In this document: positions 1 through 64,000 of the stretch, one piece after another
How positions within the stretch are numbered: position 1 is the stretch's first letter
How the letters are laid out: every line of letters begins with the position of its first letter
Origin: Mycolicibacterium porcinum
GTDB lineage: Bacteria > Actinomycetota > Actinomycetes > Mycobacteriales > Mycobacteriaceae
Direction of reading: 5' to 3'
DNA: 64,000 nucleotides
Assembly (NCBI GenBank): GCA_002086835.1
Contig: MVIG01000008.1
Location: forward strand, 186,001 to 250,000
Program-made: the position numbers and the translations under genes
Notes under the pieces: generated by a model
What the model was told of the DNA's origin: nothing
The model's input: the letters and a program-made list of their open reading frames with translations, nothing else
Database searches by the model: none

Positions 1-685
1 TCACTACCGCGCCGCGGCCCATGTCGTCCATGCCGAAGAAGACATGCTCGGCCGCAGCGGCTTTCACACCGTCGACCGCGACCTGGATATTGCCGTCGGT
101 GCCGTTCTTGAATCCGACCGGCATCGACAGTCCCGACGCCAGCTGACGGTGCACCTGCGACTCGGTGGTCCGGGCGCCGATGGCACCCCAAGCTACGGCG
201 TCGGCGATGTACTGCGGGCTGGTGGGCTCCAGGAACTCACACCCCACCGGCAGGCCGATGTCGATGATGTCGAGCAGCAGTTGACGAGCCACCCGAAGGC
301 CACGCGCGACATCGTAGGTGCCGTCCATACCCGGGTCGTTGATCAGGCCCTTCCAGCCGATGGTGGTGCGCGGCTTCTCGAAGTACACCCGCATCACGAT
401 CTTGAGCTGGTCTTTGAGGTCGTTGGCCACCTTGACCAGCCGGCTGGCGTATTCCAGCGCCGCCGCGGGATCGTGCACCGAACAGGGGCCGACGACCACC
501 AGCAGCCGTTCGTCACGACCGGCCAGGATGTCGGCGATCTCGTCGCGGTCGCGGGCCACCCGCTCAGCCCGGCGCTCCCCCAACGGGAACTCGGTCAGCA
601 CGTCGTGCGGGCTGGGGATCGCGCTGAAACTGCGGACCCGTCGGTCCGATGTGGCGGGTGCGTTGGCGATCTGCGCCAAATTCAT
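1..685 (-). CDS. Class I 3-deoxy-7-phosphoheptulonate (DAHP) synthase, 3' end outside window
   Basis: Condenses phosphoenolpyruvate with erythrose 4-phosphate, the first step of the shikimate pathway. Read from an ATG at 685 with an AGGAAGG ribosome site 10 nt upstream; 228 codons are visible before the window edge, of about 350 usual for AroF/G/H-type enzymes. Family motifs are present: GPCSVHD (residues 66-72), EKPRTTIGWKG (103-113) and GCEFLEPTSPQY further on. This is the class I fold. M. tuberculosis relies on a class II enzyme (Rv2178c), so this is probably a second isozyme, as in corynebacteria. The C-terminal half cannot be checked here. The leader contains two strong inverted repeats, listed separately. 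Confidence 0.93.
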   Translation of the reverse strand, partial: MNLAQIANAPATSDRRVRSFSAIPSPHDVLTEFPLGERRAERVARDRDEIADILAGRDERLLVVVGPCSVHDPAAALEYASRLVKVANDLKDQLKIVMRVYFEKPRTTIGWKGLINDPGMDGTYDVARGLRVARQLLLDIIDIGLPVGCEFLEPTSPQYIADAVAWGAIGARTTESQVHRQLASGLSMPVGFKNGTDGNIQVAVDGVKAAAAEHVFFGMDDMGRGAVV

Positions 686-690
686 TTCTC

Positions 691-716
691 AGGTGCCTTC
701 CTGGTGGTGGGCACCT
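691..716 (-). promoter_or_regulatory. Hairpin enclosing the ribosome binding site of the DAHP synthase gene
   Basis: AGGTGCC (691-697) and GGCACCT (710-716) form a perfect 7-bp inverted repeat with a 12-nt loop. Read on the minus strand, the AGGAAGG ribosome site lies across the loop and 3' stem arm, 10 nt before the ATG. Folding would partly hide the site, so translational control is possible. This is inferred from sequence only. Confidence 0.4.
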
Positions 717-800
717 ACGAGAGATCCGGCGCCCTGTAACGACGAAAGGCAGCGACCGATGGTCACTGCCTGGGCTCCGGGTGGATGCGTGCTTAGTGCT

Positions 801-838
801 GCGCTTTATCGGCTCCGCCCGGAGCCTTGATAAAGCGC
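801..838. repeat. 38-bp near-perfect palindrome in the aroG-lysR intergenic region
   Basis: Arms GCGCTTTATC (801-810) and GATAAAGCGC (829-838) are perfect complements. Inside them GGCTCCG (811-817) pairs with CGGAGCC (820-826), giving 17 pairs with a CC loop and a TT bulge. It lies 116 nt upstream of the DAHP synthase ATG and 117 nt upstream of lysR. No U-run follows on either strand, so a simple intrinsic terminator is unlikely. It could be an operator or a leader-RNA structure. Confidence 0.5.
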
Positions 839-914
839 CAATAGCTGGCACACACACCGATAGTCACGTCGGCCAGGCTACACGACCGCCGACGCAGGAC
901 CATAATCGGGCGGT

Positions 915-933
915 TCACAACCGTGGTTTGTGA
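915..933. promoter_or_regulatory. LysR operator candidate upstream of lysR
   Basis: TCACAA-N7-TTGTGA palindrome. It spans -40 to -22 relative to the presumed leaderless start at 955, just upstream of the -10 TACGAT (942-947), so it overlaps the -35 region. The same motif with the same 7-nt spacer recurs at 3150-3168 before the TDT transporter gene. Confidence 0.55.
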
Positions 934-954
934 CCACAACCTACGATCCTGGAC

Positions 955-1887
955 ATGCCGCTCAGCGCAAGGATGCCCGAGTTGGCAGCGTTCGAGGTGC
1001 TGCTGGCGATCGCGCGCACCGGCAGTCTCGGAGCCGCCGGACGGGAACTCGGACTCACCCAGCAGGCCGTATCGGCCCGCCTGGCATCCATCGAAGCCCA
1101 GACCGGCGTGCGGCTGGTGCAGCGCAGTCCCCGAGGATCGCAGTTGACCGCGGCCGGTGCGGTGGTCGCCGAGTGGGCCGACCAGTTGCTCGACGTCGCC
1201 GGGCGCGTGGACGCCGGCCTGGCCGCGATGCGCAGCGAAAGCCACAGCCGGATCACCGTCGCGGCCAGCCTGACCATCGCCGAGCAGCTCATGCCGCGGT
1301 GGTTGGTGTCGCTACAGGCCGACGCGGCGCGCCGGGGTGTCACCGCACCGCACGTCATCCTCACCGCGGCCAACAGCGACCAGGTGATCGCCGCGGTGCA
1401 CGACGGTACGGCCGATCTCGGCTTCATCGAATCCCCTGGCGCCCCAGCCGGTTTACACGGCCGGGTGATCGCCCGCGACGAACTGGTGACGGTGGTGCCG
1501 CCGGAACACAAATGGGCGCGACGATCGGCCCCGGTCAGCCCCACCGAACTCAACGAGACCGCACTCGTGTCACGCGAAACAGGTTCGGGCACACGGGAAG
1601 CCCTCAGCACTGCGCTGCGCACCGCGCTGGGACCGTCGAGCCGGCAGGCCGATCCGGCGATCGAATTGTCCTCTGCGGCGGCGATGCGCGCCGCGGTACT
1701 CGCCGGCGCCGGGCCTGCCGTGATGAGCCGCCTGGCCGTCGACGACGACCTCACCCTCGGCCGGCTGCGCGAGGTACCCGTCGCCGGGTTGGATCTGCGT
1801 CGCGAGCTGCGCGCGATCTGGTCGGGCGGCCGCACCCCGCCGGCCGGGGCGGTGCGCGACCTGCTCGGCCACATCGCGTCGCACTGA
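955..1887 (+). CDS. LysR-family transcriptional regulator
   Basis: 310-residue LysR-type regulator: N-terminal winged HTH (about residues 8-66, including LAAFEVLLAIARTGSLGAAG and the recognition helix region LTQQAVSARLASIEAQ) followed by a type 2 periplasmic-binding-like effector domain (about 90-300). ATG at 955 is preceded by -10 TACGAT (942-947) at leaderless spacing; Met7 (973) is an alternative start. It is convergent with the TDT-family transporter gene downstream, and both promoters carry a TCACAA-N7-TTGTGA palindrome. It therefore probably regulates itself and that transporter. The effector is unknown. Confidence 0.9.
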   Translation: MPLSARMPELAAFEVLLAIARTGSLGAAGRELGLTQQAVSARLASIEAQTGVRLVQRSPRGSQLTAAGAVVAEWADQLLDVAGRVDAGLAAMRSESHSRITVAASLTIAEQLMPRWLVSLQADAARRGVTAPHVILTAANSDQVIAAVHDGTADLGFIESPGAPAGLHGRVIARDELVTVVPPEHKWARRSAPVSPTELNETALVSRETGSGTREALSTALRTALGPSSRQADPAIELSSAAAMRAAVLAGAGPAVMSRLAVDDDLTLGRLREVPVAGLDLRRELRAIWSGGRTPPAGAVRDLLGHIASH

Positions 1888-1956
1888 TGTCTCCGAGACC
1901 GGCGAAATGGTCGCTCCTACCGCGGTTTTACAACCATTTCGTCGTTCTCGGTGTGG

Positions 1957-3093
1957 TCAGCCGCGCAGTAGTCGGCCCGAACGCACACCGCGCATCGTGT
2001 TGGTGGCGACCGTCGCCCAGGCACCGAGCAACAGCACGTACAACGCGACCGCCAGCCAGGAGATGGCCACCGCACCCGTGGCCGCACCCATTGCCGAGGC
2101 ACCCGTCACGCAGGTACCCACCGGGAAGGTGAAGCTCCACCAGGTCAGGCTGAACGACAGCCCCCGCCGCGCGGCATGCACCGTCAGTGCCGTCGCGAGA
2201 CAGAACACGAACGCGCCGAAGCCGCCCATCACCAGGCCGTAGACGATGCCGAACGCGTGCAGGGCCGAGACCGTACCGGCGTCGGCGAGGACCGAACCGG
2301 CATGGGCGGGGAGCAGATTGGCCGCGGTGATCGACTGGCCGACGACGCCGAGCACGATCCACACCGTGGGAACCGCCTGCACCTGGCTGAACCCGCCGTG
2401 CATGAGCCGCGAATACACCATGGTGGTGGTGATCAGTCCGGCCAGCAGGCTGAGACCGAACATGGCATAGCAGGCCACCAACAAGGTCATTCCGGCCTGC
2501 CCGGGACCGAGGTGCGACAGCAGCAGGGCGCCGGTGGAGGCCGAGACCATCGGCGATACCACCGGCATCATCCAAGCCGGGACCGCCTCCACGTCGGTGT
2601 GATCCGCACGGGTGATCATCGCGAAGGGAAGCCACAGGGCGACAACCAATCCCAACGCCGTTCCGGCCGTCCACAGCATCACGTCCAGGGCCAGCGCCGC
2701 CGAGGCACCGATGATCGAGGGACCGAAGAACAGCGTTCCCGCGCCGACGGTGAGCAGGGCCATGGCCGGTGCGCCATAGAACTGACCCACCACCTGGTGG
2801 GCGGCATAGGCTTTCGCCTGCTCCCGATGCCGGATCCAGTGCGTGGCGAACGCCGCGGTCAGCACCAGCAACACGGTGCCGGCGAGAATCCACACCGCGG
2901 TGGCGAACCCGTGCAGGCCCGGCAGGTGCAGCGGCAGGGTGGCCGCGGCCGTCGCGACGATGCCGGTACCCATGACCGAGGCGAACCAGTTCGGCGTGAT
3001 GTGCCGGAAGGCCGAACCCGCACTGTCCAATTCGGCCAGTAGCGCGGTGTGGAACGGCCTCTCGGCGGTATAGGCGGCTGCGTAGGTGGTCAC
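1957..3093 (-). CDS. TDT (TehA/Mae1/SLAC1-like) family membrane transporter
   Basis: 378 residues, with about ten hydrophobic helices, matching the tellurite-resistance/dicarboxylate transporter family (bacterial TehA, fungal Mae1 and Ssu1, plant SLAC1). Members carry C4-dicarboxylates, sulfite or other small anions; the substrate cannot be told from sequence. The N-terminus has the family hallmark HITPNWFASVMGTGIVATAA. GTG start at 3093. About 60 nt upstream lies the TCACAA-N7-TTGTGA palindrome shared with lysR, suggesting that the regulator at 955-1887 controls this carrier. Confidence 0.85.
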   Translation of the reverse strand: MTTYAAAYTAERPFHTALLAELDSAGSAFRHITPNWFASVMGTGIVATAAATLPLHLPGLHGFATAVWILAGTVLLVLTAAFATHWIRHREQAKAYAAHQVVGQFYGAPAMALLTVGAGTLFFGPSIIGASAALALDVMLWTAGTALGLVVALWLPFAMITRADHTDVEAVPAWMMPVVSPMVSASTGALLLSHLGPGQAGMTLLVACYAMFGLSLLAGLITTTMVYSRLMHGGFSQVQAVPTVWIVLGVVGQSITAANLLPAHAGSVLADAGTVSALHAFGIVYGLVMGGFGAFVFCLATALTVHAARRGLSFSLTWWSFTFPVGTCVTGASAMGAATGAVAISWLAVALYVLLLGAWATVATNTMRGVRSGRLLRG

Positions 3094-3134
3094 CTCACCA
3101 ATGGTGGTGGGGCGTTCCGATCACCGGTAGGCGT

Positions 3135-3168
3135 CACAATGTTGTGGCGTCACAACGTGAACTTGTGA
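3135..3168. promoter_or_regulatory. LysR operator candidates upstream of the TDT transporter
   Basis: Two palindromes built from the same half-site. CACAA-TG-TTGTG lies at 3135-3146, and GTCACAA-N7-TTGTGAC at 3149-3169 contains TCACAA-N7-TTGTGA (3150-3168), identical in half-sites and spacing to the site at 915-933 before lysR. They sit between the transporter GTG (3093) and the stop of the next gene (3170). Confidence 0.55.
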
Positions 3169-3169
3169 C

Positions 3170-4423
3170 TCAGACGTAGCGGTTACGACCGGCCAAGGCG
3201 CCCGCCACCATCTGCACCAGGTAGACCACCAGAACCATGACAAACGGTGCGACCCAGCCCGCGGTCATGTCGTGGAGCAACCCGAACATGAACGGCCCCA
3301 CACCGGCCAGCAGGTAGCCGAAGCCCTGCGCCATCCCAGACAGCCTCGCGGTGTCTTCGGCATTGCGGGCCCGCAGTGCGATCACGGTGAGCGCCAACGA
3401 GAACACGCTCATCCCGATTCCGACGAAGAAGCTCCACAGCAGTGGCGCCGCACCCGGATTGACGAGCAGACCGATCATGCCGACCATCCCGATCACACCG
3501 AGGCCGACGATCCAGCCGCTCTGATTCTTCTGCTTGGCCGCCAGCGGCGGCACGATCAGGCTGATCGGCACCGCGAGGATCGACACCAGCCCGAGCAACA
3601 GCCCCGCGTCGGTCTTGCTGACCCCGCTGTCGATGAAGACCTCGGGCAGCCAGCCCATCATGATGTAGGCCAGGAACGACTGGCAGCCGAAGAACAACGT
3701 GACGGTCCAGGCCAGCGGACTGCGCAGCAGGGACCGAGCGGGCCCACCCGAGGCAGCTTCCTCGGTGCGGGCCTGATTGATCCCCCGAGCCCCCACCAGC
3801 CAGAACAGCAGCGCGACGACGGCCACCAACGCCCACGAACCCAGCGCCCCGCGCCAGCCGCCGAGCAGAGGTTCCAGCGGCGGGGTGACCGCGGAGCCCA
3901 ACGCGCCGCCGCCCTGCAGAGCGGCGGTGTAGACACCGGTCATCAGGCCGATCTGAGCCGGGAACGAACCCTTGATCACGACCGGGATCAGCACATTGAC
4001 CAGCGCGATTCCGCCCGTGGCCACCAGCGTCCCGCCGATCACCACGTAGGGGCCGTCCAGCACGCGGGTGACCAGACCGATGCTGAGGATCACCAGGGCG
4101 ACCGAGATCGCCCGGCCCAGCCCGATCCGGCGAGCCAGCCACGGCGCGGTCAGCCCCGCCGCGGCGAAGCACAGCCCGGGCAGGGTGGTCAGCGCACCGG
4201 CCCAGACCGCCGAGGCCCCGAGCGATTCCCGCATCTCCCCGAGGACCGGGCCGATGCTGGTGATCGCCGGACGCAGGTTGAGCGCGGTCAGGATCACCGC
4301 GACGACCAGGAGGGCCCCGCCTGCCGCCATCGCCCCAGGGCGGACCTCTACGGCGCCGTCCAGCTCGAGCTCCAGATCGTGCTCGTAACCGTTCAGGGAT
4401 TCATCGCGCAGGGTCCTACTCAC
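3170..4423 (-). CDS. MFS transporter, CynX/NimT family
   Basis: 417-residue, twelve-helix major facilitator of the cyanate/2-nitroimidazole (CynX/NimT) type. An acidic N-terminal tail precedes helix 1, and the family region LTALNLRPAITSIGPVLGEM begins the membrane part. GTG at 4423 was chosen because an upstream extension would run into the divergent gntR gene. It is divergent from the FCD-type GntR regulator at 4471 across 47 nt that contain a perfect CATCC-N7-GGATG palindrome. Regulation of this carrier by that GntR protein is therefore likely. The natural substrate is unknown; CynX-type carriers move small organic or inorganic anions. Confidence 0.85.
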   Translation of the reverse strand: MSRTLRDESLNGYEHDLELELDGAVEVRPGAMAAGGALLVVAVILTALNLRPAITSIGPVLGEMRESLGASAVWAGALTTLPGLCFAAAGLTAPWLARRIGLGRAISVALVILSIGLVTRVLDGPYVVIGGTLVATGGIALVNVLIPVVIKGSFPAQIGLMTGVYTAALQGGGALGSAVTPPLEPLLGGWRGALGSWALVAVVALLFWLVGARGINQARTEEAASGGPARSLLRSPLAWTVTLFFGCQSFLAYIMMGWLPEVFIDSGVSKTDAGLLLGLVSILAVPISLIVPPLAAKQKNQSGWIVGLGVIGMVGMIGLLVNPGAAPLLWSFFVGIGMSVFSLALTVIALRARNAEDTARLSGMAQGFGYLLAGVGPFMFGLLHDMTAGWVAPFVMVLVVYLVQMVAGALAGRNRYV

Positions 4424-4440
4424 CCGGTTATGATGCCATA

Positions 4441-4457
4441 CATCCCATGATTGGATG
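4441..4457. promoter_or_regulatory. GntR operator candidate
   Basis: CATCC-CATGATT-GGATG, a perfect 5-bp inverted repeat with a 7-nt spacer, centred in the 47-nt gap between the divergent MFS gene (GTG 4423) and gntR gene (GTG 4471). It can control both. No other copy was noticed in the window. Confidence 0.45.
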
Positions 4458-4470
4458 AAAGGACTTTTGA

Positions 4471-5133
4471 GTGCCTCTCGCCACAACGCGACGCACGGGC
4501 CTGGTCGACCAGGTCATCGAGCAGCTGCGCACCCTCGTCACCTCCGGCGAGTGGCCGGTGGACAGCCGGATCCCCACCGAGCCCGAACTGGTCGAGGCGC
4601 TGGGGGTCGGGCGCAACACGGTGCGTGAAGCCATCCGGGCGCTGGCACACAACGGCATCTTCGAAGTCCGACAGGGTGACGGCACCTACGTCCGCGCCAC
4701 CAGCGAGGTATCGGCAGCGCTGCGCCGGCTGTGCGGATCCGAGCTGCGCGACGTGTTGCAGGTCCGGCGCTGCCTCGAAGTGGAAGGCGCCCGGCTGGCC
4801 GCCACCGCGCGCACCGACGAGGACCTGGCGGAGCTGCGCGCCCTGCTGGCGCACACCGACACCACCGACCACGCGCAGTTCACCCACTCCGACACAGAGT
4901 TCCACCTGGCGGTGGTGCGCGCGTCGCACAACCCGGTGCTGATCGAGATCTACCGCGGGCTTCTCGAGGCGATCACCGCCAGCGTCGCGACCACGAGCGC
5001 CGGACCGGGCGGCATGTTCCCGCACGACGAGCTGGTCGAGGCGATCGCCGCCGGCGACGTGGAACGCGCCGGGCGCGAGGCCACAGGCTTCCTCGACGAG
5101 CTCCTGGCCCGGATGCCCGCTCCGGACTGCTGA
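4471..5133 (+). CDS. GntR-family regulator with FCD effector domain (FadR subfamily)
   Basis: 220 residues. N-terminal winged HTH (about residues 8-72: LVDQVIEQLRTLVTSGEWPV, IPTEPELVEALGVGRNTVREA) followed by an all-helical FCD ligand domain (about 85-210) with conserved acidic and histidine positions (HSDTEFHLAVVRASHN) that bind a metal and a small carboxylate in this family. GTG start at 4471 with AAAGGA upstream. It probably represses the divergent CynX/NimT-type transporter through the palindrome between them. The effector is unknown but is typically an organic acid. Confidence 0.9.
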   Translation: MPLATTRRTGLVDQVIEQLRTLVTSGEWPVDSRIPTEPELVEALGVGRNTVREAIRALAHNGIFEVRQGDGTYVRATSEVSAALRRLCGSELRDVLQVRRCLEVEGARLAATARTDEDLAELRALLAHTDTTDHAQFTHSDTEFHLAVVRASHNPVLIEIYRGLLEAITASVATTSAGPGGMFPHDELVEAIAAGDVERAGREATGFLDELLARMPAPDC

Positions 5134-5154
5134 CCTCAACCCAAGTCAAGATAA

Positions 5155-5170
5155 GTGCGCAACTGCGCAC
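5155..5170. promoter_or_regulatory. ArsR operator candidate
   Basis: GTGCGCA-AC-TGCGCAC, perfect 7-bp arms, located 20-35 nt upstream of the GTG of the MFS exporter gene whose downstream partner encodes an ArsR sensor. The position would cover the -35 region, as expected for repression relieved by metal. Confidence 0.6.
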
Positions 5171-5189
5171 ATATTGACATACTGGCGGA

Positions 5190-6464
5190 GTGGCAAGCCA
5201 TCCCCTGCGCATCACCCTGTTCCGCCGTCTGTACGCGGCACAGGTCGTGGCGCTGCTCGGCACCGGCCTACTGACCGTCGCCCTGGGACTGCTGGCGTAC
5301 GACATCGCCGGAGCCGACGCCGGCGCGGTGCTCGGAACCGCACTGGCGATCAAGATGATCGCCTATGTGTTCGTCGCTCCCGTGATGGCCGCGGCCACCT
5401 CACGGCTAGCTCCCCGGTCGGTCCTCATAGCCACCGACATCCTTCGGGCCGCCGTCGCCCTCTGCCTTCCCGTCGTCGAATCTGTCTGGCAGATCTATCT
5501 TTTGGTGTTTGCACTACAGGCCGCGTCCGCCACGTTCACACCCGCCTATCAGGCGGTGATCGCCACGGCGCTGGTGGATGAGCACACGTACACCAGGGCG
5601 CTGTCGTTATCCCGCCTCGCCTACGATCTGGAATCGCTGGCCAGTCCGGTACTCGCGGCCAGCCTGCTGACCATCGTCCACTACCCCACCCTGTTCCTCG
5701 GAACGGTCGCCGGATTCCTGTCGTCGGCAACCGCGATATCGCTGACTCGTGTCTCCAAACCCCCGGCAGCACCGCATCCGGCACGGTTTCGCGACCGCAC
5801 CCTGGCCGGCATCCGCGTCATGTGGCCGTCGCTGGAACTGCGGGCCCTGCTCGCCCTCAATGTCGTCGTCGCAGCCGCGACCGCGCTCGTGGTGGTCAAC
5901 ACCGTCATCTACGTCCGGACCCTGCTCAACGGACAGGACAGCGGTCTTGCGTTGGCACTGGCCAGTTTCGGCGGTGGTTCGATGTTGGTCGCGTTGACGT
6001 TGCCGCGGCTGCTCAACTCGATCTCTGACCGCGCGATCATGCTCACCGGCGCCGTCGTCTGCGCCGGGGCGCTGGGCGCCACAACTGTTTTCATCCTTGC
6101 CGCGCCTTCCGGAGCGCTCGGCTGGATCACCCTGTGCACGTTATGGGCGATCACCGGTGCAGGCACCTCGATGATCAACACACCGTCAGCCCGTCTGCTG
6201 CGCCGCAACTCGACCGTCCAGAACCGCACCGAGGTGTTCACCGCACAGTTCTCGCTGTCACACTCCGGGTTCCTGCTCACCTACCCGGTGGCCGGCTGGG
6301 CCGGCGCCACGCTCAACCAGGCTGTTGCCGCCCTCCTACTGGCGGCACTGGCTACACTCGCGACACTGGCAGCAGTCAGGATGTGGCCGCGTCACGGGAG
6401 GGAGTTCCATGGCACCGCAGCCCGGGAGTCCATCGTCACGGCCGCGGGACAGCCTGGTCCATGA
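5190..6464 (+). CDS. MFS efflux transporter paired with an ArsR metal sensor
   Basis: 424-residue major facilitator with about twelve helices, most like the bacterial efflux-type MFS_3/NreB-like group. GTG start at 5190. The arsR gene overlaps its 3' end by 56 nt, so the two form one transcription unit, and a 16-bp palindrome lies in the promoter. The short C-terminal tail contains HGREFHG, a weak hint of metal binding. Because the ArsR partner has a full DxH-x10-HxxH site, export of Zn, Ni or Co is the working hypothesis. Family membership is clear; the substrate is inferred from context. Confidence 0.8.
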   Translation: MASHPLRITLFRRLYAAQVVALLGTGLLTVALGLLAYDIAGADAGAVLGTALAIKMIAYVFVAPVMAAATSRLAPRSVLIATDILRAAVALCLPVVESVWQIYLLVFALQAASATFTPAYQAVIATALVDEHTYTRALSLSRLAYDLESLASPVLAASLLTIVHYPTLFLGTVAGFLSSATAISLTRVSKPPAAPHPARFRDRTLAGIRVMWPSLELRALLALNVVVAAATALVVVNTVIYVRTLLNGQDSGLALALASFGGGSMLVALTLPRLLNSISDRAIMLTGAVVCAGALGATTVFILAAPSGALGWITLCTLWAITGAGTSMINTPSARLLRRNSTVQNRTEVFTAQFSLSHSGFLLTYPVAGWAGATLNQAVAALLLAALATLATLAAVRMWPRHGREFHGTAARESIVTAAGQPGP

Positions 6465-6780
6465 GGGCGCGCCCAACCAGGAGCGGCTCGACGTCGCCAG
6501 CGAGACGTTCCGGATGTTGTCGGACCGCACCCGGCTACACCTGCTGTGGCTCCTGACCCAGGGCGAGGCCGACGTCACCGCACTGGCCGAAGCCACCGGA
6601 GGATCTCGCACCTCGATCAGCCAGCACCTGGCGAAACTCCGTTTCGCCCGCATGGTCGAAACCCGCAAAGACGGACGCCGGGTCTACTACCGGCTGCGCG
6701 ACGGGCACTTGAGCCGTCTGGTCCAAGAAGGGCTCAACCACGCCGACCACCGCGTCACCGGGGAACCTTCGCACCCCTGA
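6409..6780 (+). CDS. ArsR/SmtB-family metal-responsive repressor
   Basis: 123 residues from the ATG at 6409, which has GGGAGGGA upstream; longer upstream reading adds unlikely sequence. Winged HTH with recognition helix GGSRTSISQHLAKLRFARMV. The last helix carries DGHLSRLVQEGLNHADH, an exact DxH-x10-HxxH pattern, the alpha-5 dimer-interface site of CzrA and NmtR that binds Zn, Ni or Co. No cysteine thiolate site is present in alpha-3. It overlaps the MFS gene by 56 nt and should be translated with it. It probably represses the pair through GTGCGCA-AC-TGCGCAC until metal binds. Confidence 0.9.
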   Translation: MAPQPGSPSSRPRDSLVHEGAPNQERLDVASETFRMLSDRTRLHLLWLLTQGEADVTALAEATGGSRTSISQHLAKLRFARMVETRKDGRRVYYRLRDGHLSRLVQEGLNHADHRVTGEPSHP

Positions 6781-6782
6781 AC

Positions 6783-8180
6783 TCAGAACGGCGCATCCTC
6801 CACGCGCGCCCGCCTCAGCGGCAGCCGCAACAACAGCCGCGCCCCACCCAGCGGGCTCTCCAGCAAAGCCGCTGTGCCACCGTGCAATTCGGCCTGCTGG
6901 GCCACCAGAGCCAGACCCAGCCCCGATCCTGAACGCGACGCGGTCGAGCCCCGGGCGAACCGCTCGAACACCTCGGCGCGCTCCGACTCGGGCACCCCGG
7001 AGCCGTTGTCGTCGACCACGATCTGTACGTCATCGGCCGAACTGACCGCGCTGAGCCGGATTTCGGTGGCGCCACCGTGTTTGACGGCGTTGGCGATCGC
7101 ATTGTCGATCACCAGACGCAGACCCGCGGGCATGCCGAGCATCAGCACGGTCGGCGATGGCATCAGCGTGGCCCGCAAGCCCGGATAGGTACGGAGCGCG
7201 TCGTGCGCCGCGCGATCGAGCAGTTCGGTGACATCCATCGGTACGAAGTCCTCGACCGTGGTCAGCTCCCCCTGTGCCAACCGCTCCAAGGCGGTCAGGG
7301 TGCCTTCGATGCGACTCTGCGTGCGCAACACGTCCCCGATCACCTCCTGACGCTGCTCGGCGGTCATGTCCAGGGTGGACAGCACTTCGAGGTTGGTGCG
7401 CATCGCCGTCAGCGGCGTGCGCAGTTCGTGGGAGGCCACCGCGGCGAAATCGCGGGCCGACTCCAGGGCGGCCTTGGTGCGTTCCTGTTCATTGCCGATG
7501 CGCGCCAGCATGCCCTCGACCGCCTCGGCGATCTCGACAGCCTCGCGCACGCCGCGCACCTGCACCTCGTCGGGCTTGGACTGGGCGTTGATGGCCCGCG
7601 CCTGCTGGGCCAGCAGCCGGAACGGCGTGATCATCACCAGTGAGATCATCCAACCCACCACGATGGTGCTGCCGATGACGCCACCGCAGATCAGCAACAC
7701 GCGCAGGTGCAGCTCGTCGATGCGGCGCTGGGTCTCGGCCAACGGCGCCCCGAGCGCGATACTGGCCGGACCGGCGGTGAACGTCCGCACGCGGTACTCG
7801 ACCCCGTCGATCGTGGTGTTGGCGTAACCGTTCTCCAGCTTCGGCAGGACGATGTCGCTGGGTACCGAGACACTGACCCCGCCGATGTGCGCGGTGCGGA
7901 CCAGGCCGCCGTCGTCGGGCATGGACTTGTCCGCGCTGCCCTGCTTCGTCGCACTGAGCAGCGTGCTCACATCGCCGAGGCTGCTCAATGAATCGAGGCG
8001 CCGGTCCAGCTGGCTGTACTGGTCGTTGGTGACGCCGAGCCACACCCAGGTCCCGAGCGTGATCACGGTGACCACCACCGATAACGCACCGACGATGACG
8101 ATGGTCCGCAGCGACAGCACCCGCATCACCGGCCGCAGCACGGGCCGCAACAGGTTGAGCACGCGCTCTTCGAGATTCAC
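6783..8180 (-). CDS. PrrB-like sensor histidine kinase without an adjacent response regulator
   Basis: 465 residues. TM1 (about 24-50), an extracytoplasmic sensor loop with QLDRRLD and a region resembling PrrB (LPKLENGYANTTIDGVEYRV), TM2 (about 160-185), HAMP, a DHp domain with H-box FAAVASHELRTPLTAMRTNL, then the ATPase domain with N-box DNAIANAVKHGG, DDNGSGVP and GSGLGLALV. Residue for residue it resembles M. tuberculosis PrrB (Rv0902c). No prrA-like gene flanks it: downstream is the convergent arsR and upstream the divergent Clp-N gene. Either it uses the chromosomal PrrA or it has an unlinked partner. Confidence 0.9.
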   Translation of the reverse strand: MNLEERVLNLLRPVLRPVMRVLSLRTIVIVGALSVVVTVITLGTWVWLGVTNDQYSQLDRRLDSLSSLGDVSTLLSATKQGSADKSMPDDGGLVRTAHIGGVSVSVPSDIVLPKLENGYANTTIDGVEYRVRTFTAGPASIALGAPLAETQRRIDELHLRVLLICGGVIGSTIVVGWMISLVMITPFRLLAQQARAINAQSKPDEVQVRGVREAVEIAEAVEGMLARIGNEQERTKAALESARDFAAVASHELRTPLTAMRTNLEVLSTLDMTAEQRQEVIGDVLRTQSRIEGTLTALERLAQGELTTVEDFVPMDVTELLDRAAHDALRTYPGLRATLMPSPTVLMLGMPAGLRLVIDNAIANAVKHGGATEIRLSAVSSADDVQIVVDDNGSGVPESERAEVFERFARGSTASRSGSGLGLALVAQQAELHGGTAALLESPLGGARLLLRLPLRRARVEDAPF

Positions 8181-8243
8181 CGGCGCTATCTTGCCCGATC
8201 CCTGCGGGACGATGCCCGGCGCTCCGCCCGCCCACGCCAGAAC

Positions 8244-8295
8244 ATCGTCAACTTTCGGTTGACGATCCGCCCATCGTCAACCTAGAGTTGACGCA
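8244..8295. promoter_or_regulatory. Twin operators and leaderless promoter of the Clp-N/HTH gene
   Basis: Site 1: ATCGTCAAC-TTTCG-GTTGACGAT (8244-8266), perfect 9-bp arms. Site 2: ATCGTCAAC-CTAGA-GTTGACGC (8273-8294), the same half-sites and 5-nt spacer, directly abutting the ATG at 8295. Centres are 29 bp apart. A -10 element TAGAGT (8283-8288) lies inside site 2 at -12 to -7 from the ATG, so the mRNA is probably leaderless and binding would block the promoter itself. Confidence 0.7.
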
Positions 8296-9038
8296 TGACC
8301 AAACCCGTCACCGTCACCAACCCCGTCCGCCTCGACGACCTCATCGGCGCGATCAAAAAGGCGCACACCGAACCCCTCGAGCAGTTGATCGACGCGGTGA
8401 TCGCCGCAGACGCCCTCGGCGACATCGCCGACCACCTCATCGGACATTTCGTCGACCAGGCCCGGCGCTCCGGCGCCTCCTGGACCGACATCGGCAAGGC
8501 CATGGGCGTCACCAAGCAGGCCGCCCAGAAACGGTTCGTGCCGAAGGTTCCCGATTTCGACCCGGCCACCCTCGACCCCAACGCCGGATTCGGCCGGTTC
8601 ACCCCGCGCGCCCGCAACGTGGTCGTCGTCTCGCAGAACACCGCGCACGCGGCGGGCAACGCCGAGATCACGCCCGAGCACCTGCTGCTCGCACTGTTCG
8701 CCGAACCCGACGGTCTCGCCGCCAAACTCCTTGCGGGTCAAGGCATCACCGAGGAAGCGGCCCGGGCCGCCATCACCCTGCCGCCGCCGGCCGGCGACGT
8801 CCCGGCCCTGATCCCGTTCAACGGCGGTGCCAAGAAGGCACTGGAACTGACCTTCCGCCAAGCACTTCGGCTCGGTCACAACTACATCGGCACCGAACAC
8901 ATCCTGCTCGCCCTGGCCGAGGCCGAAGACGAGGACGGACCACTGCACCGCCTCGGTGCCGACCCGCAACGGTTCGAGGCCGACCTGGCCGCAGCGCTGG
9001 CGCCGTTCCTGGCCAAGGACCAGGCCGACGAAGAATGA
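8295..9038 (+). CDS. Clp N-domain protein with N-terminal helix-turn-helix, probable autoregulator
   Basis: 247 residues. The N-terminal part (about 20-90) contains an HTH-like segment, GASWTDIGKAMGVTKQAAQKRF. The C-terminal part (about 105-240) has the double Clp-N repeat seen at the front of ClpA/ClpC: FTPRARNVVVVSQNTAHAAG / ITPEHLLLALF, then ALELTFRQALRLGHNYIGTEHILLAL. No AAA+ ATPase module follows, so it is not a Clp unfoldase. It may be a free Clp-N protein that binds substrates or arginine-phosphorylated proteins while also binding DNA. Two identical-half-site palindromes overlap its promoter, suggesting autorepression. The combined role is inferred. Confidence 0.8.
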   Translation: MTKPVTVTNPVRLDDLIGAIKKAHTEPLEQLIDAVIAADALGDIADHLIGHFVDQARRSGASWTDIGKAMGVTKQAAQKRFVPKVPDFDPATLDPNAGFGRFTPRARNVVVVSQNTAHAAGNAEITPEHLLLALFAEPDGLAAKLLAGQGITEEAARAAITLPPPAGDVPALIPFNGGAKKALELTFRQALRLGHNYIGTEHILLALAEAEDEDGPLHRLGADPQRFEADLAAALAPFLAKDQADEE

Positions 9039-9077
9039 ACCGGGAATGAAAGCGCCCGCCCAACCGTAGAAGCAATC

Positions 9078-9503
9078 GTGAAACTCAACGACGCCGCACG
9101 TGAACTGATCGGCGCAGGGGCCGACGCCACGCTCGTCACGCTGAACCCCGACGGCAGCCCACAGGTCACGCTGGTCTGGGTGGCGTTGCAGTCCACCCCC
9201 GACGGAGACGAACTCGTCACCGCCCACCTGTCCGAGCACAAGAAGGTCCGCAACGTCCGCCGCGATCCCCGCGTCGCGGTGACAATCATCGATCCGGGGC
9301 GGGTGGGCGAGGTGATGCGCCCTTACCTGGCGATCACCGGCACCGCCCGCATCGTCGAAGGCGGTGCACCGGAACTCCTCAAGGAACTGGCCCAGACCCT
9401 GGCCGCTCCCGACGTTCCGTTCCCCCCTAAGGACGCGCCACCCGGCTGGCTCACCCGCATCCGGATCGACAAGGTCGGCGGCGTCGGCCCCTGGGTGTCC
9501 TGA
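9078..9503 (+). CDS. PPOX-class F420/FMN-dependent oxidoreductase (Rv1155-like)
   Basis: 141 residues with the split-barrel fold of pyridoxamine-phosphate-oxidase-like proteins; closest in feel to the mycobacterial TIGR03618/Rv1155-type group, which uses coenzyme F420. Features seen: LVTLNPDGSPQVTLVW near the start, EHKKVRNVRRDPRVAVTIID in the cofactor-binding middle, and the C-terminal RIRIDKVGGVGPW. GTG start at 9078. It stands alone, 39 nt after the Clp-N gene. The substrate is unknown. Cofactor choice (F420 versus FMN) cannot be settled from sequence alone. Confidence 0.82.
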   Translation: MKLNDAARELIGAGADATLVTLNPDGSPQVTLVWVALQSTPDGDELVTAHLSEHKKVRNVRRDPRVAVTIIDPGRVGEVMRPYLAITGTARIVEGGAPELLKELAQTLAAPDVPFPPKDAPPGWLTRIRIDKVGGVGPWVS

Positions 9504-9539
9504 CCCATCCGGCTGTAACACGTTTCACTCTGTGCGATC

Positions 9540-10082
9540 ATGCCTGGCATGCCTCGCTGGTTTGCGCTCATGTTCACGGCCATGGTGGTGTCGGTTACCG
9601 CCCTGGTGGCCCCGCCAACGGCCTCGGCCGAAGGAGCCCCGATCGGCAACATCGGCCAGACCCTGCGGGTGCAGACCGACAACGGCATCATCGCCGACGT
9701 GACCGTCCACGACGTGCTCGCCAGCGATGTACCACCCGGCTGGGGTTGGAACGGCTCGCCCCGCTGGCGCGCCCAGGGCGGCCCATGGCGGGTCCCGATC
9801 ACGGTGACCACCATCCAGGCGCCCAACCCGTACGCGATGGCGCTGGCGTTCACGTTCAACGGCGTCACCCCCTACGCCGACGCCTACGCGCCCAAGCACA
9901 CCGACGCACCCAACCGGCTCGAAGAGGCACTGCGCAACGCGCCCCCCGGCGCCACCGTCAACGGCGACGTCTACTGGGACGTCTACCGCGCGCTGGTCAC
10001 CAACGTGGTGCTGACCGACACCAAGTCGGGCAAGCACCTGGCGCAGTGGAATCTGTGGCAGCCGGGCGCGCCCCTGCCTTGA
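9540..10082 (+). CDS. Secreted MPT63-like (DUF1942) protein
   Basis: 180 residues with a Sec signal peptide (MPRWFALMFTAMVVSVTALV, cleavage near TASA-EG). The mature part is predicted beta-sheet rich, and its end, GDVYWDVYRALVTNVVLTD...WNLW, follows the MPT63/DUF1942 pattern of small immunoglobulin-like antigens secreted by mycobacteria. MPT63 function is not known. ATG at 9540, with Met4 as a possible alternative. The next gene (GNAT) starts at the stop codon, so the two are co-transcribed. The family assignment is by resemblance and is moderate. Confidence 0.6.
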   Translation: MPGMPRWFALMFTAMVVSVTALVAPPTASAEGAPIGNIGQTLRVQTDNGIIADVTVHDVLASDVPPGWGWNGSPRWRAQGGPWRVPITVTTIQAPNPYAMALAFTFNGVTPYADAYAPKHTDAPNRLEEALRNAPPGATVNGDVYWDVYRALVTNVVLTDTKSGKHLAQWNLWQPGAPLP

Positions 10083-10600
10083 TAGTCACGCGCGCCGCGG
10101 CAGCCGACCTTCCGGAACTCGCCGCCGTCGCGGCCGCCACCTTTCCGCTCGCCTGTCCCCCATCGGTGACGCCCGACAACGTCGCCGCCTTCATCGCCGA
10201 GAACCTGTCCGCGGAACGCTTCGGCGACTACCTCACCGACCCCGACCGGATCGTGCTGGTGGCGCGGGACACCGCAATCACGGGATACGCCATGCTGATT
10301 CACGGCGTCCCCGACGACGACGATGTCCAGCGAGCGGTATCACTGCGACCCGCGCTGGAGCTGTCGAAGATCTATGTGCTGCCCGATCACCACGGCGCCG
10401 GGGTGGCCCAGGCACTGATGACCGAAGCCTTGGACGCCGCGGCCCGATCCGCCGCGAATTGCGTGTGGCTGGGCGTCAACCAACTGAACCAGCGCGCCCA
10501 GCGCTTCTACGCCAAGAACGGTTTCACCGTCAGCGGCACCAAGACGTTCCGGCTCGGAACCCGCATCGAGAACGACTACGTGATGGTCCGGCCCGTCTAG
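10079..10600 (+). CDS. GNAT-family N-acetyltransferase
   Basis: 173 residues of GNAT fold: opening beta strand IVTRAAAADLPELAAVAAAT, a core strand ELSKIYVLPDHHGAGVAQALM containing the acetyl-CoA pyrophosphate loop (HHGAGVA, a relaxed Q/RxxGxG/A), and the terminal strand with NQLNQRAQRFYAKNGF. The start is TTG at 10079, overlapping the TGA of the preceding gene; there is no ATG or GTG close by in frame. Its stop overlaps the stop of convergent zapE. The substrate is unknown. Confidence 0.8.
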   Translation: MIVTRAAAADLPELAAVAAATFPLACPPSVTPDNVAAFIAENLSAERFGDYLTDPDRIVLVARDTAITGYAMLIHGVPDDDDVQRAVSLRPALELSKIYVLPDHHGAGVAQALMTEALDAAARSAANCVWLGVNQLNQRAQRFYAKNGFTVSGTKTFRLGTRIENDYVMVRPV

Positions 10601-11634
10601 CTAGTCTTCTGCGCCGCCGCGGTCAGCGCCAGCAGGCGCGAGGTGGCTCGCAGGTATTTCTTCCGGAAGCCACCGGCCACCATCTCCGGGCTGAAAATGG
10701 TGTCCAGCTTGGTCCCTGATGCCAGCACCGGCACACCCGCGTCGTACAGGCGGTCTGTCAACGCGACGAGCCGCAGCGCCACACTCTGATCCTCGATCGG
10801 GTGCACCCCGGTGATGAACACCTCGGTCACCCCTTCGATCAAGGCGTGATAGCGCGACGGGTGCATGGTGGCCAGGTGCGCACACAGCACGTCGAAATCG
10901 TCGAGCGTCCCGCCGACGACGCCCTCGGCGCGCTGCGCCACCTCCTCGTCCGACAACGGCTCAGGGGCCGGCGGGAGGTCGCGATGACGGTAGTCGGGCC
11001 CCTCGATCCGGACCGTGGTGAAGATCTGGGCCAGCGTATTGATCTCACGGAGGAAATCCTGGGCGGCGAACCGGCCCTCGCCCAGCTGTTCGGGCAGGGT
11101 GTTCGAGGTGGCCGCGATCGACACCCCGCGCTCCACCAACGCCGAGAGCAACCGCGAGATCAGCGTCGTGTTACCCGGGTCGTCGAGCTCGAATTCGTCG
11201 ATGCACACCACCGAGTACTCCGACAGCAGATCGATGCACTCGTTGTAGCCGAACACCCCGGCCAGCTGGGTCAGCTCGCCGAACGTGGCGAACGCCGTCG
11301 GTGCCTCCCCCTGCGACAGCGTGTAATACGTCGAGGCCAACAGGTGGGTCTTGCCGACGCCGAATCCGCCATCCAGATACAGCCCGACGCCCGGCAGTAC
11401 CTCCCGTTTTCCGAACAGCTTCTTCTTGCCCGCCCGGCGCAGGGCAGCCTGCTCGCAGAAACTGCGGCAGGACTCCACCGCCGCAGCCTGGGACGGTTCC
11501 GCGGGATCCGGGCGGTAGCTGTCGAAGCTGACGTCGGCGAACGTCGGCGGCGGGATCAGCTGTGCGACCAGCCGCTCCGGCGTGACAGTGGGATGACGAT
11601 CGGCGAGATGAGCGACGCCGCTGGACCCGTGCAT
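10597..11634 (-). CDS. zapE: ZapE/AFG1-like cell-division ATPase (Rv2670c orthologue)
   Basis: 345-residue AFG1/ZapE P-loop ATPase. Walker A GGFGVGKTHL and Walker B VVCIDEFEL are both present, followed by sensor-type LLSALVERGVSIAATSNTLP. In E. coli ZapE associates with the Z ring under low oxygen; in mycobacteria the role is inferred. ATG at 11634 is preceded by -10 TACGCT six nt upstream, so it is probably leaderless. It is divergent from the RibD-like gene, as Rv2670c is from Rv2671, which supports orthology. The stop codon overlaps that of the GNAT gene. Confidence 0.88.
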   Translation of the reverse strand: MHGSSGVAHLADRHPTVTPERLVAQLIPPPTFADVSFDSYRPDPAEPSQAAAVESCRSFCEQAALRRAGKKKLFGKREVLPGVGLYLDGGFGVGKTHLLASTYYTLSQGEAPTAFATFGELTQLAGVFGYNECIDLLSEYSVVCIDEFELDDPGNTTLISRLLSALVERGVSIAATSNTLPEQLGEGRFAAQDFLREINTLAQIFTTVRIEGPDYRHRDLPPAPEPLSDEEVAQRAEGVVGGTLDDFDVLCAHLATMHPSRYHALIEGVTEVFITGVHPIEDQSVALRLVALTDRLYDAGVPVLASGTKLDTIFSPEMVAGGFRKKYLRATSRLLALTAAAQKTS

Positions 11635-11668
11635 GGGGGCAGCGTAACGACGTGCTCCAATTCAGTTC

Positions 11669-12439
11669 ATGTCCGATGACACCGCCGGGACTGACCTGAC
11701 CGTGCTGGGAAACGTCGACAACATCGCCGACGGACAACTGGCCGATTACTACGCCTACCCCGATGACCTGCAAAGATGTTGGGTACGCGGCAACATGATC
11801 AGCAGTCTGGACGGCGGTGCCACCGAGGACGGCAAGTCCGGTGGGCTGGGCAGCCCGGGCGATCGGGCTGTGTTCAATCTCATGCGCCACACCGCCGACG
11901 TCATCCTGATGGGCGCAGCGACCGTGCGGATCGAGAACTACTCCGGGGTCCAGCTGACGGTCGCACAGCGCCAGCAGCGGCAACGTCGCGGACAGGCCGA
12001 AGTGCCGCCCATCGCGGTCATCACCGCATCGGCCGACCTCGAGCACGATGCCAAGTTCTTCACCCGCACCGACGTGGCGCCGCTGATCCTCACCACCACC
12101 AAAACCGTCGCCGACGCCCGGCACCGCCTCGGTGCGGTCGCCGAGGTACTCGACGCCTCCGGCGCGGACCCGGCCCGCGTCGACCCGGGCGTGGCACTGC
12201 GAATCCTGGCCGAACGCAAGCTGTTCCGGGTGCTGACCGAGGGCGGCCCGTCGCTGCTGAGCATGCTCATCGAAAACGACCTGCTCGACGAGCTGTGTCT
12301 GACGGTGGCGCCCGTGCTGGTCGGCGGGGTGGCCCGGCGCATCGCCACCGGTCCGGGTCACGCACACACCCGGATGCGACCGGCACACCTGCTCACCGAC
12401 GACGAGGGCTACCTCTACACCCGCTACGTCCGCGGGTAG
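11669..12439 (+). CDS. RibD C-terminal-domain reductase (Rv2671 orthologue)
   Basis: 256 residues of the dihydrofolate-reductase-like RibD C-terminal fold: RGNMISSLDGGATEDGKSGG near the N-terminus, the NADPH-binding loop LMGAATVR, and LTEGGPSLLSMLIENDLLDELCLTV towards the C-terminus. It lacks the deaminase half of bifunctional RibD. The M. tuberculosis orthologue reduces dihydrofolate and, when overproduced, lowers p-aminosalicylate sensitivity. Its physiological reaction, riboflavin precursor or folate reduction, remains open. It is divergent from zapE. Confidence 0.88.
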   Translation: MSDDTAGTDLTVLGNVDNIADGQLADYYAYPDDLQRCWVRGNMISSLDGGATEDGKSGGLGSPGDRAVFNLMRHTADVILMGAATVRIENYSGVQLTVAQRQQRQRRGQAEVPPIAVITASADLEHDAKFFTRTDVAPLILTTTKTVADARHRLGAVAEVLDASGADPARVDPGVALRILAERKLFRVLTEGGPSLLSMLIENDLLDELCLTVAPVLVGGVARRIATGPGHAHTRMRPAHLLTDDEGYLYTRYVRG

Positions 12440-12499
12440 GGCCCGACGAGCGCTTGCGCGTTGAGCATCGGCTCACTACGTGTCGCTACTGTGGTCAGC

Positions 12500-14077
12500 A
12501 TGCGTCATCAGCTGGCGAAAGCCCTGAGGAGATCGGCGGTCGCCGCACCCGTCCTGTCGTTACTGCTCACCTCCTGCGCACCGCTGTTCGCCGCAGATCC
12601 GCGATACGCCACCAACTCCGGCGCCCACCCGCAAGGACAGCCCGAGACCACCTCGGCTGCCCCACCCGGGCCGCCCGGCATCGAGGCGCCCAAAAACGAC
12701 CTGTCCTGGCGGGACTGCACCCCCCGGGTGTTCAACAGCGCCGGGGTGCAGCCGCCCGCCGACGTCACGCTGGAGTGCGCAAGTTACGACGCCGATCTCG
12801 ACTCGATCAACGGGGCCACCGGCTCGGTCAGCATCGGCGTGGTGCGGGCCCGCTCGACGCAGACTCCGCCCGACGCCGGCCCGCTGGTGATGACCACCGG
12901 ATCCGACATTCCCACCTCGGTGCAGCTGCCGACCTGGTTGGCGCGCTCGGGAACCGACATCCTCAAGACCCATCCCATCGTCGCCGTGGACCGGCGCGGC
13001 ATGGGCATGTCCGGCGCGCTCGATTGCCGCGACGTCTACGACCGGCAGGAAATGCTGGACCAGACCCAGTTCCAGGCCGGCGACGACCCGGTGGCCAACC
13101 TGGGCGCGGTCACCATGACCGCCACCACCAGCTGCACCGACACCATCGCCCCTGGCGATTCGGCCTACGACAACGCGCACGCGGCCGAGGACCTGGAACG
13201 GCTGCGCAGCACCTGGGACGTGCCGTCCCTGGCGCTACTGGGAATCGGCAACGGCGCTCAGGTGGCCCTGGCCTACGCCGGCTCACACCCCAACAAGGTG
13301 TCGCGACTGGTTCTCGACTCCCCGCTGCCGCTGGCCATCGGTGCCGAGGCTGCCGCCGAGCAACGCGTCAAAGGCCAGCAGGCCGCGCTCGACGCGTTCG
13401 CCGCACAGTGTGTGGCGACCAACTGCCCGCTGGCTCCCGATCCGAAGGGCGCCGTCGACGCGCTACTGGCCGATGCGCGAGCAGGCCGCGGACCCGGCGG
13501 GGCCTCTGTGGCCACCCTGGCCGACGCGATCACCACCGGTATGGGCTTCCCACAAGGCGACCGGATCGCCGCGACCAACAACCTGGCGACGGCCCTGGCC
13601 GCAGCCCGCGCCGGTGACGCCGGCCCGATCTCCAGCCTGATCACCCAGGCCGACGGCCTGCGCCAGACCGACGGCCAGTTCGTCAACTCCTGCAGCGACG
13701 CACTGAACCGGCCGACCCCGGACCGGGTCCGCGAACTGGTGGTCGCCTGGGGCAAGCTCTACCCGCAGTTCGGCGCAGTAGGAGCGTTGAATCTCGTCAA
13801 ATGCCTCAACTGGCCCAGCGGCACGGCACCGAAAGACCCGCAGGACCTCAAGATTCCGGTGCTGCTGCTCGGGGTACGCAACGACCCCATCATCGGCAGC
13901 GAGGGCGTCGCCGCCGTCGCCGCGACCATCATCAACGCCGGCGCCAACAACCGCCGGGTGATGTGGCAGGGCATCGGCCACGGCGCCAGCATCTATACCG
14001 CGTGCGCTCTGCCCCCGCTGACGGGCTATCTCGACAGCGGCAAACTGCCCGAGACCGACACGTACTGTCCTGCCTGA
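12500..14077 (+). CDS. Alpha/beta-hydrolase lipoprotein, TAP-like (Rv2672 orthologue), nucleophile serine not seen
   Basis: 525 residues from the ATG at 12500, chosen because it gives a clean lipoprotein signal peptide ending in the lipobox LLTSC, and because -10 TACTGT lies seven nt upstream. The body follows the tripeptidyl-aminopeptidase-like alpha/beta hydrolase plan, including RLVLDSPLPL and a TAP-like C-terminus with the expected acid (LLGVRNDP) and histidine (WQGIGHGAS). At the nucleophile elbow, where GxSxG is expected, the sequence reads GIGNG (near 13240-13255), so the serine is replaced by glycine. It may be non-catalytic or use another residue. Cell-envelope location is expected. 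Confidence 0.85.
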   Translation: MRHQLAKALRRSAVAAPVLSLLLTSCAPLFAADPRYATNSGAHPQGQPETTSAAPPGPPGIEAPKNDLSWRDCTPRVFNSAGVQPPADVTLECASYDADLDSINGATGSVSIGVVRARSTQTPPDAGPLVMTTGSDIPTSVQLPTWLARSGTDILKTHPIVAVDRRGMGMSGALDCRDVYDRQEMLDQTQFQAGDDPVANLGAVTMTATTSCTDTIAPGDSAYDNAHAAEDLERLRSTWDVPSLALLGIGNGAQVALAYAGSHPNKVSRLVLDSPLPLAIGAEAAAEQRVKGQQAALDAFAAQCVATNCPLAPDPKGAVDALLADARAGRGPGGASVATLADAITTGMGFPQGDRIAATNNLATALAAARAGDAGPISSLITQADGLRQTDGQFVNSCSDALNRPTPDRVRELVVAWGKLYPQFGAVGALNLVKCLNWPSGTAPKDPQDLKIPVLLLGVRNDPIIGSEGVAAVAATIINAGANNRRVMWQGIGHGASIYTACALPPLTGYLDSGKLPETDTYCPA

Positions 14078-14113
14078 CGCCGGGCCTGATCGGCGTCGGT
14101 ATAAGGTTCGCTG

Positions 14114-15409
14114 GTGGCTGCAGCAGAATCCCCGACCAATTCAGTCATAGTCGGTTTTCTGAACTCGTTCCGTCCCCGCACCTCCCCGCCGAGCACCGCT
14201 ACGGTGCTGCGTTCGGTGCTGTGGCCGCTGGCGATCCTGTCGATCATCCATCGCAGCTATGTGCTGGCCACCAACGGCTACATCACCGACGACTTCGGTC
14301 CGGTGTACCGCGCGGTGTCGAACTTCCGGCGGCACTGGGCCATCTACAACGAGCACTTCAGCTACGTCGACCCGCACTACCTGTACCCGCCCGGCGGCAC
14401 CCTGCTGTTGTCGCCCTTCGGCTTCCTGCCGGAGTTCGCGTCGCGGTTCTGGTTCGTCGCCATCAACGCAGTGGCCGTCATCATCGCGGCTGCCCTTCTG
14501 GTGCGGCTCTTCAAGTTCTCGCTGACCTCGGTGGCCCTGCCCGCTCTGCTGCTGGCGATGTTCTGCACCGAATCCGTCACCAACACCCTCGTTTTCACCA
14601 ACATCAACGGCTGCGTGTTGCTGGCCGAGGTGCTGTTCTTCACCTGGCTGCTGTCGGGCAAGGTCGGACACCAGTGGTGGGCCGGCGCGGCGATCGGGTT
14701 GACCCTGACCGTCAAACCGGTGCTGGCCGTGCTGTTGCTGCTCCCATTGCTCAACCGGCAGTGGCGGGCACTGGTGACGGCCTTCGCCGTCCCGCTCGCG
14801 TTCAATGCGGTGGCGTGGCCCTTGTCGGCCGACCCGATGGGCTTCGTCCGTAACACGGTGCCCTACATGTTCGAAACGCGTGACTACTTCAACAGCTCGA
14901 TCATCGGCAACGGTGTGTACTACGGGCTGCCCGAGTGGCTGATCCTGTTGTTGCGCATCGGATTCGTGATCCTGGCCGTGATCAGCCTGTGGCTGCTGTA
15001 CCGCTACTACCACCAGCGCGATCAGCTGTTCTGGATGCTGACGTCCTCGGGCGTCCTGCTGATCACCTCGTGGCTGGTGCTGTCGCTGGCCCAGGGTTAC
15101 TACTCGATGATGCTGTTCCCGTTCCTGATGACCGTCGTGCTGCCGAATTCGGTCCTGCGCAATTGGCCGGCCTGGCTGGCCGTGTACGGATTCATGACGA
15201 TGGACCGCTGGCTGCTGTGGCGCTGGCCCACCACCGGGCGCTACCTGGAATACATGAAAATCACCTACGGCTGGTCGCTCATGCTGATCGTGGTGTTCTG
15301 CGTGCTGTACTTCCGGTATCTCGACGCCAAACAGGACGGCAGGCTCGACCAGGGCATCGACCCGCCGTGGCTGAGCCCGGCCAAGGACAAAGAAGCCGAA
15401 TCAGTCTGA
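14114..15409 (+). CDS. aftC: Alpha-(1->3)-arabinofuranosyltransferase AftC
   Basis: 431-residue polytopic membrane glycosyltransferase closely resembling M. tuberculosis AftC (Rv2673), which uses decaprenylphosphoryl-arabinofuranose to place alpha-1,3 branches on arabinogalactan and lipoarabinomannan. Seen: NGYITDDFGPVYRAVSNFRR with the acidic DD pair expected of a GT-C enzyme in the first extracytoplasmic loop, YVDPHYLYPPGGTLL, and about ten to twelve hydrophobic helices. GTG start at 14114 with -10 TAAGGT (14102-14107) six nt upstream, probably leaderless. It follows the Rv2672-like gene as in M. tuberculosis. Confidence 0.95.
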   Translation: MAAAESPTNSVIVGFLNSFRPRTSPPSTATVLRSVLWPLAILSIIHRSYVLATNGYITDDFGPVYRAVSNFRRHWAIYNEHFSYVDPHYLYPPGGTLLLSPFGFLPEFASRFWFVAINAVAVIIAAALLVRLFKFSLTSVALPALLLAMFCTESVTNTLVFTNINGCVLLAEVLFFTWLLSGKVGHQWWAGAAIGLTLTVKPVLAVLLLLPLLNRQWRALVTAFAVPLAFNAVAWPLSADPMGFVRNTVPYMFETRDYFNSSIIGNGVYYGLPEWLILLLRIGFVILAVISLWLLYRYYHQRDQLFWMLTSSGVLLITSWLVLSLAQGYYSMMLFPFLMTVVLPNSVLRNWPAWLAVYGFMTMDRWLLWRWPTTGRYLEYMKITYGWSLMLIVVFCVLYFRYLDAKQDGRLDQGIDPPWLSPAKDKEAESV

Positions 15410-15973
15410 GCTGAACTGCATGACCTGACCCGCCAGCCGGGTCCGGGTCCGCATCTGCAGGCCGTGGCGCGCACAGACCTCGTCGAGTTCGCCGGGATCG
15501 ACCAACCGGAACGGTGACCGGTCGAGCCGGTGGATCGCCGTCGCCATCGGAGTGCGGGTCAGGTCATAGCCGGTGAACACGCCGCCCGGCCGCAGCACCC
15601 GGGCTATCTCGGCGACGGCCTTCTCCCACTCCACGACGTGGTGCAGCATCAGGCAACTGAGCACCGAGTCGAACGAGTCGTCGGCGAACGGCAGATCGGT
15701 GGCGTCGGCCCCGCGCACGGTCACGTCCGGGAATACCTGCAGGCGCCGGGCGGCGGTGCGCACCATGGCCGGGTCGAAGTCGGTCGCGGTGATGGCCAGA
15801 TCCGGGTTCGTCTGCCGCAACCGGGCTGCGATATCGCCACTGCCCGAGCCGATTTCGAGCACATCGTGACCCAGCCGATCCACGGGGATGCTGCCGAGGA
15901 CAGCCTGCCCGGTTCCTGTTCGCCACAGCGCCGTCTTGCAGAAGGCGCGCTCGATCTGTGACATCGCCGGCAT
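15401..15973 (-). CDS. Class I SAM-dependent methyltransferase
   Basis: 190 residues: motif I VLEIGSGSGDIAARL, motif II acid in ATDFDPAMV, motif III ADATDLPFADDSFDSVLSCLMLHHV, then LRPGGVFTGYDLTR. ATG at 15973 with AGGAG upstream. The stop overlaps the end of aftC. The 17-bp sequence GCGCTTGTACGGATCCG occurs 54 nt upstream of its start and again before the neighbouring araC gene, suggesting that AraC controls this gene. It interrupts the Rv2673-Rv2674 order. The substrate is unknown. Confidence 0.85.
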   Translation of the reverse strand: MPAMSQIERAFCKTALWRTGTGQAVLGSIPVDRLGHDVLEIGSGSGDIAARLRQTNPDLAITATDFDPAMVRTAARRLQVFPDVTVRGADATDLPFADDSFDSVLSCLMLHHVVEWEKAVAEIARVLRPGGVFTGYDLTRTPMATAIHRLDRSPFRLVDPGELDEVCARHGLQMRTRTRLAGQVMQFSSD

Positions 15974-16026
15974 GGGAGCTCCTGTTCTCGGTGTGTGCGT
16001 CGAGCTTCGCGCGCCACCCCGGCTCA

Positions 16027-16043
16027 GCGCTTGTACGGATCCG
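16027..16043. promoter_or_regulatory. 17-bp repeat, copy 1, upstream of the methyltransferase
   Basis: GCGCTTGTACGGATCCG. An identical copy in the same orientation lies at 16828-16844 upstream of the araC gene. The two copies flank the regulator gene and each lies in front of a minus-strand gene. Probable AraC binding site. Confidence 0.55.
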
Positions 16044-16048
16044 CCCGA

Positions 16049-16798
16049 TCAGCCCAACGCCCGCGCCACGGCACTGGGGGCGATACCGGTCAGCTCACGA
16101 CACACCCGGGTGGCGTGCGCGCCGTCGGCGAACCCAGCCAGATGCGCAGCATCGGTGATCGACGCACCGGTGCCGAGATGCTCCAGCGCGGACAGCAGAC
16201 GCGCCCACCGTGCCATCGCCCCGAACGACGTCCCGGTCTGTGTGCGGAACAGCCGGCCCAGATAGTCCGCCGACATCGCCACCTCGCCGGCGACCGACCC
16301 CAGATCGGTGCGGCTCGGGATCCGGGCCGTGACGAGCTGGACCGCCTCCCGCACCTGCGGATGCACCGCGGTCTCGGTAGCGGCGCCGGCCCGGCGGATC
16401 ACTGCGTCGATGACCATGTCGACCGCAGCGGGGAGGTCCTCGGCGCGTACCGCGTCGGTCACCGCCAGGGCCAGTGAATCGGCATCCTCGATCGCCCACA
16501 GCCCGGGACTGGCACCCCGCGCCCGGATCACCGCGTTGAGCGTTGTCGCAGTGGATGTTTCAGCGCCCAGATAGATCGAGAGCGCCGCGCGCGCACCGCC
16601 GGGCCGCATCGCGTGCCGGGTACCGCTGGACACCGCGGCGACGACGCAGCGCTGTTCGGTGCCGTCGCCGGCCACCAACGCCAGCGGGCCATCGATCCCC
16701 ACCGCGAGCTGCACCGCGGGATGGTGGTGCACCTCGATGTCACCGAACGAACCCACCACCGCCGTCATGCCGGGTCCGGTGATCCAGCTGCCACCCAT
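16049..16798 (-). CDS. AraC-family transcriptional regulator
   Basis: 249 residues from the ATG at 16798 (a GTG at 16819 would add seven). The N-terminal cupin-like sensing half contains HHHPAVQLAVGIDG; the C-terminal half holds the two AraC HTH motifs: LGSVAGEVAMSADYLGRLFRTQTG and ITDAAHLAGFADGAHATRVCRELTG. -10 TAACCT (16804-16809) sits about six nt upstream of the ATG, and the 17-bp repeat GCGCTTGTACGGATCCG lies at -46 to -30, a normal activator position. It probably activates itself and the downstream methyltransferase. The inducer is unknown. Confidence 0.87.
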   Translation of the reverse strand: MGGSWITGPGMTAVVGSFGDIEVHHHPAVQLAVGIDGPLALVAGDGTEQRCVVAAVSSGTRHAMRPGGARAALSIYLGAETSTATTLNAVIRARGASPGLWAIEDADSLALAVTDAVRAEDLPAAVDMVIDAVIRRAGAATETAVHPQVREAVQLVTARIPSRTDLGSVAGEVAMSADYLGRLFRTQTGTSFGAMARWARLLSALEHLGTGASITDAAHLAGFADGAHATRVCRELTGIAPSAVARALG

Positions 16799-16827
16799 AC
16801 CGCAGGTTATCGCGCTCACCGGCCCCG

Positions 16828-16844
16828 GCGCTTGTACGGATCCG
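16828..16844. promoter_or_regulatory. 17-bp repeat, copy 2, upstream of araC
   Basis: GCGCTTGTACGGATCCG, identical and in the same orientation as 16027-16043. It is centred around -38 relative to the leaderless start of the AraC-type regulator at 16798. Confidence 0.55.
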
Positions 16845-16887
16845 TCGCACCTGGCGCGTACCGGCGGACACCACGTAATTTGGGTTC

Positions 16888-17304
16888 ATGACGACCGACG
16901 GTCCCAAGCTGCAACTGACCGATGACGAATGGCGCGAGAAGCTGACGCCCGAGGAGTTCGCGGTGCTGCGCCGGGCCGGGACCGAACGGCCCTTCACCGG
17001 TGAGTACACCGACACCAAGACCGAGGGGGTGTACGAGTGCCGTGCCTGCGGCGCCGAGCTGTTCCGCAGCACCGAGAAGTTCGAATCCCATTGCGGGTGG
17101 CCGTCGTTCTTCGATCCGGCCGATTCTGCGGCGGTGATCCTGCGGTCGGACACCTCACTCGGTATGCGCCGCGTCGAGGTGCTGTGCGCCAACTGCCACA
17201 GCCACCTCGGTCACGTGTTCGAAGGCGAGGGCTACCCCACCCCCACCGATCAGCGGTACTGCATCAACTCCATCTCACTGAAGCTGGTGCCCAAGACCGC
17301 CTGA
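16888..17304 (+). CDS. msrB: Peptide methionine-(R)-S-oxide reductase MsrB
   Basis: 138 residues; reduces methionine-R-sulfoxide in proteins. Two CxxC pairs (CRACGAELF and [10 protein letters not shown]) form the structural zinc site; the catalytic cysteine is in QRYCINS near the C-terminus; the W of HCGWPSF and the [10 protein letters not shown] loop are typical. ATG at 16888 with -10 TAATTT (16876-16881) six nt upstream, probably leaderless. It is the Rv2674 orthologue by position. Confidence 0.96.
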
Positions 17305-17313
17305 TGCCGGGCA

Positions 17314-18057
17314 TCAGTCGACGCGGGTGGCGTGCACCTCCCAGAACGGCATGTGCACCCGGCCGTCAACCAGCCACGGTTCGATCACCCGCAGGCGCTC
17401 CAGCACCGGGGCCATCTGATCGGCCATGTCGGGATTGCGTGCCGCCATCGTCTCGAAAACCTCGACGCTGACATTGCCCTGGTATGTGGTGGTCCCGAGA
17501 TAGGTGATGTCCCAGCCGCCGCCCGGAAGGACCTCTCGGAAATCGTCGGCGGTCATCGAACGCGGCATCTTGAAGCCGTTGACGTTGTGCTCACCGAACT
17601 CGTACATGTACAGCCGCGCACCGGGTTTCGTGGCTCGATGCAGTGCCCGCACATATGACTTCTGCAGTTCGGGCTCACCGGTGAAGACGTGGTAGAACGC
17701 GGTGTCGACGACGGTGTCGAACTTCCCCTCCAGCCCGTCGAGCTTCGTGGCGTCGGCCACCCTGAAATCGACCGTCACGCCGGCCTTCTGCGCGTTCTGC
17801 CGAGCCCGCTCGATCGCCGTCGGTGACGCGTCAACGCCCGTGGCCGACAACCCTTTCGACGCGTAGTGGATGGCATGGTGGCCGGGTCCGGTGCCGGGAT
17901 CGAGCACCTCACCCTTGACGGCGCCCAGCGCGACGAGCTGCTGCACGACCGGCTGCGGCCCGCCGATGTCCCACGGGGTGGCGGCGGGCAGTCCGTGTGA
18001 CGTCCGCTCGTCGCGGTACATCTCTTCGAAGTGATCGGATTCTTGCGGAGCAGTCAT
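17314..18057 (-). CDS. Class I SAM-dependent methyltransferase (Rv2675c orthologue)
   Basis: 247 residues from the ATG at 18057, chosen for -10 TACCCT seven nt upstream. SAM-binding motif I appears as VLDPGTGPGHHAIHYA (G-x-G-x-G), with VDASPTAIERARQNA as motif post I and FDTVVDTAFYHVF around motif II. It lies 36 nt downstream of chdC on the same strand but has its own apparent promoter. The substrate is unknown; thiopurine/TehB-like small-molecule methyltransferases share this layout. Confidence 0.82.
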   Translation of the reverse strand: MTAPQESDHFEEMYRDERTSHGLPAATPWDIGGPQPVVQQLVALGAVKGEVLDPGTGPGHHAIHYASKGLSATGVDASPTAIERARQNAQKAGVTVDFRVADATKLDGLEGKFDTVVDTAFYHVFTGEPELQKSYVRALHRATKPGARLYMYEFGEHNVNGFKMPRSMTADDFREVLPGGGWDITYLGTTTYQGNVSVEVFETMAARNPDMADQMAPVLERLRVIEPWLVDGRVHMPFWEVHATRVD

Positions 18058-18093
18058 GCCCGCGAGGGTAGACCCGCTAACCAAATACCCTGG

Positions 18094-18789
18094 TCAGGGC
18101 AGCTTGGCGACCAGATCCTCGACGCTGACCCGCGGGCCGGTGAAGAACGGCGTCTCCTCGCGGGTGTGGCGGCGGGCATCGGTGGCCCGCAGATCGCGCA
18201 TCAGGTCGACGATGCGGTGCAGTTCGGGCGCCTCGAAGGCCAGGATCCACTCGTAGTCGCCGAGGGCGAACGCCGGCACCGTGTTGGCCCGCACGTCCTT
18301 GTAACCGCGGGCGGCCATGCCGTGCTCCGACAGCATGCGGCGACGCTCCTCGTCAGGCAGCAGGTACCACTCGTAGGAGCGCACGAACGGGTACACGCAG
18401 ATGTAGTTGCCCGGATCCTCACCGGCGATGAACGCCGGGACATGGCTCTTGTTGAACTCGGCCGGGCGGTGCAGCGCCACGCTGCTCCACACCGGGTCGC
18501 TGATCCGGCCCAGCGCGGTGGTGCGGCGGAAGTCCGAGTAGGTCACCTGCAGCGCCTCGATGTTGTCGGCGTGAGTCCAGACCATGAAGTCGGCGTCGGC
18601 CCGCAGGCCGGCCACGTCGTACAGGCCGCGCACGACCACTCCACGCTCTTCCTGGGTCTTGAAGAAGGCCGTCGCCTCGTCGGTCACCTGGGTGCGCTCC
18701 TCGCCCAGTTCCCCCGGGCTCACCGCGAACACCGAGAACATCAGGTAGCGGATGGTGGAGTTCAGTTCGTCGTAGTCGAGCTTGGCCAT
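18094..18789 (-). CDS. chdC: Coproheme decarboxylase ChdC (HemQ; Rv2676c orthologue)
   Basis: 231 residues of the chlorite-dismutase-like fold; converts coproheme III to heme b using peroxide, the last step of the coproporphyrin-dependent pathway of actinobacteria. Seen: [20 protein letters not shown], the [13 protein letters not shown] stretch holding the actinobacterial catalytic tyrosine, and [13 protein letters not shown] with the likely proximal histidine. ATG at 18789 lies four nt after the hemY stop, so the operon is hemE-hemY-chdC. Confidence 0.93.
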
Positions 18790-18793
18790 ACGC

Positions 18794-20149
18794 CTATCGT
18801 GCCACGCCGCTGTGCACCAGTTCCGCGGCCGCCCGGGTGGCGGTGCCCACACACGCCGGCACCCCGATCCCGTCGAGGTAAGCACCGGCCACCGCCATGT
18901 TCGGCGGCAGCCCGGCGCGCAGTTCGGCGACCAGTTCACCGTGGCCCGGACCGTACTGCGGCATCGCATCGATCCACCGGTGCACGTGGCTGTCCACCGG
19001 CTCCACCGTGACACCGAACAGCGTGTTCAGATCGCGTGCCGACCAGGCCAGCAGATCGTCATCGCCGGTGTTTGCGGCCATATCGTCGCCGTAGCGGCCG
19101 AAGGACAACCGCACCATCTCGACGTTCCCACGCCGGCCCCACTTGCGGGAGGACATGGTGATGGCTTTGGCGTTGAGGCGCTCCCCCGCGGTGACGAGCA
19201 CGCCCGACTGCTGCGGCAACGGCGTACCGCCCGGCAGCGCCAGGGCCACCACCGCCGCCGAGGCCACCCGGATACGCCGGGCGGCCGCCGCAGTACGCGG
19301 GGCGATGTGCTCGATGAGCGAAGGCAGGTGCGGGGCCGGGACCGCCAGCATCACCGCGTCGGCGTACCAGCTCGCGCCCTCGTCGTCGAGCACCGACCAG
19401 CCTCGTCCGCGGCGGTCGACCCGGACCGCGGCGACCTGCGCCCACCGCACATCGGCACGGCGACGCAGCTCCTCCAGCAGCACCGTGTAGCCACCGTCGA
19501 CGGCGCCGAACACCGGCGCGTCCGACGGCGGCGGCAGCGCCTCACGCACGGCATCGGTGAGGCTTGGCGCCCCGCGATCCAAGGCGGCAGCCAGCGACGG
19601 CACCGCCGAACGCAGCCCGATCGTCGCCGAGGAGCCGGCGTACACACCGGTCAGCAGCGGGTCCACCGACCGGGTCACCACCTGTGCCCCGAACCGGTCG
19701 CCGACCAGGTCGGCGACCGCCGGATCGGCACCGCGGTTCCACCGCAGCGGCCGGTTGCGCTCATCGAGGATGCGCGCCACCGTCTCGTCGTCGACCAGCC
19801 CGAGCAGCGAGGACGCCTGGGCGGGAATGCCCTGCAAGGTGCCCTGCGGCAGCTGATGCAGCCGGGCGCCGCTGTAGATCAGCGGGCGGGTGCCGACAGG
19901 GCTGATCTGACGACCTGACAGGCCCAGCTCGGCGAGCAGGTCCAGCATCTCGGGCCGGCGGACGATGAACGCCTCGGCTCCGACATCGAACGGCTGCCCG
20001 CCGACCCGCTCGGTGCGCAGCACCCCGCCCAGCCGGTCAGCCGGGTCGAGCAGGGTGATCTGAGCCCGCGGCCCAGCCGCGAGCCGCAACCGATACGCCG
20101 CGACGAGGCCTGAAATGCCGCCGCCGACAACGCAATAGGTGGCACTCAC
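18794..20149 (-). CDS. hemY: Coproporphyrinogen III/protoporphyrinogen oxidase HemY (CgoX)
   Basis: 451-residue FAD enzyme. The dinucleotide-binding motif [17 protein letters not shown] is at the N-terminus, with typical [18 protein letters not shown] and a C-terminal [18 protein letters not shown]. Given the neighbouring chdC, the physiological substrate is probably coproporphyrinogen III. GTG at 20149 overlaps the hemE TGA (GTGA), showing translational coupling; the longer upstream reading is only the hemE shadow. Rv2677c orthologue. Confidence 0.93.
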
Positions 20150-21207
20150 AGCGAGTGCACCAGTGTCACCGCCTCGGTGATGATGCCGGGATCGGTCGCC
20201 GGCAACACACCGTGGCCCAAGTTGAAGACGTGACCGGCCGCCCCGGCCGCCACCGCGGCACGCCCGTCCTCGACCACCCGCCGCACCGCTGCCTCGGCCA
20301 CCGGCCAACCGGCCAGCAGCACCACCGGATCGAGGTTGCCCTGCAGCGCGGTGCCCGGTTTCACCCGGGTCGCGGCGTCGACCAGCGAGGTGCGCCAGTC
20401 CACCCCGACCATGGTGGCCGGTGCCGAGCCCAGCGCCTCGGACATCGCCCCCAGCAGTTCGGCCGTGCCGACGCCGAAATGCGTCATCGGCGCGCCGGCC
20501 GCGGCCATGGTGGCGAACACCCGCGTGGTGTGGGGAAGCACGTAGGTGCGGTAGTCGGCCAGTGACAGCGTCCCGGCCCAGGAATCGAACACCTGTAGCG
20601 CGTCCACCCCCGCGTCCACCTGGGCCTGCAGGAACTCGATGGTCAGATCGGTCAGGGCACTCATCAGCGCATGCCAGGTCGACGGCTCCCCCAGCATCAT
20701 CGCCTTGGTGCGCTCATGGTGCCGGCTGGGGCCGCCCTCCACCAGGTAGGAGGCCAGCGTGAACGGCGCGCCCGCGAAGCCGATCAGCGGCACGTCGCCC
20801 AGCTCGCGCACCAACATGGAGACCGCCTCGGTGACCGGTGAAACCTGCTCCGGCTCAAGCGGTTTCATGCCTTCGACATCGGCGACCGACCGGATCGGGT
20901 GTTCGATGACCGGCCCCACGTCAGGGACGATGTCCAGACCGATCCCGGCGGCCTTCAGCGGCACCACGATGTCGGAGAACAGGATCGCCGCGTCGACGCC
21001 GTGCCTGCGCACTGGCTGCAACGTGATCTCACAGACCAGCTCTGGATCGAAGCAGGCCTCCAGCATCCGATGCTGGGCACGCAACGCGCGGTACTCCGGC
21101 AAGGAGCGGCCGGCCTGCCGCATGAACCACACCGGCACACGGTGCGGGGCGCGACCGCTCACGGCGGCAAGATATGGGGAATCGGGCAGCTCCCGGCGGG
21201 TATTCAT
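20146..21207 (-). CDS. hemE: Uroporphyrinogen decarboxylase HemE
   Basis: 353 residues; decarboxylates uroporphyrinogen III to coproporphyrinogen III. The N-terminal signature [16 protein letters not shown] is intact and [17 protein letters not shown] and [17 protein letters not shown] follow. ATG at 21207 with TAGGAG upstream. First gene of the hemE-hemY-chdC operon. Rv2678c orthologue; the echA15 gene that precedes Rv2680 in M. tuberculosis is absent here. Confidence 0.96.
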
Positions 21208-21318
21208 CGGCTCCTATGGTGCCACGTGCCCGCGGGCGCAGACCGTTGCCGGTTCGTGACGCCTCCACTACGGCGCGCCTGCGTCCCGTCCCGGCCGTAT
21301 CCGCTAGCGTCAAACGCC

Positions 21319-21900
21319 GTGACCTCTGCCGAACCGGCCCAGTTCCGGACGGCGGTGGCGGCGATGAACGCCACCACCGTACGGCCCGAAATCGAACTGG
21401 GTCCGATACGTCCGCCACAGCGGCTGGCGCCTTACAGCTACGCGCTGGGCGCCGAGGTCCGGCATCCCGAAACCGCGGTCGTCCCGGAGCGCTCCGAGGG
21501 AGACGCATTCGGCCGGCTCATCTTGCTGCACGACCCCGATGGGGCCGAGGCCTGGGACGGCACCATGCGGCTGGTCGCCTACATCCAGGCCGACCTCGAT
21601 TCCAGTGAGGCTGTCGACCCGCTGCTGCCGGAGGTGGCCTGGAGCTGGCTCGTGGACGCCCTGGAGACACGCGCCGAGCACGTCACCGCGCTCGGCGGCA
21701 CCGTCACCGCCACCACCTCGGTGCGCTACGGTGACATATCCGGCCCACCGCGGGCACACCAGCTCGAGCTGCGTGCCTCTTGGACCGCGACCGATCTGGA
21801 GTTGGGACCGCATGTGGAGGCATTCTGTGAAGTGCTTGAGCACGCCGCAGGGTTGCCCCCAGCAGGTGTGACCGACCTGAGTTCCCGTACCCGCGCGTGA
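21319..21900 (+). CDS. DUF3000 conserved protein (Rv2680 orthologue)
   Basis: 193 residues of unknown function, found across actinobacteria next to the ribonuclease D gene. No signal peptide or membrane helix is apparent. GTG start at 21319 with TAGCGT (21305-21310) nine nt upstream, so the mRNA has little or no leader. One nt separates its stop from the rnd start, so the two are coupled. Function is not known; the constant pairing with rnd hints at RNA metabolism. Confidence 0.82.
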   Translation: MTSAEPAQFRTAVAAMNATTVRPEIELGPIRPPQRLAPYSYALGAEVRHPETAVVPERSEGDAFGRLILLHDPDGAEAWDGTMRLVAYIQADLDSSEAVDPLLPEVAWSWLVDALETRAEHVTALGGTVTATTSVRYGDISGPPRAHQLELRASWTATDLELGPHVEAFCEVLEHAAGLPPAGVTDLSSRTRA

Positions 21901-21901
21901 G

Positions 21902-23152
21902 ATGACCGACCTAGACCCAGACTCTGCCCAGCCCGACGAGGCCGAAGCAACTCCACTGCTCTCCCCCGCCGAAGGGGTGCCGGAAGTCTGCGTCACCTCC
22001 GGTGAAATATCTTCCGCAGCAACATCTCTCGCGAAAGGCAGCGGGCCCTTCGCGATCGACGCGGAACGTGCGTCCGGCTTCCGCTACTCCAATCGCGCGT
22101 ACCTGGTGCAGATCCGCCGCGCCGGTTCGGGAACAGCACTGATCGACCCGGTCAACCACGGCGGCTCCCCCATCGACGCGATGGCGCCGGTGGCCGAAGC
22201 CCTGGCCACCGATGAATGGGTACTGCACGCCGCCGACCAGGACCTGCCGTGCCTGTCCGAGATCGGCCTGCGCCCGGGCAAGCTCTACGACACCGAACTG
22301 GCGGGCCGGCTGGCCGGCTTCGAGCGGGTGAACCTGGCCGCGATGGTGCAACGGCTGCTCGGCCTGCAGTTGATGAAGGGGCACGGTGCGGCCGACTGGT
22401 CCAAGCGGCCGCTGCCGCCGGAATGGCTCAACTACGCCGCCCTGGATGTCGAGGTGCTGCTCGAACTACGCCACGCGATCGCCGCCGTTCTCGAAGAGCA
22501 GGGTAAAACCGACTGGGCCGCACAGGAATTCGAGTATCTGCGCACCTACGTGGCACAGCCCACCCGGCGGGACCGCTGGCGGCGCACCTCCGGCATCCAC
22601 AAGGTGCGCAACCCGCAGGCACTGTCCGCCGTGCGCGAGCTGTGGACCACGCGTGACACCATCGCCCGCGGCCGCGACATCGCGCCCGGACGCATCCTGC
22701 CCGACTCGGCGATCATCAACGCGGCCACGGCCAATCCCAAGACCATCGACGAACTCATCGCCCTGCCGGTCTTCGGAGGTTCGAAACAGAAGAAGAGCGC
22801 GAAGGTCTGGCTGGACGCGCTGAACCGGGCCAGGGAGAACACCGATCCCCCCGAGGCCAATGACGCCCAGAGCGGCCCGCCCCCGGCGGCCCGTTGGGCC
22901 CGGCGTAAGCCAGAAGCCGCCGCGCGCCTCGAAGCCGCGCGCGCCGGCCTGGCCGAACTGTCGGAGCGCGTGTCCGTGCCTGCCGAGAACCTGATCACCC
23001 CCGAGGTGGTGCGCCGGCTGTGCTGGGACTGGCGTCCCGTCGGCGATGTGGCCACCGCGGTGTCAGAGTTCCTCGTCGAGGCCAACGTCCGGCCCTGGCA
23101 GCGGGAGCTGACGGTGCCGGTGCTGACCAAGGCGCTCAGCTCCGCTGAGTGA
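21902..23152 (+). CDS. rnd: Ribonuclease D-like 3'-5' exonuclease (Rv2681 orthologue)
   Basis: 416 residues. DEDDy exonuclease motifs are visible: FAIDAERASGFRY (DxE), VLHAADQDLPCL and YAALDVEVLLEL (YxxxD). An HRDC domain follows (about 215-295, RRTSGIHKVRNPQALSAVRE) and a C-terminal region. Expected to trim tRNA and other structured RNA 3' ends. ATG at 21902 directly after the DUF3000 stop. Four nt separate it from the convergent hydrolase gene. Confidence 0.92.
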   Translation: MTDLDPDSAQPDEAEATPLLSPAEGVPEVCVTSGEISSAATSLAKGSGPFAIDAERASGFRYSNRAYLVQIRRAGSGTALIDPVNHGGSPIDAMAPVAEALATDEWVLHAADQDLPCLSEIGLRPGKLYDTELAGRLAGFERVNLAAMVQRLLGLQLMKGHGAADWSKRPLPPEWLNYAALDVEVLLELRHAIAAVLEEQGKTDWAAQEFEYLRTYVAQPTRRDRWRRTSGIHKVRNPQALSAVRELWTTRDTIARGRDIAPGRILPDSAIINAATANPKTIDELIALPVFGGSKQKKSAKVWLDALNRARENTDPPEANDAQSGPPPAARWARRKPEAAARLEAARAGLAELSERVSVPAENLITPEVVRRLCWDWRPVGDVATAVSEFLVEANVRPWQRELTVPVLTKALSSAE

Positions 23153-23155
23153 CGC

Positions 23156-24055
23156 TCACCCGCTCACCCGGTCGATGTGGGCCAGGAAATGCCTCAGCAC
23201 CGCCTGGGGGTCCTCGATCTGCGGCCAGTGTGCGATGTCCTCGGCGAGCATCACCACGTCGGGATCGGGAATCACCTCGAGATAGCGCTGCGCCATGTGC
23301 CGCCCCGAGTTCGGGTCCGACGGCCCGTCGATCAACCGCATCGGCACCGCGGTCTCCCGCATCGCCCGCACCCATCGATTCCGGTGCGTGTAGCGATCGT
23401 TGACGAACCGGCCGACCTTGTGGAGGACCCGCTTACCGTCGTTGTACTCCAGAATCTGGTGGAACTTCTCCATCAGCTCGGGCGACGGCTTGGTGTTCAC
23501 CCCGAACATCTCGTTGATGGTCGGCTCCACCAAACGGCGCGAGAACCGGCTGCCCTGCAACGGACTCATGATGTCGCCCAACGGGGTTCGTGACATCGCC
23601 TTCTGCAGCAGCCGTGGCGTGTAGGCCTCGTTGAACAGACCGCCGTTGAGCCAGGTGATCGATTCGATGCTCAGCGCGCCGTACGACCGGCCACCGAATT
23701 CGTGGCGGGCCAGCAGTTCCTGACCCACCGAATCGCCCAGGTCATGGGCCAGCACGTGGGCGCTACCGACCCCGAGGTGGGCCAGCAGCGCCTCGTGCAT
23801 GTCGGCGTGATCGGGCACCGAGTATCCGTAGGCGACGGGCTTGTCGGAGAAACCCATCCCGATCATGTCCGGCGCGATGACGGTGAACCGCTCGGTCAGC
23901 GCCGGCCAGATCAGCGACCAGTCCCATGAGCTGAACGGATAGCCGTGGATGAGAAGAAGATTCGGCCCGCTGCCCTCGACCCGGTAGAAGATGTCGAAGC
24001 CCAGGTAGTCGAAGAACTGCCCGGCATCCTTCCAGCTCCGCAGTTCGGGATCCAT
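23156..24055 (-). CDS. Alpha/beta hydrolase with aspartate nucleophile (haloalkane dehalogenase/epoxide hydrolase type)
   Basis: 299 residues. Oxyanion region LLLIHGYPFSSWDW (residues 34-47) and nucleophile elbow AHDLGDSVG, with Asp105 in the nucleophile position. An aspartate there is characteristic of epoxide hydrolases and haloalkane dehalogenases rather than serine esterases. The base is probably the histidine in EDIAHWPQIEDP. ATG at 24055 with -10 TAGGCT six nt upstream, probably leaderless. It is inserted between rnd and dxs relative to the M. tuberculosis order. The substrate is unknown. Confidence 0.85.
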   Translation of the reverse strand: MDPELRSWKDAGQFFDYLGFDIFYRVEGSGPNLLLIHGYPFSSWDWSLIWPALTERFTVIAPDMIGMGFSDKPVAYGYSVPDHADMHEALLAHLGVGSAHVLAHDLGDSVGQELLARHEFGGRSYGALSIESITWLNGGLFNEAYTPRLLQKAMSRTPLGDIMSPLQGSRFSRRLVEPTINEMFGVNTKPSPELMEKFHQILEYNDGKRVLHKVGRFVNDRYTHRNRWVRAMRETAVPMRLIDGPSDPNSGRHMAQRYLEVIPDPDVVMLAEDIAHWPQIEDPQAVLRHFLAHIDRVSG

Positions 24056-24071
24056 GTCCCCAGCCTAGGCG

Positions 24072-25985
24072 CTAGTCGACCCGGTTCGTGACTTCCTGCT
24101 CGCCCACCGGTGCACCGATCGCTGCGATCCAGCCGGTGATCTGACGGGCGATGTGCTGGTCGGTCAGGCCGACCTCGGCAAGCACCTCGCCACGGGAGGC
24201 GTGTTCCTGGAAGACCTGCGGGACACCGAGATCCCGGCACGGCACATCGATCTCCGCGTGGCGCAACGCCGCGGACACCGACGAGCCGATGCCGCCGTGC
24301 ACGCCGTTGTCCTCGACGGTGACCACCAGTTTGTGACCACGCGCCAGCTCGCCGATGGCCTCGGGAACGGGCAGCACCCAGCGCGGATCCACCACCGTCA
24401 CACCGATGCCCTGATCGCGCAGCCGCTCGGCGACAGCGAGGGCCATCGTCGCGAACGAGCCCACCGCCACCAGCAGCACATCGTCGGTCAGACCGGTGGC
24501 CGGCACGGCCAGCACGTCGACCCCGCCGCGCCGTTCGACAGCCGGAATATCTTCGCCCACATCACCTTTGGGGAATCGGAGGGCGGTTGGCCCGTCCTTG
24601 ACTGCCAACGCCTCGCCAAGTTCCTCCCGCAGGCGCGCGCCGTCGCGCGGGGCGGCGACCCGGATGCCGGGGATGATGCCGAGGATCGACAGATCCCAGA
24701 CCCCGTTGTGGCTGGCCCCGTCCGGACCCGTGACACCGGCCCGGTCCAGCACCATGGTGACGGGCAGCTTGTGCAGCGCGACGTCCATCATCAGCTGGTC
24801 GAAGGCGCGGTTGAGGAATGTGGAATAGATCGCCACCACCGGATGCAGGCCACCCATGGCGAGCCCGGCCGCCGAGGTCATGGCGTGCTGCTCGGCGATA
24901 CCGACGTCGAAGAACCTGTCGGGGAACTGATCGCGGAATGCACTCAGGCCGGTCGGCCCGGGCATGGCCGCGGTGATCGCCACGACGTCGCGCCGTTTGG
25001 CGCCGATCTTGACCAGTTCGTCGGAGAACACCGACGTCCAACCGGGGGCGGAAGCCTTCGTCGGCAACCCGGTCTCCGGATCGATGACACCGCAGGCGTG
25101 CATCTGGTCCGCTTCGTCGTTCTCGGCGTGCGCGTAGCCCATGCCCTTGCGGGTCACCACATGCACGATCACCGGGGCCTTGAAGCCACGGGCGTGGCGC
25201 AGCGCATTCTCCACCGCGTGCTCGTCATGGCCGTCGATCGGACCGACGTACTTGATCCCCAGATCGGTGAACATCACCTGCGGGGCGACCGCATCCTTGA
25301 TGCCGGCCTTGATGCTGTGCATGCACTGATAGCAGAACTCGCCCACGACGGGCAGCCCGCGCACGGCCTTGCGGCCCTCTTCCAGGATCCGTTCGTAGGC
25401 CGGCTGCAGCCGCAGGCCGGCGAGGTGGTCGGCGAACCCGCCGATGGTGGGGGCGTAGCTGCGGCCGTTGTCGTTGACGACGATGACCACGGGGCGACCA
25501 CCCGTGGCGATGTTGTTCAGCGCCTCCCAGCACATGCCGCCGGTGAGGGCGCCGTCGCCGACGACCGCCACCACGTGGCGATTGCGATGGCCCGTCAGCT
25601 CGAAGGCCTTGGCCAGACCGTCGGCATAGGACAGCGCCGTGCTGGCGTGGCTGGACTCCACCCAGTCGTGCTCGCTCTCGCTGCGCGACGGGTAGCCGGA
25701 CAGGCCGTCCTTCATGCGGAGGGTGTCGAAATCCTGTGCGCGCCCGGTCAGCATCTTGTGCACGTAGGCCTGATGGCCGGTGTCGAAGATGATCGGATCG
25801 TGCGGCGAATCGAACACGCGATGCAGCGCCAGGGTGAGTTCGACGACACCCAGATTGGGGCCAAGATGTCCACCGGTTGCAGCGACCTTGTGGATCAGGA
25901 ACTGACGGATTTCCTGTGCCAAATCAGTCAACTGGGACTGTGACAGGTGCTGCAGATCAGCGGGACCGCGGACCTGTTCAAGCAT
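24072..25985 (-). CDS. dxs: 1-deoxy-D-xylulose-5-phosphate synthase
   Basis: 637 residues from the ATG at 25985, with -10 TACACT six nt upstream. Thiamine diphosphate enzyme joining pyruvate and glyceraldehyde 3-phosphate, first step of the MEP isoprenoid pathway. Seen: [19 protein letters not shown], the ThDP motif [18 protein letters not shown], and a transketolase-like second half with [17 protein letters not shown]. Rv2682c (dxs1) orthologue by position. Confidence 0.96.
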
Positions 25986-26013
25986 TCCGCCAGTGTACGC
26001 ACGCACCCCTGAG

Positions 26014-27306
26014 TCAGTCCTGTCGAGGCTGATAGATATCGGGCACACCGTCGTGGTCGGCGTCGACGGTCTCCAGCTGGTGAATCCGGCGATATGCGGC
26101 GTTGCGCGACACCAGGACCACCGAGGCCAGCAGGCCCGCCACCACCGATCCCGTGACCACCGCGATCTTCACGTCGTCGTCGGCCACGCTGGCGTGTCCG
26201 AAGGCGAGTTCGCCGATCAGCAGCGACACCGTGAAGCCGATCCCGGCCAGCATCGCGACACCGAGCACATCCCGCCAGGCGAGATCCTCGTCCAGGGTGG
26301 CGTGGGTGAAGCGGGCCAGCAAATAGGTGGTTCCCAATACGCCGATGGGTTTGCCGAGTACCAGACCCGCGATCACCCCGATGGTCACGGGATGCGACAA
26401 CGCGTCGGCGAAGCCCGACCAGCCGCCGACCGTCACACCGGCGGCGAAGAACGCGAACACCGGCACGGCGAAGCCCGCCGAAAGTGGCCGAACCAGGTGT
26501 TCGAAGTGTTCGGCCGAGGCGTGGCGGCCCAACACCGGAACGGTGAAACCGAGCACCACGCCGGCCACGGTGGCGTGGACGCCGCTGGCGTGCACGAGCG
26601 CCCAGGCCAGCACAGCGGGCGGCAGCAGGATCCACCACTGACGCGCCCCCCGCTGGACCGCGAACGCATACAGTCCGATCGGGATCAGGGCGGCCGCCAG
26701 CGGCCCGAGCGCCACGTGATCGGTGAAGAAAACGGCGATCACCGTGATGGCCAACAGATCGTCCACCACGGCCAGCGTCAGCAGGAAGATCCGCAGCGCC
26801 GCGGGCAGATGGGTGGACACCACGGCCAGTACCGCCAGGGCGAACGCGATGTCCGTGGCGATCGGCACCGCCCACCCGTCGATGTTCTCCGGATGGCCGG
26901 AGAACAGATTGATGCCGACGAAGATGGCCGCGGGCACCACCATCCCGCCCACGGCCGCCGCGATGGGCAGCGCGGCGCGGGCCGGATCACGCAGATCCCC
27001 CGCGACGAATTCCCGCTTGAGCTCGACGCCCACCACGAAGAAGAAGATCGCCAGCAGGCCGTCGGCCGCCCAGGCCGACAGACTCAGGTTCAGATGCAGG
27101 GACTGGGGACCGACGACGAACTCCGAGAGCCGGTGGTAGCCACCCGACCACGGCGAATTGGCCCAGACCAGCGCCGCACCCGCGGCGGCCAGCAGCAATG
27201 CGCCGCCGACCGTCTCGGTGCGCAGCAGCTCGGAGACCCGCTGCCACTCCGGCCACGACCCGCGGGCGAGCAGGCGGCGGCTGGTGGTTTGACGGCGATC
27301 GCTCAT
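26014..27306 (-). CDS. nhaA: Na+/H+ antiporter NhaA
   Basis: 430 residues, twelve predicted helices. The two adjacent aspartates of the ion site are present in [35 protein letters not shown] carries the earlier conserved aspartate, and [14 protein letters not shown] is the family N-terminal signature. ATG at 27306 with AGGAG. The cytoplasmic C-terminus ends [13 protein letters not shown], which matches a DxDxDGxxD calcium-binding loop pattern. Exchanges sodium for protons in salt or alkaline stress. Confidence 0.93.
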
Positions 27307-27494
27307 CGGGCTCCTGAGGTCAGCATGCTTCGAACGCCGACCAGACTTCCCGGCACACCTGCGGATAACGCTAACAGGTGAGGTGCTCGAGCAAATACCT
27401 ACGAAGTCAGTCGTTGGGGTTCAAACCGGGCCGCAACCCGGGCCCGTCGTGGTTACGTAAGGTGTAGGCGAAGTCGATTAGTCCGGGGTGCGGG

Positions 27495-28583
27495 TTGAGT
27501 CCATTCGATAACTATTACGCGCGTACCGCCCTGCTCGCGGCGCAGGGTAAGCGCCGCCGGATGCAGCGCCTCGTCGGCGTCACCATCGTCGGGCTGAGCC
27601 TGATCCCGCTGCTGGTGTTGACCAGTCCGAAAGGACCACAGGGCGGTCTTCAGTACGTGGCCGCGGCAGTCGCCGTCGCCGGCCTGATTCTGGCCCAGTG
27701 GTGGTGGCGGCGGCAGTGGCCGAGCCGTACCCAGTCCTGGCTGGTGGTGTCGTTCGGCACCCTCTGCATCGCGGCCACCTGCATCTTCCTGCTCGATCCG
27801 ACGGTCGGACTGCTGGGTTCGAGCGCGTTGAGTTTGATCACCGTGTACACCGCCTTCCTGCACAGTCCCCGGGTCCTGTATCTGACCTGGACGGCTTCCG
27901 CCGCGGTGGTGGCTTTCCTCGGCGTGCGGATGGCGATGACCGACGTCTGGCTGGGCGTGGCCGGATCGCTGGTGGCGATCCTGGTGATCACCGGGACGTC
28001 GGCGCTGTGCCGTACAGCCGTGGAGCTGATCGAAACCGACCAGAACCAGCATCCCAGCGAGATCGACCCGCTGACCGGCCTGCTCAACCGCGAGGCATTC
28101 GACATGCACACCGCCACGATGCTCGGGTCCCACAGCCGCCACGACGATCAGTACCTGGTGATCGTGGCGGTCGGCATCGACGACATGGCGCTGCTCAGCG
28201 ACATGGACGGCAGCCACAGCACGTTGCACGCCCGGGTCGCCGTCGCCCAGGCGATCCGCGAGACCGTGCGGCACAAGGTGCCGCTGGCTCATGTGTCCGA
28301 CAGCGAGTTCCTGATCGCCGACGTGTTCAAGACCAACGATCCTTCGCCGCTGGTCAACCGGATCCGCATGGCACTGACCACCACGCCCATGCGCCTCACC
28401 GCCAGCATCGGCTCAGCCTGCAGTCAGTTGCGCCCGCTCACCGAGCTGCCCACCCAACAGATCGTCGACGCCCTCGTCGCGCTGGCCGACACCGCGATGA
28501 ACCAGTCGCGGGCAGAGGGCGGCAACCGGGCCACCTACGCCCACTTCCCCACCCCGACGATCGGCCCCGACGCACAGGAGTGA
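27495..28583 (+). CDS. Membrane protein with degenerate GGDEF domain
   Basis: 362 residues: about six N-terminal helices (35-180), then a GGDEF fold starting with the canonical DPLTGLLNREAF. Where GGDEF should stand the sequence reads VSDSEFL, so the catalytic signature is lost and diguanylate cyclase activity is doubtful; it may bind nucleotide or act as a scaffold. TTG at 27495 is the apparent start, with a G-rich stretch and TAAGGT upstream; an ATG 26 codons later is an alternative. No EAL domain is present. Confidence 0.72.
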   Translation: MSPFDNYYARTALLAAQGKRRRMQRLVGVTIVGLSLIPLLVLTSPKGPQGGLQYVAAAVAVAGLILAQWWWRRQWPSRTQSWLVVSFGTLCIAATCIFLLDPTVGLLGSSALSLITVYTAFLHSPRVLYLTWTASAAVVAFLGVRMAMTDVWLGVAGSLVAILVITGTSALCRTAVELIETDQNQHPSEIDPLTGLLNREAFDMHTATMLGSHSRHDDQYLVIVAVGIDDMALLSDMDGSHSTLHARVAVAQAIRETVRHKVPLAHVSDSEFLIADVFKTNDPSPLVNRIRMALTTTPMRLTASIGSACSQLRPLTELPTQQIVDALVALADTAMNQSRAEGGNRATYAHFPTPTIGPDAQE

Positions 28584-28589
28584 GCCAGG

Positions 28590-29810
28590 TCAGCGGGTCA
28601 GCACCGCCACGCACTCCACATGGTGGGTGAGCGGGAAGGAATCGAACACCCGCAGGTCCTCGACGGCGTAACCGTGCCGCAGATACAGCCCGATGTCGCG
28701 GGCGAACGACGCTGCCTCACAGCCGATATGGATCACCCGCGGCACCTCGGTGGCGGCCAGCGCGTCGATCACCTCGCGGCCGGCACCGGTGCGCGGCGGG
28801 TCGAGGACCGCGACGTCGGGGCGCCCCGATTCGGTGGACAGGGCCCGTCGCACCGAGTCGGTGACCACCGAGACCCAGGGCAGGTCGGCCAGCGCGCTCC
28901 GCGCCGCGCGGGACGCCCCGCGCGACGTGTCGACGGTCAGCACGCGGCCGGCGGGGCCGACCTGTTCGGCCAGCGCCGCGGCGAACACCCCGGCGCCGCC
29001 GTACAGGTCCCACGCCGTCATGCCCGGCCGCAGCCCGGACCAATCGGCCACCAGCCCGCTGTACAGGGCGGCAGCGTCACGGTGAGCCTGCCAGAACGCG
29101 GTCGCCGGCAGCATCCACTGCCGCCCTCCGACGCGCTGCACCGCCTCGTAATCACCCTCGATGACGCGCGTGGTGTTCTTCGGGCCGGACGCCCGGCCCC
29201 CCTTGCTGGCGGGCGCCTTCGGACCCGATTGCACGACGTGCCTGCGGCCGTCGGAATCCAGCACCGCATGCACGTGCGCGCCCGGTGTCCAACGCATCTC
29301 GGCCAGGCCGTCGATCAGCTCGGCGGGCAACTGTCCGCAACCGAGGTCGGTGACCAGCTCGGCGCTGTGGTAACGGTGGAATCCGGCCCGGCCCTCGGCG
29401 GTGGTGTCCAGTCGCACGCGGGTCCGCCAGCCCAGCGCGTCACCGCCACCGACCGGTTCGGCGACGGCGGTCTCCTCGTCGCGCCAGATGAATCCGCCCA
29501 GCCGGGACAGCTGGTTGGCCACCACCGAACCCTTGAGCCGCCGCGCCGCCGCCGGCTCGGCGAACGCCAGATCGCAGCATCCGGCACCGTGCACGCCGGC
29601 GATCGGGCACAGCGACGCCACCCGGTCGGGCGAAGCCTCGATCACCTCGACAACCTCTGCGTGCCAATACGATCCGCGTTCGTCGAACACGTTGACCCGC
29701 ACGGTCTCGCCGGGCAGGGCGTAGCGGACGAACACCACACGCCCGTCGTGACGGGCCACGCAGCTGCCACCGTTGGCCGCCGGGCCCGTGGTCAGCGTCA
29801 GTTCCGTCAT
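28590..29810 (-). CDS. TrmA/RlmD-type RNA (uracil-5-)-methyltransferase (Rv2689c orthologue)
   Basis: 406 residues. N-terminal TRAM-like beta barrel (about 1-60), a CPIAGVHGAGCCDLAF segment (positions of the Fe-S cysteines of this family), and a C-terminal SAM domain with WDLYGGAGVFAAALA, AVLDPPRTGAGREV and HIGCEAASFARDI, whose cysteine is the expected nucleophile. Its ATG overlaps the stop of the upstream APC permease gene (ATGA), so the two are translated together. The target RNA is unknown. Confidence 0.88.
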   Translation of the reverse strand: MTELTLTTGPAANGGSCVARHDGRVVFVRYALPGETVRVNVFDERGSYWHAEVVEVIEASPDRVASLCPIAGVHGAGCCDLAFAEPAAARRLKGSVVANQLSRLGGFIWRDEETAVAEPVGGGDALGWRTRVRLDTTAEGRAGFHRYHSAELVTDLGCGQLPAELIDGLAEMRWTPGAHVHAVLDSDGRRHVVQSGPKAPASKGGRASGPKNTTRVIEGDYEAVQRVGGRQWMLPATAFWQAHRDAAALYSGLVADWSGLRPGMTAWDLYGGAGVFAAALAEQVGPAGRVLTVDTSRGASRAARSALADLPWVSVVTDSVRRALSTESGRPDVAVLDPPRTGAGREVIDALAATEVPRVIHIGCEAASFARDIGLYLRHGYAVEDLRVFDSFPLTHHVECVAVLTR

Positions 29811-31801
29811 TCCAGGAATCCCCTGCGCGCGTCGCCCGGAGTGGCCCGAGGCTGCAGCGCCTTGAGCCGCTCCGACGAATTCAATTGCCAGGGAACCGAT
29901 GTCACCATCACATTGGGCATGAACAGCAGCCGGCCCTTGAGCCGAAGCGCACTCTGGTTGTGCAGCACCTGTTCCCACCAGTGGCCGACCACGTATTCGG
30001 GGATGAACACCGTCACCACGGTCCGCGGCGATTCCTTGGTCACGCGTTTGACGTAATCGAGTACCGGGCGCGTGATTTCGCGGTAGGGCGAGGCGATCAC
30101 CTTAAGCGGCACGCTGATGTCGCTGTCCTCCCACTGATGCACCAGGGCACGGGTCTCGGCGTCGTCGACGCTGACCGTGATCGCCTCCAGCACGTCCGGC
30201 CGGGTGGCCCGGGCATACGCCAGCGCCCGCTTGGTCGGCAGGTGCAGCTTGGACACCAGGACCACGGCGTGGTTGCGGCTCGGCAACACCATGTCGCCCG
30301 CGTCCTCGTCCTCCTTCTCGAGTTCGCGGGCCACGGTGTCGTAGTGCTTGTGGATGAGCTTCATGATCACGAACAGCGCACCCATCGCCAGGATGGCGAT
30401 CCAGGCGCCGGCCAGGAACTTGGTCACCACCACGACCACCAGCACCGTGCCGGTGGCGGTCAGGCCGACCGCGTTGATGATCCGCGACCGCATCATGTGC
30501 CGTCGCACCGCCGGGTCGGTTTCGGTACGCAACAACCGCGTCCAGTGCCGCACCATGCCGATCTGACTGAGCGTGAAGGACACGAACACGCCGACGATGT
30601 AGAGCTGGATCAGTGCCGTCACCTCGGCGCGGAACGCCACCACGAACGCGATCGCGGCGAAGGCGAGAAACAGGATGCCGTTGGAGAACGCCAACCGGTC
30701 CCCGCGGGTGTGCAGCTGCCGCGGCAGGAACCGGTCCTGGGCCAGGATCGACCCCAGCACCGGGAAACCGTTGAAGGCGGTGTTGGCCGCCAGCACCAGG
30801 ATCAGCGCCGTCACCCCGGCGATCAGGTAGAGACCGACCGGGAAGTTGTGGAACACCGCGTCGGCGAGCTGTGCGATCAATGTTTTCTGGTGGTAGTCGG
30901 GCGGCGCACCGATCAACTGCTCCTGCGGGCGTTCGGCGATCTGCACCCCCGTCGCCTTGGACAGCAGGATGATCCCCATGAACAGCGTGACCGAGATCAC
31001 CCCGAGCAGCAGCAGGGTGGTCGCCGCGTTGCGCGACTTGGGTTTACGGAACGCCGGTACGCCGTTGCTGATCGCCTCGACACCGGTCAGGGCTGCCGAA
31101 CCCGACGAGAACGCCCGCGCCACCAGGAACACCAGTGCGAAGCCGAGCACCTCGCCGTGTTCGGGATGCATCTCGAAACCGGCGGATTCCGCGCGCAGCG
31201 GATGGTCCAGAACGTAGATCTGGAACAGCCCCCAGCCCAGCATGATGTACATGCCGATCATGAAGGCGTAGGTGGGAATCGCGAAAGCGGTGCCCGATTC
31301 CCGCAACCCGCGCAGGTTCATCGACGCCAGCAGCAGGATCGCCACCACCGCGAAAAGCACCTTGTGCTGCGCGACGAACGGCACCGCAGAGCCGATGTTC
31401 GACATGGCGGACGACATCGACACCGCAACTGTCAGCACATAATCCACCATCAGCGCGCTGGCGACCGTGAGGCCCGCGGTGGGCCCGAGGTTCGTGGTGA
31501 CGACCTCGTAATCGCCGCCACCAGACGGATAGGCGTGCACGTTCTGCCGGTAACTCGCGATCACGATGAGCATCACGCCGGCCACCGCCAGGCCGATCCA
31601 CGGCGTCATCGAGTAGGCGGTCAGCCCGGCCACCGACAGCACCAGGAAGATTTCCTCCGGTGCATACGCCACCGACGACAAGGCGTCGGAGGCGAACACC
31701 GGCAGGGCTATCCGTTTGGGCAGGAGGGTGTGAGAGAGCTTGTCGCTGCGGAACGGCCGCCCCAGTACCAACCGGCGCGTCGCCGTCGAAAGCTTGGACA
31801 C
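29807..31801 (-). CDS. APC-superfamily permease, KimA-like potassium transporter candidate (Rv2690c orthologue)
   Basis: 664 residues from the GTG at 31801. Twelve helices occupy the first 480 residues; the N-terminus VLGRPFRSDKLSHTLLPKRI then FASDALSSVAYAPEEI and SYRQNVHAYPSGGGDYEV is the KimA pattern rather than that of ordinary amino-acid permeases. The cytosolic C-terminus (about 500-640: SPYREITRPVLDYVKRV, HNQSALRLKGRLLF) also matches the USP-like domain of KimA. KimA proteins import K+ with H+. It is divergent from ceoB-ceoC, which encode TrkA-type K+ regulators, supporting a K+ role. Usually annotated only as an amino-acid permease. Confidence 0.85.
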   Translation of the reverse strand: MSKLSTATRRLVLGRPFRSDKLSHTLLPKRIALPVFASDALSSVAYAPEEIFLVLSVAGLTAYSMTPWIGLAVAGVMLIVIASYRQNVHAYPSGGGDYEVVTTNLGPTAGLTVASALMVDYVLTVAVSMSSAMSNIGSAVPFVAQHKVLFAVVAILLLASMNLRGLRESGTAFAIPTYAFMIGMYIMLGWGLFQIYVLDHPLRAESAGFEMHPEHGEVLGFALVFLVARAFSSGSAALTGVEAISNGVPAFRKPKSRNAATTLLLLGVISVTLFMGIILLSKATGVQIAERPQEQLIGAPPDYHQKTLIAQLADAVFHNFPVGLYLIAGVTALILVLAANTAFNGFPVLGSILAQDRFLPRQLHTRGDRLAFSNGILFLAFAAIAFVVAFRAEVTALIQLYIVGVFVSFTLSQIGMVRHWTRLLRTETDPAVRRHMMRSRIINAVGLTATGTVLVVVVVTKFLAGAWIAILAMGALFVIMKLIHKHYDTVARELEKEDEDAGDMVLPSRNHAVVLVSKLHLPTKRALAYARATRPDVLEAITVSVDDAETRALVHQWEDSDISVPLKVIASPYREITRPVLDYVKRVTKESPRTVVTVFIPEYVVGHWWEQVLHNQSALRLKGRLLFMPNVMVTSVPWQLNSSERLKALQPRATPGDARRGFLE

Positions 31802-31906
31802 GAGTGCCAAGACTAAGCCCGAACACGAAAAGTCGTCACAAAGCTGTAGCGTTCGATGGCACGGACAGCGCAACAGCGCGTTTCTGCCACCGGAAAGGAC
31901 CGTCGG

Positions 31907-32581
31907 GTGCGTGTAGTCGTCATGGGGTGCGGCCGGGTCGGCGCCTCCCTCGCAGACAGCCTGGCCCGGATCGGCCACGAGGTCGCGGTCATCGACCGCG
32001 ACAGCACCGCGTTCCACCGGCTGTCGCCGGAGTTCGCCGGCGAACGGGTGCTCGGCATGGGCTTCGACCGCGACGTGCTGCTGCGCGCCGGAATCGAGGA
32101 GGCCGGCGCGTTCGCCGCGGTGTCCTCGGGCGACAACTCCAACATCATCTCGGCACGGGTGGCCCGCGAAACGTTCGGCGTCGAGCGCGTGGTGGCACGC
32201 ATCTACGACGCCAAGCGTGCCGCAGTCTACGAGCGCCTCGGCATCCCCACCGTGGCCACGGTGCCGTGGACCACCGACCGTCTGCTCAACGTGCTGACCA
32301 GGGAGACCGAGACCACCAAGTGGCGGGATCCGTCGGGCAATGTGGGTGTGGCCGAACTTCCCCTTCACCGGGATTGGGCCGGGCACCTGGTCACCGACCT
32401 GGAAGCGGCAACCGGTGGCCGGGTGGCCTTCATGATCCGGTTCGGCAACGGTTACCTGCCCGAACCCAAGACCGTGATCCAGGCCGGCGATCAGGTGTAC
32501 GTGGCCGCGGTGTCCGGGCACATCGCCGAGGCGCTGGCCATCGCGGCGCTGCCGCCCAGCGAGGACTTGGAGTCGCACTGA
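31907..32581 (+). CDS. ceoB: TrkA-type potassium uptake regulator CeoB
   Basis: 224 residues: Rossmann RCK_N domain opening MRVVVMGCGRVGASLADSLA with the acidic end EVAVIDRDS, followed by an RCK_C region. Nearly identical in plan to M. tuberculosis CeoB (Rv2691). GTG at 31907 was chosen for the strong GGAAAGGAC site eight nt upstream; an ATG at 31856 lacks one. It overlaps ceoC by one nt (TGATG). The divergent KimA-like permease may be its membrane partner. Confidence 0.93.
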   Translation: MRVVVMGCGRVGASLADSLARIGHEVAVIDRDSTAFHRLSPEFAGERVLGMGFDRDVLLRAGIEEAGAFAAVSSGDNSNIISARVARETFGVERVVARIYDAKRAAVYERLGIPTVATVPWTTDRLLNVLTRETETTKWRDPSGNVGVAELPLHRDWAGHLVTDLEAATGGRVAFMIRFGNGYLPEPKTVIQAGDQVYVAAVSGHIAEALAIAALPPSEDLESH

Positions 32582-33249
32582 TGAAAGTTGCCATCGCCGG
32601 GGCCGGCGCCGTCGGCCGCTCCATCGCCCGCGAGCTGCTCGACAGCAACCACGACGTGACGCTGCTGGAGCGCAATCCCGACCATATTGACGTCGACGCA
32701 ATCCCGGCTGCGCACTGGCGGCTGGGTGATGCCTGCGAGATCACCATGCTGGAATCGGTCAAGCTCGAAGAATTCGACGTGGTGATCGCGGCGACCGGTG
32801 ACGACAAGGTCAATGTCGTGGTCAGCCTGCTGGCCAAGACCGAGTTCGCGGTACCCCGGGTGGTGGCCCGCGTCAACGATCCCCGCAACGAGTGGCTGTT
32901 CGACGAGAACTGGGGTGTGGACGTGGCGGTGTCGACACCGCGCATGCTCGCCTCACTGGTCGAAGAAGCGGTGGCCGTCGGCGACCTGGTGCGCCTGATG
33001 GAGTTCCGCAAGGGACAGGCCAACCTGGTCGAGATCACGCTGCCCGACGACACCCCCTGGGGCGGGCGTCCCGTCAAGCGTCTCGAGCTGCCCCGCGACA
33101 CCGCACTGGTGACGATCCTGCGCGGGTCCAGGGTGATCGTGCCCGAATCCGATGAACCCCTCGAGGGTGGCGACGAGCTGTTGTTCGTGGCGGTCACCGA
33201 GTCCGAGGACGAACTGCGGGAGCTGCTGCTGCACCCGGCCCCGCGCTAG
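32581..33249 (+). CDS. ceoC: TrkA-type potassium uptake regulator CeoC
   Basis: 222 residues, RCK_N plus RCK_C, opening MKVAIAGAGAVGRSIARELL with VTLLERNPD. Paralogue and partner of CeoB; Rv2692 orthologue. The start codon shares one base with the ceoB stop, so production of the two is coupled. In other bacteria TrkA proteins gate TrkH/TrkG channels, but no such channel gene is nearby. Confidence 0.93.
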   Translation: MKVAIAGAGAVGRSIARELLDSNHDVTLLERNPDHIDVDAIPAAHWRLGDACEITMLESVKLEEFDVVIAATGDDKVNVVVSLLAKTEFAVPRVVARVNDPRNEWLFDENWGVDVAVSTPRMLASLVEEAVAVGDLVRLMEFRKGQANLVEITLPDDTPWGGRPVKRLELPRDTALVTILRGSRVIVPESDEPLEGGDELLFVAVTESEDELRELLLHPAPR

Positions 33250-33264
33250 CCGGTCACAACGCGC

Positions 33265-33960
33265 TCAGTCGGCGCTGGGTGCGCCGTCCTGCGCGTGTAC
33301 GGCGCGCTGGGCGGCCCGGATCGCCAGATACGTCACCAACGCCGCGACCGCGGTCAGCGGCCAGCCCATCGCGATACGCGCGAAGCCCAGCCAGCCCGTC
33401 TCGTCGGAGTCATACAGGTACTGCTGCACCAGGAACCGCGATGCGAACACCGCGACCCAGGTGAGAGTCGCGATGTCGAACGCCAGCACGGCCTTCCGGA
33501 CATCGCGCCAGGCGCGGTCATGCGTGTTCACCCAGCCCCAGATGTAGCCGACCAACGGGCGACGGACCACCACCGAGACGCCGAACAGGACGGCGTACAG
33601 CAGCGAGCTCCAGATGCCAAGCAGGAAATAACCTTTCGACTCCCCCACCAGGTAGGCGATCAGGGCACTGACACCGACTGCGAAGAATCCCGACACCGCG
33701 GGCTGCACGGATTCGCGGCGGATCAACCGCCAGATCAAGATGAGGGTCGCCACTCCGAGTGCGGCGGCGATCGCGGGCATCAGCCCGAAGGCGGTCGAGA
33801 CCGGGACGAACACCACCACCGGCAGCGACGAATAGATCAGCCCGCTGATGCCGCCCATCTGCTCGAGCACGGCGCGGCCACCGCCATGGGCAGGGGGCGG
33901 CGCCGGATCACTCTCAGGGGGGCCAGGGCTGGCGCCTGTGTCCTTTTCGGCCTGACTCAC
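33265..33960 (-). CDS. DUF3159 membrane protein (Rv2693c orthologue)
   Basis: 231 residues: a proline-rich hydrophilic N-terminus, then about six helices with GYIWGWVNTHDRAWR between them, typical of the DUF3159 family restricted to actinobacteria. Function is unknown. GTG at 33960 overlaps the TGA of the upstream OB-fold gene (GTGA), so the two are coupled. It is convergent with ceoC. Confidence 0.83.
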   Translation of the reverse strand: MSQAEKDTGASPGPPESDPAPPPAHGGGRAVLEQMGGISGLIYSSLPVVVFVPVSTAFGLMPAIAAALGVATLILIWRLIRRESVQPAVSGFFAVGVSALIAYLVGESKGYFLLGIWSSLLYAVLFGVSVVVRRPLVGYIWGWVNTHDRAWRDVRKAVLAFDIATLTWVAVFASRFLVQQYLYDSDETGWLGFARIAMGWPLTAVAALVTYLAIRAAQRAVHAQDGAPSAD

Positions 33961-34328
33961 TTCTGGATTTCGTAGCGGGGGTTGTAAATCGCCTTGGCGC
34001 CGTTCTCCAGCTTGCCGACCCGGCCATGCACCCGCAGGGTGCAGCCCGATTCGATACCGGGAATGCGACGCTGCCCGAGCCACACCAACAACACTGTGTC
34101 GGTACCGTCGAACAGCTCGGCCTTGATGCCGCCGGAACACCCCTTGCCGTTGCATTCGACGCTGCGCAGAGTGCCGACCATCGTCACTTCCTGGCCGCGC
34201 TGGGCGTCGATCGCCTTGAGCGCGCCGGTATTGGCGGCTTCGTCGCTGAGCTCTTCGACATCAAGCTGTTCGGGGTCTTCCGTCAGGCGTCGCGTAAGCC
34301 GGCGCAGATACCCTTCGGCCGTAGCCAT
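33957..34328 (-). CDS. Small OB-fold nucleic-acid-binding protein (Rv2694c orthologue)
   Basis: 123 residues. After a helical start (MATAEGYLRRLTRRL) comes an OB-fold with GQEVTMVGTLRSVECNGKGCSGGIKAELFDGTDTVLLVW broken by a basic loop and finished by LRVHGRVGKLENGAKAIYNP. Probably binds single-stranded DNA or RNA. ATG at 34328 with AGGAGAGG. Coupled to the DUF3159 membrane protein downstream. Confidence 0.83.
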   Translation of the reverse strand: MATAEGYLRRLTRRLTEDPEQLDVEELSDEAANTGALKAIDAQRGQEVTMVGTLRSVECNGKGCSGGIKAELFDGTDTVLLVWLGQRRIPGIESGCTLRVHGRVGKLENGAKAIYNPRYEIQK

Positions 34329-34459
34329 GGCCTCTCCTGACCTTCTGCGGATCCACTGTGAATCCGCCCAACCAAGGCCACGGTAGACCTCTTATCCGGG
34401 GAATGCCACGTGGGGTGTGGGTCGGCACGCCGACGATTTGACGGGGCAGGCACGATCGT

Positions 34460-35182
34460 GTGATGAGCGTCATCCTGCGCGGTGTCCCAACCGTTTTGCT
34501 GCCCGGTACCGGGTCCGACGACAACTACGTCTACCGGGCGTTTTCGAGTGCGCTGCACGCCGTCGACGCCCTCGTGGTGACCCCGCCGCCGACTCCGGAC
34601 CGGCTCATCGAGGGCTACCTGCATGCGCTCGACGACGCGGCCCGGTCGGGGCCGATCGCGGTCGGCGGGGTGTCGATCGGCGCCGTCGTTGCGGTGCGCT
34701 GGGCATTGGACCATCCCGGTCGCAGCGTTGCCGTGCTGGCCGCGCTGCCGCCCTGGACGGGTTCCTCCCAGCACGCCCCCGCCGCATTGCTGGCCCGACA
34801 GTCCGCCGACCTGTTACGCCGGGACGGACTGGCGGCGACGGTCGCACAGATGCGCGCCTCCAGCCCGCCGTGGCTGGCCGACGAACTGGCCCGCTCCTGG
34901 GTGGGTCAGTGGCCGACCCTGCCCGAAGCGATGGAGGAAGCCGCCGGTTACCGCGCACCGGACAGTGCCGAACTCGAACAACTCGGGGTGCCGATGGGCG
35001 TCGCGGTGGCCACCGACGACCCCGTGCATCCGGCCGAAGTCGGATACGAGTGGGTGGCGGCGGCGCCGCAGGCGGCATTGCGGTCGGTGACGCTGGAACA
35101 GATGGGTGTCGACACGGGCGTGCTGGGAACGGCGTGTCTGGCGGCGCTGCAGGAGGCCGCCAGCGACCCTGTGGCGGGTTGA
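34460..35182 (+). CDS. Alpha/beta hydrolase (Rv2695 orthologue)
   Basis: 240 residues. Nucleophile elbow GGVSIGA with Ser72, oxyanion region VLLPGTGSDDNYV. The acid is probably in AVATDDPVHPAEVGYEW, which also supplies a histidine. GTG at 34460 or ATG at 34463 can start it; the sequence just upstream holds no clear ribosome site. Located between the OB-fold gene and the DUF3710 gene as in M. tuberculosis. The substrate is unknown. Confidence 0.8.
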   Translation: MMSVILRGVPTVLLPGTGSDDNYVYRAFSSALHAVDALVVTPPPTPDRLIEGYLHALDDAARSGPIAVGGVSIGAVVAVRWALDHPGRSVAVLAALPPWTGSSQHAPAALLARQSADLLRRDGLAATVAQMRASSPPWLADELARSWVGQWPTLPEAMEEAAGYRAPDSAELEQLGVPMGVAVATDDPVHPAEVGYEWVAAAPQAALRSVTLEQMGVDTGVLGTACLAALQEAASDPVAG

Positions 35183-35189
35183 GCCGGTA

Positions 35190-35987
35190 CTACCCGCCGG
35201 TGATGGTGCGCAGCTGCTGCATCGCCGAGCCCTGCACGCTGCGGCGCGCCACCGGCTCGGCGGGCGGCTGATCCTGCGGCGGCGTCTGGGCCGAGGCGGC
35301 GAGCTGCTGGGCAGCCTGCTGCATCGCGGCCTGCTGCGCCGCGGCGCGAAGTTGGGCGGCCATCGGCTCGGGCAGCTGCACCTGCAGCGGCGTGCGCACC
35401 GGCATCGGCGTGTCACCGCGACGAATCACGCTGTCGGCCAATGATGCCCGCGCCTCGTCGGCCAGCGCATCGATGGTGTCGGGGGCGCCGTTGACCACAC
35501 AGCGCACCATCCAGCGATAGCCGTCGACGCCGATGAAGCGGACCACACCGCCGTTGCCCACGCCGACCACCTCGCGGCCCCACGGGCCGTCCTGGATGTT
35601 CACCGAACTGGCGTCCTTGCGCAGCGATTCGGCGAGCTCGCCTGCCACCTCACGCCACAGGCCTGCGCTCTTGGGCGCGGCATACGCGGCGATGGTGAAC
35701 CGCCCGTTCGGGGTCACCACCCACACCGCGCTGGGCGCACCCGCCTCGTTGAGCTCGACCTGGACCTGCCCGCCGTCGGGCATGGGGATCAGGACCGAGC
35801 CGAGGTCGAGCCTGCCCTGCGCGGCGACCTCGGGATCGTCGAAGTCCTCGATGTCGAACGGGCCGTCGTCGGAACCCTCGTCGAAGTCGTCGGCCTCGTC
35901 GGCCGGTTGGTCGACAACCTGCTCGTCATCGTTCTGACGAGCCGAGCCGTCAGCCGAGTCGTTGCTCTTGCGCTTTCCGAATGCCAT
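35190..35987 (-). CDS. DUF3710 conserved protein (Rv2696c orthologue)
   Basis: 265 residues. A charged, strongly acidic N-terminal tail (about 15-55), a central DUF3710 domain (GSVLIPMPDGGQVQVELNE, WREVAGELAESLRKD), then an alanine/glutamine-rich C-terminal tail (AAAQQAAMQQAAQQLAA). Function is unknown. The ATG at 35987 shares one base with the dut stop (TGATG), so it is coupled to dut. Confidence 0.83.
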   Translation of the reverse strand: MAFGKRKSNDSADGSARQNDDEQVVDQPADEADDFDEGSDDGPFDIEDFDDPEVAAQGRLDLGSVLIPMPDGGQVQVELNEAGAPSAVWVVTPNGRFTIAAYAAPKSAGLWREVAGELAESLRKDASSVNIQDGPWGREVVGVGNGGVVRFIGVDGYRWMVRCVVNGAPDTIDALADEARASLADSVIRRGDTPMPVRTPLQVQLPEPMAAQLRAAAQQAAMQQAAQQLAASAQTPPQDQPPAEPVARRSVQGSAMQQLRTITGG

Positions 35988-36451
35988 CACAAACTCGCAT
36001 GTCCGCCGGAGGAACCGTGGCCGCCGTCGCCACGGGAGGTGTCAGCCAGGCCTGCCTCGTCGAACGAGGTCACCTCGACCAACTCGGGCAGTTCTACCCG
36101 CTGTACCAACAACTGGGCAATCCGGTCACCGCGATTGATCACGATCGGCGTGGCGGGATCGAGGTTGATCAGCGAAACCTTGATCTCGCCGCGATAACCG
36201 GCGTCTATCGTGCCCGGGCTGTTGACGATCGAAAGTCCCACGCGGGCAGCCAGACCCGAGCGCGGGTGGATCAGCCCGACCATTCCGTGCGGAATGGCCA
36301 CGGCGACGCCGGTCGGCACGAGCTCGCGTTGCCCGGGGGCCAGCTCGACATCGCGCGCGCTGTAGAGGTCTACGCCCGCGTCCCCATCGTGCGCCCGGCT
36401 GGGCATCGGTAGTTCGCGGTCCAATCGGACGACCGCCAGAGAGGTGGACAC
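35987..36451 (-). CDS. dut: Deoxyuridine 5'-triphosphate nucleotidohydrolase
   Basis: 154 residues, the same length as M. tuberculosis dUTPase (Rv2697c). Trimeric dUTPase motifs: [10 protein letters not shown] (1), [12 protein letters not shown] (2), [13 protein letters not shown] (3), [10 protein letters not shown] (4), and the glycine-rich arm [14 protein letters not shown] (5). GTG at 36451. -10 TAATCT lies eight nt upstream and overlaps the -10 of the divergent DUF3093 gene. Removes dUTP and supplies dUMP. Confidence 0.96.
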
Positions 36452-36459
36452 GACGTCAC

Positions 36460-36469
36460 AGATTACTCT
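36460..36469. promoter_or_regulatory. Overlapping divergent -10 elements of dut and the DUF3093 gene
   Basis: AGATTACTCT holds TACTCT (36464-36469, plus strand, eight nt before GTG 36477) and TAATCT (36465-36460, minus strand, nine nt before GTG 36451). The two -10 elements share 36464-36465, and the two start codons are only 25 nt apart. RNA polymerase cannot open both promoters at once. Confidence 0.6.
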
Positions 36470-36476
36470 GAGCCGC

Positions 36477-36956
36477 GTGTCAGACACGCGCGCAACCACC
36501 CAAAGCGTTCAGTACCGCGAACGTTTGTGGGTGCCTTGGTGGTGGTCACTGCCGGCTGCGGTGCTGGCAGGAGTGATCGCGTTCGAGATCGGGCTGGCCG
36601 CGCCTGCCATTCCGGCGTGGTTGCCTTACGTGCTGCTCTTCGGCGTGGCGGGCGCCGTGCTGATGTGGTTCAGCAAGACGGAGTTGAAGGTGGTGCGCGA
36701 CGACGCCGGCGACACCGAGCTGTGGGTGGCCGACGCCCACCTGCCCACCAGCGTCATCTCGCGGACCGCGGAGGTGCCACGAACTGCCAAGTCGGCCGCG
36801 TTGGGCCGTCAGCTCGATCCCGCCGCCTTCGTCGTGCATCGGGCCTGGGTAGGACCGATGGTCCTGGTAGTGCTCGACGATCCGGATGACCCCACCCCGT
36901 ACTGGCTCATCAGTTCGCGTCATCCGGATCGCGTCCTCGCTGCGCTCCGCGGCTGA
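36477..36956 (+). CDS. DUF3093 membrane protein (Rv2698 orthologue)
   Basis: 159 residues from the GTG at 36477. Two helices near the N-terminus (about 22-65: [35 protein letters not shown]), then a soluble domain ending [21 protein letters not shown]. The family is of unknown function and is constantly next to dut in mycobacteria. Its stop codon is inside the first unit of a 26-bp tandem repeat. Confidence 0.83.
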
Positions 36957-37049
36957 GCCGCGAATCCAGCTCATGCGGCTGAGCCGCGCATCCAACCCCA
37001 GCGGCTGAGCCGCGAATCCAGCTCCTGCGGCTGAGCCGCCGTCAGGCGG
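36949..37049. repeat. 26-bp tandem repeat, four units, between convergent genes
   Basis: Units begin at 36949, 36975, 37001 and 37027 with a constant period of 26. Each opens with GCGGCTGAGCCGC, itself an inverted repeat (GCGGCT/AGCCGC), followed by a more variable part such as GAATCCAGCTC; the last unit is partial. The array covers the stop of the DUF3093 gene and the stop of the DUF4193 gene, so it is the whole convergent intergenic region. It could act as a bidirectional multi-hairpin terminator and may vary in copy number between strains. Confidence 0.75.
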
Positions 37050-37344
37050 CGCAGTCCGTGCAGATCATCACGCCGTTCTTCTCGCTTGCCAGCCGGCTCC
37101 GGTGATGCACCAGGAAGCAGCTGGAGCAGGTGAACTCGTCGGCCTGCTTCGGGACCACCCGTACCGACAATTCCTCGCCGGACAGGTCCGCCCCCGGCAG
37201 TTCGAACGACTCGGCCGATTCTGATTCATCGACATCCACCACGGCGGACTGTGCCTCGTTGCGCCGCGCCTTGAGCTCCTCGAGCGAATCCTCAGAAACC
37301 TCGTCTGCTTCGGAACGTCGTGGAGCGTCGTAGTCGGTTGCCAT
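37042..37344 (-). CDS. DUF4193 zinc-ribbon protein (Rv2699c orthologue)
   Basis: 100 residues: an acidic, disordered N-terminal half and a C-terminal pair of CxxC motifs (CSSCFLVHH and CTDC), a likely zinc ribbon. ATG at 37344. Its promoter region is shared with cei and contains a perfect CRP-type palindrome at 37438-37457, about 100 nt upstream. The function of the family is unknown; it may bind RNA polymerase or nucleic acid. Confidence 0.83.
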   Translation of the reverse strand: MATDYDAPRRSEADEVSEDSLEELKARRNEAQSAVVDVDESESAESFELPGADLSGEELSVRVVPKQADEFTCSSCFLVHHRSRLASEKNGVMICTDCAA

Positions 37345-37437
37345 CGTCTGTGTCCCCTCCCTTACCTTGCAGCAGAGCTTTGTACCAGCGTCGAACGCAT
37401 TCCCCAAATGATTCGTGCCCGTATTGCCACACGTTTC

Positions 37438-37457
37438 AGTGTGATTTACATCACACT
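37438..37457. promoter_or_regulatory. CRP binding site between the DUF4193 gene and cei
   Basis: AGTGTGA-TTTACA-TCACACT: exact TGTGA-N6-TCACA core plus one extra matching base pair on each side. The centre lies at -62.5 relative to the presumed leaderless start of cei (37510), close to the class I activation position. A site of this quality is the accepted mycobacterial CRP (Rv3676) recognition sequence. Confidence 0.75.
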
Positions 37458-37509
37458 ACCGTCTGAGCACTGGTGCGTCAGCGAACACGTTTGCCCTTAG
37501 AGTGCACAT

Positions 37510-38160
37510 GTGGTCGCGCAAATCACCGATGGCACAGCCTTCGACCGACACGGTCGACCGTTCCGTCGGCGCAGTTTCGTTCCCGGCATAGTCCTCTTCG
37601 TCGCACTCGCGGTGGTGACGATGATCGTCTGGATCATCGCCCTCAATCAGCCCAGCGATGTGCACGAGGCCACGGTGTGCAACAACCCGCCACCCGCCAC
37701 CGATCCCGCGGCCCCCAAGCTCGGCGAACAGGTTGCCAACTCGGCCATGACCGAAGTCACACCGGCACCGCTGGCCGAGACCAGGATCCGGGTACTCAAC
37801 GCCAGCGGACAGGGCGGCCAGGCCGGCGAGGTGGCAGGCGCGCTGCGCGATCTCGGCTTTGCCCAGCCCGAGGCGGCAAACGACCCGATCTACTCCACCA
37901 CCCGGCTGGAATGCCAGGGCCAGATCCGGTTCGGCCCGTCCGGCCGCACCGCCGCCGCCGCGGTGTGGCTGGTGGCCCCGTGCACGGAGCTGTTCCAGGA
38001 CGAAAGGCCCGACGCCACAGTCGATCTGGCGCTGGGCACCGAGTTCAACGAGCTCGCCAGCAACGATGACATCAAGGCCGTGCTGGCCAGCCTGCGGCCC
38101 GACGCCACCGCCCCGTCCGATTCCGCGCTGCTGTCAAAGATCCATACCGGCACCTGCTAG
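37510..38160 (+). CDS. cei: Cell envelope integrity protein Cei (Rv2700 orthologue)
   Basis: 216 residues: cytoplasmic N-terminus, one helix (about 26-46, FVPGIVLFVALAVVTMIVW), then an extracytoplasmic LytR_C domain (about 90-195, ETRIRVLNASGQGGQAGEVA). The cysteines in TVCNNP, RLECQG and VAPCTELF could form disulfides. M. tuberculosis Rv2700 is needed for normal envelope integrity. GTG at 37510 with -10 TAGAGT (37498-37503) at -12 to -7, leaderless. CRP site at -62.5. The 3' end overlaps suhB by 27 nt. Confidence 0.9.
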   Translation: MVAQITDGTAFDRHGRPFRRRSFVPGIVLFVALAVVTMIVWIIALNQPSDVHEATVCNNPPPATDPAAPKLGEQVANSAMTEVTPAPLAETRIRVLNASGQGGQAGEVAGALRDLGFAQPEAANDPIYSTTRLECQGQIRFGPSGRTAAAAVWLVAPCTELFQDERPDATVDLALGTEFNELASNDDIKAVLASLRPDATAPSDSALLSKIHTGTC

Positions 38161-38979
38161 CGCGGCGTGCAGGGCGTCGGCGACGCCCGGCGCCGACGCG
38201 GCCACGTGCTCGGCACCGGCAGCGGTGGGCAACCACACCGTCGCCCCCGCCTCCGCGGCGATCAGCGCCGCCGCTGCCCAGTCCCAAACCTGGACGCCTT
38301 CTTCGTAGTAGGCGTCCAACCGGCCCGCGGCCACCATGCACAGGTCCAGCGCGCACGAGCCGATGCGACGAATGTCGCGCACCTCGGGCAGCACCTCGGC
38401 CACCACCGCGGCCTGCCGCGCCCGCCTGCCCGGGTCGTAGGCGAACCCGGTGCCCAGCAGCGCCATCGACAGCTCCTCGACACCGCTACAGCGCAGCGCG
38501 CTCCGCACCCCGTCCCGCACCACCTCGGCACCATGACCGAGGGCCGCCGAGTAGACCTCACCGGCAGGCACATTCGCCACGGCCCCGGCCACAGACCGCC
38601 CGTCGTACTGTGCGGCCACCGACACCGCGTACGCCGGAATTCCGTAGACGAAGTTGACCGTGCCGTCGATCGGGTCGAGCACCCAACTCAGTCCCGGCCT
38701 GCCGTCCAGCCGGCCGCCCTCCTCCTCCCCCAGGATCGCCTCGCCCGGCCGCAATACCGCCAGCCGCTCCCGCAGCCATCGCTCGGTCTCGGTGTCGACG
38801 ATCGTGACGGGGTCGGTCGGGGTGCTCTTGGATCTGACAGTCCGCGCGTCGTCGCGTACCGCCGCTCCATCGGAGCTGAACACCTCGGCGCGCCGGCGGG
38901 AGACGAAGTCGGCGGCTTCGGTGGCCAGCTGCTCGGCCACGATCCGTAGGGCGGGGGCATCGAAACTGTTGTCGGTCAC
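38134..38979 (-). CDS. suhB: Inositol-1-monophosphatase family protein SuhB (Rv2701c orthologue)
   Basis: 281 residues from the GTG at 38979. Lithium-sensitive phosphatase motifs: ILGEEEGG, WVLDPIDGTVNFVYGIP and WDWAAAALIAAEAGA, which bind the catalytic Mg ions. Dephosphorylates inositol 1-phosphate and supplies inositol for PI, PIM and mycothiol. It is convergent with cei with a 27-nt overlap. Confidence 0.93.
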   Translation of the reverse strand: MTDNSFDAPALRIVAEQLATEAADFVSRRRAEVFSSDGAAVRDDARTVRSKSTPTDPVTIVDTETERWLRERLAVLRPGEAILGEEEGGRLDGRPGLSWVLDPIDGTVNFVYGIPAYAVSVAAQYDGRSVAGAVANVPAGEVYSAALGHGAEVVRDGVRSALRCSGVEELSMALLGTGFAYDPGRRARQAAVVAEVLPEVRDIRRIGSCALDLCMVAAGRLDAYYEEGVQVWDWAAAALIAAEAGATVWLPTAAGAEHVAASAPGVADALHAALAGAGMDL

Positions 38980-39137
38980 CGCCCTATCGCAACATCTTCG
39001 GCCCGAAAAGTCGCTTCGCGGTGGATCCCGGACCACCGGCGGGTGCGATGTTCAACGACTAGGGTGGGGACGCGCCTTGGTTTGTCCCTCACCCTGTCCG
39101 ACAGCCTCTTCACCGCCTGTCCCACAAAGGAGCACCC

Positions 39138-39959
39138 ATGACCGCACCCGATGCGCCCGCGGCAGATCCGGTTCCCGCCGTCGAATCCCAACACCGCGGA
39201 TTCGGCGTCGACGTCGGCGGCAGCGGGATCAAGGGCGGCATCGTCGACCTCGACACCGGGCAGCTCATCGGTGAGCGGTTCAAGCTCGACACGCCGCAGC
39301 CGTCGACTCCGGAATCGGTGGCGAAGACGGTGGCTGCGGTGGTGGCCGAGTTCGGCTGGACGGGCAACGTGGGCGTCACCTACCCGGGCGTCGTCACCGA
39401 CGGCATCGTGCGCACCGCGGCCAACGTCGACAAAGGCTGGATCGGGGTGAACGCCTCGGAGGTGATCAGCGCCGCGCTCGGCGGACAGCCGGTGCGGGTG
39501 CTCAACGACGCCGACGCGGCAGGCCTGGCCGAGGAGCGCTACGGGGCGGGCAAGGACAACTCCGGCGTGGTGGTGCTGCTGACCTTCGGCACCGGAATCG
39601 GTTCCGCGGTGATCCACAACGGTGTTTTGTTGCCCAACACCGAATTTGGCCACCTGGAGGTGGACGGCAAGGAGGCCGAACATCGCGCCGCGTCCTCGGT
39701 CAAGGAACGCAAGGACTGGAGCTACGCCCGGTGGAGCGAGGAGGTGAACAAGGTTCTGGTGACGATCGAGAACGCGATCTGGCCGGACCTGTTCATCGCA
39801 GGCGGCGGCATCAGCCGCAAGTCCGACAAGTGGCTGCCGCTGCTCAAGATCCGCACCCCGATCGTCCCCGCCGCGTTGCTCAACACCGCAGGCATCGTGG
39901 GTGCGGCCATGGCCAGCCAGGGGCCGGGCCTCGCCGGCACGCAGGCTACCGCCGGGTAA
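39138..39959 (+). CDS. ppgK: Polyphosphate glucokinase
   Basis: 273-residue ROK-family kinase that phosphorylates glucose with polyphosphate or ATP. Seen: GFGVDVGGSGIKGGIVD (phosphate 1), NDADAAGLAEERYGAGK with the catalytic aspartate, VVLLTFGTGIGSAV (phosphate 2), and LFIAGGGISRKSDKW (adenosine). ATG at 39138 with AAAGGAG. Rv2702 orthologue, immediately upstream of sigA in the conserved order. Confidence 0.95.
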   Translation: MTAPDAPAADPVPAVESQHRGFGVDVGGSGIKGGIVDLDTGQLIGERFKLDTPQPSTPESVAKTVAAVVAEFGWTGNVGVTYPGVVTDGIVRTAANVDKGWIGVNASEVISAALGGQPVRVLNDADAAGLAEERYGAGKDNSGVVVLLTFGTGIGSAVIHNGVLLPNTEFGHLEVDGKEAEHRAASSVKERKDWSYARWSEEVNKVLVTIENAIWPDLFIAGGGISRKSDKWLPLLKIRTPIVPAALLNTAGIVGAAMASQGPGLAGTQATAG

Positions 39960-39982
39960 CTTTGCCGCTTCGGCGACCTCAC

Positions 39983-40165
39983 GTGCCGAAATTTGCCGCT
40001 CGGCACGGTGAACACCCACACTGTCGTTACAATGGTCCTCGGCGGCCGCCTACCGAATAGCGGTGAATATCCCAGCCGATAAGAACGCCAACATTCGATA
40101 GCAGACGCTTTCGGTGGAGTATGCCCATGCCCGCCGAGAAATTTCGTGAGACCGAAAGGGTGTAC
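39983..40165 (+). promoter_or_regulatory. sigA upstream region: hairpin and promoter candidate
   Basis: GTGCCG (39983-39988) and CGGCAC (40001-40006) can pair downstream of ppgK. A good -10 TACAAT is at 40028-40033, giving an expected transcript start near 40040 and a sigA leader of about 125 nt. No clear -35 hexamer precedes it. Confidence 0.4.
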
Positions 40166-41611
<1,446 letters not shown>

Positions 41612-41633
41612 TCGGCACCAACCCGCTTGTCAC

Positions 41634-41674
41634 GAGAATTGGCCCCCTCCGCCTGACGGAGGGGGCCAATTCTC
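41634..41674. terminator. Bidirectional intrinsic terminator after sigA
   Basis: GAGAATTGGCCCCCTCCG (41634-41651) and its exact complement (41657-41674) form an 18-bp stem with a five-nt CCTGA loop, between convergent sigA (stop 41611) and the phosphatase gene (stop 41685). A weak T-containing run follows (ATTGCT). Confidence 0.85.
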
Positions 41675-41684
41675 ATTGCTCTAC

Positions 41685-43112
41685 TCAGCTGTCCGAATCG
41701 GCGGAAGCCTTCCCGGGCCCGGCGGTGTCACGCGAAGCACTTGGCGCCCCGACACTCTCGGACACCTTCTTGGCGGCACCCGTGAGGCTGCCGACCGAAG
41801 ACTTCACCGTGGACCTGAGCTGATCGGCGGCATCCGACACCTGCTCGCCGGTGCGCTTGGCGTCGGCGAAGGCCTTTCCGGGCCTGACCAGGTTGCCGGC
41901 CCTCAGGTCGGTGGCACCGTTGACGCGTGCCGCGGAGGTCGCCTTCCGGGTCGCGCTGTCGCGATCGCCGCCGGCCACCGCGGGCGCTTCCTTCGGGTCT
42001 GCCACCACGGTGTCCAACGGCTTCAGCATGCTCGTGGCCGAAGTCGTGTCCGGGGCAACGCTCTTGACCGTGTTCGACACCTTGTCGGTGAGCTCCGAGA
42101 CCGGATCGGTCTCCGGGTTCCCCACCTTGTCGAAGACCTTGCCGACCCGCTTGATGACCTCGGCGTTGACGGCCCGGCTGAACTTGGCCATCGACAACGA
42201 CGCATCGGCCACACTGCGGTTGATCGCGGTGGCGACCTTGATCGGGTCACCGGTGGCGAACGAGTCCGTGGCCTGCTTCACGGCGGCTTCGAGCTGGCGG
42301 GTCAGGGTCCGCACCTGCAACCCGACCTCATGCCCGAAGGTCGGCTCGGGGCTGAACCGCTGGCCGTTCCAGTCCACCAGCGTCCAGCCGTCCTCGGGGT
42401 TGCCCTCGATGACGACATAGTCGGTGTTGCCCAGCGCGTGCTGACTCAGCAGCATGCCCTTCTCCGCCAGCGTGAGGTTCTTCGCGTTCATCATGGTCCA
42501 GAACATGATGGTGCCGCCGTGGGAGAACACGATGACGTTGCGATCCCCGTTGTCGTACATGGTCTTCAACGCACCATCGACACGGGCGTCGAACTCATTG
42601 CCGTCGATCGAACCCGGGATGCGCTCGCCGAGCTGACCGGCGAACGCCCACGCGATGGGCGCCTTGAGGTAGCCGCCCAGGGCACCGCTCTCGGGCGTGC
42701 CCTCGTAGTCGCCCGCCTCGATCTCCTGCAGGCCGGGCAACACCTGGATCGGCAGGCCGAGATAGGCCGACATCGGTTCTGCGGTCTGCTGGGTTCGGAT
42801 CATCTGCGATGCGTAGATGGCGTCGTAGTTGTTGTCGCCCAGCTTGTCGACCACTGCCTCGGCCTGCTCCCGGCCCAGCGGGGTGAGCGACGGACCGGGC
42901 GTCGAGGTGTCGATGTTCCCCGACGTGTTGCCTGCAGACTGGCCGTGCCGCACGAAGGTGACCCGCATGTTCTCCGCGGCCCACGCGGGCAGCACGGACA
43001 TCACGAAGAAGCCGAAGGCGGTCAGCACGATGCCGAGGCCTCTCCATGTCGTTCTCGAACGGCGACGCACAGCCGGTACGGCACCGTTGTCGAACCTGCT
43101 CTGTCGGTCCAT
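41685..43112 (-). CDS. Exported histidine phosphatase-like protein with long helical tail
   Basis: 475 residues. A signal sequence or anchor (about 25-46, GLGIVLTAFGFFVMSVLPAW) ends at AWA-AE. The phosphoglycerate-mutase-like domain carries VTFVRHGQSAGNTSG with the catalytic histidine, the second histidine in VIVFSHGGTIMFW, and EIEAGDYEG. From about residue 270 a lysine, alanine and serine-rich tail runs for about 200 residues, with VSELTDKVSNTVKSV-like heptads (possible coiled coil). ATG at 43112 with GGGAGAGGAA. Function unknown; it marks the left edge of the region absent from the M. tuberculosis order. Confidence 0.78.
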   Translation of the reverse strand: MDRQSRFDNGAVPAVRRRSRTTWRGLGIVLTAFGFFVMSVLPAWAAENMRVTFVRHGQSAGNTSGNIDTSTPGPSLTPLGREQAEAVVDKLGDNNYDAIYASQMIRTQQTAEPMSAYLGLPIQVLPGLQEIEAGDYEGTPESGALGGYLKAPIAWAFAGQLGERIPGSIDGNEFDARVDGALKTMYDNGDRNVIVFSHGGTIMFWTMMNAKNLTLAEKGMLLSQHALGNTDYVVIEGNPEDGWTLVDWNGQRFSPEPTFGHEVGLQVRTLTRQLEAAVKQATDSFATGDPIKVATAINRSVADASLSMAKFSRAVNAEVIKRVGKVFDKVGNPETDPVSELTDKVSNTVKSVAPDTTSATSMLKPLDTVVADPKEAPAVAGGDRDSATRKATSAARVNGATDLRAGNLVRPGKAFADAKRTGEQVSDAADQLRSTVKSSVGSLTGAAKKVSESVGAPSASRDTAGPGKASADSDS

Positions 43113-43466
43113 TTCCTCTCCCTCTATTAGGTTGTCGAGCCCGCGGTAGCCGCGGCCCGGATATGCCCGGTCGAATACGACTGCGCAGCGGCGGATTTGA
43201 CCGGTGTGTCGCCCGCCTCACCGTGCCGGGCCATGTGATCGTGCGCACTCACCGAACTTCCAGCAGCGGCAGTCTCGCTCAGCGGTACAAGATTCTGAGG
43301 TCTGGTGTAGCGGGGCCGACACGCCGTCGTCAGGACCTCAATCGTGTTGGCCGAGAGCCGGATTCCGGGAATCCCGCGCGGCACATGCGCACCGGCGCCG
43401 GCGCCGATGTGGTGCGGTGAGGCACGACGACCTGCGCCGGTCGCTGTCCAACGGCGTGGGGGCGAC
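43113..43466. other. 354-nt region between the phosphatase gene and the esterase remnant, no gene found
   Basis: Holds the upstream region of the phosphatase gene and no reading frame I can support. Short frames exist on both strands but look random. No operator-quality palindrome was noticed. It is probably the scar of the deletion that removed the front of the esterase gene at 43467-43673. Confidence 0.5.
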
Positions 43467-43673
43467 GGTGTGTCCGTGGGCTTCGACCCGCTGCGGACCG
43501 AAGGTGAGGCCTATGCCGAACCCCTTGCCGAACAGGGTGTTCCGGTGCTGCACCGGGCTTACCCCGGCGCCATCCACGGGTTCATGACCATGCCGTCGCT
43601 GATCCTCGGCGGCACCGCCACGCGGCAGGTGTGCGCCGATATCCGCGCGATACTGGACCGCGGGGCCCGCTAG
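43467..43673 (+). pseudogene. 3' remnant of an alpha/beta-hydrolase (HSL-type) esterase
   Basis: About 68 residues match only the C-terminal end of hormone-sensitive-lipase-like esterases: SVGFDPLRTEGEAYAEPLAE, with the catalytic aspartate, and HRAYPGAIHGFMTMPSLI, with the catalytic histidine. The HGGG and GDSAGG parts are missing, and sequence upstream in the same frame (43344-43466) does not resemble the family. It overlaps the stop of the monooxygenase gene by four nt. A truncated gene at the edge of the catabolic island. Confidence 0.7.
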
Positions 43674-45316
43674 GCGGTCAGATCCTGGTGGATGTCGAAG
43701 CCCTTGTAGCCGGCCGCGGCGACGTCGGCGATGATCTCGCCGTACACACCGAACCCGCCGACGAACGGCATGAACACCCGCGGCTTGCCCGGGATGTTCG
43801 CCCCGAGGTACCACGAATTCGCCTGTGGCATGAGCGTTTCAGCGGCACGCCGGGTGCATTCGTCCACCCACTCGGCCGCCGCGTCCGCGCGGGCCTCGAT
43901 CGCCGGAGCGCCCTGGGCGTCGAGATGGGCGATCGCGTCGGCCACCCAGTTCAGGTGCAACTCGGAGTGCAACACCATGTTGGCCAACACAGACGGGGCG
44001 CCGGGACCGGCGATGTTGAACAGGTTCGGGAAGCCCGGAACCCCGAGGCCGAGGTAAGTGATCGGCCCTGCGGCCCAGGCCTCGTTGAGGGTCCGGCCGG
44101 CGCGGCCCACCACGTTGAGCTTCTGGACCGAACCGGTCATCGCGTCGAATCCGGTGGCCAGCACGAGTGCATCGAGATCGTAGTGCGCCTCGGTGGTATC
44201 CAGGCCGGAGGCGTCGATCCGCTCGATCGGCGTGGCCCGCAGATTCACCAGTGCGACGTTGTTCCGGTTGAAGGTCTGGAAGTAGTTGTCGTCGGTGCAG
44301 ATTCGCTTGGCACCGATCGGATGATCCTTCGGGATCAACACGTCGGCCACCGCGGGATCGTCGATCACGGCCCGCACCTTCTGCTCCCAGAACAGCCGCG
44401 CGGTGTCGTTGGCCTCGATGGTGACCAGCTGGTCCGGGAACGCCTTGGAGAACAACACACCGCCGAGCTCCCAACGCCGCTCGTAGGTCTGCCGCAACTC
44501 CTCGGCGGAGACGTCGAGGGCGGACTTGGGATGAGGCTGATGCGGTGAGCCGCCGCCGCTGAGCATCGAGAGTCTGCGCCGCTCGGCATATCCGGCCTTC
44601 TGGGCCGCGCGCGTCTCATCGTCGAGGGGGACGTTGCCGGCGGGCACGCTGTAGTTCGGCGTGCGCTGGAAGACGTAGAGCTGGGCGGCTTCCCTGGCTA
44701 TGCACGGGATCGCCTGGATACCAGAGGATCCGGTGCCGATCACACCGACCCGCTTACCGGTGAAATCAACGCCTTCGTGCGGCCAGTGCGCGGTGTGGTA
44801 GACCTGCCCGGCGAACGAATCGAGGCCCTCGATGTCCGGGATGTTGGCGTTCGACAGGGGCCCGATCGCCAGAATGCAGAAGCGCGCGGACACCGCGTCG
44901 CCACGGTCGGTACGGACCTGCCAGCGCAGCGTCTTCTCGTCCAGCACCATGTCGGTCACGCGGGTCTCGAAGGAGATGTCGCGGCGCAGGTCGAACCGAT
45001 CGGCCACGTGGTCGAGGTAGGCCAGGATCTCCGGCTGGGTGGCGTACTTCTCGGTCCAGTCCCACTCCTGCTCGAGGTCGGGGTCGAAAGAGTAGGAGTA
45101 GTCGACGCTTTCGACGTCGCACCGAGCGCCCGGATAGCGGTTCCAGTACCAGACGCCGCCCACGCCGGCGGCGGTCTCGAACACGCGCACCGAAAGGCCT
45201 TGCCCGCGAAGGCGATGCAGCGCGTACAGTCCGGCGAAACCGGCTCCCACCACAACGACATCCACCTCGGCGGTGGTTTTCTCGGCGGTACCTGACGGAG
45301 CTGGCTGGGCTGTCAC
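43670..45316 (-). CDS. Type I Baeyer-Villiger flavin monooxygenase
   Basis: 548 residues with two Rossmann motifs, GAGFAG (24-29, FAD) and GTGSSG (194-199, NADPH), flanking the diagnostic fingerprint FxGxxxHxxxWP at 168-179 (FAGQVYHTAHWP). Length and sequence suit the cyclohexanone/cyclododecanone monooxygenase branch. Uses NADPH and O2 to convert a ketone to an ester or lactone. GTG at 45316 with AAAGGC. It is divergent from the SDR gene at 45749, whose product could supply the ketone. The substrate is not known. Confidence 0.92.
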   Translation of the reverse strand: MTAQPAPSGTAEKTTAEVDVVVVGAGFAGLYALHRLRGQGLSVRVFETAAGVGGVWYWNRYPGARCDVESVDYSYSFDPDLEQEWDWTEKYATQPEILAYLDHVADRFDLRRDISFETRVTDMVLDEKTLRWQVRTDRGDAVSARFCILAIGPLSNANIPDIEGLDSFAGQVYHTAHWPHEGVDFTGKRVGVIGTGSSGIQAIPCIAREAAQLYVFQRTPNYSVPAGNVPLDDETRAAQKAGYAERRRLSMLSGGGSPHQPHPKSALDVSAEELRQTYERRWELGGVLFSKAFPDQLVTIEANDTARLFWEQKVRAVIDDPAVADVLIPKDHPIGAKRICTDDNYFQTFNRNNVALVNLRATPIERIDASGLDTTEAHYDLDALVLATGFDAMTGSVQKLNVVGRAGRTLNEAWAAGPITYLGLGVPGFPNLFNIAGPGAPSVLANMVLHSELHLNWVADAIAHLDAQGAPAIEARADAAAEWVDECTRRAAETLMPQANSWYLGANIPGKPRVFMPFVGGFGVYGEIIADVAAAGYKGFDIHQDLTA

Positions 45317-47322
<2,006 letters not shown>

Positions 47323-47336
47323 TCACCGGAAACGAC

Positions 47337-47375
47337 AACGATGGGCGGCGCCGAGTATCGGCGCCGCCCATCGTT
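47337..47375 (+). terminator. Intrinsic terminator after the SDR pair
   Basis: AACGATGGGCGGCGCCGA (47337-47354) pairs perfectly with 47358-47375, an 18-bp stem with a three-nt GTA loop followed by TTTC on the plus strand. It separates the SDR pair from the convergent monooxygenase gene. Confidence 0.9.
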
Positions 47376-47384
47376 TTTCGTCGG

Positions 47385-48467
47385 TTACGGGGCGACGGCT
47401 CTCGACTCGCCGACCACGGTCGCCAGGCCGACGTGGGCGTCGCGCCACCACCGCTGCACCGGGCTGGTCCGGCGCAGCGCGTCAATGCTTGAGTTACAGA
47501 CGATCTCATCGATCGCCCGCACGGCCCGGCGGGCTGCGGCGATCTGATCGCGCCGCGCACGTGCCCGCATGCCCGGGTCGACCGGTCCGTCCAAGACGCG
47601 ATTGAAGGACGCGGTGAGGGTGTCGAGCAGCGCCAGCCGCGAGGCCCGGATCTCAGCGGCCGCGTGTTCGGAGACCGGGTCCTCGACGTCGGCCGACCCG
47701 ACATGGTGGGCCAGCGCCCCCTCGGCCATGCCGATCACCGCGGCCGTGATGCCCAGCGGCGCAATGGTGCTCAGCGGGATGTGGTAGATCGGACTGCGCA
47801 GACCCGCGTGCCCTGCCGCGGTACCGTCGACGATGCTGTTGTGGTTCAGCAGTCGATGCCCGGGGACGAACACGTCATCGATCGTGATGCTCTTGCTTCC
47901 GGTGCCGATCAACCCGATCGCATCCCAGGATTCCTCGACGATGCTCAGATCTGACCGTGGCACAAGCGAATAGCCGAGTCCGTCGGGGTCGCCCGCGCCG
48001 ACCACGCGGGCACCGACGACCACCCACTCACAGTGGTCGATGGCCGCCACCGACCGCCACTCTCCGGAGAGCCGGTATCCGCCGTCGACGGGCAGGAGCA
48101 CTCCGGAAGGCGTGTGCGCCGAGGCGATCCAGACGTCGGAGTCGGCCTCCCACACCTCGTCGCGCAGTCGCCGGTCAGCCGAGGCCAACGCCCAGGGCGG
48201 CACACCGACAGAACCGGCGACCCACCCTGCTGCCCCGTCCAGCCGAGCGATCTCGAGAACAGCCTCGGCGAAATCGCCGGGATGGGTCTCGATGCCGCCG
48301 AACTCGGCGGGCTGCAGCATGTGCATCACCCCGGACTCACGCAGTGCGTCGACCGCCCGGTTGTCGAGCCGGCCCAGCATCTCGTTGACGGGCCCGAGTG
48401 CCCTGATCCGATCGGCATTCTCATAGATGCCGTCCAGAACGTCCCTGGTCATTTCAACACCACGCAT
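47385..48467 (-). CDS. Acyl-CoA-dehydrogenase-like flavin monooxygenase (HsaA/HpaH type)
   Basis: 360 residues from the ATG at 48467, with AAGGGAG upstream. Fold of acyl-CoA dehydrogenases with the type 2 C-terminal domain, as in HsaA and DszC, two-component flavin monooxygenases. Seen: VMHMLQPAEFGGIETHPGDF, ARLDGAAGWVAGSVGVPPW, YRLSGEWRSVAAIDHCEWVVVGA, and DVFVPGHRLL. No flavin reductase gene is nearby. It is divergent from an IclR gene with a perfect palindrome between them. The substrate is unknown. Confidence 0.83.
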   Translation of the reverse strand: MRGVEMTRDVLDGIYENADRIRALGPVNEMLGRLDNRAVDALRESGVMHMLQPAEFGGIETHPGDFAEAVLEIARLDGAAGWVAGSVGVPPWALASADRRLRDEVWEADSDVWIASAHTPSGVLLPVDGGYRLSGEWRSVAAIDHCEWVVVGARVVGAGDPDGLGYSLVPRSDLSIVEESWDAIGLIGTGSKSITIDDVFVPGHRLLNHNSIVDGTAAGHAGLRSPIYHIPLSTIAPLGITAAVIGMAEGALAHHVGSADVEDPVSEHAAAEIRASRLALLDTLTASFNRVLDGPVDPGMRARARRDQIAAARRAVRAIDEIVCNSSIDALRRTSPVQRWWRDAHVGLATVVGESRAVAP

Positions 48468-48497
48468 CCGAAACTCCCTTGTCGCGCGTATCGCGTG

Positions 48498-48514
48498 CTG
48501 ACCACCATGGTCAG
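48498..48514. promoter_or_regulatory. IclR operator candidate
   Basis: CTGACCA-CCA-TGGTCAG, perfect 7-bp arms, 31 nt upstream of the minus-strand monooxygenase ATG (48467) and 83 nt upstream of the iclR GTG (48597). Size and shape fit IclR-family sites. Confidence 0.6.
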
Positions 48515-48596
48515 GTACGTCACTGAAGTGCTTGCGGCAGCATCCCGCTGAGTGAGATCGTGAGTGACCCACTGTTCGACGTCCTAGGGGGCGCAG

Positions 48597-49478
48597 GTGC
48601 CGGCTTCCACCAGCAACGCAACATCACGGCCGCGCGCCGAACAACGCGACACGGCTGTGTCGATGGTGGATCGCGTCGCCTTGATCCTCAACGTCTTCGA
48701 CGAACCCGGCAAGCACCTGCGGCTGGACCAGATCGCGGGCCGCACCGGGCTGCCCCGGTCCTCGGTGCACCGGATTCTCAAACAGCTGCACAGTGCCGGG
48801 CTGCTGCAACACCGTCCCGACGGCTACGCGCTGGCCGCGTCCCCGCTGCCCGTGACCAGGATGGTCGACCATTCGCAGCTGCGCAGCGTGGCGTCGCCGA
48901 CGTTGTCCCGCCTGCATGCCGATACCGGGCTCGTGGTGCACCTGGGGGTGCTCTTCGGCGGTGACGTGGTCTACCTCGACAAGGTGGCCGGCCGTAACAG
49001 CGCCGTGGTTCCCACCCGCGTCGCCGGGCATTCGCCCGCGCACGCCAGTGCCCTGGGAAAGACCATGCTGGCCCAGCTTCCCGCCGAAGAAGTGGACGCG
49101 GTCCTGGGGCCGCGGCTGACCCGATCCACCCGGTCCACCATCAGCGATCTGGAAACCCTGCACCGGGAACTGGCCCGGATCCGGTCCCGGCACGGGCTGG
49201 CCTACGACAACGAGGAACTGGCGATCGGGCTGACCAGTGTGGCGGCCCCGCTGCGCTCGGCCGACGGTGAGGTGGCGGGCCTGTCGCTGACCGGCGCGGT
49301 GCCGTTGCACCGCCTACAGCGCACCGCCCCGTTCGTGATCCGGGCGGCCCGGCACATATCGCAGCAGCTGGGCTCCCAAGAAACCGGCGCCCGGGACACC
49401 GCCCCGTCGGCCGCGCAGGCCACCGACAACCTGTTGTCCCGGGTGTTGCGGACGTTGACCTCTGACGCGTGGGTCTGA
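48597..49478 (+). CDS. IclR-family transcriptional regulator
   Basis: 293 residues: N-terminal winged HTH (about 20-85, LRLDQIAGRTGLPRSSVHRILKQLHSAGLLQ), then an effector domain (about 105-260) with VHLGVLFGGDVVYLDKVAG, HSPAHASALGKTMLAQLP and the usual GLAYDNEELAIGLTSVAAPL. GTG at 48597 with AGGGGG. It stands between two minus-strand monooxygenase genes and is convergent with the second. Probably controls the ring-degradation genes; such regulators often sense aromatic or short-chain acids. Confidence 0.9.
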   Translation: MPASTSNATSRPRAEQRDTAVSMVDRVALILNVFDEPGKHLRLDQIAGRTGLPRSSVHRILKQLHSAGLLQHRPDGYALAASPLPVTRMVDHSQLRSVASPTLSRLHADTGLVVHLGVLFGGDVVYLDKVAGRNSAVVPTRVAGHSPAHASALGKTMLAQLPAEEVDAVLGPRLTRSTRSTISDLETLHRELARIRSRHGLAYDNEELAIGLTSVAAPLRSADGEVAGLSLTGAVPLHRLQRTAPFVIRAARHISQQLGSQETGARDTAPSAAQATDNLLSRVLRTLTSDAWV

Positions 49479-49482
49479 CCGG

Positions 49483-50580
49483 CTACCAGAGGATCTCGTC
49501 GACCTCCATGCCGAACGAGTGGCGGCCCACGAGCGCCAGCACCTGCTCGACATTGCTGGCGACGTGGGTCTGCGCGGTCTGTACATCGCGCCAGACCCGT
49601 TCCACCAGGAGGTCCTCGGCATCGCGGCCGTCCGAGTGCGCGATGAACGTCCGGATCGCCGCGAGCGCGCGTTCGGAGGCCAGCACCTGGTCGCGGCGCG
49701 ACCGCAGCACCAGATCGCTGTCCGGGGCCTGGCCGGCCCGTACGCAGTCCATGAGGTCGCCGAGGTTGCGCTCGATCTGGGCGACCGACAGCTCAAGATC
49801 GCTGCGCGCCATGGCCACCGGATGGACCGGTGACGCGGCGCGGGGCCGCAACGCCGCGAGGATGTTCTCGGCGGCGCCGAGCAGAGGAGCCGTGCCCGTG
49901 TGGGTGTACATCGTCGGCTGCGGCAAGCGGTACAGCGGCGCGAGCCTGCCGAGCTGCTCACCGCTGACCCAGCCGAACGTGCGGTACCGCGGCACCACCG
50001 CACCCGAGACGACGACGTCGTGAGCGCCGATTCCGCGTAGCCCCACGCTGTTCCAGCCCGATTCCACGACGTAGTCGGCACGGGGCACCAGGGCGACCAG
50101 GAAGTCCTGGGCGGCACCGTCCTCGCCGACGAGTACCGCGGCGGCCATGAGCCACGACGAGTGCAGGATTCCCGTGCACCGGCTCCACCGGCCCGACAAC
50201 CGGAAGTCGTCGCCGACCCGTTCGAGACGGCCTGTCGGGGCGTAGGACTCACAGAGCAGGGTCCGCGGGTCGTGCCCCCACACATCGCGCTGGGCCTGCT
50301 CGTCGAACAGCGACAGGTGCCAGGTGTTGACCCCCAGCCACCCGGCCAGCCAGCCGGTGGAGGTACACGCCGCGGACAGATCGCGGGTGACGGCCAGGTA
50401 CTCGGCCGGGTCGGCCTCGATCCCGCCGAACGCCTTGGGTTGCAGCATCGCAAAGAAGCCCGCGTCGTGCAGGCCGCTGATCACCGAGGGGTCGACGGCT
50501 CCGGTGTGATCGACGCCGGCAGCGGCTGCGGCGATCGCCGGCAGTGCCTGGCGCACCGCGGCCCGCACATTCTGCGTCAT
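49483..50580 (-). CDS. Acyl-CoA-dehydrogenase-like flavin monooxygenase (second copy)
   Basis: 365 residues from the ATG at 50580. Same architecture as 47385-48467 (FFAMLQPKAFGGIEADPAEY, STGWLAGWLGVNTWHLSLF, FRLSGRWSRCTGILHSSW, GAVVPRYRTFGWV). It is a paralogue rather than a recent duplicate, since identity is patchy. Divergent from a third, shorter relative at 50655. The substrate is unknown. Confidence 0.82.
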   Translation of the reverse strand: MTQNVRAAVRQALPAIAAAAAGVDHTGAVDPSVISGLHDAGFFAMLQPKAFGGIEADPAEYLAVTRDLSAACTSTGWLAGWLGVNTWHLSLFDEQAQRDVWGHDPRTLLCESYAPTGRLERVGDDFRLSGRWSRCTGILHSSWLMAAAVLVGEDGAAQDFLVALVPRADYVVESGWNSVGLRGIGAHDVVVSGAVVPRYRTFGWVSGEQLGRLAPLYRLPQPTMYTHTGTAPLLGAAENILAALRPRAASPVHPVAMARSDLELSVAQIERNLGDLMDCVRAGQAPDSDLVLRSRRDQVLASERALAAIRTFIAHSDGRDAEDLLVERVWRDVQTAQTHVASNVEQVLALVGRHSFGMEVDEILW

Positions 50581-50654
50581 CAGTGCCGCCCTATCCTGCC
50601 CGTCGGGTATGTCACCATCGTGGATACCATTCGTCGCCCCTCCCAGGAGGTCAT

Positions 50655-51674
50655 ATGGCCGAGCCGCCCGGCGCCGCCGGCGTCGATCCCCGTGCCTCGG
50701 CCGCTGAATCGATTGCCGTCCTGCGCGATTCGGGGTCGTGCCGGTTGCTGCAGCCCGTCCGTCACGGCGGCCGCGCGGTGTCCCGATCGGCCTCGGAGGC
50801 AATCGATTTCGTGGCCGCGGTGGCCGATCTCGCCGAGCGCGACGGGTCCGGCGGCTGGTCGACCGCGGCGGTCAACACCGCCGCGTACCTGGTGGCGAGC
50901 CTGGGCGACGGCGCCGCAGAACAGGTGTGGGGTGCCGACGCCGGTGCGCTGGTCACCGCCGGCAGCGAGCCGGTGGGCTCGTTGACTGCCGACCGCGGGC
51001 ACTTTCGGCTCTCCGGCCACTGGAAATCGGTGACCGGCGCCCTGTTCGCGGACTGGCTGCTGTTGAGCGCCCTGGAAGGGGACGCGGTCCGGCACGTCCT
51101 GGTCCGCCGCGGTGTGGTGCAGGTCGACCGGCAGGCCGGTCTGCGCGGCCTGGACTCGGCCGGGATCGGTGATGTCACGGCGTCCGGTGTGGTCGTCGAT
51201 GCACAGTCCGTGTTCCCGGCTTCGGACGACAACTCGTGTGACACAGACAGTTTCGACGACGCTGGGCCTCCCTACCTGGTGCTCGCGGGCGCCGGGCAGG
51301 CCGCTGCCGTCATCGGCGCCGCCGCCGGCGTGTGGCGGGCGCACGTCGGTCAGGTCCGCCAGCGGCTGGCCACCTCGTACGGCAGCGAGGACACCACCGA
51401 ACTGACCTCGTCGGCGGTGCTGGTGGCCAAGGCGGAATCGGATATCGATGCCGCGCGGCTGCAACTGACCGCGGCGCTGGGCTCCGATGTCCCCACCGCC
51501 GCGGCAGCGCTGTGCCAGGCGGTGACCCGCGCCCGCAACGCCGCCGATGAACTGCTCGGCAGCGGCAACCGCCACGCACTCGATGCGACAGATCCGGTGG
51601 CACGCCTGTGGTTCGACGTCCTAGCCGGATACCGCCTGACGATCCGACGCGTCGAGCAGGCTGCTACCGGGTGA
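50655..51674 (+). CDS. Acyl-CoA-dehydrogenase-like protein (third, divergent copy)
   Basis: 339 residues from the ATG at 50655, with AGGAGG directly upstream. Weaker member of the same family: LRDSGSCRLLQPVRHGGRAV, SGGWSTAAVNTAAYLVASL, HFRLSGHWKSVTGALFADWLLL and DVTASGVVVDAQSVFP. Several loops are shorter than in the other two copies, so it could be a non-flavin partner subunit. The 3' end overlaps the convergent DGAT gene by 54 nt. Confidence 0.72.
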   Translation: MAEPPGAAGVDPRASAAESIAVLRDSGSCRLLQPVRHGGRAVSRSASEAIDFVAAVADLAERDGSGGWSTAAVNTAAYLVASLGDGAAEQVWGADAGALVTAGSEPVGSLTADRGHFRLSGHWKSVTGALFADWLLLSALEGDAVRHVLVRRGVVQVDRQAGLRGLDSAGIGDVTASGVVVDAQSVFPASDDNSCDTDSFDDAGPPYLVLAGAGQAAAVIGAAAGVWRAHVGQVRQRLATSYGSEDTTELTSSAVLVAKAESDIDAARLQLTAALGSDVPTAAAALCQAVTRARNAADELLGSGNRHALDATDPVARLWFDVLAGYRLTIRRVEQAATG

Positions 51675-53060
51675 ACCTGCCCGGGCCGCCAGCTCCGCCA
51701 AGACCCCCGGCACCCGGTCGGCGATGCCGTACGGGTCCGACACCTGATCACCACAGGTGAGCACGCAGATCGCCATCTCGTCGCGGTAGCTCCACCCCGT
51801 GAAGTTCAACCCCATCGGGAACACGATCGGCCCCGACGAGATGAGCTGCTCGATCGGCGCGCCGCCCCAGTACAGCGTGTTCTGCGGGCCGCGCATGTTG
51901 GAGGCGATCAGGCTGAACATCGGGCGGCGCTTCATCTTGGCGCCGAGGATCGGCAGCACCCGCGAGTACAACCAGAACAGCGGCCAGTACTCCATCCAGT
52001 CGTGCTGCAGCCAGGCGTCCCGCTCGGCCTGTACCTCCCGCGCGGTGCGGGTGGCCGAGGCGATCGCCGCCAGCCGCTCCACCGGATCGGCGATGTGCGT
52101 TGCGAGGTCGACGTTCCAGCGCGCCACCTTGTTGCCCCACTCGGCCTCGGTTTCCTCCGGGCGCATCGAGACGGGCACCACCGCGGTCATGCTCTCCTCG
52201 CCTAGCTTCCCGTTCTCGGCCAGGTAGTCACGCAGCGCTCCACCGCAGATGGCGAGGAAGACGTCGTTGATGGTGACGCCGAAAGCCTTTGACACCCGCT
52301 TGATCTGCGTCACGTCGCAGCGCCGGTAGGCGAACCTGCGGCTGGCCGAGAACGGTTCGTTGAACGGCATGGCCGGTGCGGCGAACGCTTCCGCGTAGCC
52401 CGGCTTTCCCGCCTTCTGCCGCCGCCGGATCACCCCGGTGACCGCGACAGTGCGGGCGATGATGCTCGGGAAACGGGCCAGCGCGGCGAGCTGGTGGCGC
52501 AGCACCAGCGGCCACCAGACCCACGGTGCCGGGCGCCGCTCGTTCGGCAGCGGGGTCGACCGCGGCTGCGGCAGCGGAGTCTGCGGATCAGCGCTGTAGA
52601 GGGTCTCCAGCAGCCGCAGCGACGCGGTGCCGTCGGCGACGGCATGGTGGATCTTGAGCACCAGCGCGACGCGGCCGTCGGCCAACCCTTCGACCAACCA
52701 CAGTTGCCAGGCCGGCCGGTCGCGGTCCAGCCCGACTTCGAAGATCTCCCCGATCGTCGCGGCGAGCTCCTCGTCGCCGCCGGGTGCGGGTGCGGTGGTC
52801 CGCTGCAGGTGATACCCGATGTCGATCTGCGGCCGCGATACCCACCACGGCCGGCCGAAACCCACTCGCGGGGTCAGTAACTGCCATTGCAGGGGCTCGA
52901 CGTGGTCGACCCACCCCTGCACCGCGGACTTGAGCCGGTCGAACGTGAGCGGCTCGGTCATCTGGGTCGGGTCGAGCACGACGGCCTTCATCGTGTGCTG
53001 CGGTTGGACCGAGCTTTCCCACGCCAGGAAGCTGTTGTCCTCACCCTTCAAACGCCGCAT
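51621..53060 (-). CDS. Wax ester synthase/diacylglycerol acyltransferase (WS/DGAT, Tgs-like)
   Basis: 479 residues starting at the ATG at 53060, with GAGGG seven nt upstream (a GTG two codons earlier is possible). Active-site HHxxxDG is present as KIHHAVADGTASL; NDVFLAICGGALRDYL and SNMRGPQNTLYWGGAPIEQL are the other family blocks. Makes triacylglycerol or wax ester from acyl-CoA. It is divergent from the acyl-CoA ligase gene. It may store acyl chains produced by the surrounding pathway. Confidence 0.9.
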   Translation of the reverse strand: MRRLKGEDNSFLAWESSVQPQHTMKAVVLDPTQMTEPLTFDRLKSAVQGWVDHVEPLQWQLLTPRVGFGRPWWVSRPQIDIGYHLQRTTAPAPGGDEELAATIGEIFEVGLDRDRPAWQLWLVEGLADGRVALVLKIHHAVADGTASLRLLETLYSADPQTPLPQPRSTPLPNERRPAPWVWWPLVLRHQLAALARFPSIIARTVAVTGVIRRRQKAGKPGYAEAFAAPAMPFNEPFSASRRFAYRRCDVTQIKRVSKAFGVTINDVFLAICGGALRDYLAENGKLGEESMTAVVPVSMRPEETEAEWGNKVARWNVDLATHIADPVERLAAIASATRTAREVQAERDAWLQHDWMEYWPLFWLYSRVLPILGAKMKRRPMFSLIASNMRGPQNTLYWGGAPIEQLISSGPIVFPMGLNFTGWSYRDEMAICVLTCGDQVSDPYGIADRVPGVLAELAARAGSPGSSLLDASDRQAVSG

Positions 53061-53138
53061 TTTCACCCTCGCTTGTCCTCACCGCCGTACGGCACTTTCT
53101 GTGGCTGCCATCACTCTTATCCAAACGTGTGTCCCAGT

Positions 53139-53164
53139 AGACAAGCTGTCTCGCACAGCGAGAC
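53139..53164. promoter_or_regulatory. Two overlapping palindromes upstream of the acyl-CoA ligase gene
   Basis: AGACA-AGC-TGTCT (53139-53151) and GTCTCG-CACAG-CGAGAC (53148-53164) overlap by four bases. They lie at -69 to -44 from the leaderless start (53208) in the divergent region shared with the DGAT gene. TetR-type sites look like this. No dedicated regulator gene is adjacent. Confidence 0.45.
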
Positions 53165-53207
53165 TCTGCACCCCGCGACCTGCGCTGCGGCACCTACGGT
53201 TTGCGCC

Positions 53208-54854
53208 ATGAAGCGAGCCATTCCGCGCCCTGCCGGCCTCGTCGCCAGGGCAAACCGGTTCCGGGTGATCGCCCGCAGCATCGCCGTACTGCGTGAGTCG
53301 GGACTGTCCGGTGGGGCTGCCGACGGCATCCGCCAGGCCAAGCTGGTCCGCCAGTTCGGCGGCTTCGCGGCCGTCATCGAAAGCGCCGCCACCCGCGACC
53401 CCAACGCCATCGCCATCACCGACGAATGGGGCGACGTGACGTACGCCCAGCTCAACGACCGAGTCAATGCCCTCGCCCGGGCCTGGAACTGCCGGGGAAT
53501 CGGAGCGGGATCGGTCATCGCGGCGCTGTGCCGCGATCATCGCGGACTCGTGACCATCCTGGCCGCGGCCGGCAAGGTCGGGGCGCAACTGCTGCTGATG
53601 AACACCGGCTTCGCCAAGCCGCAGCTGGCCGATGTCGCGGCCCGCGAGAAGGTGAACGTGCTGATCCACGACGAGGAGTTCACCGACCTGGTCGGCGCCA
53701 TCGATCCGGGCGTGCGGCGCTTCCTGGCGTGGACCGACGAGCGCTCGACCACCGACGTCGAGGGCTCGCTGGAGGGCCTGATCGCCGCCACCTCACCGGC
53801 CCCGGTGGCCGCGCCGGCCAAGCCCGGCGGCATGACCCTGCTGACCAGTGGCACCACCGGCACGCCCAAGGGTGCCCCGCGCGGCAAGACCTCTCCCCTG
53901 TTCTCGGCGCAGCTGCTGGACCGGGTGCCGCGCCGCCGCGGGCAGACCTGCATGCTGGCCGCACCGATGTTCCACGGCACCGGCCTCGGCCAGGCGGTGC
54001 TGTCGCTGGCCCTGGGCAACCGCCTGGTGCTGCGCCGCAAGTTCAACCCCGAGGAGACCCTGCGCGCGGTCCAGAACCACGGCTGCGACGTGCTCGTCGT
54101 CGTCCCCACGATGCTGCAGCGAATACTGGCCCTGCCCAAGGAAGTTCGCGAGAAGTACGACACCGCATCGCTCAAGATCATCTTCGTCTCCGGTTCGGCC
54201 ATGCCACCCGACCTGGTCAAGCGCACCCTCGCCGAGTTCGGCCCGGTGCTCTACAACCTCTACGGCTCAACCGAACTCGCGGTCATGACGGTCGCCATGC
54301 CCGAGGACCTGCAGCACGATCCGCGCACCGCGGGCCGCGCCCCGGTCGGATGCGCGGTGCGCCTGTACGACGATGCGGGCAGGGAGATCACCGAACCGGG
54401 CGTGATCGGACGGGTTTTCGCCGGCAGCGACGTGAGCTTCGCCGGTTACACCGACGGCCGCACCAAGGAGTCGATCGACGGATTGCAGAGCAGCGGCGAC
54501 GTCGGTCACTTCGACGACACCGGCAGGCTCTACATCGACGGCCGTGACGACGACATGGTGATCTGCGGTGGCGAGAACGTCTACCCGCTGGAGGTGGAGA
54601 ACCTGATCACCAGCCATCCCGAGGTCGACGAGGTCGCGGTGATCGGCGTCAGCGACGACGATTTCGGTCAACGGCTCAATGCCTACGTGGTCTTGGTCGA
54701 CGGTGCCACCCTGGCCGCCGACGACATCAAGGACTACGTGCGGGCGAACCTGGCCCGATACAAGATCCCCCGCGACGTCGAGTTCCTGTCCGAGCTGCCC
54801 CGAAACGCCACCGGCAAGGTGCTTCGCGGCGAGCTGGCCGGGGGTGTCAAGTGA
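53208..54854 (+). CDS. Acyl-CoA ligase (FadD type)
   Basis: 548-residue ANL-superfamily ligase that activates an acid to its CoA thioester via an acyl-AMP. P-loop-like LLTSGTTGTPKGAPRGK, YNLYGSTELAVM, SSGDVGHFDDTGRLYIDGRDDD and the C-terminal catalytic lysine in PRNATGKVLRGEL are all intact. ATG at 53208 with -10 TACGGT (53195-53200) seven nt upstream, leaderless. The esterase gene overlaps its stop (GTGA), heading a five-step-looking unit with two SDRs. Confidence 0.93.
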   Translation: MKRAIPRPAGLVARANRFRVIARSIAVLRESGLSGGAADGIRQAKLVRQFGGFAAVIESAATRDPNAIAITDEWGDVTYAQLNDRVNALARAWNCRGIGAGSVIAALCRDHRGLVTILAAAGKVGAQLLLMNTGFAKPQLADVAAREKVNVLIHDEEFTDLVGAIDPGVRRFLAWTDERSTTDVEGSLEGLIAATSPAPVAAPAKPGGMTLLTSGTTGTPKGAPRGKTSPLFSAQLLDRVPRRRGQTCMLAAPMFHGTGLGQAVLSLALGNRLVLRRKFNPEETLRAVQNHGCDVLVVVPTMLQRILALPKEVREKYDTASLKIIFVSGSAMPPDLVKRTLAEFGPVLYNLYGSTELAVMTVAMPEDLQHDPRTAGRAPVGCAVRLYDDAGREITEPGVIGRVFAGSDVSFAGYTDGRTKESIDGLQSSGDVGHFDDTGRLYIDGRDDDMVICGGENVYPLEVENLITSHPEVDEVAVIGVSDDDFGQRLNAYVVLVDGATLAADDIKDYVRANLARYKIPRDVEFLSELPRNATGKVLRGELAGGVK

Positions 54855-55816
54855 GCGATTCCGACACCATGAAGCGCGAGGTCGCCGGCCGGATGGGCGA
54901 CGCGTTCGCACCGATCGTCGACGGCGTCCTGGATCCGATCTCAGCGGCGGCCGAGGTTCGGGCCCGGCTCAAGGCCAGCCGCCGGCCGGCCAGGCCCGTA
55001 CCGGTGGGCAACGTCGAGGACCGAACCGTTCCCGGTCCCGCAGGTGAGATTCCGGTACGGATCTACCATCCTCTCGACTCCGCCGACGCCGGCACCGGAT
55101 TACCCGTCCTCGTCTACTTCCACGGCGGCGGGTTCGTGCTGTGCGACCTCGACTCACACGATTCGTGCTGCCGCAGGCTCGCCAACGGCATTGGCGCCAT
55201 TGTGGTTTCGGTCGACTATCGACTGGCGCCCGAACATCCGTATCCCGCCGCGGTCGACGACGCCTTGGCGGCAACCGAATGGGTGGCAGCCCATGCCGGT
55301 GAACTCGGCGGCGACCCGGCCCGGCTCGTGGTCGCGGGCGACAGTGCGGGCGGCAACCTGGCGGCCGTCGTCGCGATGACGGCGCGGGACCGCGGCGGCC
55401 CGACGATCGCGTTCCAGGTGTTGATCTACCCGGTGGTCGACCAGCGCCGCAAATCGTCGCTGTCCAGCCCGCACACCAAGAGTGGCGTGCTGACCGCCGA
55501 GCACATGCAGTGGTTCACCGCGCAGTACCTCGGCGACAGCGGCGCCCAGTCCGAGGTGTCGGCGTCGCCGATTCTCGGTGACATGACCGGACTTCCGGAT
55601 GGGCACGTGCTGACCGGAGCCCTTGATCCGCTGTGCGAGGAGGGCGAGGAATACGCGCGCATGCTCGCCGCGGGCGGCGCGAAAGTCAGCGTCCGGCGCT
55701 ACGACCGCGGATTCCACGGCTTCTTCAACCTCGCCGACCATCTCCCCGCCGCCGCCGAGGCCACCGAAGACGTGTGCGCCGTCGTCCGCGCCGCGCTCAA
55801 CCACCCGAACGACTGA
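54851..55816 (+). CDS. HSL-family alpha/beta-hydrolase esterase
   Basis: 321 residues. Oxyanion motif HGGG (91-94), nucleophile GDSAGG with Ser165, acid in TGALDPLCEEG, histidine in DRGFHGFFNL; complete and probably active. GTG at 54851 overlaps the ligase stop by four nt. In a Baeyer-Villiger pathway an esterase of this sort would open the lactone. The remnant at 43467-43673 is the tail of a related gene. Confidence 0.9.
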   Translation: MSDSDTMKREVAGRMGDAFAPIVDGVLDPISAAAEVRARLKASRRPARPVPVGNVEDRTVPGPAGEIPVRIYHPLDSADAGTGLPVLVYFHGGGFVLCDLDSHDSCCRRLANGIGAIVVSVDYRLAPEHPYPAAVDDALAATEWVAAHAGELGGDPARLVVAGDSAGGNLAAVVAMTARDRGGPTIAFQVLIYPVVDQRRKSSLSSPHTKSGVLTAEHMQWFTAQYLGDSGAQSEVSASPILGDMTGLPDGHVLTGALDPLCEEGEEYARMLAAGGAKVSVRRYDRGFHGFFNLADHLPAAAEATEDVCAVVRAALNHPND

Positions 55817-55848
55817 GACCACACCTGTCACCCACTGAAAGGCAACCC

Positions 55849-56646
55849 ATGAAGCTGAGGAACTCCCGCGCTCTGGTCACCGGCGCGAGCCGCGGCCTGG
55901 GCAAGAGCATCGCCGAGGTGCTGGCCGCACGCGGCGTCGAGGTCGCCGTGGTGGCGCGCGACGCCGAGTCGCTCAACCTGCTCGCCAAGCAACTGAAAGG
56001 CAAGGCCTACCCGACCGACCTGGGTGACCCGGAAGCGGTGGAGGGCCTCATCGATCGCGTCGAGGCCGACGGCCCCATCGACATCGTGATCAACAACGCC
56101 GGCATCGACCACGTCGGCCGGTTCCATCAGGTCGCCCCCGAACAGATTCGCAATCTGCTGCAGGTCAACCTGGCGGCGCCGATGGAGATCTGCCGCCAGG
56201 TGATCCCGCGGATGGTGCAGCGCGGGCGTGGTCACATCGTCAACGTGTCGTCCATGGGCGCCATCTCGCAGGGGCCGGGACTGACCCTGTACGGCACGTC
56301 GAAGGCGGGGCTGAGCCACTTCACCGCGGGAATCCGCGGTGAGCTCCGAGGCAAACCCGTGGGCACCACGCTGGTGCAGATCGGCGAGGTCAAAACCGAC
56401 ATGATCGACCACATCCGGGCTTTCGGCCCGGCCCGGCGCACCATCGAGCGGTCCATCCGGTGGCGGATGATTCCGCGCGAGTCCCTGGAGCCGGTCGACG
56501 TTTCGGTGGCCATCGCCGAGGCCATCGAGCGCAACCGTCGCCATGTCATCCTGCCGCGCAACATCGTTCCGATGGCCAAGTTCACCGAGTTCCCGCGCCG
56601 CATCTCCGAACTCATGCTGACCGGCATCGACCAGGACAACGACTGA
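55849..56646 (+). CDS. Short-chain dehydrogenase/reductase
   Basis: 265 residues. VTGASRGLGKSIAEVL binds the cofactor and VAVVARDAES ends beta-2 with an Arg, favouring NADP(H). NNAGI, NVSSMGA and YGTSK supply the active site. A basic C-terminal stretch (RRTIERSIRWRMIP) may contact membrane, as in lipid-active SDRs. ATG at 55849 with GAAAGGC. The stop overlaps the next SDR start by one base. Confidence 0.87.
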   Translation: MKLRNSRALVTGASRGLGKSIAEVLAARGVEVAVVARDAESLNLLAKQLKGKAYPTDLGDPEAVEGLIDRVEADGPIDIVINNAGIDHVGRFHQVAPEQIRNLLQVNLAAPMEICRQVIPRMVQRGRGHIVNVSSMGAISQGPGLTLYGTSKAGLSHFTAGIRGELRGKPVGTTLVQIGEVKTDMIDHIRAFGPARRTIERSIRWRMIPRESLEPVDVSVAIAEAIERNRRHVILPRNIVPMAKFTEFPRRISELMLTGIDQDND

Positions 56647-57419
56647 TGGCGGGCGTCGACCTGTCCGGCAAGGTCGCGATCCTCACCGGCGCCGCCCGCG
56701 GGCAGGGGGAAGCCGAAGCACGGTTGTTCGCCGCACTCGGCGCCAGGGTGGTGCTGACCGACGTGCTCGTCGAGGAAGGTGAGCGCGTCGCCGCGTCCAT
56801 CGGCCCGGCCGCTCGCTTCGTCCGCCTTGACGTCGGCAGCGAAACCGATTGGCGCACAACGGTCGATACCGCAGTCGCCGAGTTCGGCCGCGTCGACGTA
56901 CTGGTCAACAACGCGGCCATCTGCAAGGTGGTGCCGTTGGCCGAGCAGGATGTCGACGGATTCGAGCAGATGCTGCGGGTCAACCTGATCGGCGCGTTCC
57001 TCGGCATGCAGGCCGTCACGGAACCCATGCGGGCCGCCGGCGGCGGATCGATCGTGAACATCTCGTCGCAGGCCGGCGTGCAGGGCCTGGCCGGTTACAC
57101 CGCGTACGGCGCCTCCAAGTGGGGCCTGCGCGGCATGTCGAAGGTGGCGGCGATCGAGCTGGGCCCGTTGGGTATTCGCGTCAACACCGTGTATCCCGGC
57201 ATGATCGACACGCCGATGATCGCCCACCTCGCGGTGGAACGCGGGCTCGGTGGCCATCCCGGTGCGCCACTCACCCGGGTGGGCACTCCCGAGGAGGTCG
57301 CCGAGGTCGTCGCATTCCTCGCCTCGGACGCGTCGTCGTACATCACCGGTGCGGATCTGACCGTCGACGGCGGCGCCAGTGCCGGCCGGATTCCGGTGAC
57401 GCCGGTCCACACCAACTGA
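56646..57419 (+). CDS. Short-chain dehydrogenase/reductase, paralogue of 45749-46525
   Basis: 257 residues: LTGAARGQGEAEARLF, VVLTDVLVEEG, NNAAI, NISSQAG, YGASK. The C-terminal half (KWGLRGMSKVAAIELGPLGI and VYPGMIDTPM) aligns with the SDR at 45749, so the two are paralogues of one hydroxysteroid-dehydrogenase-like group. TGATG coupling to the SDR before it. Last gene of the fadD-esterase-SDR-SDR unit; convergent with the zinc alcohol dehydrogenase. Confidence 0.88.
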   Translation: MAGVDLSGKVAILTGAARGQGEAEARLFAALGARVVLTDVLVEEGERVAASIGPAARFVRLDVGSETDWRTTVDTAVAEFGRVDVLVNNAAICKVVPLAEQDVDGFEQMLRVNLIGAFLGMQAVTEPMRAAGGGSIVNISSQAGVQGLAGYTAYGASKWGLRGMSKVAAIELGPLGIRVNTVYPGMIDTPMIAHLAVERGLGGHPGAPLTRVGTPEEVAEVVAFLASDASSYITGADLTVDGGASAGRIPVTPVHTN

Positions 57420-57434
57420 TCCGCAGAGCAGGCG

Positions 57435-58499
57435 TCACTGCCCCGGCAGCACCAGGATCTTGACGTGTGCCTCGGGATCACGGAGCGACTCGAACGCGTC
57501 TTCCAGGCCGTCCAGACCGACGCGGCCCGTGATGATCGCCTCGGCGTCGATCTCGCCTGCCGCCAACCGGGCCAGCACCTTCTCGTAGGCCTGTTCGTAG
57601 GGGCCGTGCCCGAAGTTGATCGCGATCTGCCGCATCTGCGCCACCACCGGGATGATGGTCTCCTCGGCGAACGGCGAGGCCACCACCTGGATGCGCGAAC
57701 CCCACGGCAGGGTGTGGGTCAGTGTGTTCAGCGTGCCGACGCGCCCACTGCACTCGTACGCGATCAGCAGGCCCTGCCGATCGGCCCCGGCGGTCTTCCC
57801 ACTGCTTCTCAGTTCGTTGTACCGGGCGATCGGATCCTGCTCGTTGGGGTCGACGACGATGTCGGCTCCCATCTTGGCGGCGAGCTCACGACGTTTGGGT
57901 GACGGTTCCGACGCGATCACGGTGTGCGCGCCCGCCGCTTTCGCTGCCAGGATCGTGCCCAGACCGATCGATCCGCAGCCGATCACCAGGGCGGTGTCCG
58001 CAGGCGTCAGGCCGGACTGCTGCATGTGCATCTCGCCCACGTGCAGCGGCTCGGCCAGGGCGGCGTGCTCCAGCGACAGACCGTCAGGCACGTGCCGGAC
58101 CCAGAAGGCGTCGACGACGATGAATTCGCCGAAGGCCCCGTGGTATTGGTTCGAGTAGCCGATGATCGTCGGCAGCCCGGTGCCTTGCTCGGTGGTGATG
58201 CCGAGCCCGGTGACTCGGTCGCCTTCAGCGAAATCCGTTACTCCCGGACCGGTTTCGATGACGATGCCGGCCCACTCATGACCCAGTACGACCGGGCGGG
58301 TGGCATCGAACACCGCGAACGGATAGCCCGCACCAGCGGCCACCTCGACGAACCGGCACGGATCCTTCGACATGCTCAGGTCGCTGCCGCAGATGCCGCA
58401 CGCGGCCACCTTGATGCGCAGCTGACCGGGCCCGGTGGCGGGCGGTTCGCTGACATCGGCCACGGTGAACCGACCGTCGAGGTACTCGGCGGCGCGCAT
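57435..58499 (-). CDS. Zinc-dependent medium-chain alcohol dehydrogenase
   Basis: 354 residues. Catalytic zinc ligands in ACGICGSD and GHEWAG; cofactor motif VIGCGSIGLGTILAAKAAGA, with SEPSPKRRELA after it. The four-cysteine structural zinc lobe of classical ADH was not seen. The ATG at 58499 shares one base with the stop of the LLM gene, so the two form one operon read from the TetR-type operator. Probably oxidises an alcohol formed by, or feeding, the monooxygenases. Confidence 0.88.
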   Translation of the reverse strand: MRAAEYLDGRFTVADVSEPPATGPGQLRIKVAACGICGSDLSMSKDPCRFVEVAAGAGYPFAVFDATRPVVLGHEWAGIVIETGPGVTDFAEGDRVTGLGITTEQGTGLPTIIGYSNQYHGAFGEFIVVDAFWVRHVPDGLSLEHAALAEPLHVGEMHMQQSGLTPADTALVIGCGSIGLGTILAAKAAGAHTVIASEPSPKRRELAAKMGADIVVDPNEQDPIARYNELRSSGKTAGADRQGLLIAYECSGRVGTLNTLTHTLPWGSRIQVVASPFAEETIIPVVAQMRQIAINFGHGPYEQAYEKVLARLAAGEIDAEAIITGRVGLDGLEDAFESLRDPEAHVKILVLPGQ

Positions 58500-59695
58500 C
58501 ACGCCCCCTGTCCGGCGAGCTGCTCGGCAGGCTGGCCGTAATAGTCGGTGTGCGCCTTGGTGATTGCGCCGATGAGCCCGCCGAGCAGGTACTGGCTGTT
58601 GTCCTCTGCGAACTGCAGGCTGGCCTGCCGGCCCACGTTGCGCTTCTTGAAGTGCGGGATGACCTCGGAGGCGAACAGCTCGTAGCTGCGCTTGGTGTCC
58701 TCCCAGCCGGCCATGTCGACATGCAAGATCAGCAGGGTGCCGAATCCGCCGGTCTTCTCGATGAGCCGCTGGATCTGCGCGATCGCGTCGTCGGGGGTGC
58801 CGATGATGACCTGACCGAACTCGCCCAGGTTGTCGGTGCGCCACTGGTTGATGATGCCCTCGGGGGTCTGCGCCCAGTCGGGCTTGATGCCCTGTTGCCG
58901 GTTGACGTATTCGGCGATGGCATGGATCCGGCGGCTGACGGCGCGCTCGGCCTCGGCCCGGGTCTCGGCGAGGAACATCGGGTTGACCAGGCGCCAGGTG
59001 GAACGGTCGGCCTGATGCCCGTGCTCGGCCGAAACCTTCTCGTAGACACCCCAGTTGCGGTCGAGGACGTCGAATCCGGTCGGCGAACTGGCCGCCAGTG
59101 ACAGTAGGGACAGTCCGTGCGTGCCGGCGAGCACCGACCCGTTCGGGGAGATGGTCGACGCGGTCGCCACCTCGATGCCCGCCGGATCGTAGGTGGGCAA
59201 CTGGGCGCGGGCATCGCGCAGGGTGAACCAGTCGGTCTCCATGTCGACGACCTCGCCGCGCAGCAGGCGAAGTACCGCCTCCAGCGCTTCGCCCTGCATC
59301 CGGCGCTGGTCGACGGGGTTGATCCCCATCATGTGCGCATCCAGCGGGATCTTGCCCGGGCCGGTGCCCACAATCAGCCGGCCGCGCGTCTGCAGGTCGA
59401 GTTGGGTGATGCGGTCCGCGGTGATCAGTGGGTGGTGGTAGGGCAATGACATCACGCCTGTGCCGAACCGGATGCGCTCGGTGCGCTCGGCCGCCGCGGC
59501 GATGAACATGTCCGGCGCAGGGACGATTTCGGACCCGGTGGAGTGGTGCTCACCCATCCACGCCTCGTCGAATCCGAGATGGTCGAGGTGCTCCATCAGG
59601 TCGATGTCGCGCCGCAGCTGCAGTGCCGGGTCGGCGTTGAGGGGGTGATAGGGCGCCAGGAACGCCCCGAACTTGATCGAACTCGAATTCCACAT
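58499..59695 (-). CDS. LLM-class flavin monooxygenase resembling limonene 1,2-monooxygenase
   Basis: 398 residues, luciferase-like TIM barrel: FGAFLAPYHPLNADPALQL, GFDEAWMGEHHSTGSEIVP, RIRFGTGVMSLPYHHPLITADR and VIIGTPDDAIAQIQRLIE. The opening and overall length resemble rhodococcal limonene monooxygenase (LimB) rather than F420-reductases. ATG at 59695 with -10 TAGCGT (59703-59708) seven nt upstream, leaderless; candidate TetR sites sit at -18 to -44. First gene of the LLM-ADH operon. The substrate is inferred, not shown. Confidence 0.82.
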   Translation of the reverse strand: MWNSSSIKFGAFLAPYHPLNADPALQLRRDIDLMEHLDHLGFDEAWMGEHHSTGSEIVPAPDMFIAAAAERTERIRFGTGVMSLPYHHPLITADRITQLDLQTRGRLIVGTGPGKIPLDAHMMGINPVDQRRMQGEALEAVLRLLRGEVVDMETDWFTLRDARAQLPTYDPAGIEVATASTISPNGSVLAGTHGLSLLSLAASSPTGFDVLDRNWGVYEKVSAEHGHQADRSTWRLVNPMFLAETRAEAERAVSRRIHAIAEYVNRQQGIKPDWAQTPEGIINQWRTDNLGEFGQVIIGTPDDAIAQIQRLIEKTGGFGTLLILHVDMAGWEDTKRSYELFASEVIPHFKKRNVGRQASLQFAEDNSQYLLGGLIGAITKAHTDYYGQPAEQLAGQGA

Positions 59696-59712
59696 GCCCG
59701 GGACGCTATCTG

Positions 59713-59739
59713 GATCGAATGATTGGATCAAGTGATCCA
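59713..59739. promoter_or_regulatory. TetR operator candidates before the LLM gene
   Basis: GATCGAATGATTGGATC (59713-59729) is a palindrome at 14 of 17 positions, GATCnAATnATTnGATC. TGGATCA-AG-TGATCCA (59724-59739) is perfect over 7-bp arms and overlaps it. Together they cover the -18 to -44 region of the LLM promoter, 44 nt from the end of the tetR gene. Confidence 0.6.
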
Positions 59740-59782
59740 TAAATTTCGCCGTAGAAAGCTCCCGTCGGACAGGACGGATCGG

Positions 59783-60421
59783 TCAGGAACCGAGCAGGCG
59801 ATCGACCCCGCCGACGACGAAACACACCAGGTCGTCGTAGAAGTCGCGCAGCTCGGTCTCGTCGAGCCGGCTGCCGTTGCGGCGCCACTCGTCGGCCCGG
59901 CTCAGCGCCTGGATGAAATTCATGATCGAGATGGCCCAGCGCAGTTCCAGACGCGCCGGGTCTGAGTCGGGAAAGGCCCTCTGCACCTGGGTGAACAACT
60001 CGTCGGGCAGGTGCTGCTCGGTGTCCAGCAGCACCGGATTGTTCTCCTGCGAGATCTGCGCGATGATCTTGATCCAGCGCATGCCCCGGACCCGGTGGCG
60101 CAGCAGCAGTTTCAGATACGGCTCGGTGACCGCACGGACGAGAGCGTCGGCGCCCGGCGCGACCGGATCGGCCGCGAGCACCGCCACGTTGGCCGCGATC
60201 TCGTCGCGCACCGGCGCACCGATGTCGGTGAGCACCGCCCGCAGCAGCTCATCTTTGGATCCGAAGTGATAGTGCACCGAGGCGGCGCCGAGGCCCGCGG
60301 CGGCATTGACCGCCCGCACCGACACCGCATCCACCCCTTGGGCGGCGAACAGGCGCTCGGCAGCCTTCACCAGGCGCAGCCGGGTGGCCGCGCCCTGCCG
60401 ATTCTGGGCTGCGCCGTACAC
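59783..60421 (-). CDS. TetR-family transcriptional regulator
   Basis: 212 residues. HTH at about 15-60 (RLVKAAERLFAAQGVDAVSV, GLGAASVHYHFGSKDELLRA), then a helical ligand domain with a C-terminal TetR_C-like part (ELRWAISIMNFIQALSRADEW). GTG at 60421. It sits directly upstream of the LLM-ADH operon on the same strand, with overlapping palindromes between. Probably represses that operon until its inducer binds. Right edge of the catabolic island. Confidence 0.9.
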   Translation of the reverse strand: MYGAAQNRQGAATRLRLVKAAERLFAAQGVDAVSVRAVNAAAGLGAASVHYHFGSKDELLRAVLTDIGAPVRDEIAANVAVLAADPVAPGADALVRAVTEPYLKLLLRHRVRGMRWIKIIAQISQENNPVLLDTEQHLPDELFTQVQRAFPDSDPARLELRWAISIMNFIQALSRADEWRRNGSRLDETELRDFYDDLVCFVVGGVDRLLGS

Positions 60422-60464
60422 CTGACGAGCATGTCACGCGCCGCGTCGGCTGCTGAGCTGCGCT

Positions 60465-60839
60465 CTACCCCGACGGCGTGTCGCCGACCAGCGGCGCGAA
60501 CCGGCCCTGATCGTCCGGGGTGTACGCCGTGGTGCTCATCACAGCGCCGACCGGCAGTGGACCGTAGAGATGCGGGAACAGCATCGCCTCGGGGTCCGTT
60601 GGAACTCCCGGCTCCCAGCGCACCGGATCGGTCAGCTTCTCCGGATCGATGTGCAGCAGCACCAGGTCGCCACGCCCGGAGTAGAGCCGGTTCGCCGGCA
60701 GGTGCACCTGTTCGGGAGCCGAGAGGTGGACGAAGCCCTGCGTACCCAGCGAGTCGGGACGATGTTCACCGCCGCGCTGGGCCGCCTGCCACTCCTCGAT
60801 GCTGCACAGGTGAACCAGGACACGCGGGGATGGATGCAT
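60465..60839 (-). CDS. DUF952 family protein
   Basis: 124 residues from the ATG at 60839 (a GTG at 60884 would add fifteen). Begins VLVHLCSIEEWQAAQ and continues GFVHLSAPEQVHLPANRLYSGR, the typical DUF952 pattern with two histidines and a glutamate that suggest a small ligand or ADP-ribosyl-like fold. Function is unknown. Starts the block that is again syntenic with the sigB neighbourhood. Confidence 0.75.
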   Translation of the reverse strand: MHPSPRVLVHLCSIEEWQAAQRGGEHRPDSLGTQGFVHLSAPEQVHLPANRLYSGRGDLVLLHIDPEKLTDPVRWEPGVPTDPEAMLFPHLYGPLPVGAVMSTTAYTPDDQGRFAPLVGDTPSG

Positions 60840-60905
60840 ACCGTCAGCTTGCCGGGCCAGCAACACGGGGGCCAAGTGAGACACGACACACCGGTGAACC
60901 CTTGG

Positions 60906-60931
60906 GGAACAAGGCCGGAATCCAAAACGTC
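60906..60931 (+). promoter_or_regulatory. SigE/SigH-like promoter candidate
   Basis: GGAAC (60906-60910), 17-nt spacer, CGTC (60928-60931), upstream of the small zinc-protein gene at 60999. Similar to the sigB promoter (GGAAC-N17-CGTT), but the -10 is one base off and SigA-like sequences also occur nearby. Weak. Confidence 0.3.
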
Positions 60932-60998
60932 TGACAGAGTAGACATACGCAATCGAGGCGCCTTTGCCGAGATGCGCAGAGCAGAAGACGGAGGAGCC

Positions 60999-61190
60999 AT
61001 GAACGCAACTCTGACAAGCCCGGAGCTAACCAGAGCCGATCGCTGCGATCGTTGCGGTGCGGCCGCACGCGTACGCGCGAAGCTGCCCTCAGGAGCCGAG
61101 TTGCTCTTCTGCCAGCACCACGCCAATGAGCACGAAGCCAAGCTGGTCGAGCTGGCCGCTGTGCTGGAGACCAGCACGGCAGACGCCTGA
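60999..61190 (+). CDS. Small zinc-ribbon-like protein (DUF7455)
   Basis: 63 residues, highly conserved-looking: CDRCGAAARVRAKLPSGAEL followed by FCQHHANEHE. The C-x2-C and C-x-H arrangement suggests a zinc site. ATG at 60999 with GGAGGA. Found upstream of the YihY and sigB genes in mycobacteria; function unknown. The product is short and basic in its first half. Confidence 0.75.
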   Translation: MNATLTSPELTRADRCDRCGAAARVRAKLPSGAELLFCQHHANEHEAKLVELAAVLETSTADA

Positions 61191-61254
61191 TCGCCAACCT
61201 CCGACACCACCCGCCTGGGCAGGAGCACGTTTCGTCAGTAATGCTTGACTGGTC

Positions 61255-62259
61255 ATGACTGGCCAGCCGCTTCCAGTACCACCATCACGCCACCACATCT
61301 GGCACATCACTCGACGCACATTGTCGAAGAGCTGGGACGACTCCATCTTCTCGGAGTCGGCGCAGGCGGCGTTCTGGTGCGCGTTGTCATTACCTCCGCT
61401 GCTTCTGGGGATGCTCGGCAGCCTGGCCTACATCGCACCGTTGTTCGGGCCGGACACCCTGCCGACGATCCAGGATCAGCTGATCAACGCGGCGAACAGC
61501 TTCTTCTCCCCCAACGTCGTCAACGAGATCATCGAACCGACGATCCGCGACATCGTCAGGGGCGCCCGCGGCGAGGTGGTGTCGGTGGGTTTCGTGATCT
61601 CGCTGTGGGCCGGGTCGTCGGCGGTGTCGGCATTCGTGGACTCGATCGTGGAGGCCCACGATCAGACGCCGCTGCGACATCCGGTGCGGCAGCGTTTCTA
61701 CGCGCTGGGTCTGTACGTGATCATGCTGGTCTCGGCGATCGGATTGGCGCCGCTGCTGGCGCTCGGGCCGCGGGCCGTCTCCGAACACATCCCGGACAGC
61801 TGGGACAACGTGCTGCGCTACGGCTATTACCCGGCGCTGTTCCTGGCGGTGTTCGTCGGCGTGACCATCCTCTACCGGGTCTCGTTGCCCGCGCCGATCC
61901 CGACGCACCGCCTCGTGCTGGGCGCGGTACTGGCCACCGTGGTGTTCCTGGTCGCCACGTTCGGGTTGCGGATCTACCTGACCTGGATCACCAGCACCGG
62001 CTACACCTACGGTGCACTGGCCACACCGATCGCGTTCCTACTGTTCGCGTTCTTCCTGGGGTTCGCCATCATGCTGGGCGCCGAACTCAACGCGGCCATC
62101 CAAGAGGAGTGGCCCGCGGCGGACACCCACGCCAGGAGACTGCGGGAATGGCTGGAGGACAAAGCCCTCAACGGCGGTCTCAACGGAGGGGCCCAGGCAC
62201 CGGCCGAATCCCGTGTGCCCGAGCCCGCCGAACCGCCGGTACCGCCGCCTACTTCTTGA
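61255..62259 (+). CDS. YihY/BrkB-family membrane protein (Rv2707 orthologue)
   Basis: 334 residues with about six helices (LPPLLLGMLGSLAYIAPLF, VGFVISLWAGSSAVSAF, LGLYVIMLVSAIGLAPLLAL and three more). Soluble N-terminus and a proline-rich C-terminal tail. The family was once called ribonuclease BN in error; its real role is unknown. ATG at 61255. The 3' end overlaps the convergent DUF3039 gene by eleven nt, the same arrangement as Rv2707-Rv2708c. Confidence 0.87.
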   Translation: MTGQPLPVPPSRHHIWHITRRTLSKSWDDSIFSESAQAAFWCALSLPPLLLGMLGSLAYIAPLFGPDTLPTIQDQLINAANSFFSPNVVNEIIEPTIRDIVRGARGEVVSVGFVISLWAGSSAVSAFVDSIVEAHDQTPLRHPVRQRFYALGLYVIMLVSAIGLAPLLALGPRAVSEHIPDSWDNVLRYGYYPALFLAVFVGVTILYRVSLPAPIPTHRLVLGAVLATVVFLVATFGLRIYLTWITSTGYTYGALATPIAFLLFAFFLGFAIMLGAELNAAIQEEWPAADTHARRLREWLEDKALNGGLNGGAQAPAESRVPEPAEPPVPPPTS

Positions 62260-62485
62260 GCTGCTCGTAGATCTTCTTGCAGTCCGGGCACACCGGAGAG
62301 CCCGGCTTGGGCGACTTCGTCACGGGGAACACCTCGCCGCACAGGGCGACCACATGCGTGCCCATGACGGCACTTTCGGCGATCTTGTCCTTCTTGACGT
62401 AATGGAAGAACTTGGGGGCGTCGTCGTCGGTCCCGTCGTCGACGCGTTCGTCGATGTCCGGGCGTTCGATGGTCTGGGTCTGCAT
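62249..62485 (-). CDS. DUF3039 protein (Rv2708c orthologue)
   Basis: 78 residues. An acidic N-terminus, then FFHYVKKDKIAESAVMGTHVVALCGEVFPVT and a C-terminal CPDCKK; the cysteines and histidines suggest a zinc site. ATG at 62485. Found in all mycobacteria next to the sigB neighbourhood. Function is unknown. Confidence 0.83.
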   Translation of the reverse strand: MQTQTIERPDIDERVDDGTDDDAPKFFHYVKKDKIAESAVMGTHVVALCGEVFPVTKSPKPGSPVCPDCKKIYEQLKK

Positions 62486-62589
62486 GGTCTTATTGTGCTC
62501 CTCACGTCCGCGGGCTTCATTGTGCCTGGGTGTGGGCGGAAGGGAAATCCAACTGCCACCGCCGGCACCGGGTGTGGAACAGTAGAGGC

Positions 62590-63018
62590 ATGAAACAAAG
62601 CCACGAGCTGAGTTTCGACGACGATTTCGGCGACGATTTCGGCAAGGAAGCCCGCCCGGTTCTCATCACCAAAGCCGCACCGTCCTACGACGAGCAGCAC
62701 CGCCAGCGCGTACGCAAGTACCTGACGCTGATGGCCTTCCGCATACCGGCGCTGATCCTCGCGGCGGTCGCCTACAACATCTGGCACAACGGGCTCATCT
62801 CGCTCGCGATCATCGTGGTGTCGATCCCGCTGCCCTGGATGGCGGTACTGATCGCCAACGATCGTCCCCCGCGCAGCGCCGAGGAGCCCCGGCGGTACGC
62901 CGGCCGCGGTGAGCGGATTCCACTGTTCCCCACCGCCGAGCGGCCGGCGTTACAGAAGGAACCGTACGTGGCACCGCAACGGGACACCGCGCCGTCCGAC
63001 GGCGATGCTCCCAGCTGA
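62590..63018 (+). CDS. DUF3099 membrane protein (Rv2709 orthologue)
   Basis: 142 residues. A soluble acidic N-terminus (DDDFGDDFGKEA), two adjacent helices (about 48-90, LMAFRIPALILAAVAYNIW then LISLAIIVVSIPLPWMAVLI) and a basic, proline-rich tail. ATG at 62590; an upstream in-frame codon at 62530 would add an unlikely leader. Precedes sigB as in M. tuberculosis. Function is unknown. Confidence 0.82.
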   Translation: MKQSHELSFDDDFGDDFGKEARPVLITKAAPSYDEQHRQRVRKYLTLMAFRIPALILAAVAYNIWHNGLISLAIIVVSIPLPWMAVLIANDRPPRSAEEPRRYAGRGERIPLFPTAERPALQKEPYVAPQRDTAPSDGDAPS

Positions 63019-63102
63019 GCGGCTTCTTTAGCTATTCTTAGGACATTCTCAGGTCGGTCCGGAAAAACTGCAGCTCAACGGGTATGAATCCGGGGATCGG
63101 CG

Positions 63103-63128
63103 GGAACTCTCATGACGCCTACGACGTT
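63103..63128 (+). promoter_or_regulatory. SigE/SigH-type sigB promoter
   Basis: GGGAAC, with GGAAC at 63103-63107, a 17-nt spacer, and CGTT at 63125-63128, 37 nt before the sigB ATG. It matches the extracytoplasmic-function promoter by which SigE and SigH drive sigB in M. tuberculosis. Confidence 0.75.
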
Positions 63129-63165
63129 GTAGATCATGACAGTTCGAGCCGATCAGGAGGCCGTC

Positions 63166-64000
63166 ATGGCAAATGCCACCACAAGCCGCGTCGACAGTGA
63201 TCTGGACGCCCAGAGCCCTGCCGCCGACCTCGTGCGCGTGTATCTGAACGGCATCGGCAAAACGGCGTTGCTCAACGCCGCCGATGAAGTAGAGCTCGCA
63301 AAGCGCATCGAGGCAGGCTTGTACGCCCAGCACGTGCTGGACACCAAGAAGCGCCTGGGCGAAAACCGCAAACGCGATCTGGCCACCGTCGTCCGCGATG
63401 GCGAGGCAGCCCGCAGGCATCTGCTGGAGGCCAACCTCCGGCTGGTGGTGTCGCTGGCCAAGCGCTACACCGGCCGCGGCATGCCGCTGCTGGACCTGAT
63501 CCAGGAAGGCAACCTGGGTCTGATCCGCGCGATGGAGAAGTTCGACTACACCAAGGGCTTCAAGTTCTCCACGTATGCCACGTGGTGGATCCGTCAGGCC
63601 ATCACCCGCGGCATGGCGGACCAGAGCCGCACCATCCGTCTGCCCGTCCACCTGGTCGAGCAGGTCAACAAGCTGGCGCGGATCAAGCGCGAGATGCACC
63701 AGAACCTGGGCCGCGAGGCCACCGACGAGGAACTGGCCGAGGAGTCCGGCATCCCGGTCGAGAAGATCAACGACCTGCTGGAGCACAGCCGCGATCCGGT
63801 GAGCCTGGACATGCCGGTCGGCACCGACGAGGAAGCCCCACTGGGCGACTTCATCGAGGACTCCGAGGCGATGTCGGCCGAGAACGCCGTCATCTCCGAG
63901 TTGCTGCACACCGACATCCGCCACGTGCTGGCCACGCTCGACGAGCGCGAGCAGCAGGTGATCCGGCTCCGGTTCGGCCTCGACGACGGCCAGCCCCGCA
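63166..64000 (+). CDS. sigB: Stress-associated sigma factor SigB, 3' end outside window
   Basis: 278 codons visible. Regions 1.2 to 3 are intact: [60 protein letters not shown], and the start of region 4 ([20 protein letters not shown]). It lacks the long N-terminal extension of SigA. ATG at 63166 with AGGAGG. Controls stress and stationary-phase genes; Rv2710 orthologue. Confidence 0.96.

Follow-up and report, generated by a model that had tools for sequence, protein, structure and literature searches.

The interval between the sigma factor genes sigA and sigB in the analysed stretch of DNA from the fast-growing Mycolicibacterium porcinum (64,000 nucleotides, hereafter the window) contains a real, transferable gene set of approximately 16 kb with a common control-site motif (41685–57419). 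We consider this set best explained, with a probability of roughly 0.55, as a regulon linked to an IclR-family protein and a 17-bp palindrome and serving mainly the catabolism of steroid ketones, a steroid ketone being the likeliest candidate substrate. On this reading, what was a loose enzyme list becomes a predicted regulon whose operator is specified, and the mycobacterial relatives of a progesterone-oxidising steroid monooxygenase (STMO) gain a genetic context.

Extent and conservation of the gene block

The 18.7 kb interval lies downstream of sigA (40121–41611, forward strand; NCBIfam RNA polymerase sigma factor model, 882 bits, cut-off 711), and a sigB-type gene was located at G000:C81:249187 (position 63187 of the window), in agreement with the placement given by the first-pass annotation. 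That annotation had treated the interval as a single catabolic island, which holds for the gene content but not for the unity, as two units were found: unit 1 (41685–57419) and unit 2 (57435–60421). A protein family scan took in 20 proteins (39138–62259). Unit 1 encodes a histidine phosphatase (HisPhos), a type I Baeyer-Villiger monooxygenase (BVMO), four SDRs, an IclR-family regulator, three HsaA-like proteins (HsaA1–HsaA3), a WS/DGAT acyltransferase, a FadD-type ligase, and an HSL-type esterase, while unit 2 comprises a zinc ADH, a luciferase-like monooxygenase (LLM), and a TetR regulator. Apart from HisPhos at the left end (41685–43112, reverse strand; Pfam His_Phos_1, 113.6 bits), which belongs to the block and had been left unnamed, all of these had been claimed before and were confirmed, including the YxxxK motif of the SDRs and the acyl-CoA-dehydrogenase-like nature of the HsaA-like proteins, and a catabolic set with an alcohol-ketone-ester logic between sigA and sigB is supported. 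The starts of HsaA2, FadD, SDR3, SDR4, and ADH are over-long in the mechanical ORF list and are approximate in the coordinates given here.

Unit 1 was found as a block in 17 of the 195 genomes of the genus, nine times between sigA and sigB and eight times elsewhere. The gene order from BVMO to SDR4 is kept, with single losses, in mycobacteria at different genomic sites, and the encoded proteins mostly share 60–88% identity across them (HsaA3 41–58%). Compared with three relatives from the M. fortuitum group, dN/dS values of the interval genes ranged between 0.04 and 0.26, except for HsaA3 (0.35–0.41). HisPhos sits inside the block in other loci, either between SDR2 and IclR (L020/L097) or between SDR1/SDR2 and IclR (L022/L098 and L023/L099), and it adjoins IclR in nine stand-alone mini-modules (HisPhos-IclR-HsaA2-HsaA3) from which the remaining block genes are absent. 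A separate arrival of each gene, named earlier as an outcome that would speak against a common pathway, does not apply from HisPhos to SDR4, where the block is kept; it does apply to ADH-LLM-TetR, which occurs without unit 1 (ADH stands with LLM and TetR elsewhere in genomes G148 and G156) and has a history independent of the neighbouring block. A scan of the window revealed no compositional step at the block and did not detect any tRNA. By eye, HisPhos has a hydrophobic N-terminus (perhaps secreted) and an Ala/Lys-rich C-terminus.

A palindromic motif at the promoters of unit 1

A 17-bp palindrome, approximately GTCTCRCTSAGYGAGAC, is common to the promoters of unit 1 and occurs at four operator-like sites in the window. 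Site 1 (GTACCGCTGAGCGAGAC; 43272–43288, reverse strand) lies upstream of HisPhos and matches the degenerate pattern GTNYCGCTGNGYGRGAY exactly; site 2 (TTCCCGCTGAATGAGAC; 45620–45636, forward) lies in the divergent BVMO/SDR1 promoter and was recovered by the position weight matrix (PWM), not among the matches with up to one mismatch; site 3 (ATCCCGCTGAGTGAGAT; 48542–48558, forward) lies in the divergent HsaA1/IclR promoter (one mismatch; PWM), and site 4 (GTCTCGCTGTGCGAGAC; 53148–53164, reverse) in the divergent WS/DGAT-FadD promoter (exact match; PWM). A weaker site near the BVMO start (GTACCGGTGAGTGGGAC; 45385–45401, reverse) has one mismatch to the degenerate pattern and scores below 13.4 bits. 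At this threshold, the PWM returned the four window sites, while five Markov shuffles gave 0, 0, 0, 1, and 0. The only two exact matches of the degenerate pattern in the 6.96 Mb genome are sites 1 and 4; with up to one mismatch there were 29 genome matches, four of them in the window (the weaker site included), against nine for a reversed-pattern control. The pattern CCGCTGARYGAGA with up to one mismatch was found three times (0.49 expected), while the broad pattern CGCTGNRYGAGAC with two mismatches remained at chance level (42 vs. 47 expected) and was therefore dropped.

Outside the M. fortuitum group, a PWM built solely from the four window sites was scored on 25 loci, yielding 40 sites of at least 16 bits versus 0, 1, and 0 in three shuffles. 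Sites of at least 14 bits were located upstream of BVMO in 13 of 16 of these loci, of WS/DGAT in 9/14, of HisPhos in 3/3, and also of HisPhos in all nine mini-modules. The operator is weak at Nocardia BVMO promoters (12.1 and 12.6 bits; L028, L086) and was not found at those of Gordonia L040/L041 or Skermania L027. An upstream site at IclR was present in just 4/16 cases, all from the M. brisbanense group, so autoregulation is not a general feature. No site was found upstream of HsaA2 or HsaA3 (0/25 each), nor upstream of SDR2, SDR3, or SDR4, and unit 2 has no operator site; the promoters at which the palindrome is shared and also conserved in other genomes are those of HisPhos, BVMO/SDR1, and WS/DGAT. 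Because the motif recurs at the promoters of unit 1, of BVMO genes, and of mini-modules, it suggests an IclR regulon, in which the block would probably be controlled through the palindrome by the IclR-family protein encoded within it (48597–49478, forward; Pfam IclR_C 116 bits, HTH_IclR), although the paralogous IclR may bind it as well. As the mini-modules exist without the other block genes, the original substrate of this IclR may differ.

A steroid-monooxygenase-type enzyme and its proposed pathway

The BVMO (43670–45316, reverse; Pfam FMO-like, Pyr_redox, and NAD_binding_8) has the FxGxxxHxxxWP fingerprint at residue 168 together with Rossmann-type nucleotide-binding domains and, judged by its sequence, belongs to the steroid monooxygenase group. 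The best PDB match was STMO of Rhodococcus rhodochrous (4aos/4aox; 928 bits, 73.7% identity over 532 residues), which has the full fingerprint as well, with PAMO at 629 bits (54.6% identity) and the best cyclohexanone monooxygenase at 508 bits. In a quick tree of 99 rows, the BVMO and STMO formed one clade apart from PAMO (support 98). The stretch PSVLANMVLHSELH, which we take to line the pocket, is identical to STMO in 14/14 positions and to PAMO in 7/14 (manual count).

Relatives of the BVMO are found among steroid ring genes. In Gordonia (L041), orthologous BVMO, SDR1, and SDR2 genes (71–74% identity for BVMO and SDR1, 59% for SDR2) are placed among KshA (PF19298, 314 bits), two KstD-like genes, HsaA-, HsaC-, HsaD-, HsaE-, and HsaG-like genes, and a PadR gene. 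In R. triatomae (L038), a BVMO with 86% identity to STMO has HsaA-, HsaC-, and IclR-type genes alongside; in L100 and L025 one BVMO stands between a window-type block and an HsaA-HsaC-KstD-like block. On annotated plasmids, the catabolic context of BVMO relatives varies; on pLRE138 of R. erythropolis, a BVMO is surrounded by genes of the Rieske, acyl-CoA-dehydrogenase-like, VOC, alpha/beta-hydrolase, and IclR types. In eight Nocardia loci, the BVMO occurs without any other gene of the window, which counts against the steroid-ketone regulon. The M. smegmatis C-19+ steroid cluster is under PadR control, and Gordonia L041 likewise joins PadR, KshA, KstD-like, HsaA-, HsaC-, and HsaD-like genes; the window block differs from that cluster in being IclR-linked and in lacking KshA, KstD, HsaC, and PadR. 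Counting against the steroid reading, family scans of the block detected neither KshA or KstD nor any ring dioxygenase or flavin reductase, and the C-19+ gene set (KshA, KstD, HsaA/C/D, PadR) was not found there. In M. litorale, the DNA that lies beyond the paralogue cluster (L171, L172) yielded just a 26% FAD-protein hit ~30 kb away, too little to show identity with the C-19+ cluster of M. smegmatis, which is mentioned in the accessible part of PMC5962712.

In the pathway that we propose, in an order that we infer, the BVMO would convert a ketone into an ester (at the C20 ketone in the case of a C21 steroid), the HSL-type esterase (54851–55816, forward; LipP1 344 bits, cut-off 350; HGGG and GDSAG motifs) would release the alcohol from it, SDRs would oxidise the freed alcohol to a 17-ketone, and this product would feed into the 9,10-seco pathway, whose genes lie elsewhere in the genome (C22, C26). 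An HsaC is present in the same genome (541.8 bits, above the cut-off of 450). The SDRs are SDR1 (45749–46525; Pfam adh_short_C2, 200 bits), SDR2 (46483–47322, the true start probably downstream of 46483; adh_short, 164 bits), SDR3 (55843–56646; adh_short, 157 bits), and SDR4 at the right end of the conserved block (56658–57419; adh_short_C2, 220 bits), all on the forward strand; relatives of SDR1 (72–79% identity) adjoin the BVMO in Gordonia and Skermania, and those of SDR2 (59–78%) do so in Gordonia, Nocardia, and Skermania. Counting against a steroid ketone, a progesterone pathway offers no evident role for FadD, WS/DGAT, HisPhos, and HsaA2/HsaA3, and BVMOs of this class can be promiscuous, as is also discussed in PMC12239570.

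A precedent that supports this substrate is Caenibius tardaugens, in which a BVMO and an LLM produce testosterone acetate from progesterone, according to the accessible part of PMC12239570. Its pdc cluster, like the window, combines BVMO, LLM, and TetR genes in a single stretch; it is described there as a four-gene cluster with a LuxR regulator, and its BVMO as 30.4% identical to STMO. In contrast, no LuxR was found among the 20 proteins scanned, and the LLM and TetR of the window form a separate module without operator, separable from the BVMO. For STMO, no gene cluster or regulon was found in the accessible parts of the literature surveyed, whereas the window BVMO belongs to a block marked by the palindrome; PMC12239570 points out that for the Rhodococcus organism of STMO a progesterone pathway had not been reported. 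M. fortuitum serves to make steroid intermediates from phytosterols (accessible part of PMC11011972), and an unrecognised steroid-ketone cluster could therefore matter for side products.

Other substrates and the HsaA-like pair

A steroid or other polycyclic substrate attacked at a position other than C17/C20, e.g., a ring ketone (D-ring lactonisation), a triterpenoid, or a sterol side-chain ketone, is a tentative, rather improbable alternative. It would fit the second STMO-type BVMO of the same genome (67% identity), which lies amid HsaA-HsaC-KstD-like genes, since two such enzymes may divide substrates between them, and the presence of FadD and WS/DGAT is suggestive of acyl esters. The match of PSVLANMVLHSELH to STMO argues against it, as does the report in the accessible part of PMC12239570 that STMO does not lactonise androstenedione.

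Alicyclic or monoterpenoid ring cleavage (alcohol to cyclic ketone, lactone, hydroxy acid, and CoA ester) had been the first-pass reading, and we regard it as unlikely. The same enzyme classes are present, as they are in the rhodococcal limonene pathway, and with a hydroxycyclohexanecarboxylate dehydrogenase model (cut-off 400) SDR1 scored best at 258 bits and SDR4 second-best at 236 bits. The LLM (58499–59740, reverse; Pfam Bac_luciferase, 130 bits) is 45.9% identical to a plasmid-borne copy from Rhodococcus qingshengii that adjoins limC and a gene of the limonene-1,2-epoxide hydrolase family. However, the BVMO is far nearer to STMO than to cyclohexanone monooxygenases, and the LLM lies outside the operator-bearing unit, between the zinc ADH (57435–58499, reverse; Pfam ADH_N, ADH_zinc_N) and TetR (59783–60421, reverse; Pfam TetR_N). 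Its resemblance to limonene monooxygenase says little because such LLMs (E ≤ 1e−90) occur in 170 of the 195 genomes; among the matches listed, those outside the closest nine share 45–50% identity, the annotated plasmid contexts of relatives show mixed catabolic neighbours, and the best PDB match is 3,6-diketocamphane 1,6-monooxygenase (86 bits). The earlier remark that no limonene epoxide hydrolase is visible proved right for the 20 proteins scanned, the best copy of the genome being located outside the window, 36.7 kb beyond the LLM (G000:C81:282394). On the basis of this absence and the wide occurrence of similar LLMs, a limonene cluster was rejected, and a terpene route lacks support. The ligase (53187–54854, forward) is indeed of FadD type, but the proposed acid-to-CoA-ester step is doubtful, as it is closest to FadD2 (514 bits, cut-off 875) and FadD12 (511 bits, cut-off 850), below both cut-offs, and adjoins WS/DGAT (51621–53066, reverse; TIGR02946 381 bits, cut-off 310; HHxxxDG). 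The probable role of these two is the synthesis or storage of fatty-acyl esters of a hydroxylated intermediate, and not the activation of an acid from ring fission.

HsaA1 (47385–48572, reverse; 270 bits), HsaA2 (49483–50580, reverse; 310 bits), and HsaA3 (50544–51674, forward; 118 bits) fall into the sequence family of HsaA, the oxygenase of 3-HSA monooxygenase, by NCBIfam and PDB matches, but stay below the cut-off of the HsaA model (NF045629, 450 bits) and have lost active-site His/Ser residues. The active-site positions aligned were the equivalents of His120, Ser171, and His396 of HPA hydroxylase C2. None was found in any of 14 HsaA1 or 37 HsaA3 rows, HsaA2 rows had His120 in 2/39, Ser171 in 0/39, and His396 in 39/39, and all three occurred in 13/13 HsaA rows of the paralogue cluster. 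The window HsaA2 has Thr at the Ser171 position and keeps His396, while HsaA3, a degenerate partner, has Leu at the latter. A placement of the catalytic His at 'WRDxH' was overturned by the alignment to HPA hydroxylase C2, which puts it five residues further. No flavin reductase was found among the scanned neighbours (20 proteins). HsaA2 and HsaA3 probably form a heteromeric flavoenzyme whose reaction has diverged, and a conserved pair with a dismantled active site raises a biochemical question.

This pair leads to another view, which we hold to be distinctly unlikely, namely that the HisPhos-IclR-HsaA2-HsaA3 core, standing alone in nine sampled mycobacteria, is an undescribed regulon to which steroid genes were recruited later. 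A secreted phosphatase would act on a phosphate ester to liberate a hydrophobic alcohol. HsaA2 and HsaA3, as an obligate pair in which one subunit retains one catalytic His and its partner none, would oxidise this alcohol or make the inducer. The BVMO, SDR, esterase, ligase, and WS/DGAT genes would have been drawn later under the same operator, their enzymes acting on the released steroid-like alcohol and partly storing it as a fatty-acyl ester.

We consider it very improbable that the IclR unit serves lipid or wax-ester metabolism, handling methyl ketones or fatty alcohols, with the BVMO turning long-chain ketones into esters. The FadD2/FadD12-type ligase, WS/DGAT, and HSL esterase adjacent at one operator-like site would speak for this view, and against it stand the relatives of BVMO, SDR1, and SDR2 embedded amid steroid ring genes in Gordonia. 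A second HSL-type esterase gene survives as a remnant at 43423–43658 (forward), recognised by blastn of the gap against L092/L091/L089; the gene is longer in these relatives, and its copy in L092 is 59% identical to the esterase of the paralogue cluster over 324 aa.

Two units in the sigA-sigB interval

When 20 proteins, running from polyphosphate glucokinase (39138) and sigA (40121) to a YihY/BrkB-family gene (62259), were scanned against Pfam and NCBIfam, the matches bore out the gene list of the first-pass annotation, and those catalytic motifs of its enzymes that were checked were all present. The same annotation had described a single catabolic island of about 18.7 kb, which holds for the larger part: the order BVMO (the Baeyer-Villiger enzyme), SDR1, SDR2, (HsaA1), IclR, HsaA2, HsaA3, WS/DGAT, FadD, HSL, SDR3, SDR4 is conserved, apart from single losses (e.g., FadD and SDR2 in Mycolicibacter), in taxa that include Mycolicibacter, the M. 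brisbanense group, M. kyorinense and M. hubeiense. The BVMO is 91–94% identical in the nearest named relatives, among them M. septicum, M. houstonense, M. peregrinum, M. senegalense and M. setense, which places the window probably in the M. fortuitum group. The single-island description does not hold for ADH-LLM-TetR (57435–60421), a module separate from the block. Of the 195 genomes, nine carry an LLM orthologue of at least 84%: G148, G156, G180 and six members of the M. fortuitum group; G148 and G156, from both of which HsaA3 is absent, carry ADH, LLM and TetR together, on a different contig from sigA or more than 0.5 Mb away, and in G180 LLM and TetR lie on a different contig from the block. 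We put the probability of a two-unit structure with a predicted regulon at about 85%.

HsaA3 (50544–51674) was used as a marker in the 195 genomes of the genus and was found in 26, 17 with the block and nine (L173–L181) with only a mini-module of HisPhos, IclR, HsaA2 and HsaA3; these nine have no BVMO more than 68% identical to the window's among the matches listed. The histidine phosphatase HisPhos (41685–43112), at the left end of the interval and with a hydrophobic N-terminus, is a genuine block member, because it adjoins IclR in 9/9 mini-modules. The unit that moves is the block from HisPhos to SDR4 (41685–57419).

In a cross-genome comparison of the sigA-sigB interval, as proposed in the first-pass annotation, 9 of the 26 genomes have HsaA3 between the two sigma genes, and all nine carry the block; in 16 it lies elsewhere, and in the remaining one (G033) the sigma genes are on separate contigs. 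The two sigma genes share a contig in 59 genomes of a non-random sample (60 genomes taken, 26 picked for HsaA3 and two for LLM); the median distance between them is 5.0 kb, against 21.6 kb in the window, and 15 of the 59 exceed 10 kb. Long intervals were seen in G087 (121 kb), G109 (63 kb), G102 (21 kb) and G125 (16 kb); G102, G125, G050, G088, G092 and G171 are among those above 10 kb without HsaA3 inside.

Several minor features were also recorded. A second IclR-HsaA2-HsaA3 set lies within the same sigA-sigB interval in a M. hubeiense-type genome (G013, L182), part of the M. brisbanense group (L095, L018) has an extra WS/DGAT-like gene (33%) between BVMO and SDR1, and a second esterase gene persists as a remnant at 43423–43658, longer in relatives (L092) and fragmented in L091 too. 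At the G148 locus (L168), a PucR-type regulator, an aminotransferase and an aldehyde dehydrogenase adjoin TetR-LLM-ADH. About 32 kb past the window end lies a limonene-epoxide-hydrolase-family gene (G000:C81:282394-282753, 191 bits), perhaps an EphG orthologue.

A putative operator of the block

A word shared between intergenic stretches of the window was refined to a putative 17-bp palindromic operator at four promoters (HisPhos, BVMO/SDR1, HsaA1/IclR and WS/DGAT-FadD), from which a scoring matrix was built. Because the window itself supplied the motif, enrichment within it is to some extent circular; an independent test therefore covered one locus from each of 16 block genomes not belonging to the M. 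fortuitum group, at a threshold of at least 14 bits, leaving out same-contig loci under a second id, the short M. talmoniae locus L024, Nocardia, Gordonia, Skermania and Rhodococcus. Operator-like sites lay upstream of BVMO in 13/16 and of SDR1 in 12/16 (largely the same intergenic stretch), of WS/DGAT in 9/14, FadD in 4/8, HSL in 5/10, HisPhos in 3/3 and IclR in 4/16, and at this threshold none lay upstream of HsaA2 or HsaA3 (0/16 each), SDR2 (0/8), SDR3 (0/7) or SDR4 (0/6). The mini-modules had a site upstream of HisPhos in 9/9 and none upstream of IclR, HsaA2 or HsaA3 (0/9 each), and in the paralogue cluster (the second BVMO locus of the own genome, on contig C26, and its relatives) sites of at least 14 bits preceded IclR in 4/6 and HsaA in 2/5. 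Markov controls for the promoter counts gave 0/60 to 3/320. In all, the 25 loci held 64 sites of at least 14 bits (shuffles: 2, 6 and 4), of which 40 reached at least 16 bits (shuffles: 0, 1 and 0).

Across the own genome, the degenerate pattern matches exactly at only two places, both inside the block; with at most one mismatch there are 29 matches, of which 25 lie outside it (reversed-pattern control, 9). The window scan gave no operator-like site of at least 13.4 bits at ADH, LLM or TetR, and in Gordonia an 18.5-bit match falls inside an HsaE-like gene, not at the BVMO promoter.

The BVMO and its candidate substrate

The best solved relative of the window BVMO is STMO, the steroid monooxygenase of Rhodococcus rhodochrous, and a quick maximum-likelihood tree (99 rows, SH-aLRT support only, 28 open forks) places both in a supported clade, apart from the comparison enzyme PAMO and the own genome's 67% paralogue. 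BVMO relatives in Gordonia, Nocardia (L028, L086) and Skermania are accompanied by SDR1 and/or SDR2 relatives. The genes around these at Gordonia L041 encode KshA, a PadR regulator, two KstD-like proteins (one above the curated cut-off, 916 vs 675 bits, the other just below, 830 vs 837) and HsaA-, HsaC-, HsaD-, HsaE- and HsaG-like enzymes, with HsaA (401), HsaC (364) and HsaD (267 bits) below their cut-offs of 450, 450 and 400. The examined flanking DNA of eight Nocardia loci (L030–L033, L036, L037, L042, L083) held no other window gene except a 26–27% WS/DGAT match, which argues against a fixed partnership.

The own genome has two HsaC-type genes, one on contig C22 above the curated cut-off (541.8 bits) and one in the C26 paralogue cluster. 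Its HsaA matches, all below cut-off, include the C26 copy (367 bits) and a contig-edge fragment that covers half the profile (359 bits); together, these matches make a 9,10-seco type pathway plausible in this genome. At G000:C26:521000-540900 (L088), the second STMO-type BVMO (67%) lies beside KshB-like, HsaA, HsaC, KstD-like, IclR and esterase genes. The block substrate is probably of steroid type, and action at the C20 ketone is a tentative proposal, at somewhat below even odds.

A 2025 study (PMC12239570) shows that a BVMO and an LLM of Caenibius turn progesterone into testosterone acetate; PMC5962712 mentions the C-19+ cluster and PMC5270728 gives the M. smegmatis KshA/KshB/KstD paralogues. 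Neither PMC10049677 nor PMC11011972 mentions Baeyer or IclR in its main text, and open-access titles and abstract openings among the matches listed describe no IclR-linked steroid-monooxygenase cluster.

The HsaA-like proteins

HsaA1 (47385–48572), HsaA2 (49483–50580) and HsaA3 all score under the NCBIfam HsaA cut-off. They were aligned with HsaA and HPA hydroxylase C2, whose His120, Ser171 and His396 we take to be active-site residues, after dropping rows below 280 residues, rows with an identical C-terminus and two broken-frame rows; the window counts twice for HsaA2 and HsaA3. Equivalents of all three residues are absent from every row of HsaA1 (14) and HsaA3 (37), all 39 HsaA2 rows keep His396, two have His120 and none has Ser171, and the paralogue-cluster HsaA has all three in 13/13 rows. 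Given these losses and the sub-cut-off scores, a ring-hydroxylating role for the window's HsaA-like proteins is not supported. HsaA2 and HsaA3 co-occur in 25/25 loci, and a heteromeric enzyme is a guess; HsaA3 evolves faster (dN/dS 0.35–0.41 vs 0.11–0.19 for HsaA2), yet stays below 1.

HsaA1 was seen only in genomes where HsaA3 has lost the 'WRDxH' His, which may reflect replacement or merely shared ancestry; G124 has lost this His, yet carries no HsaA1.
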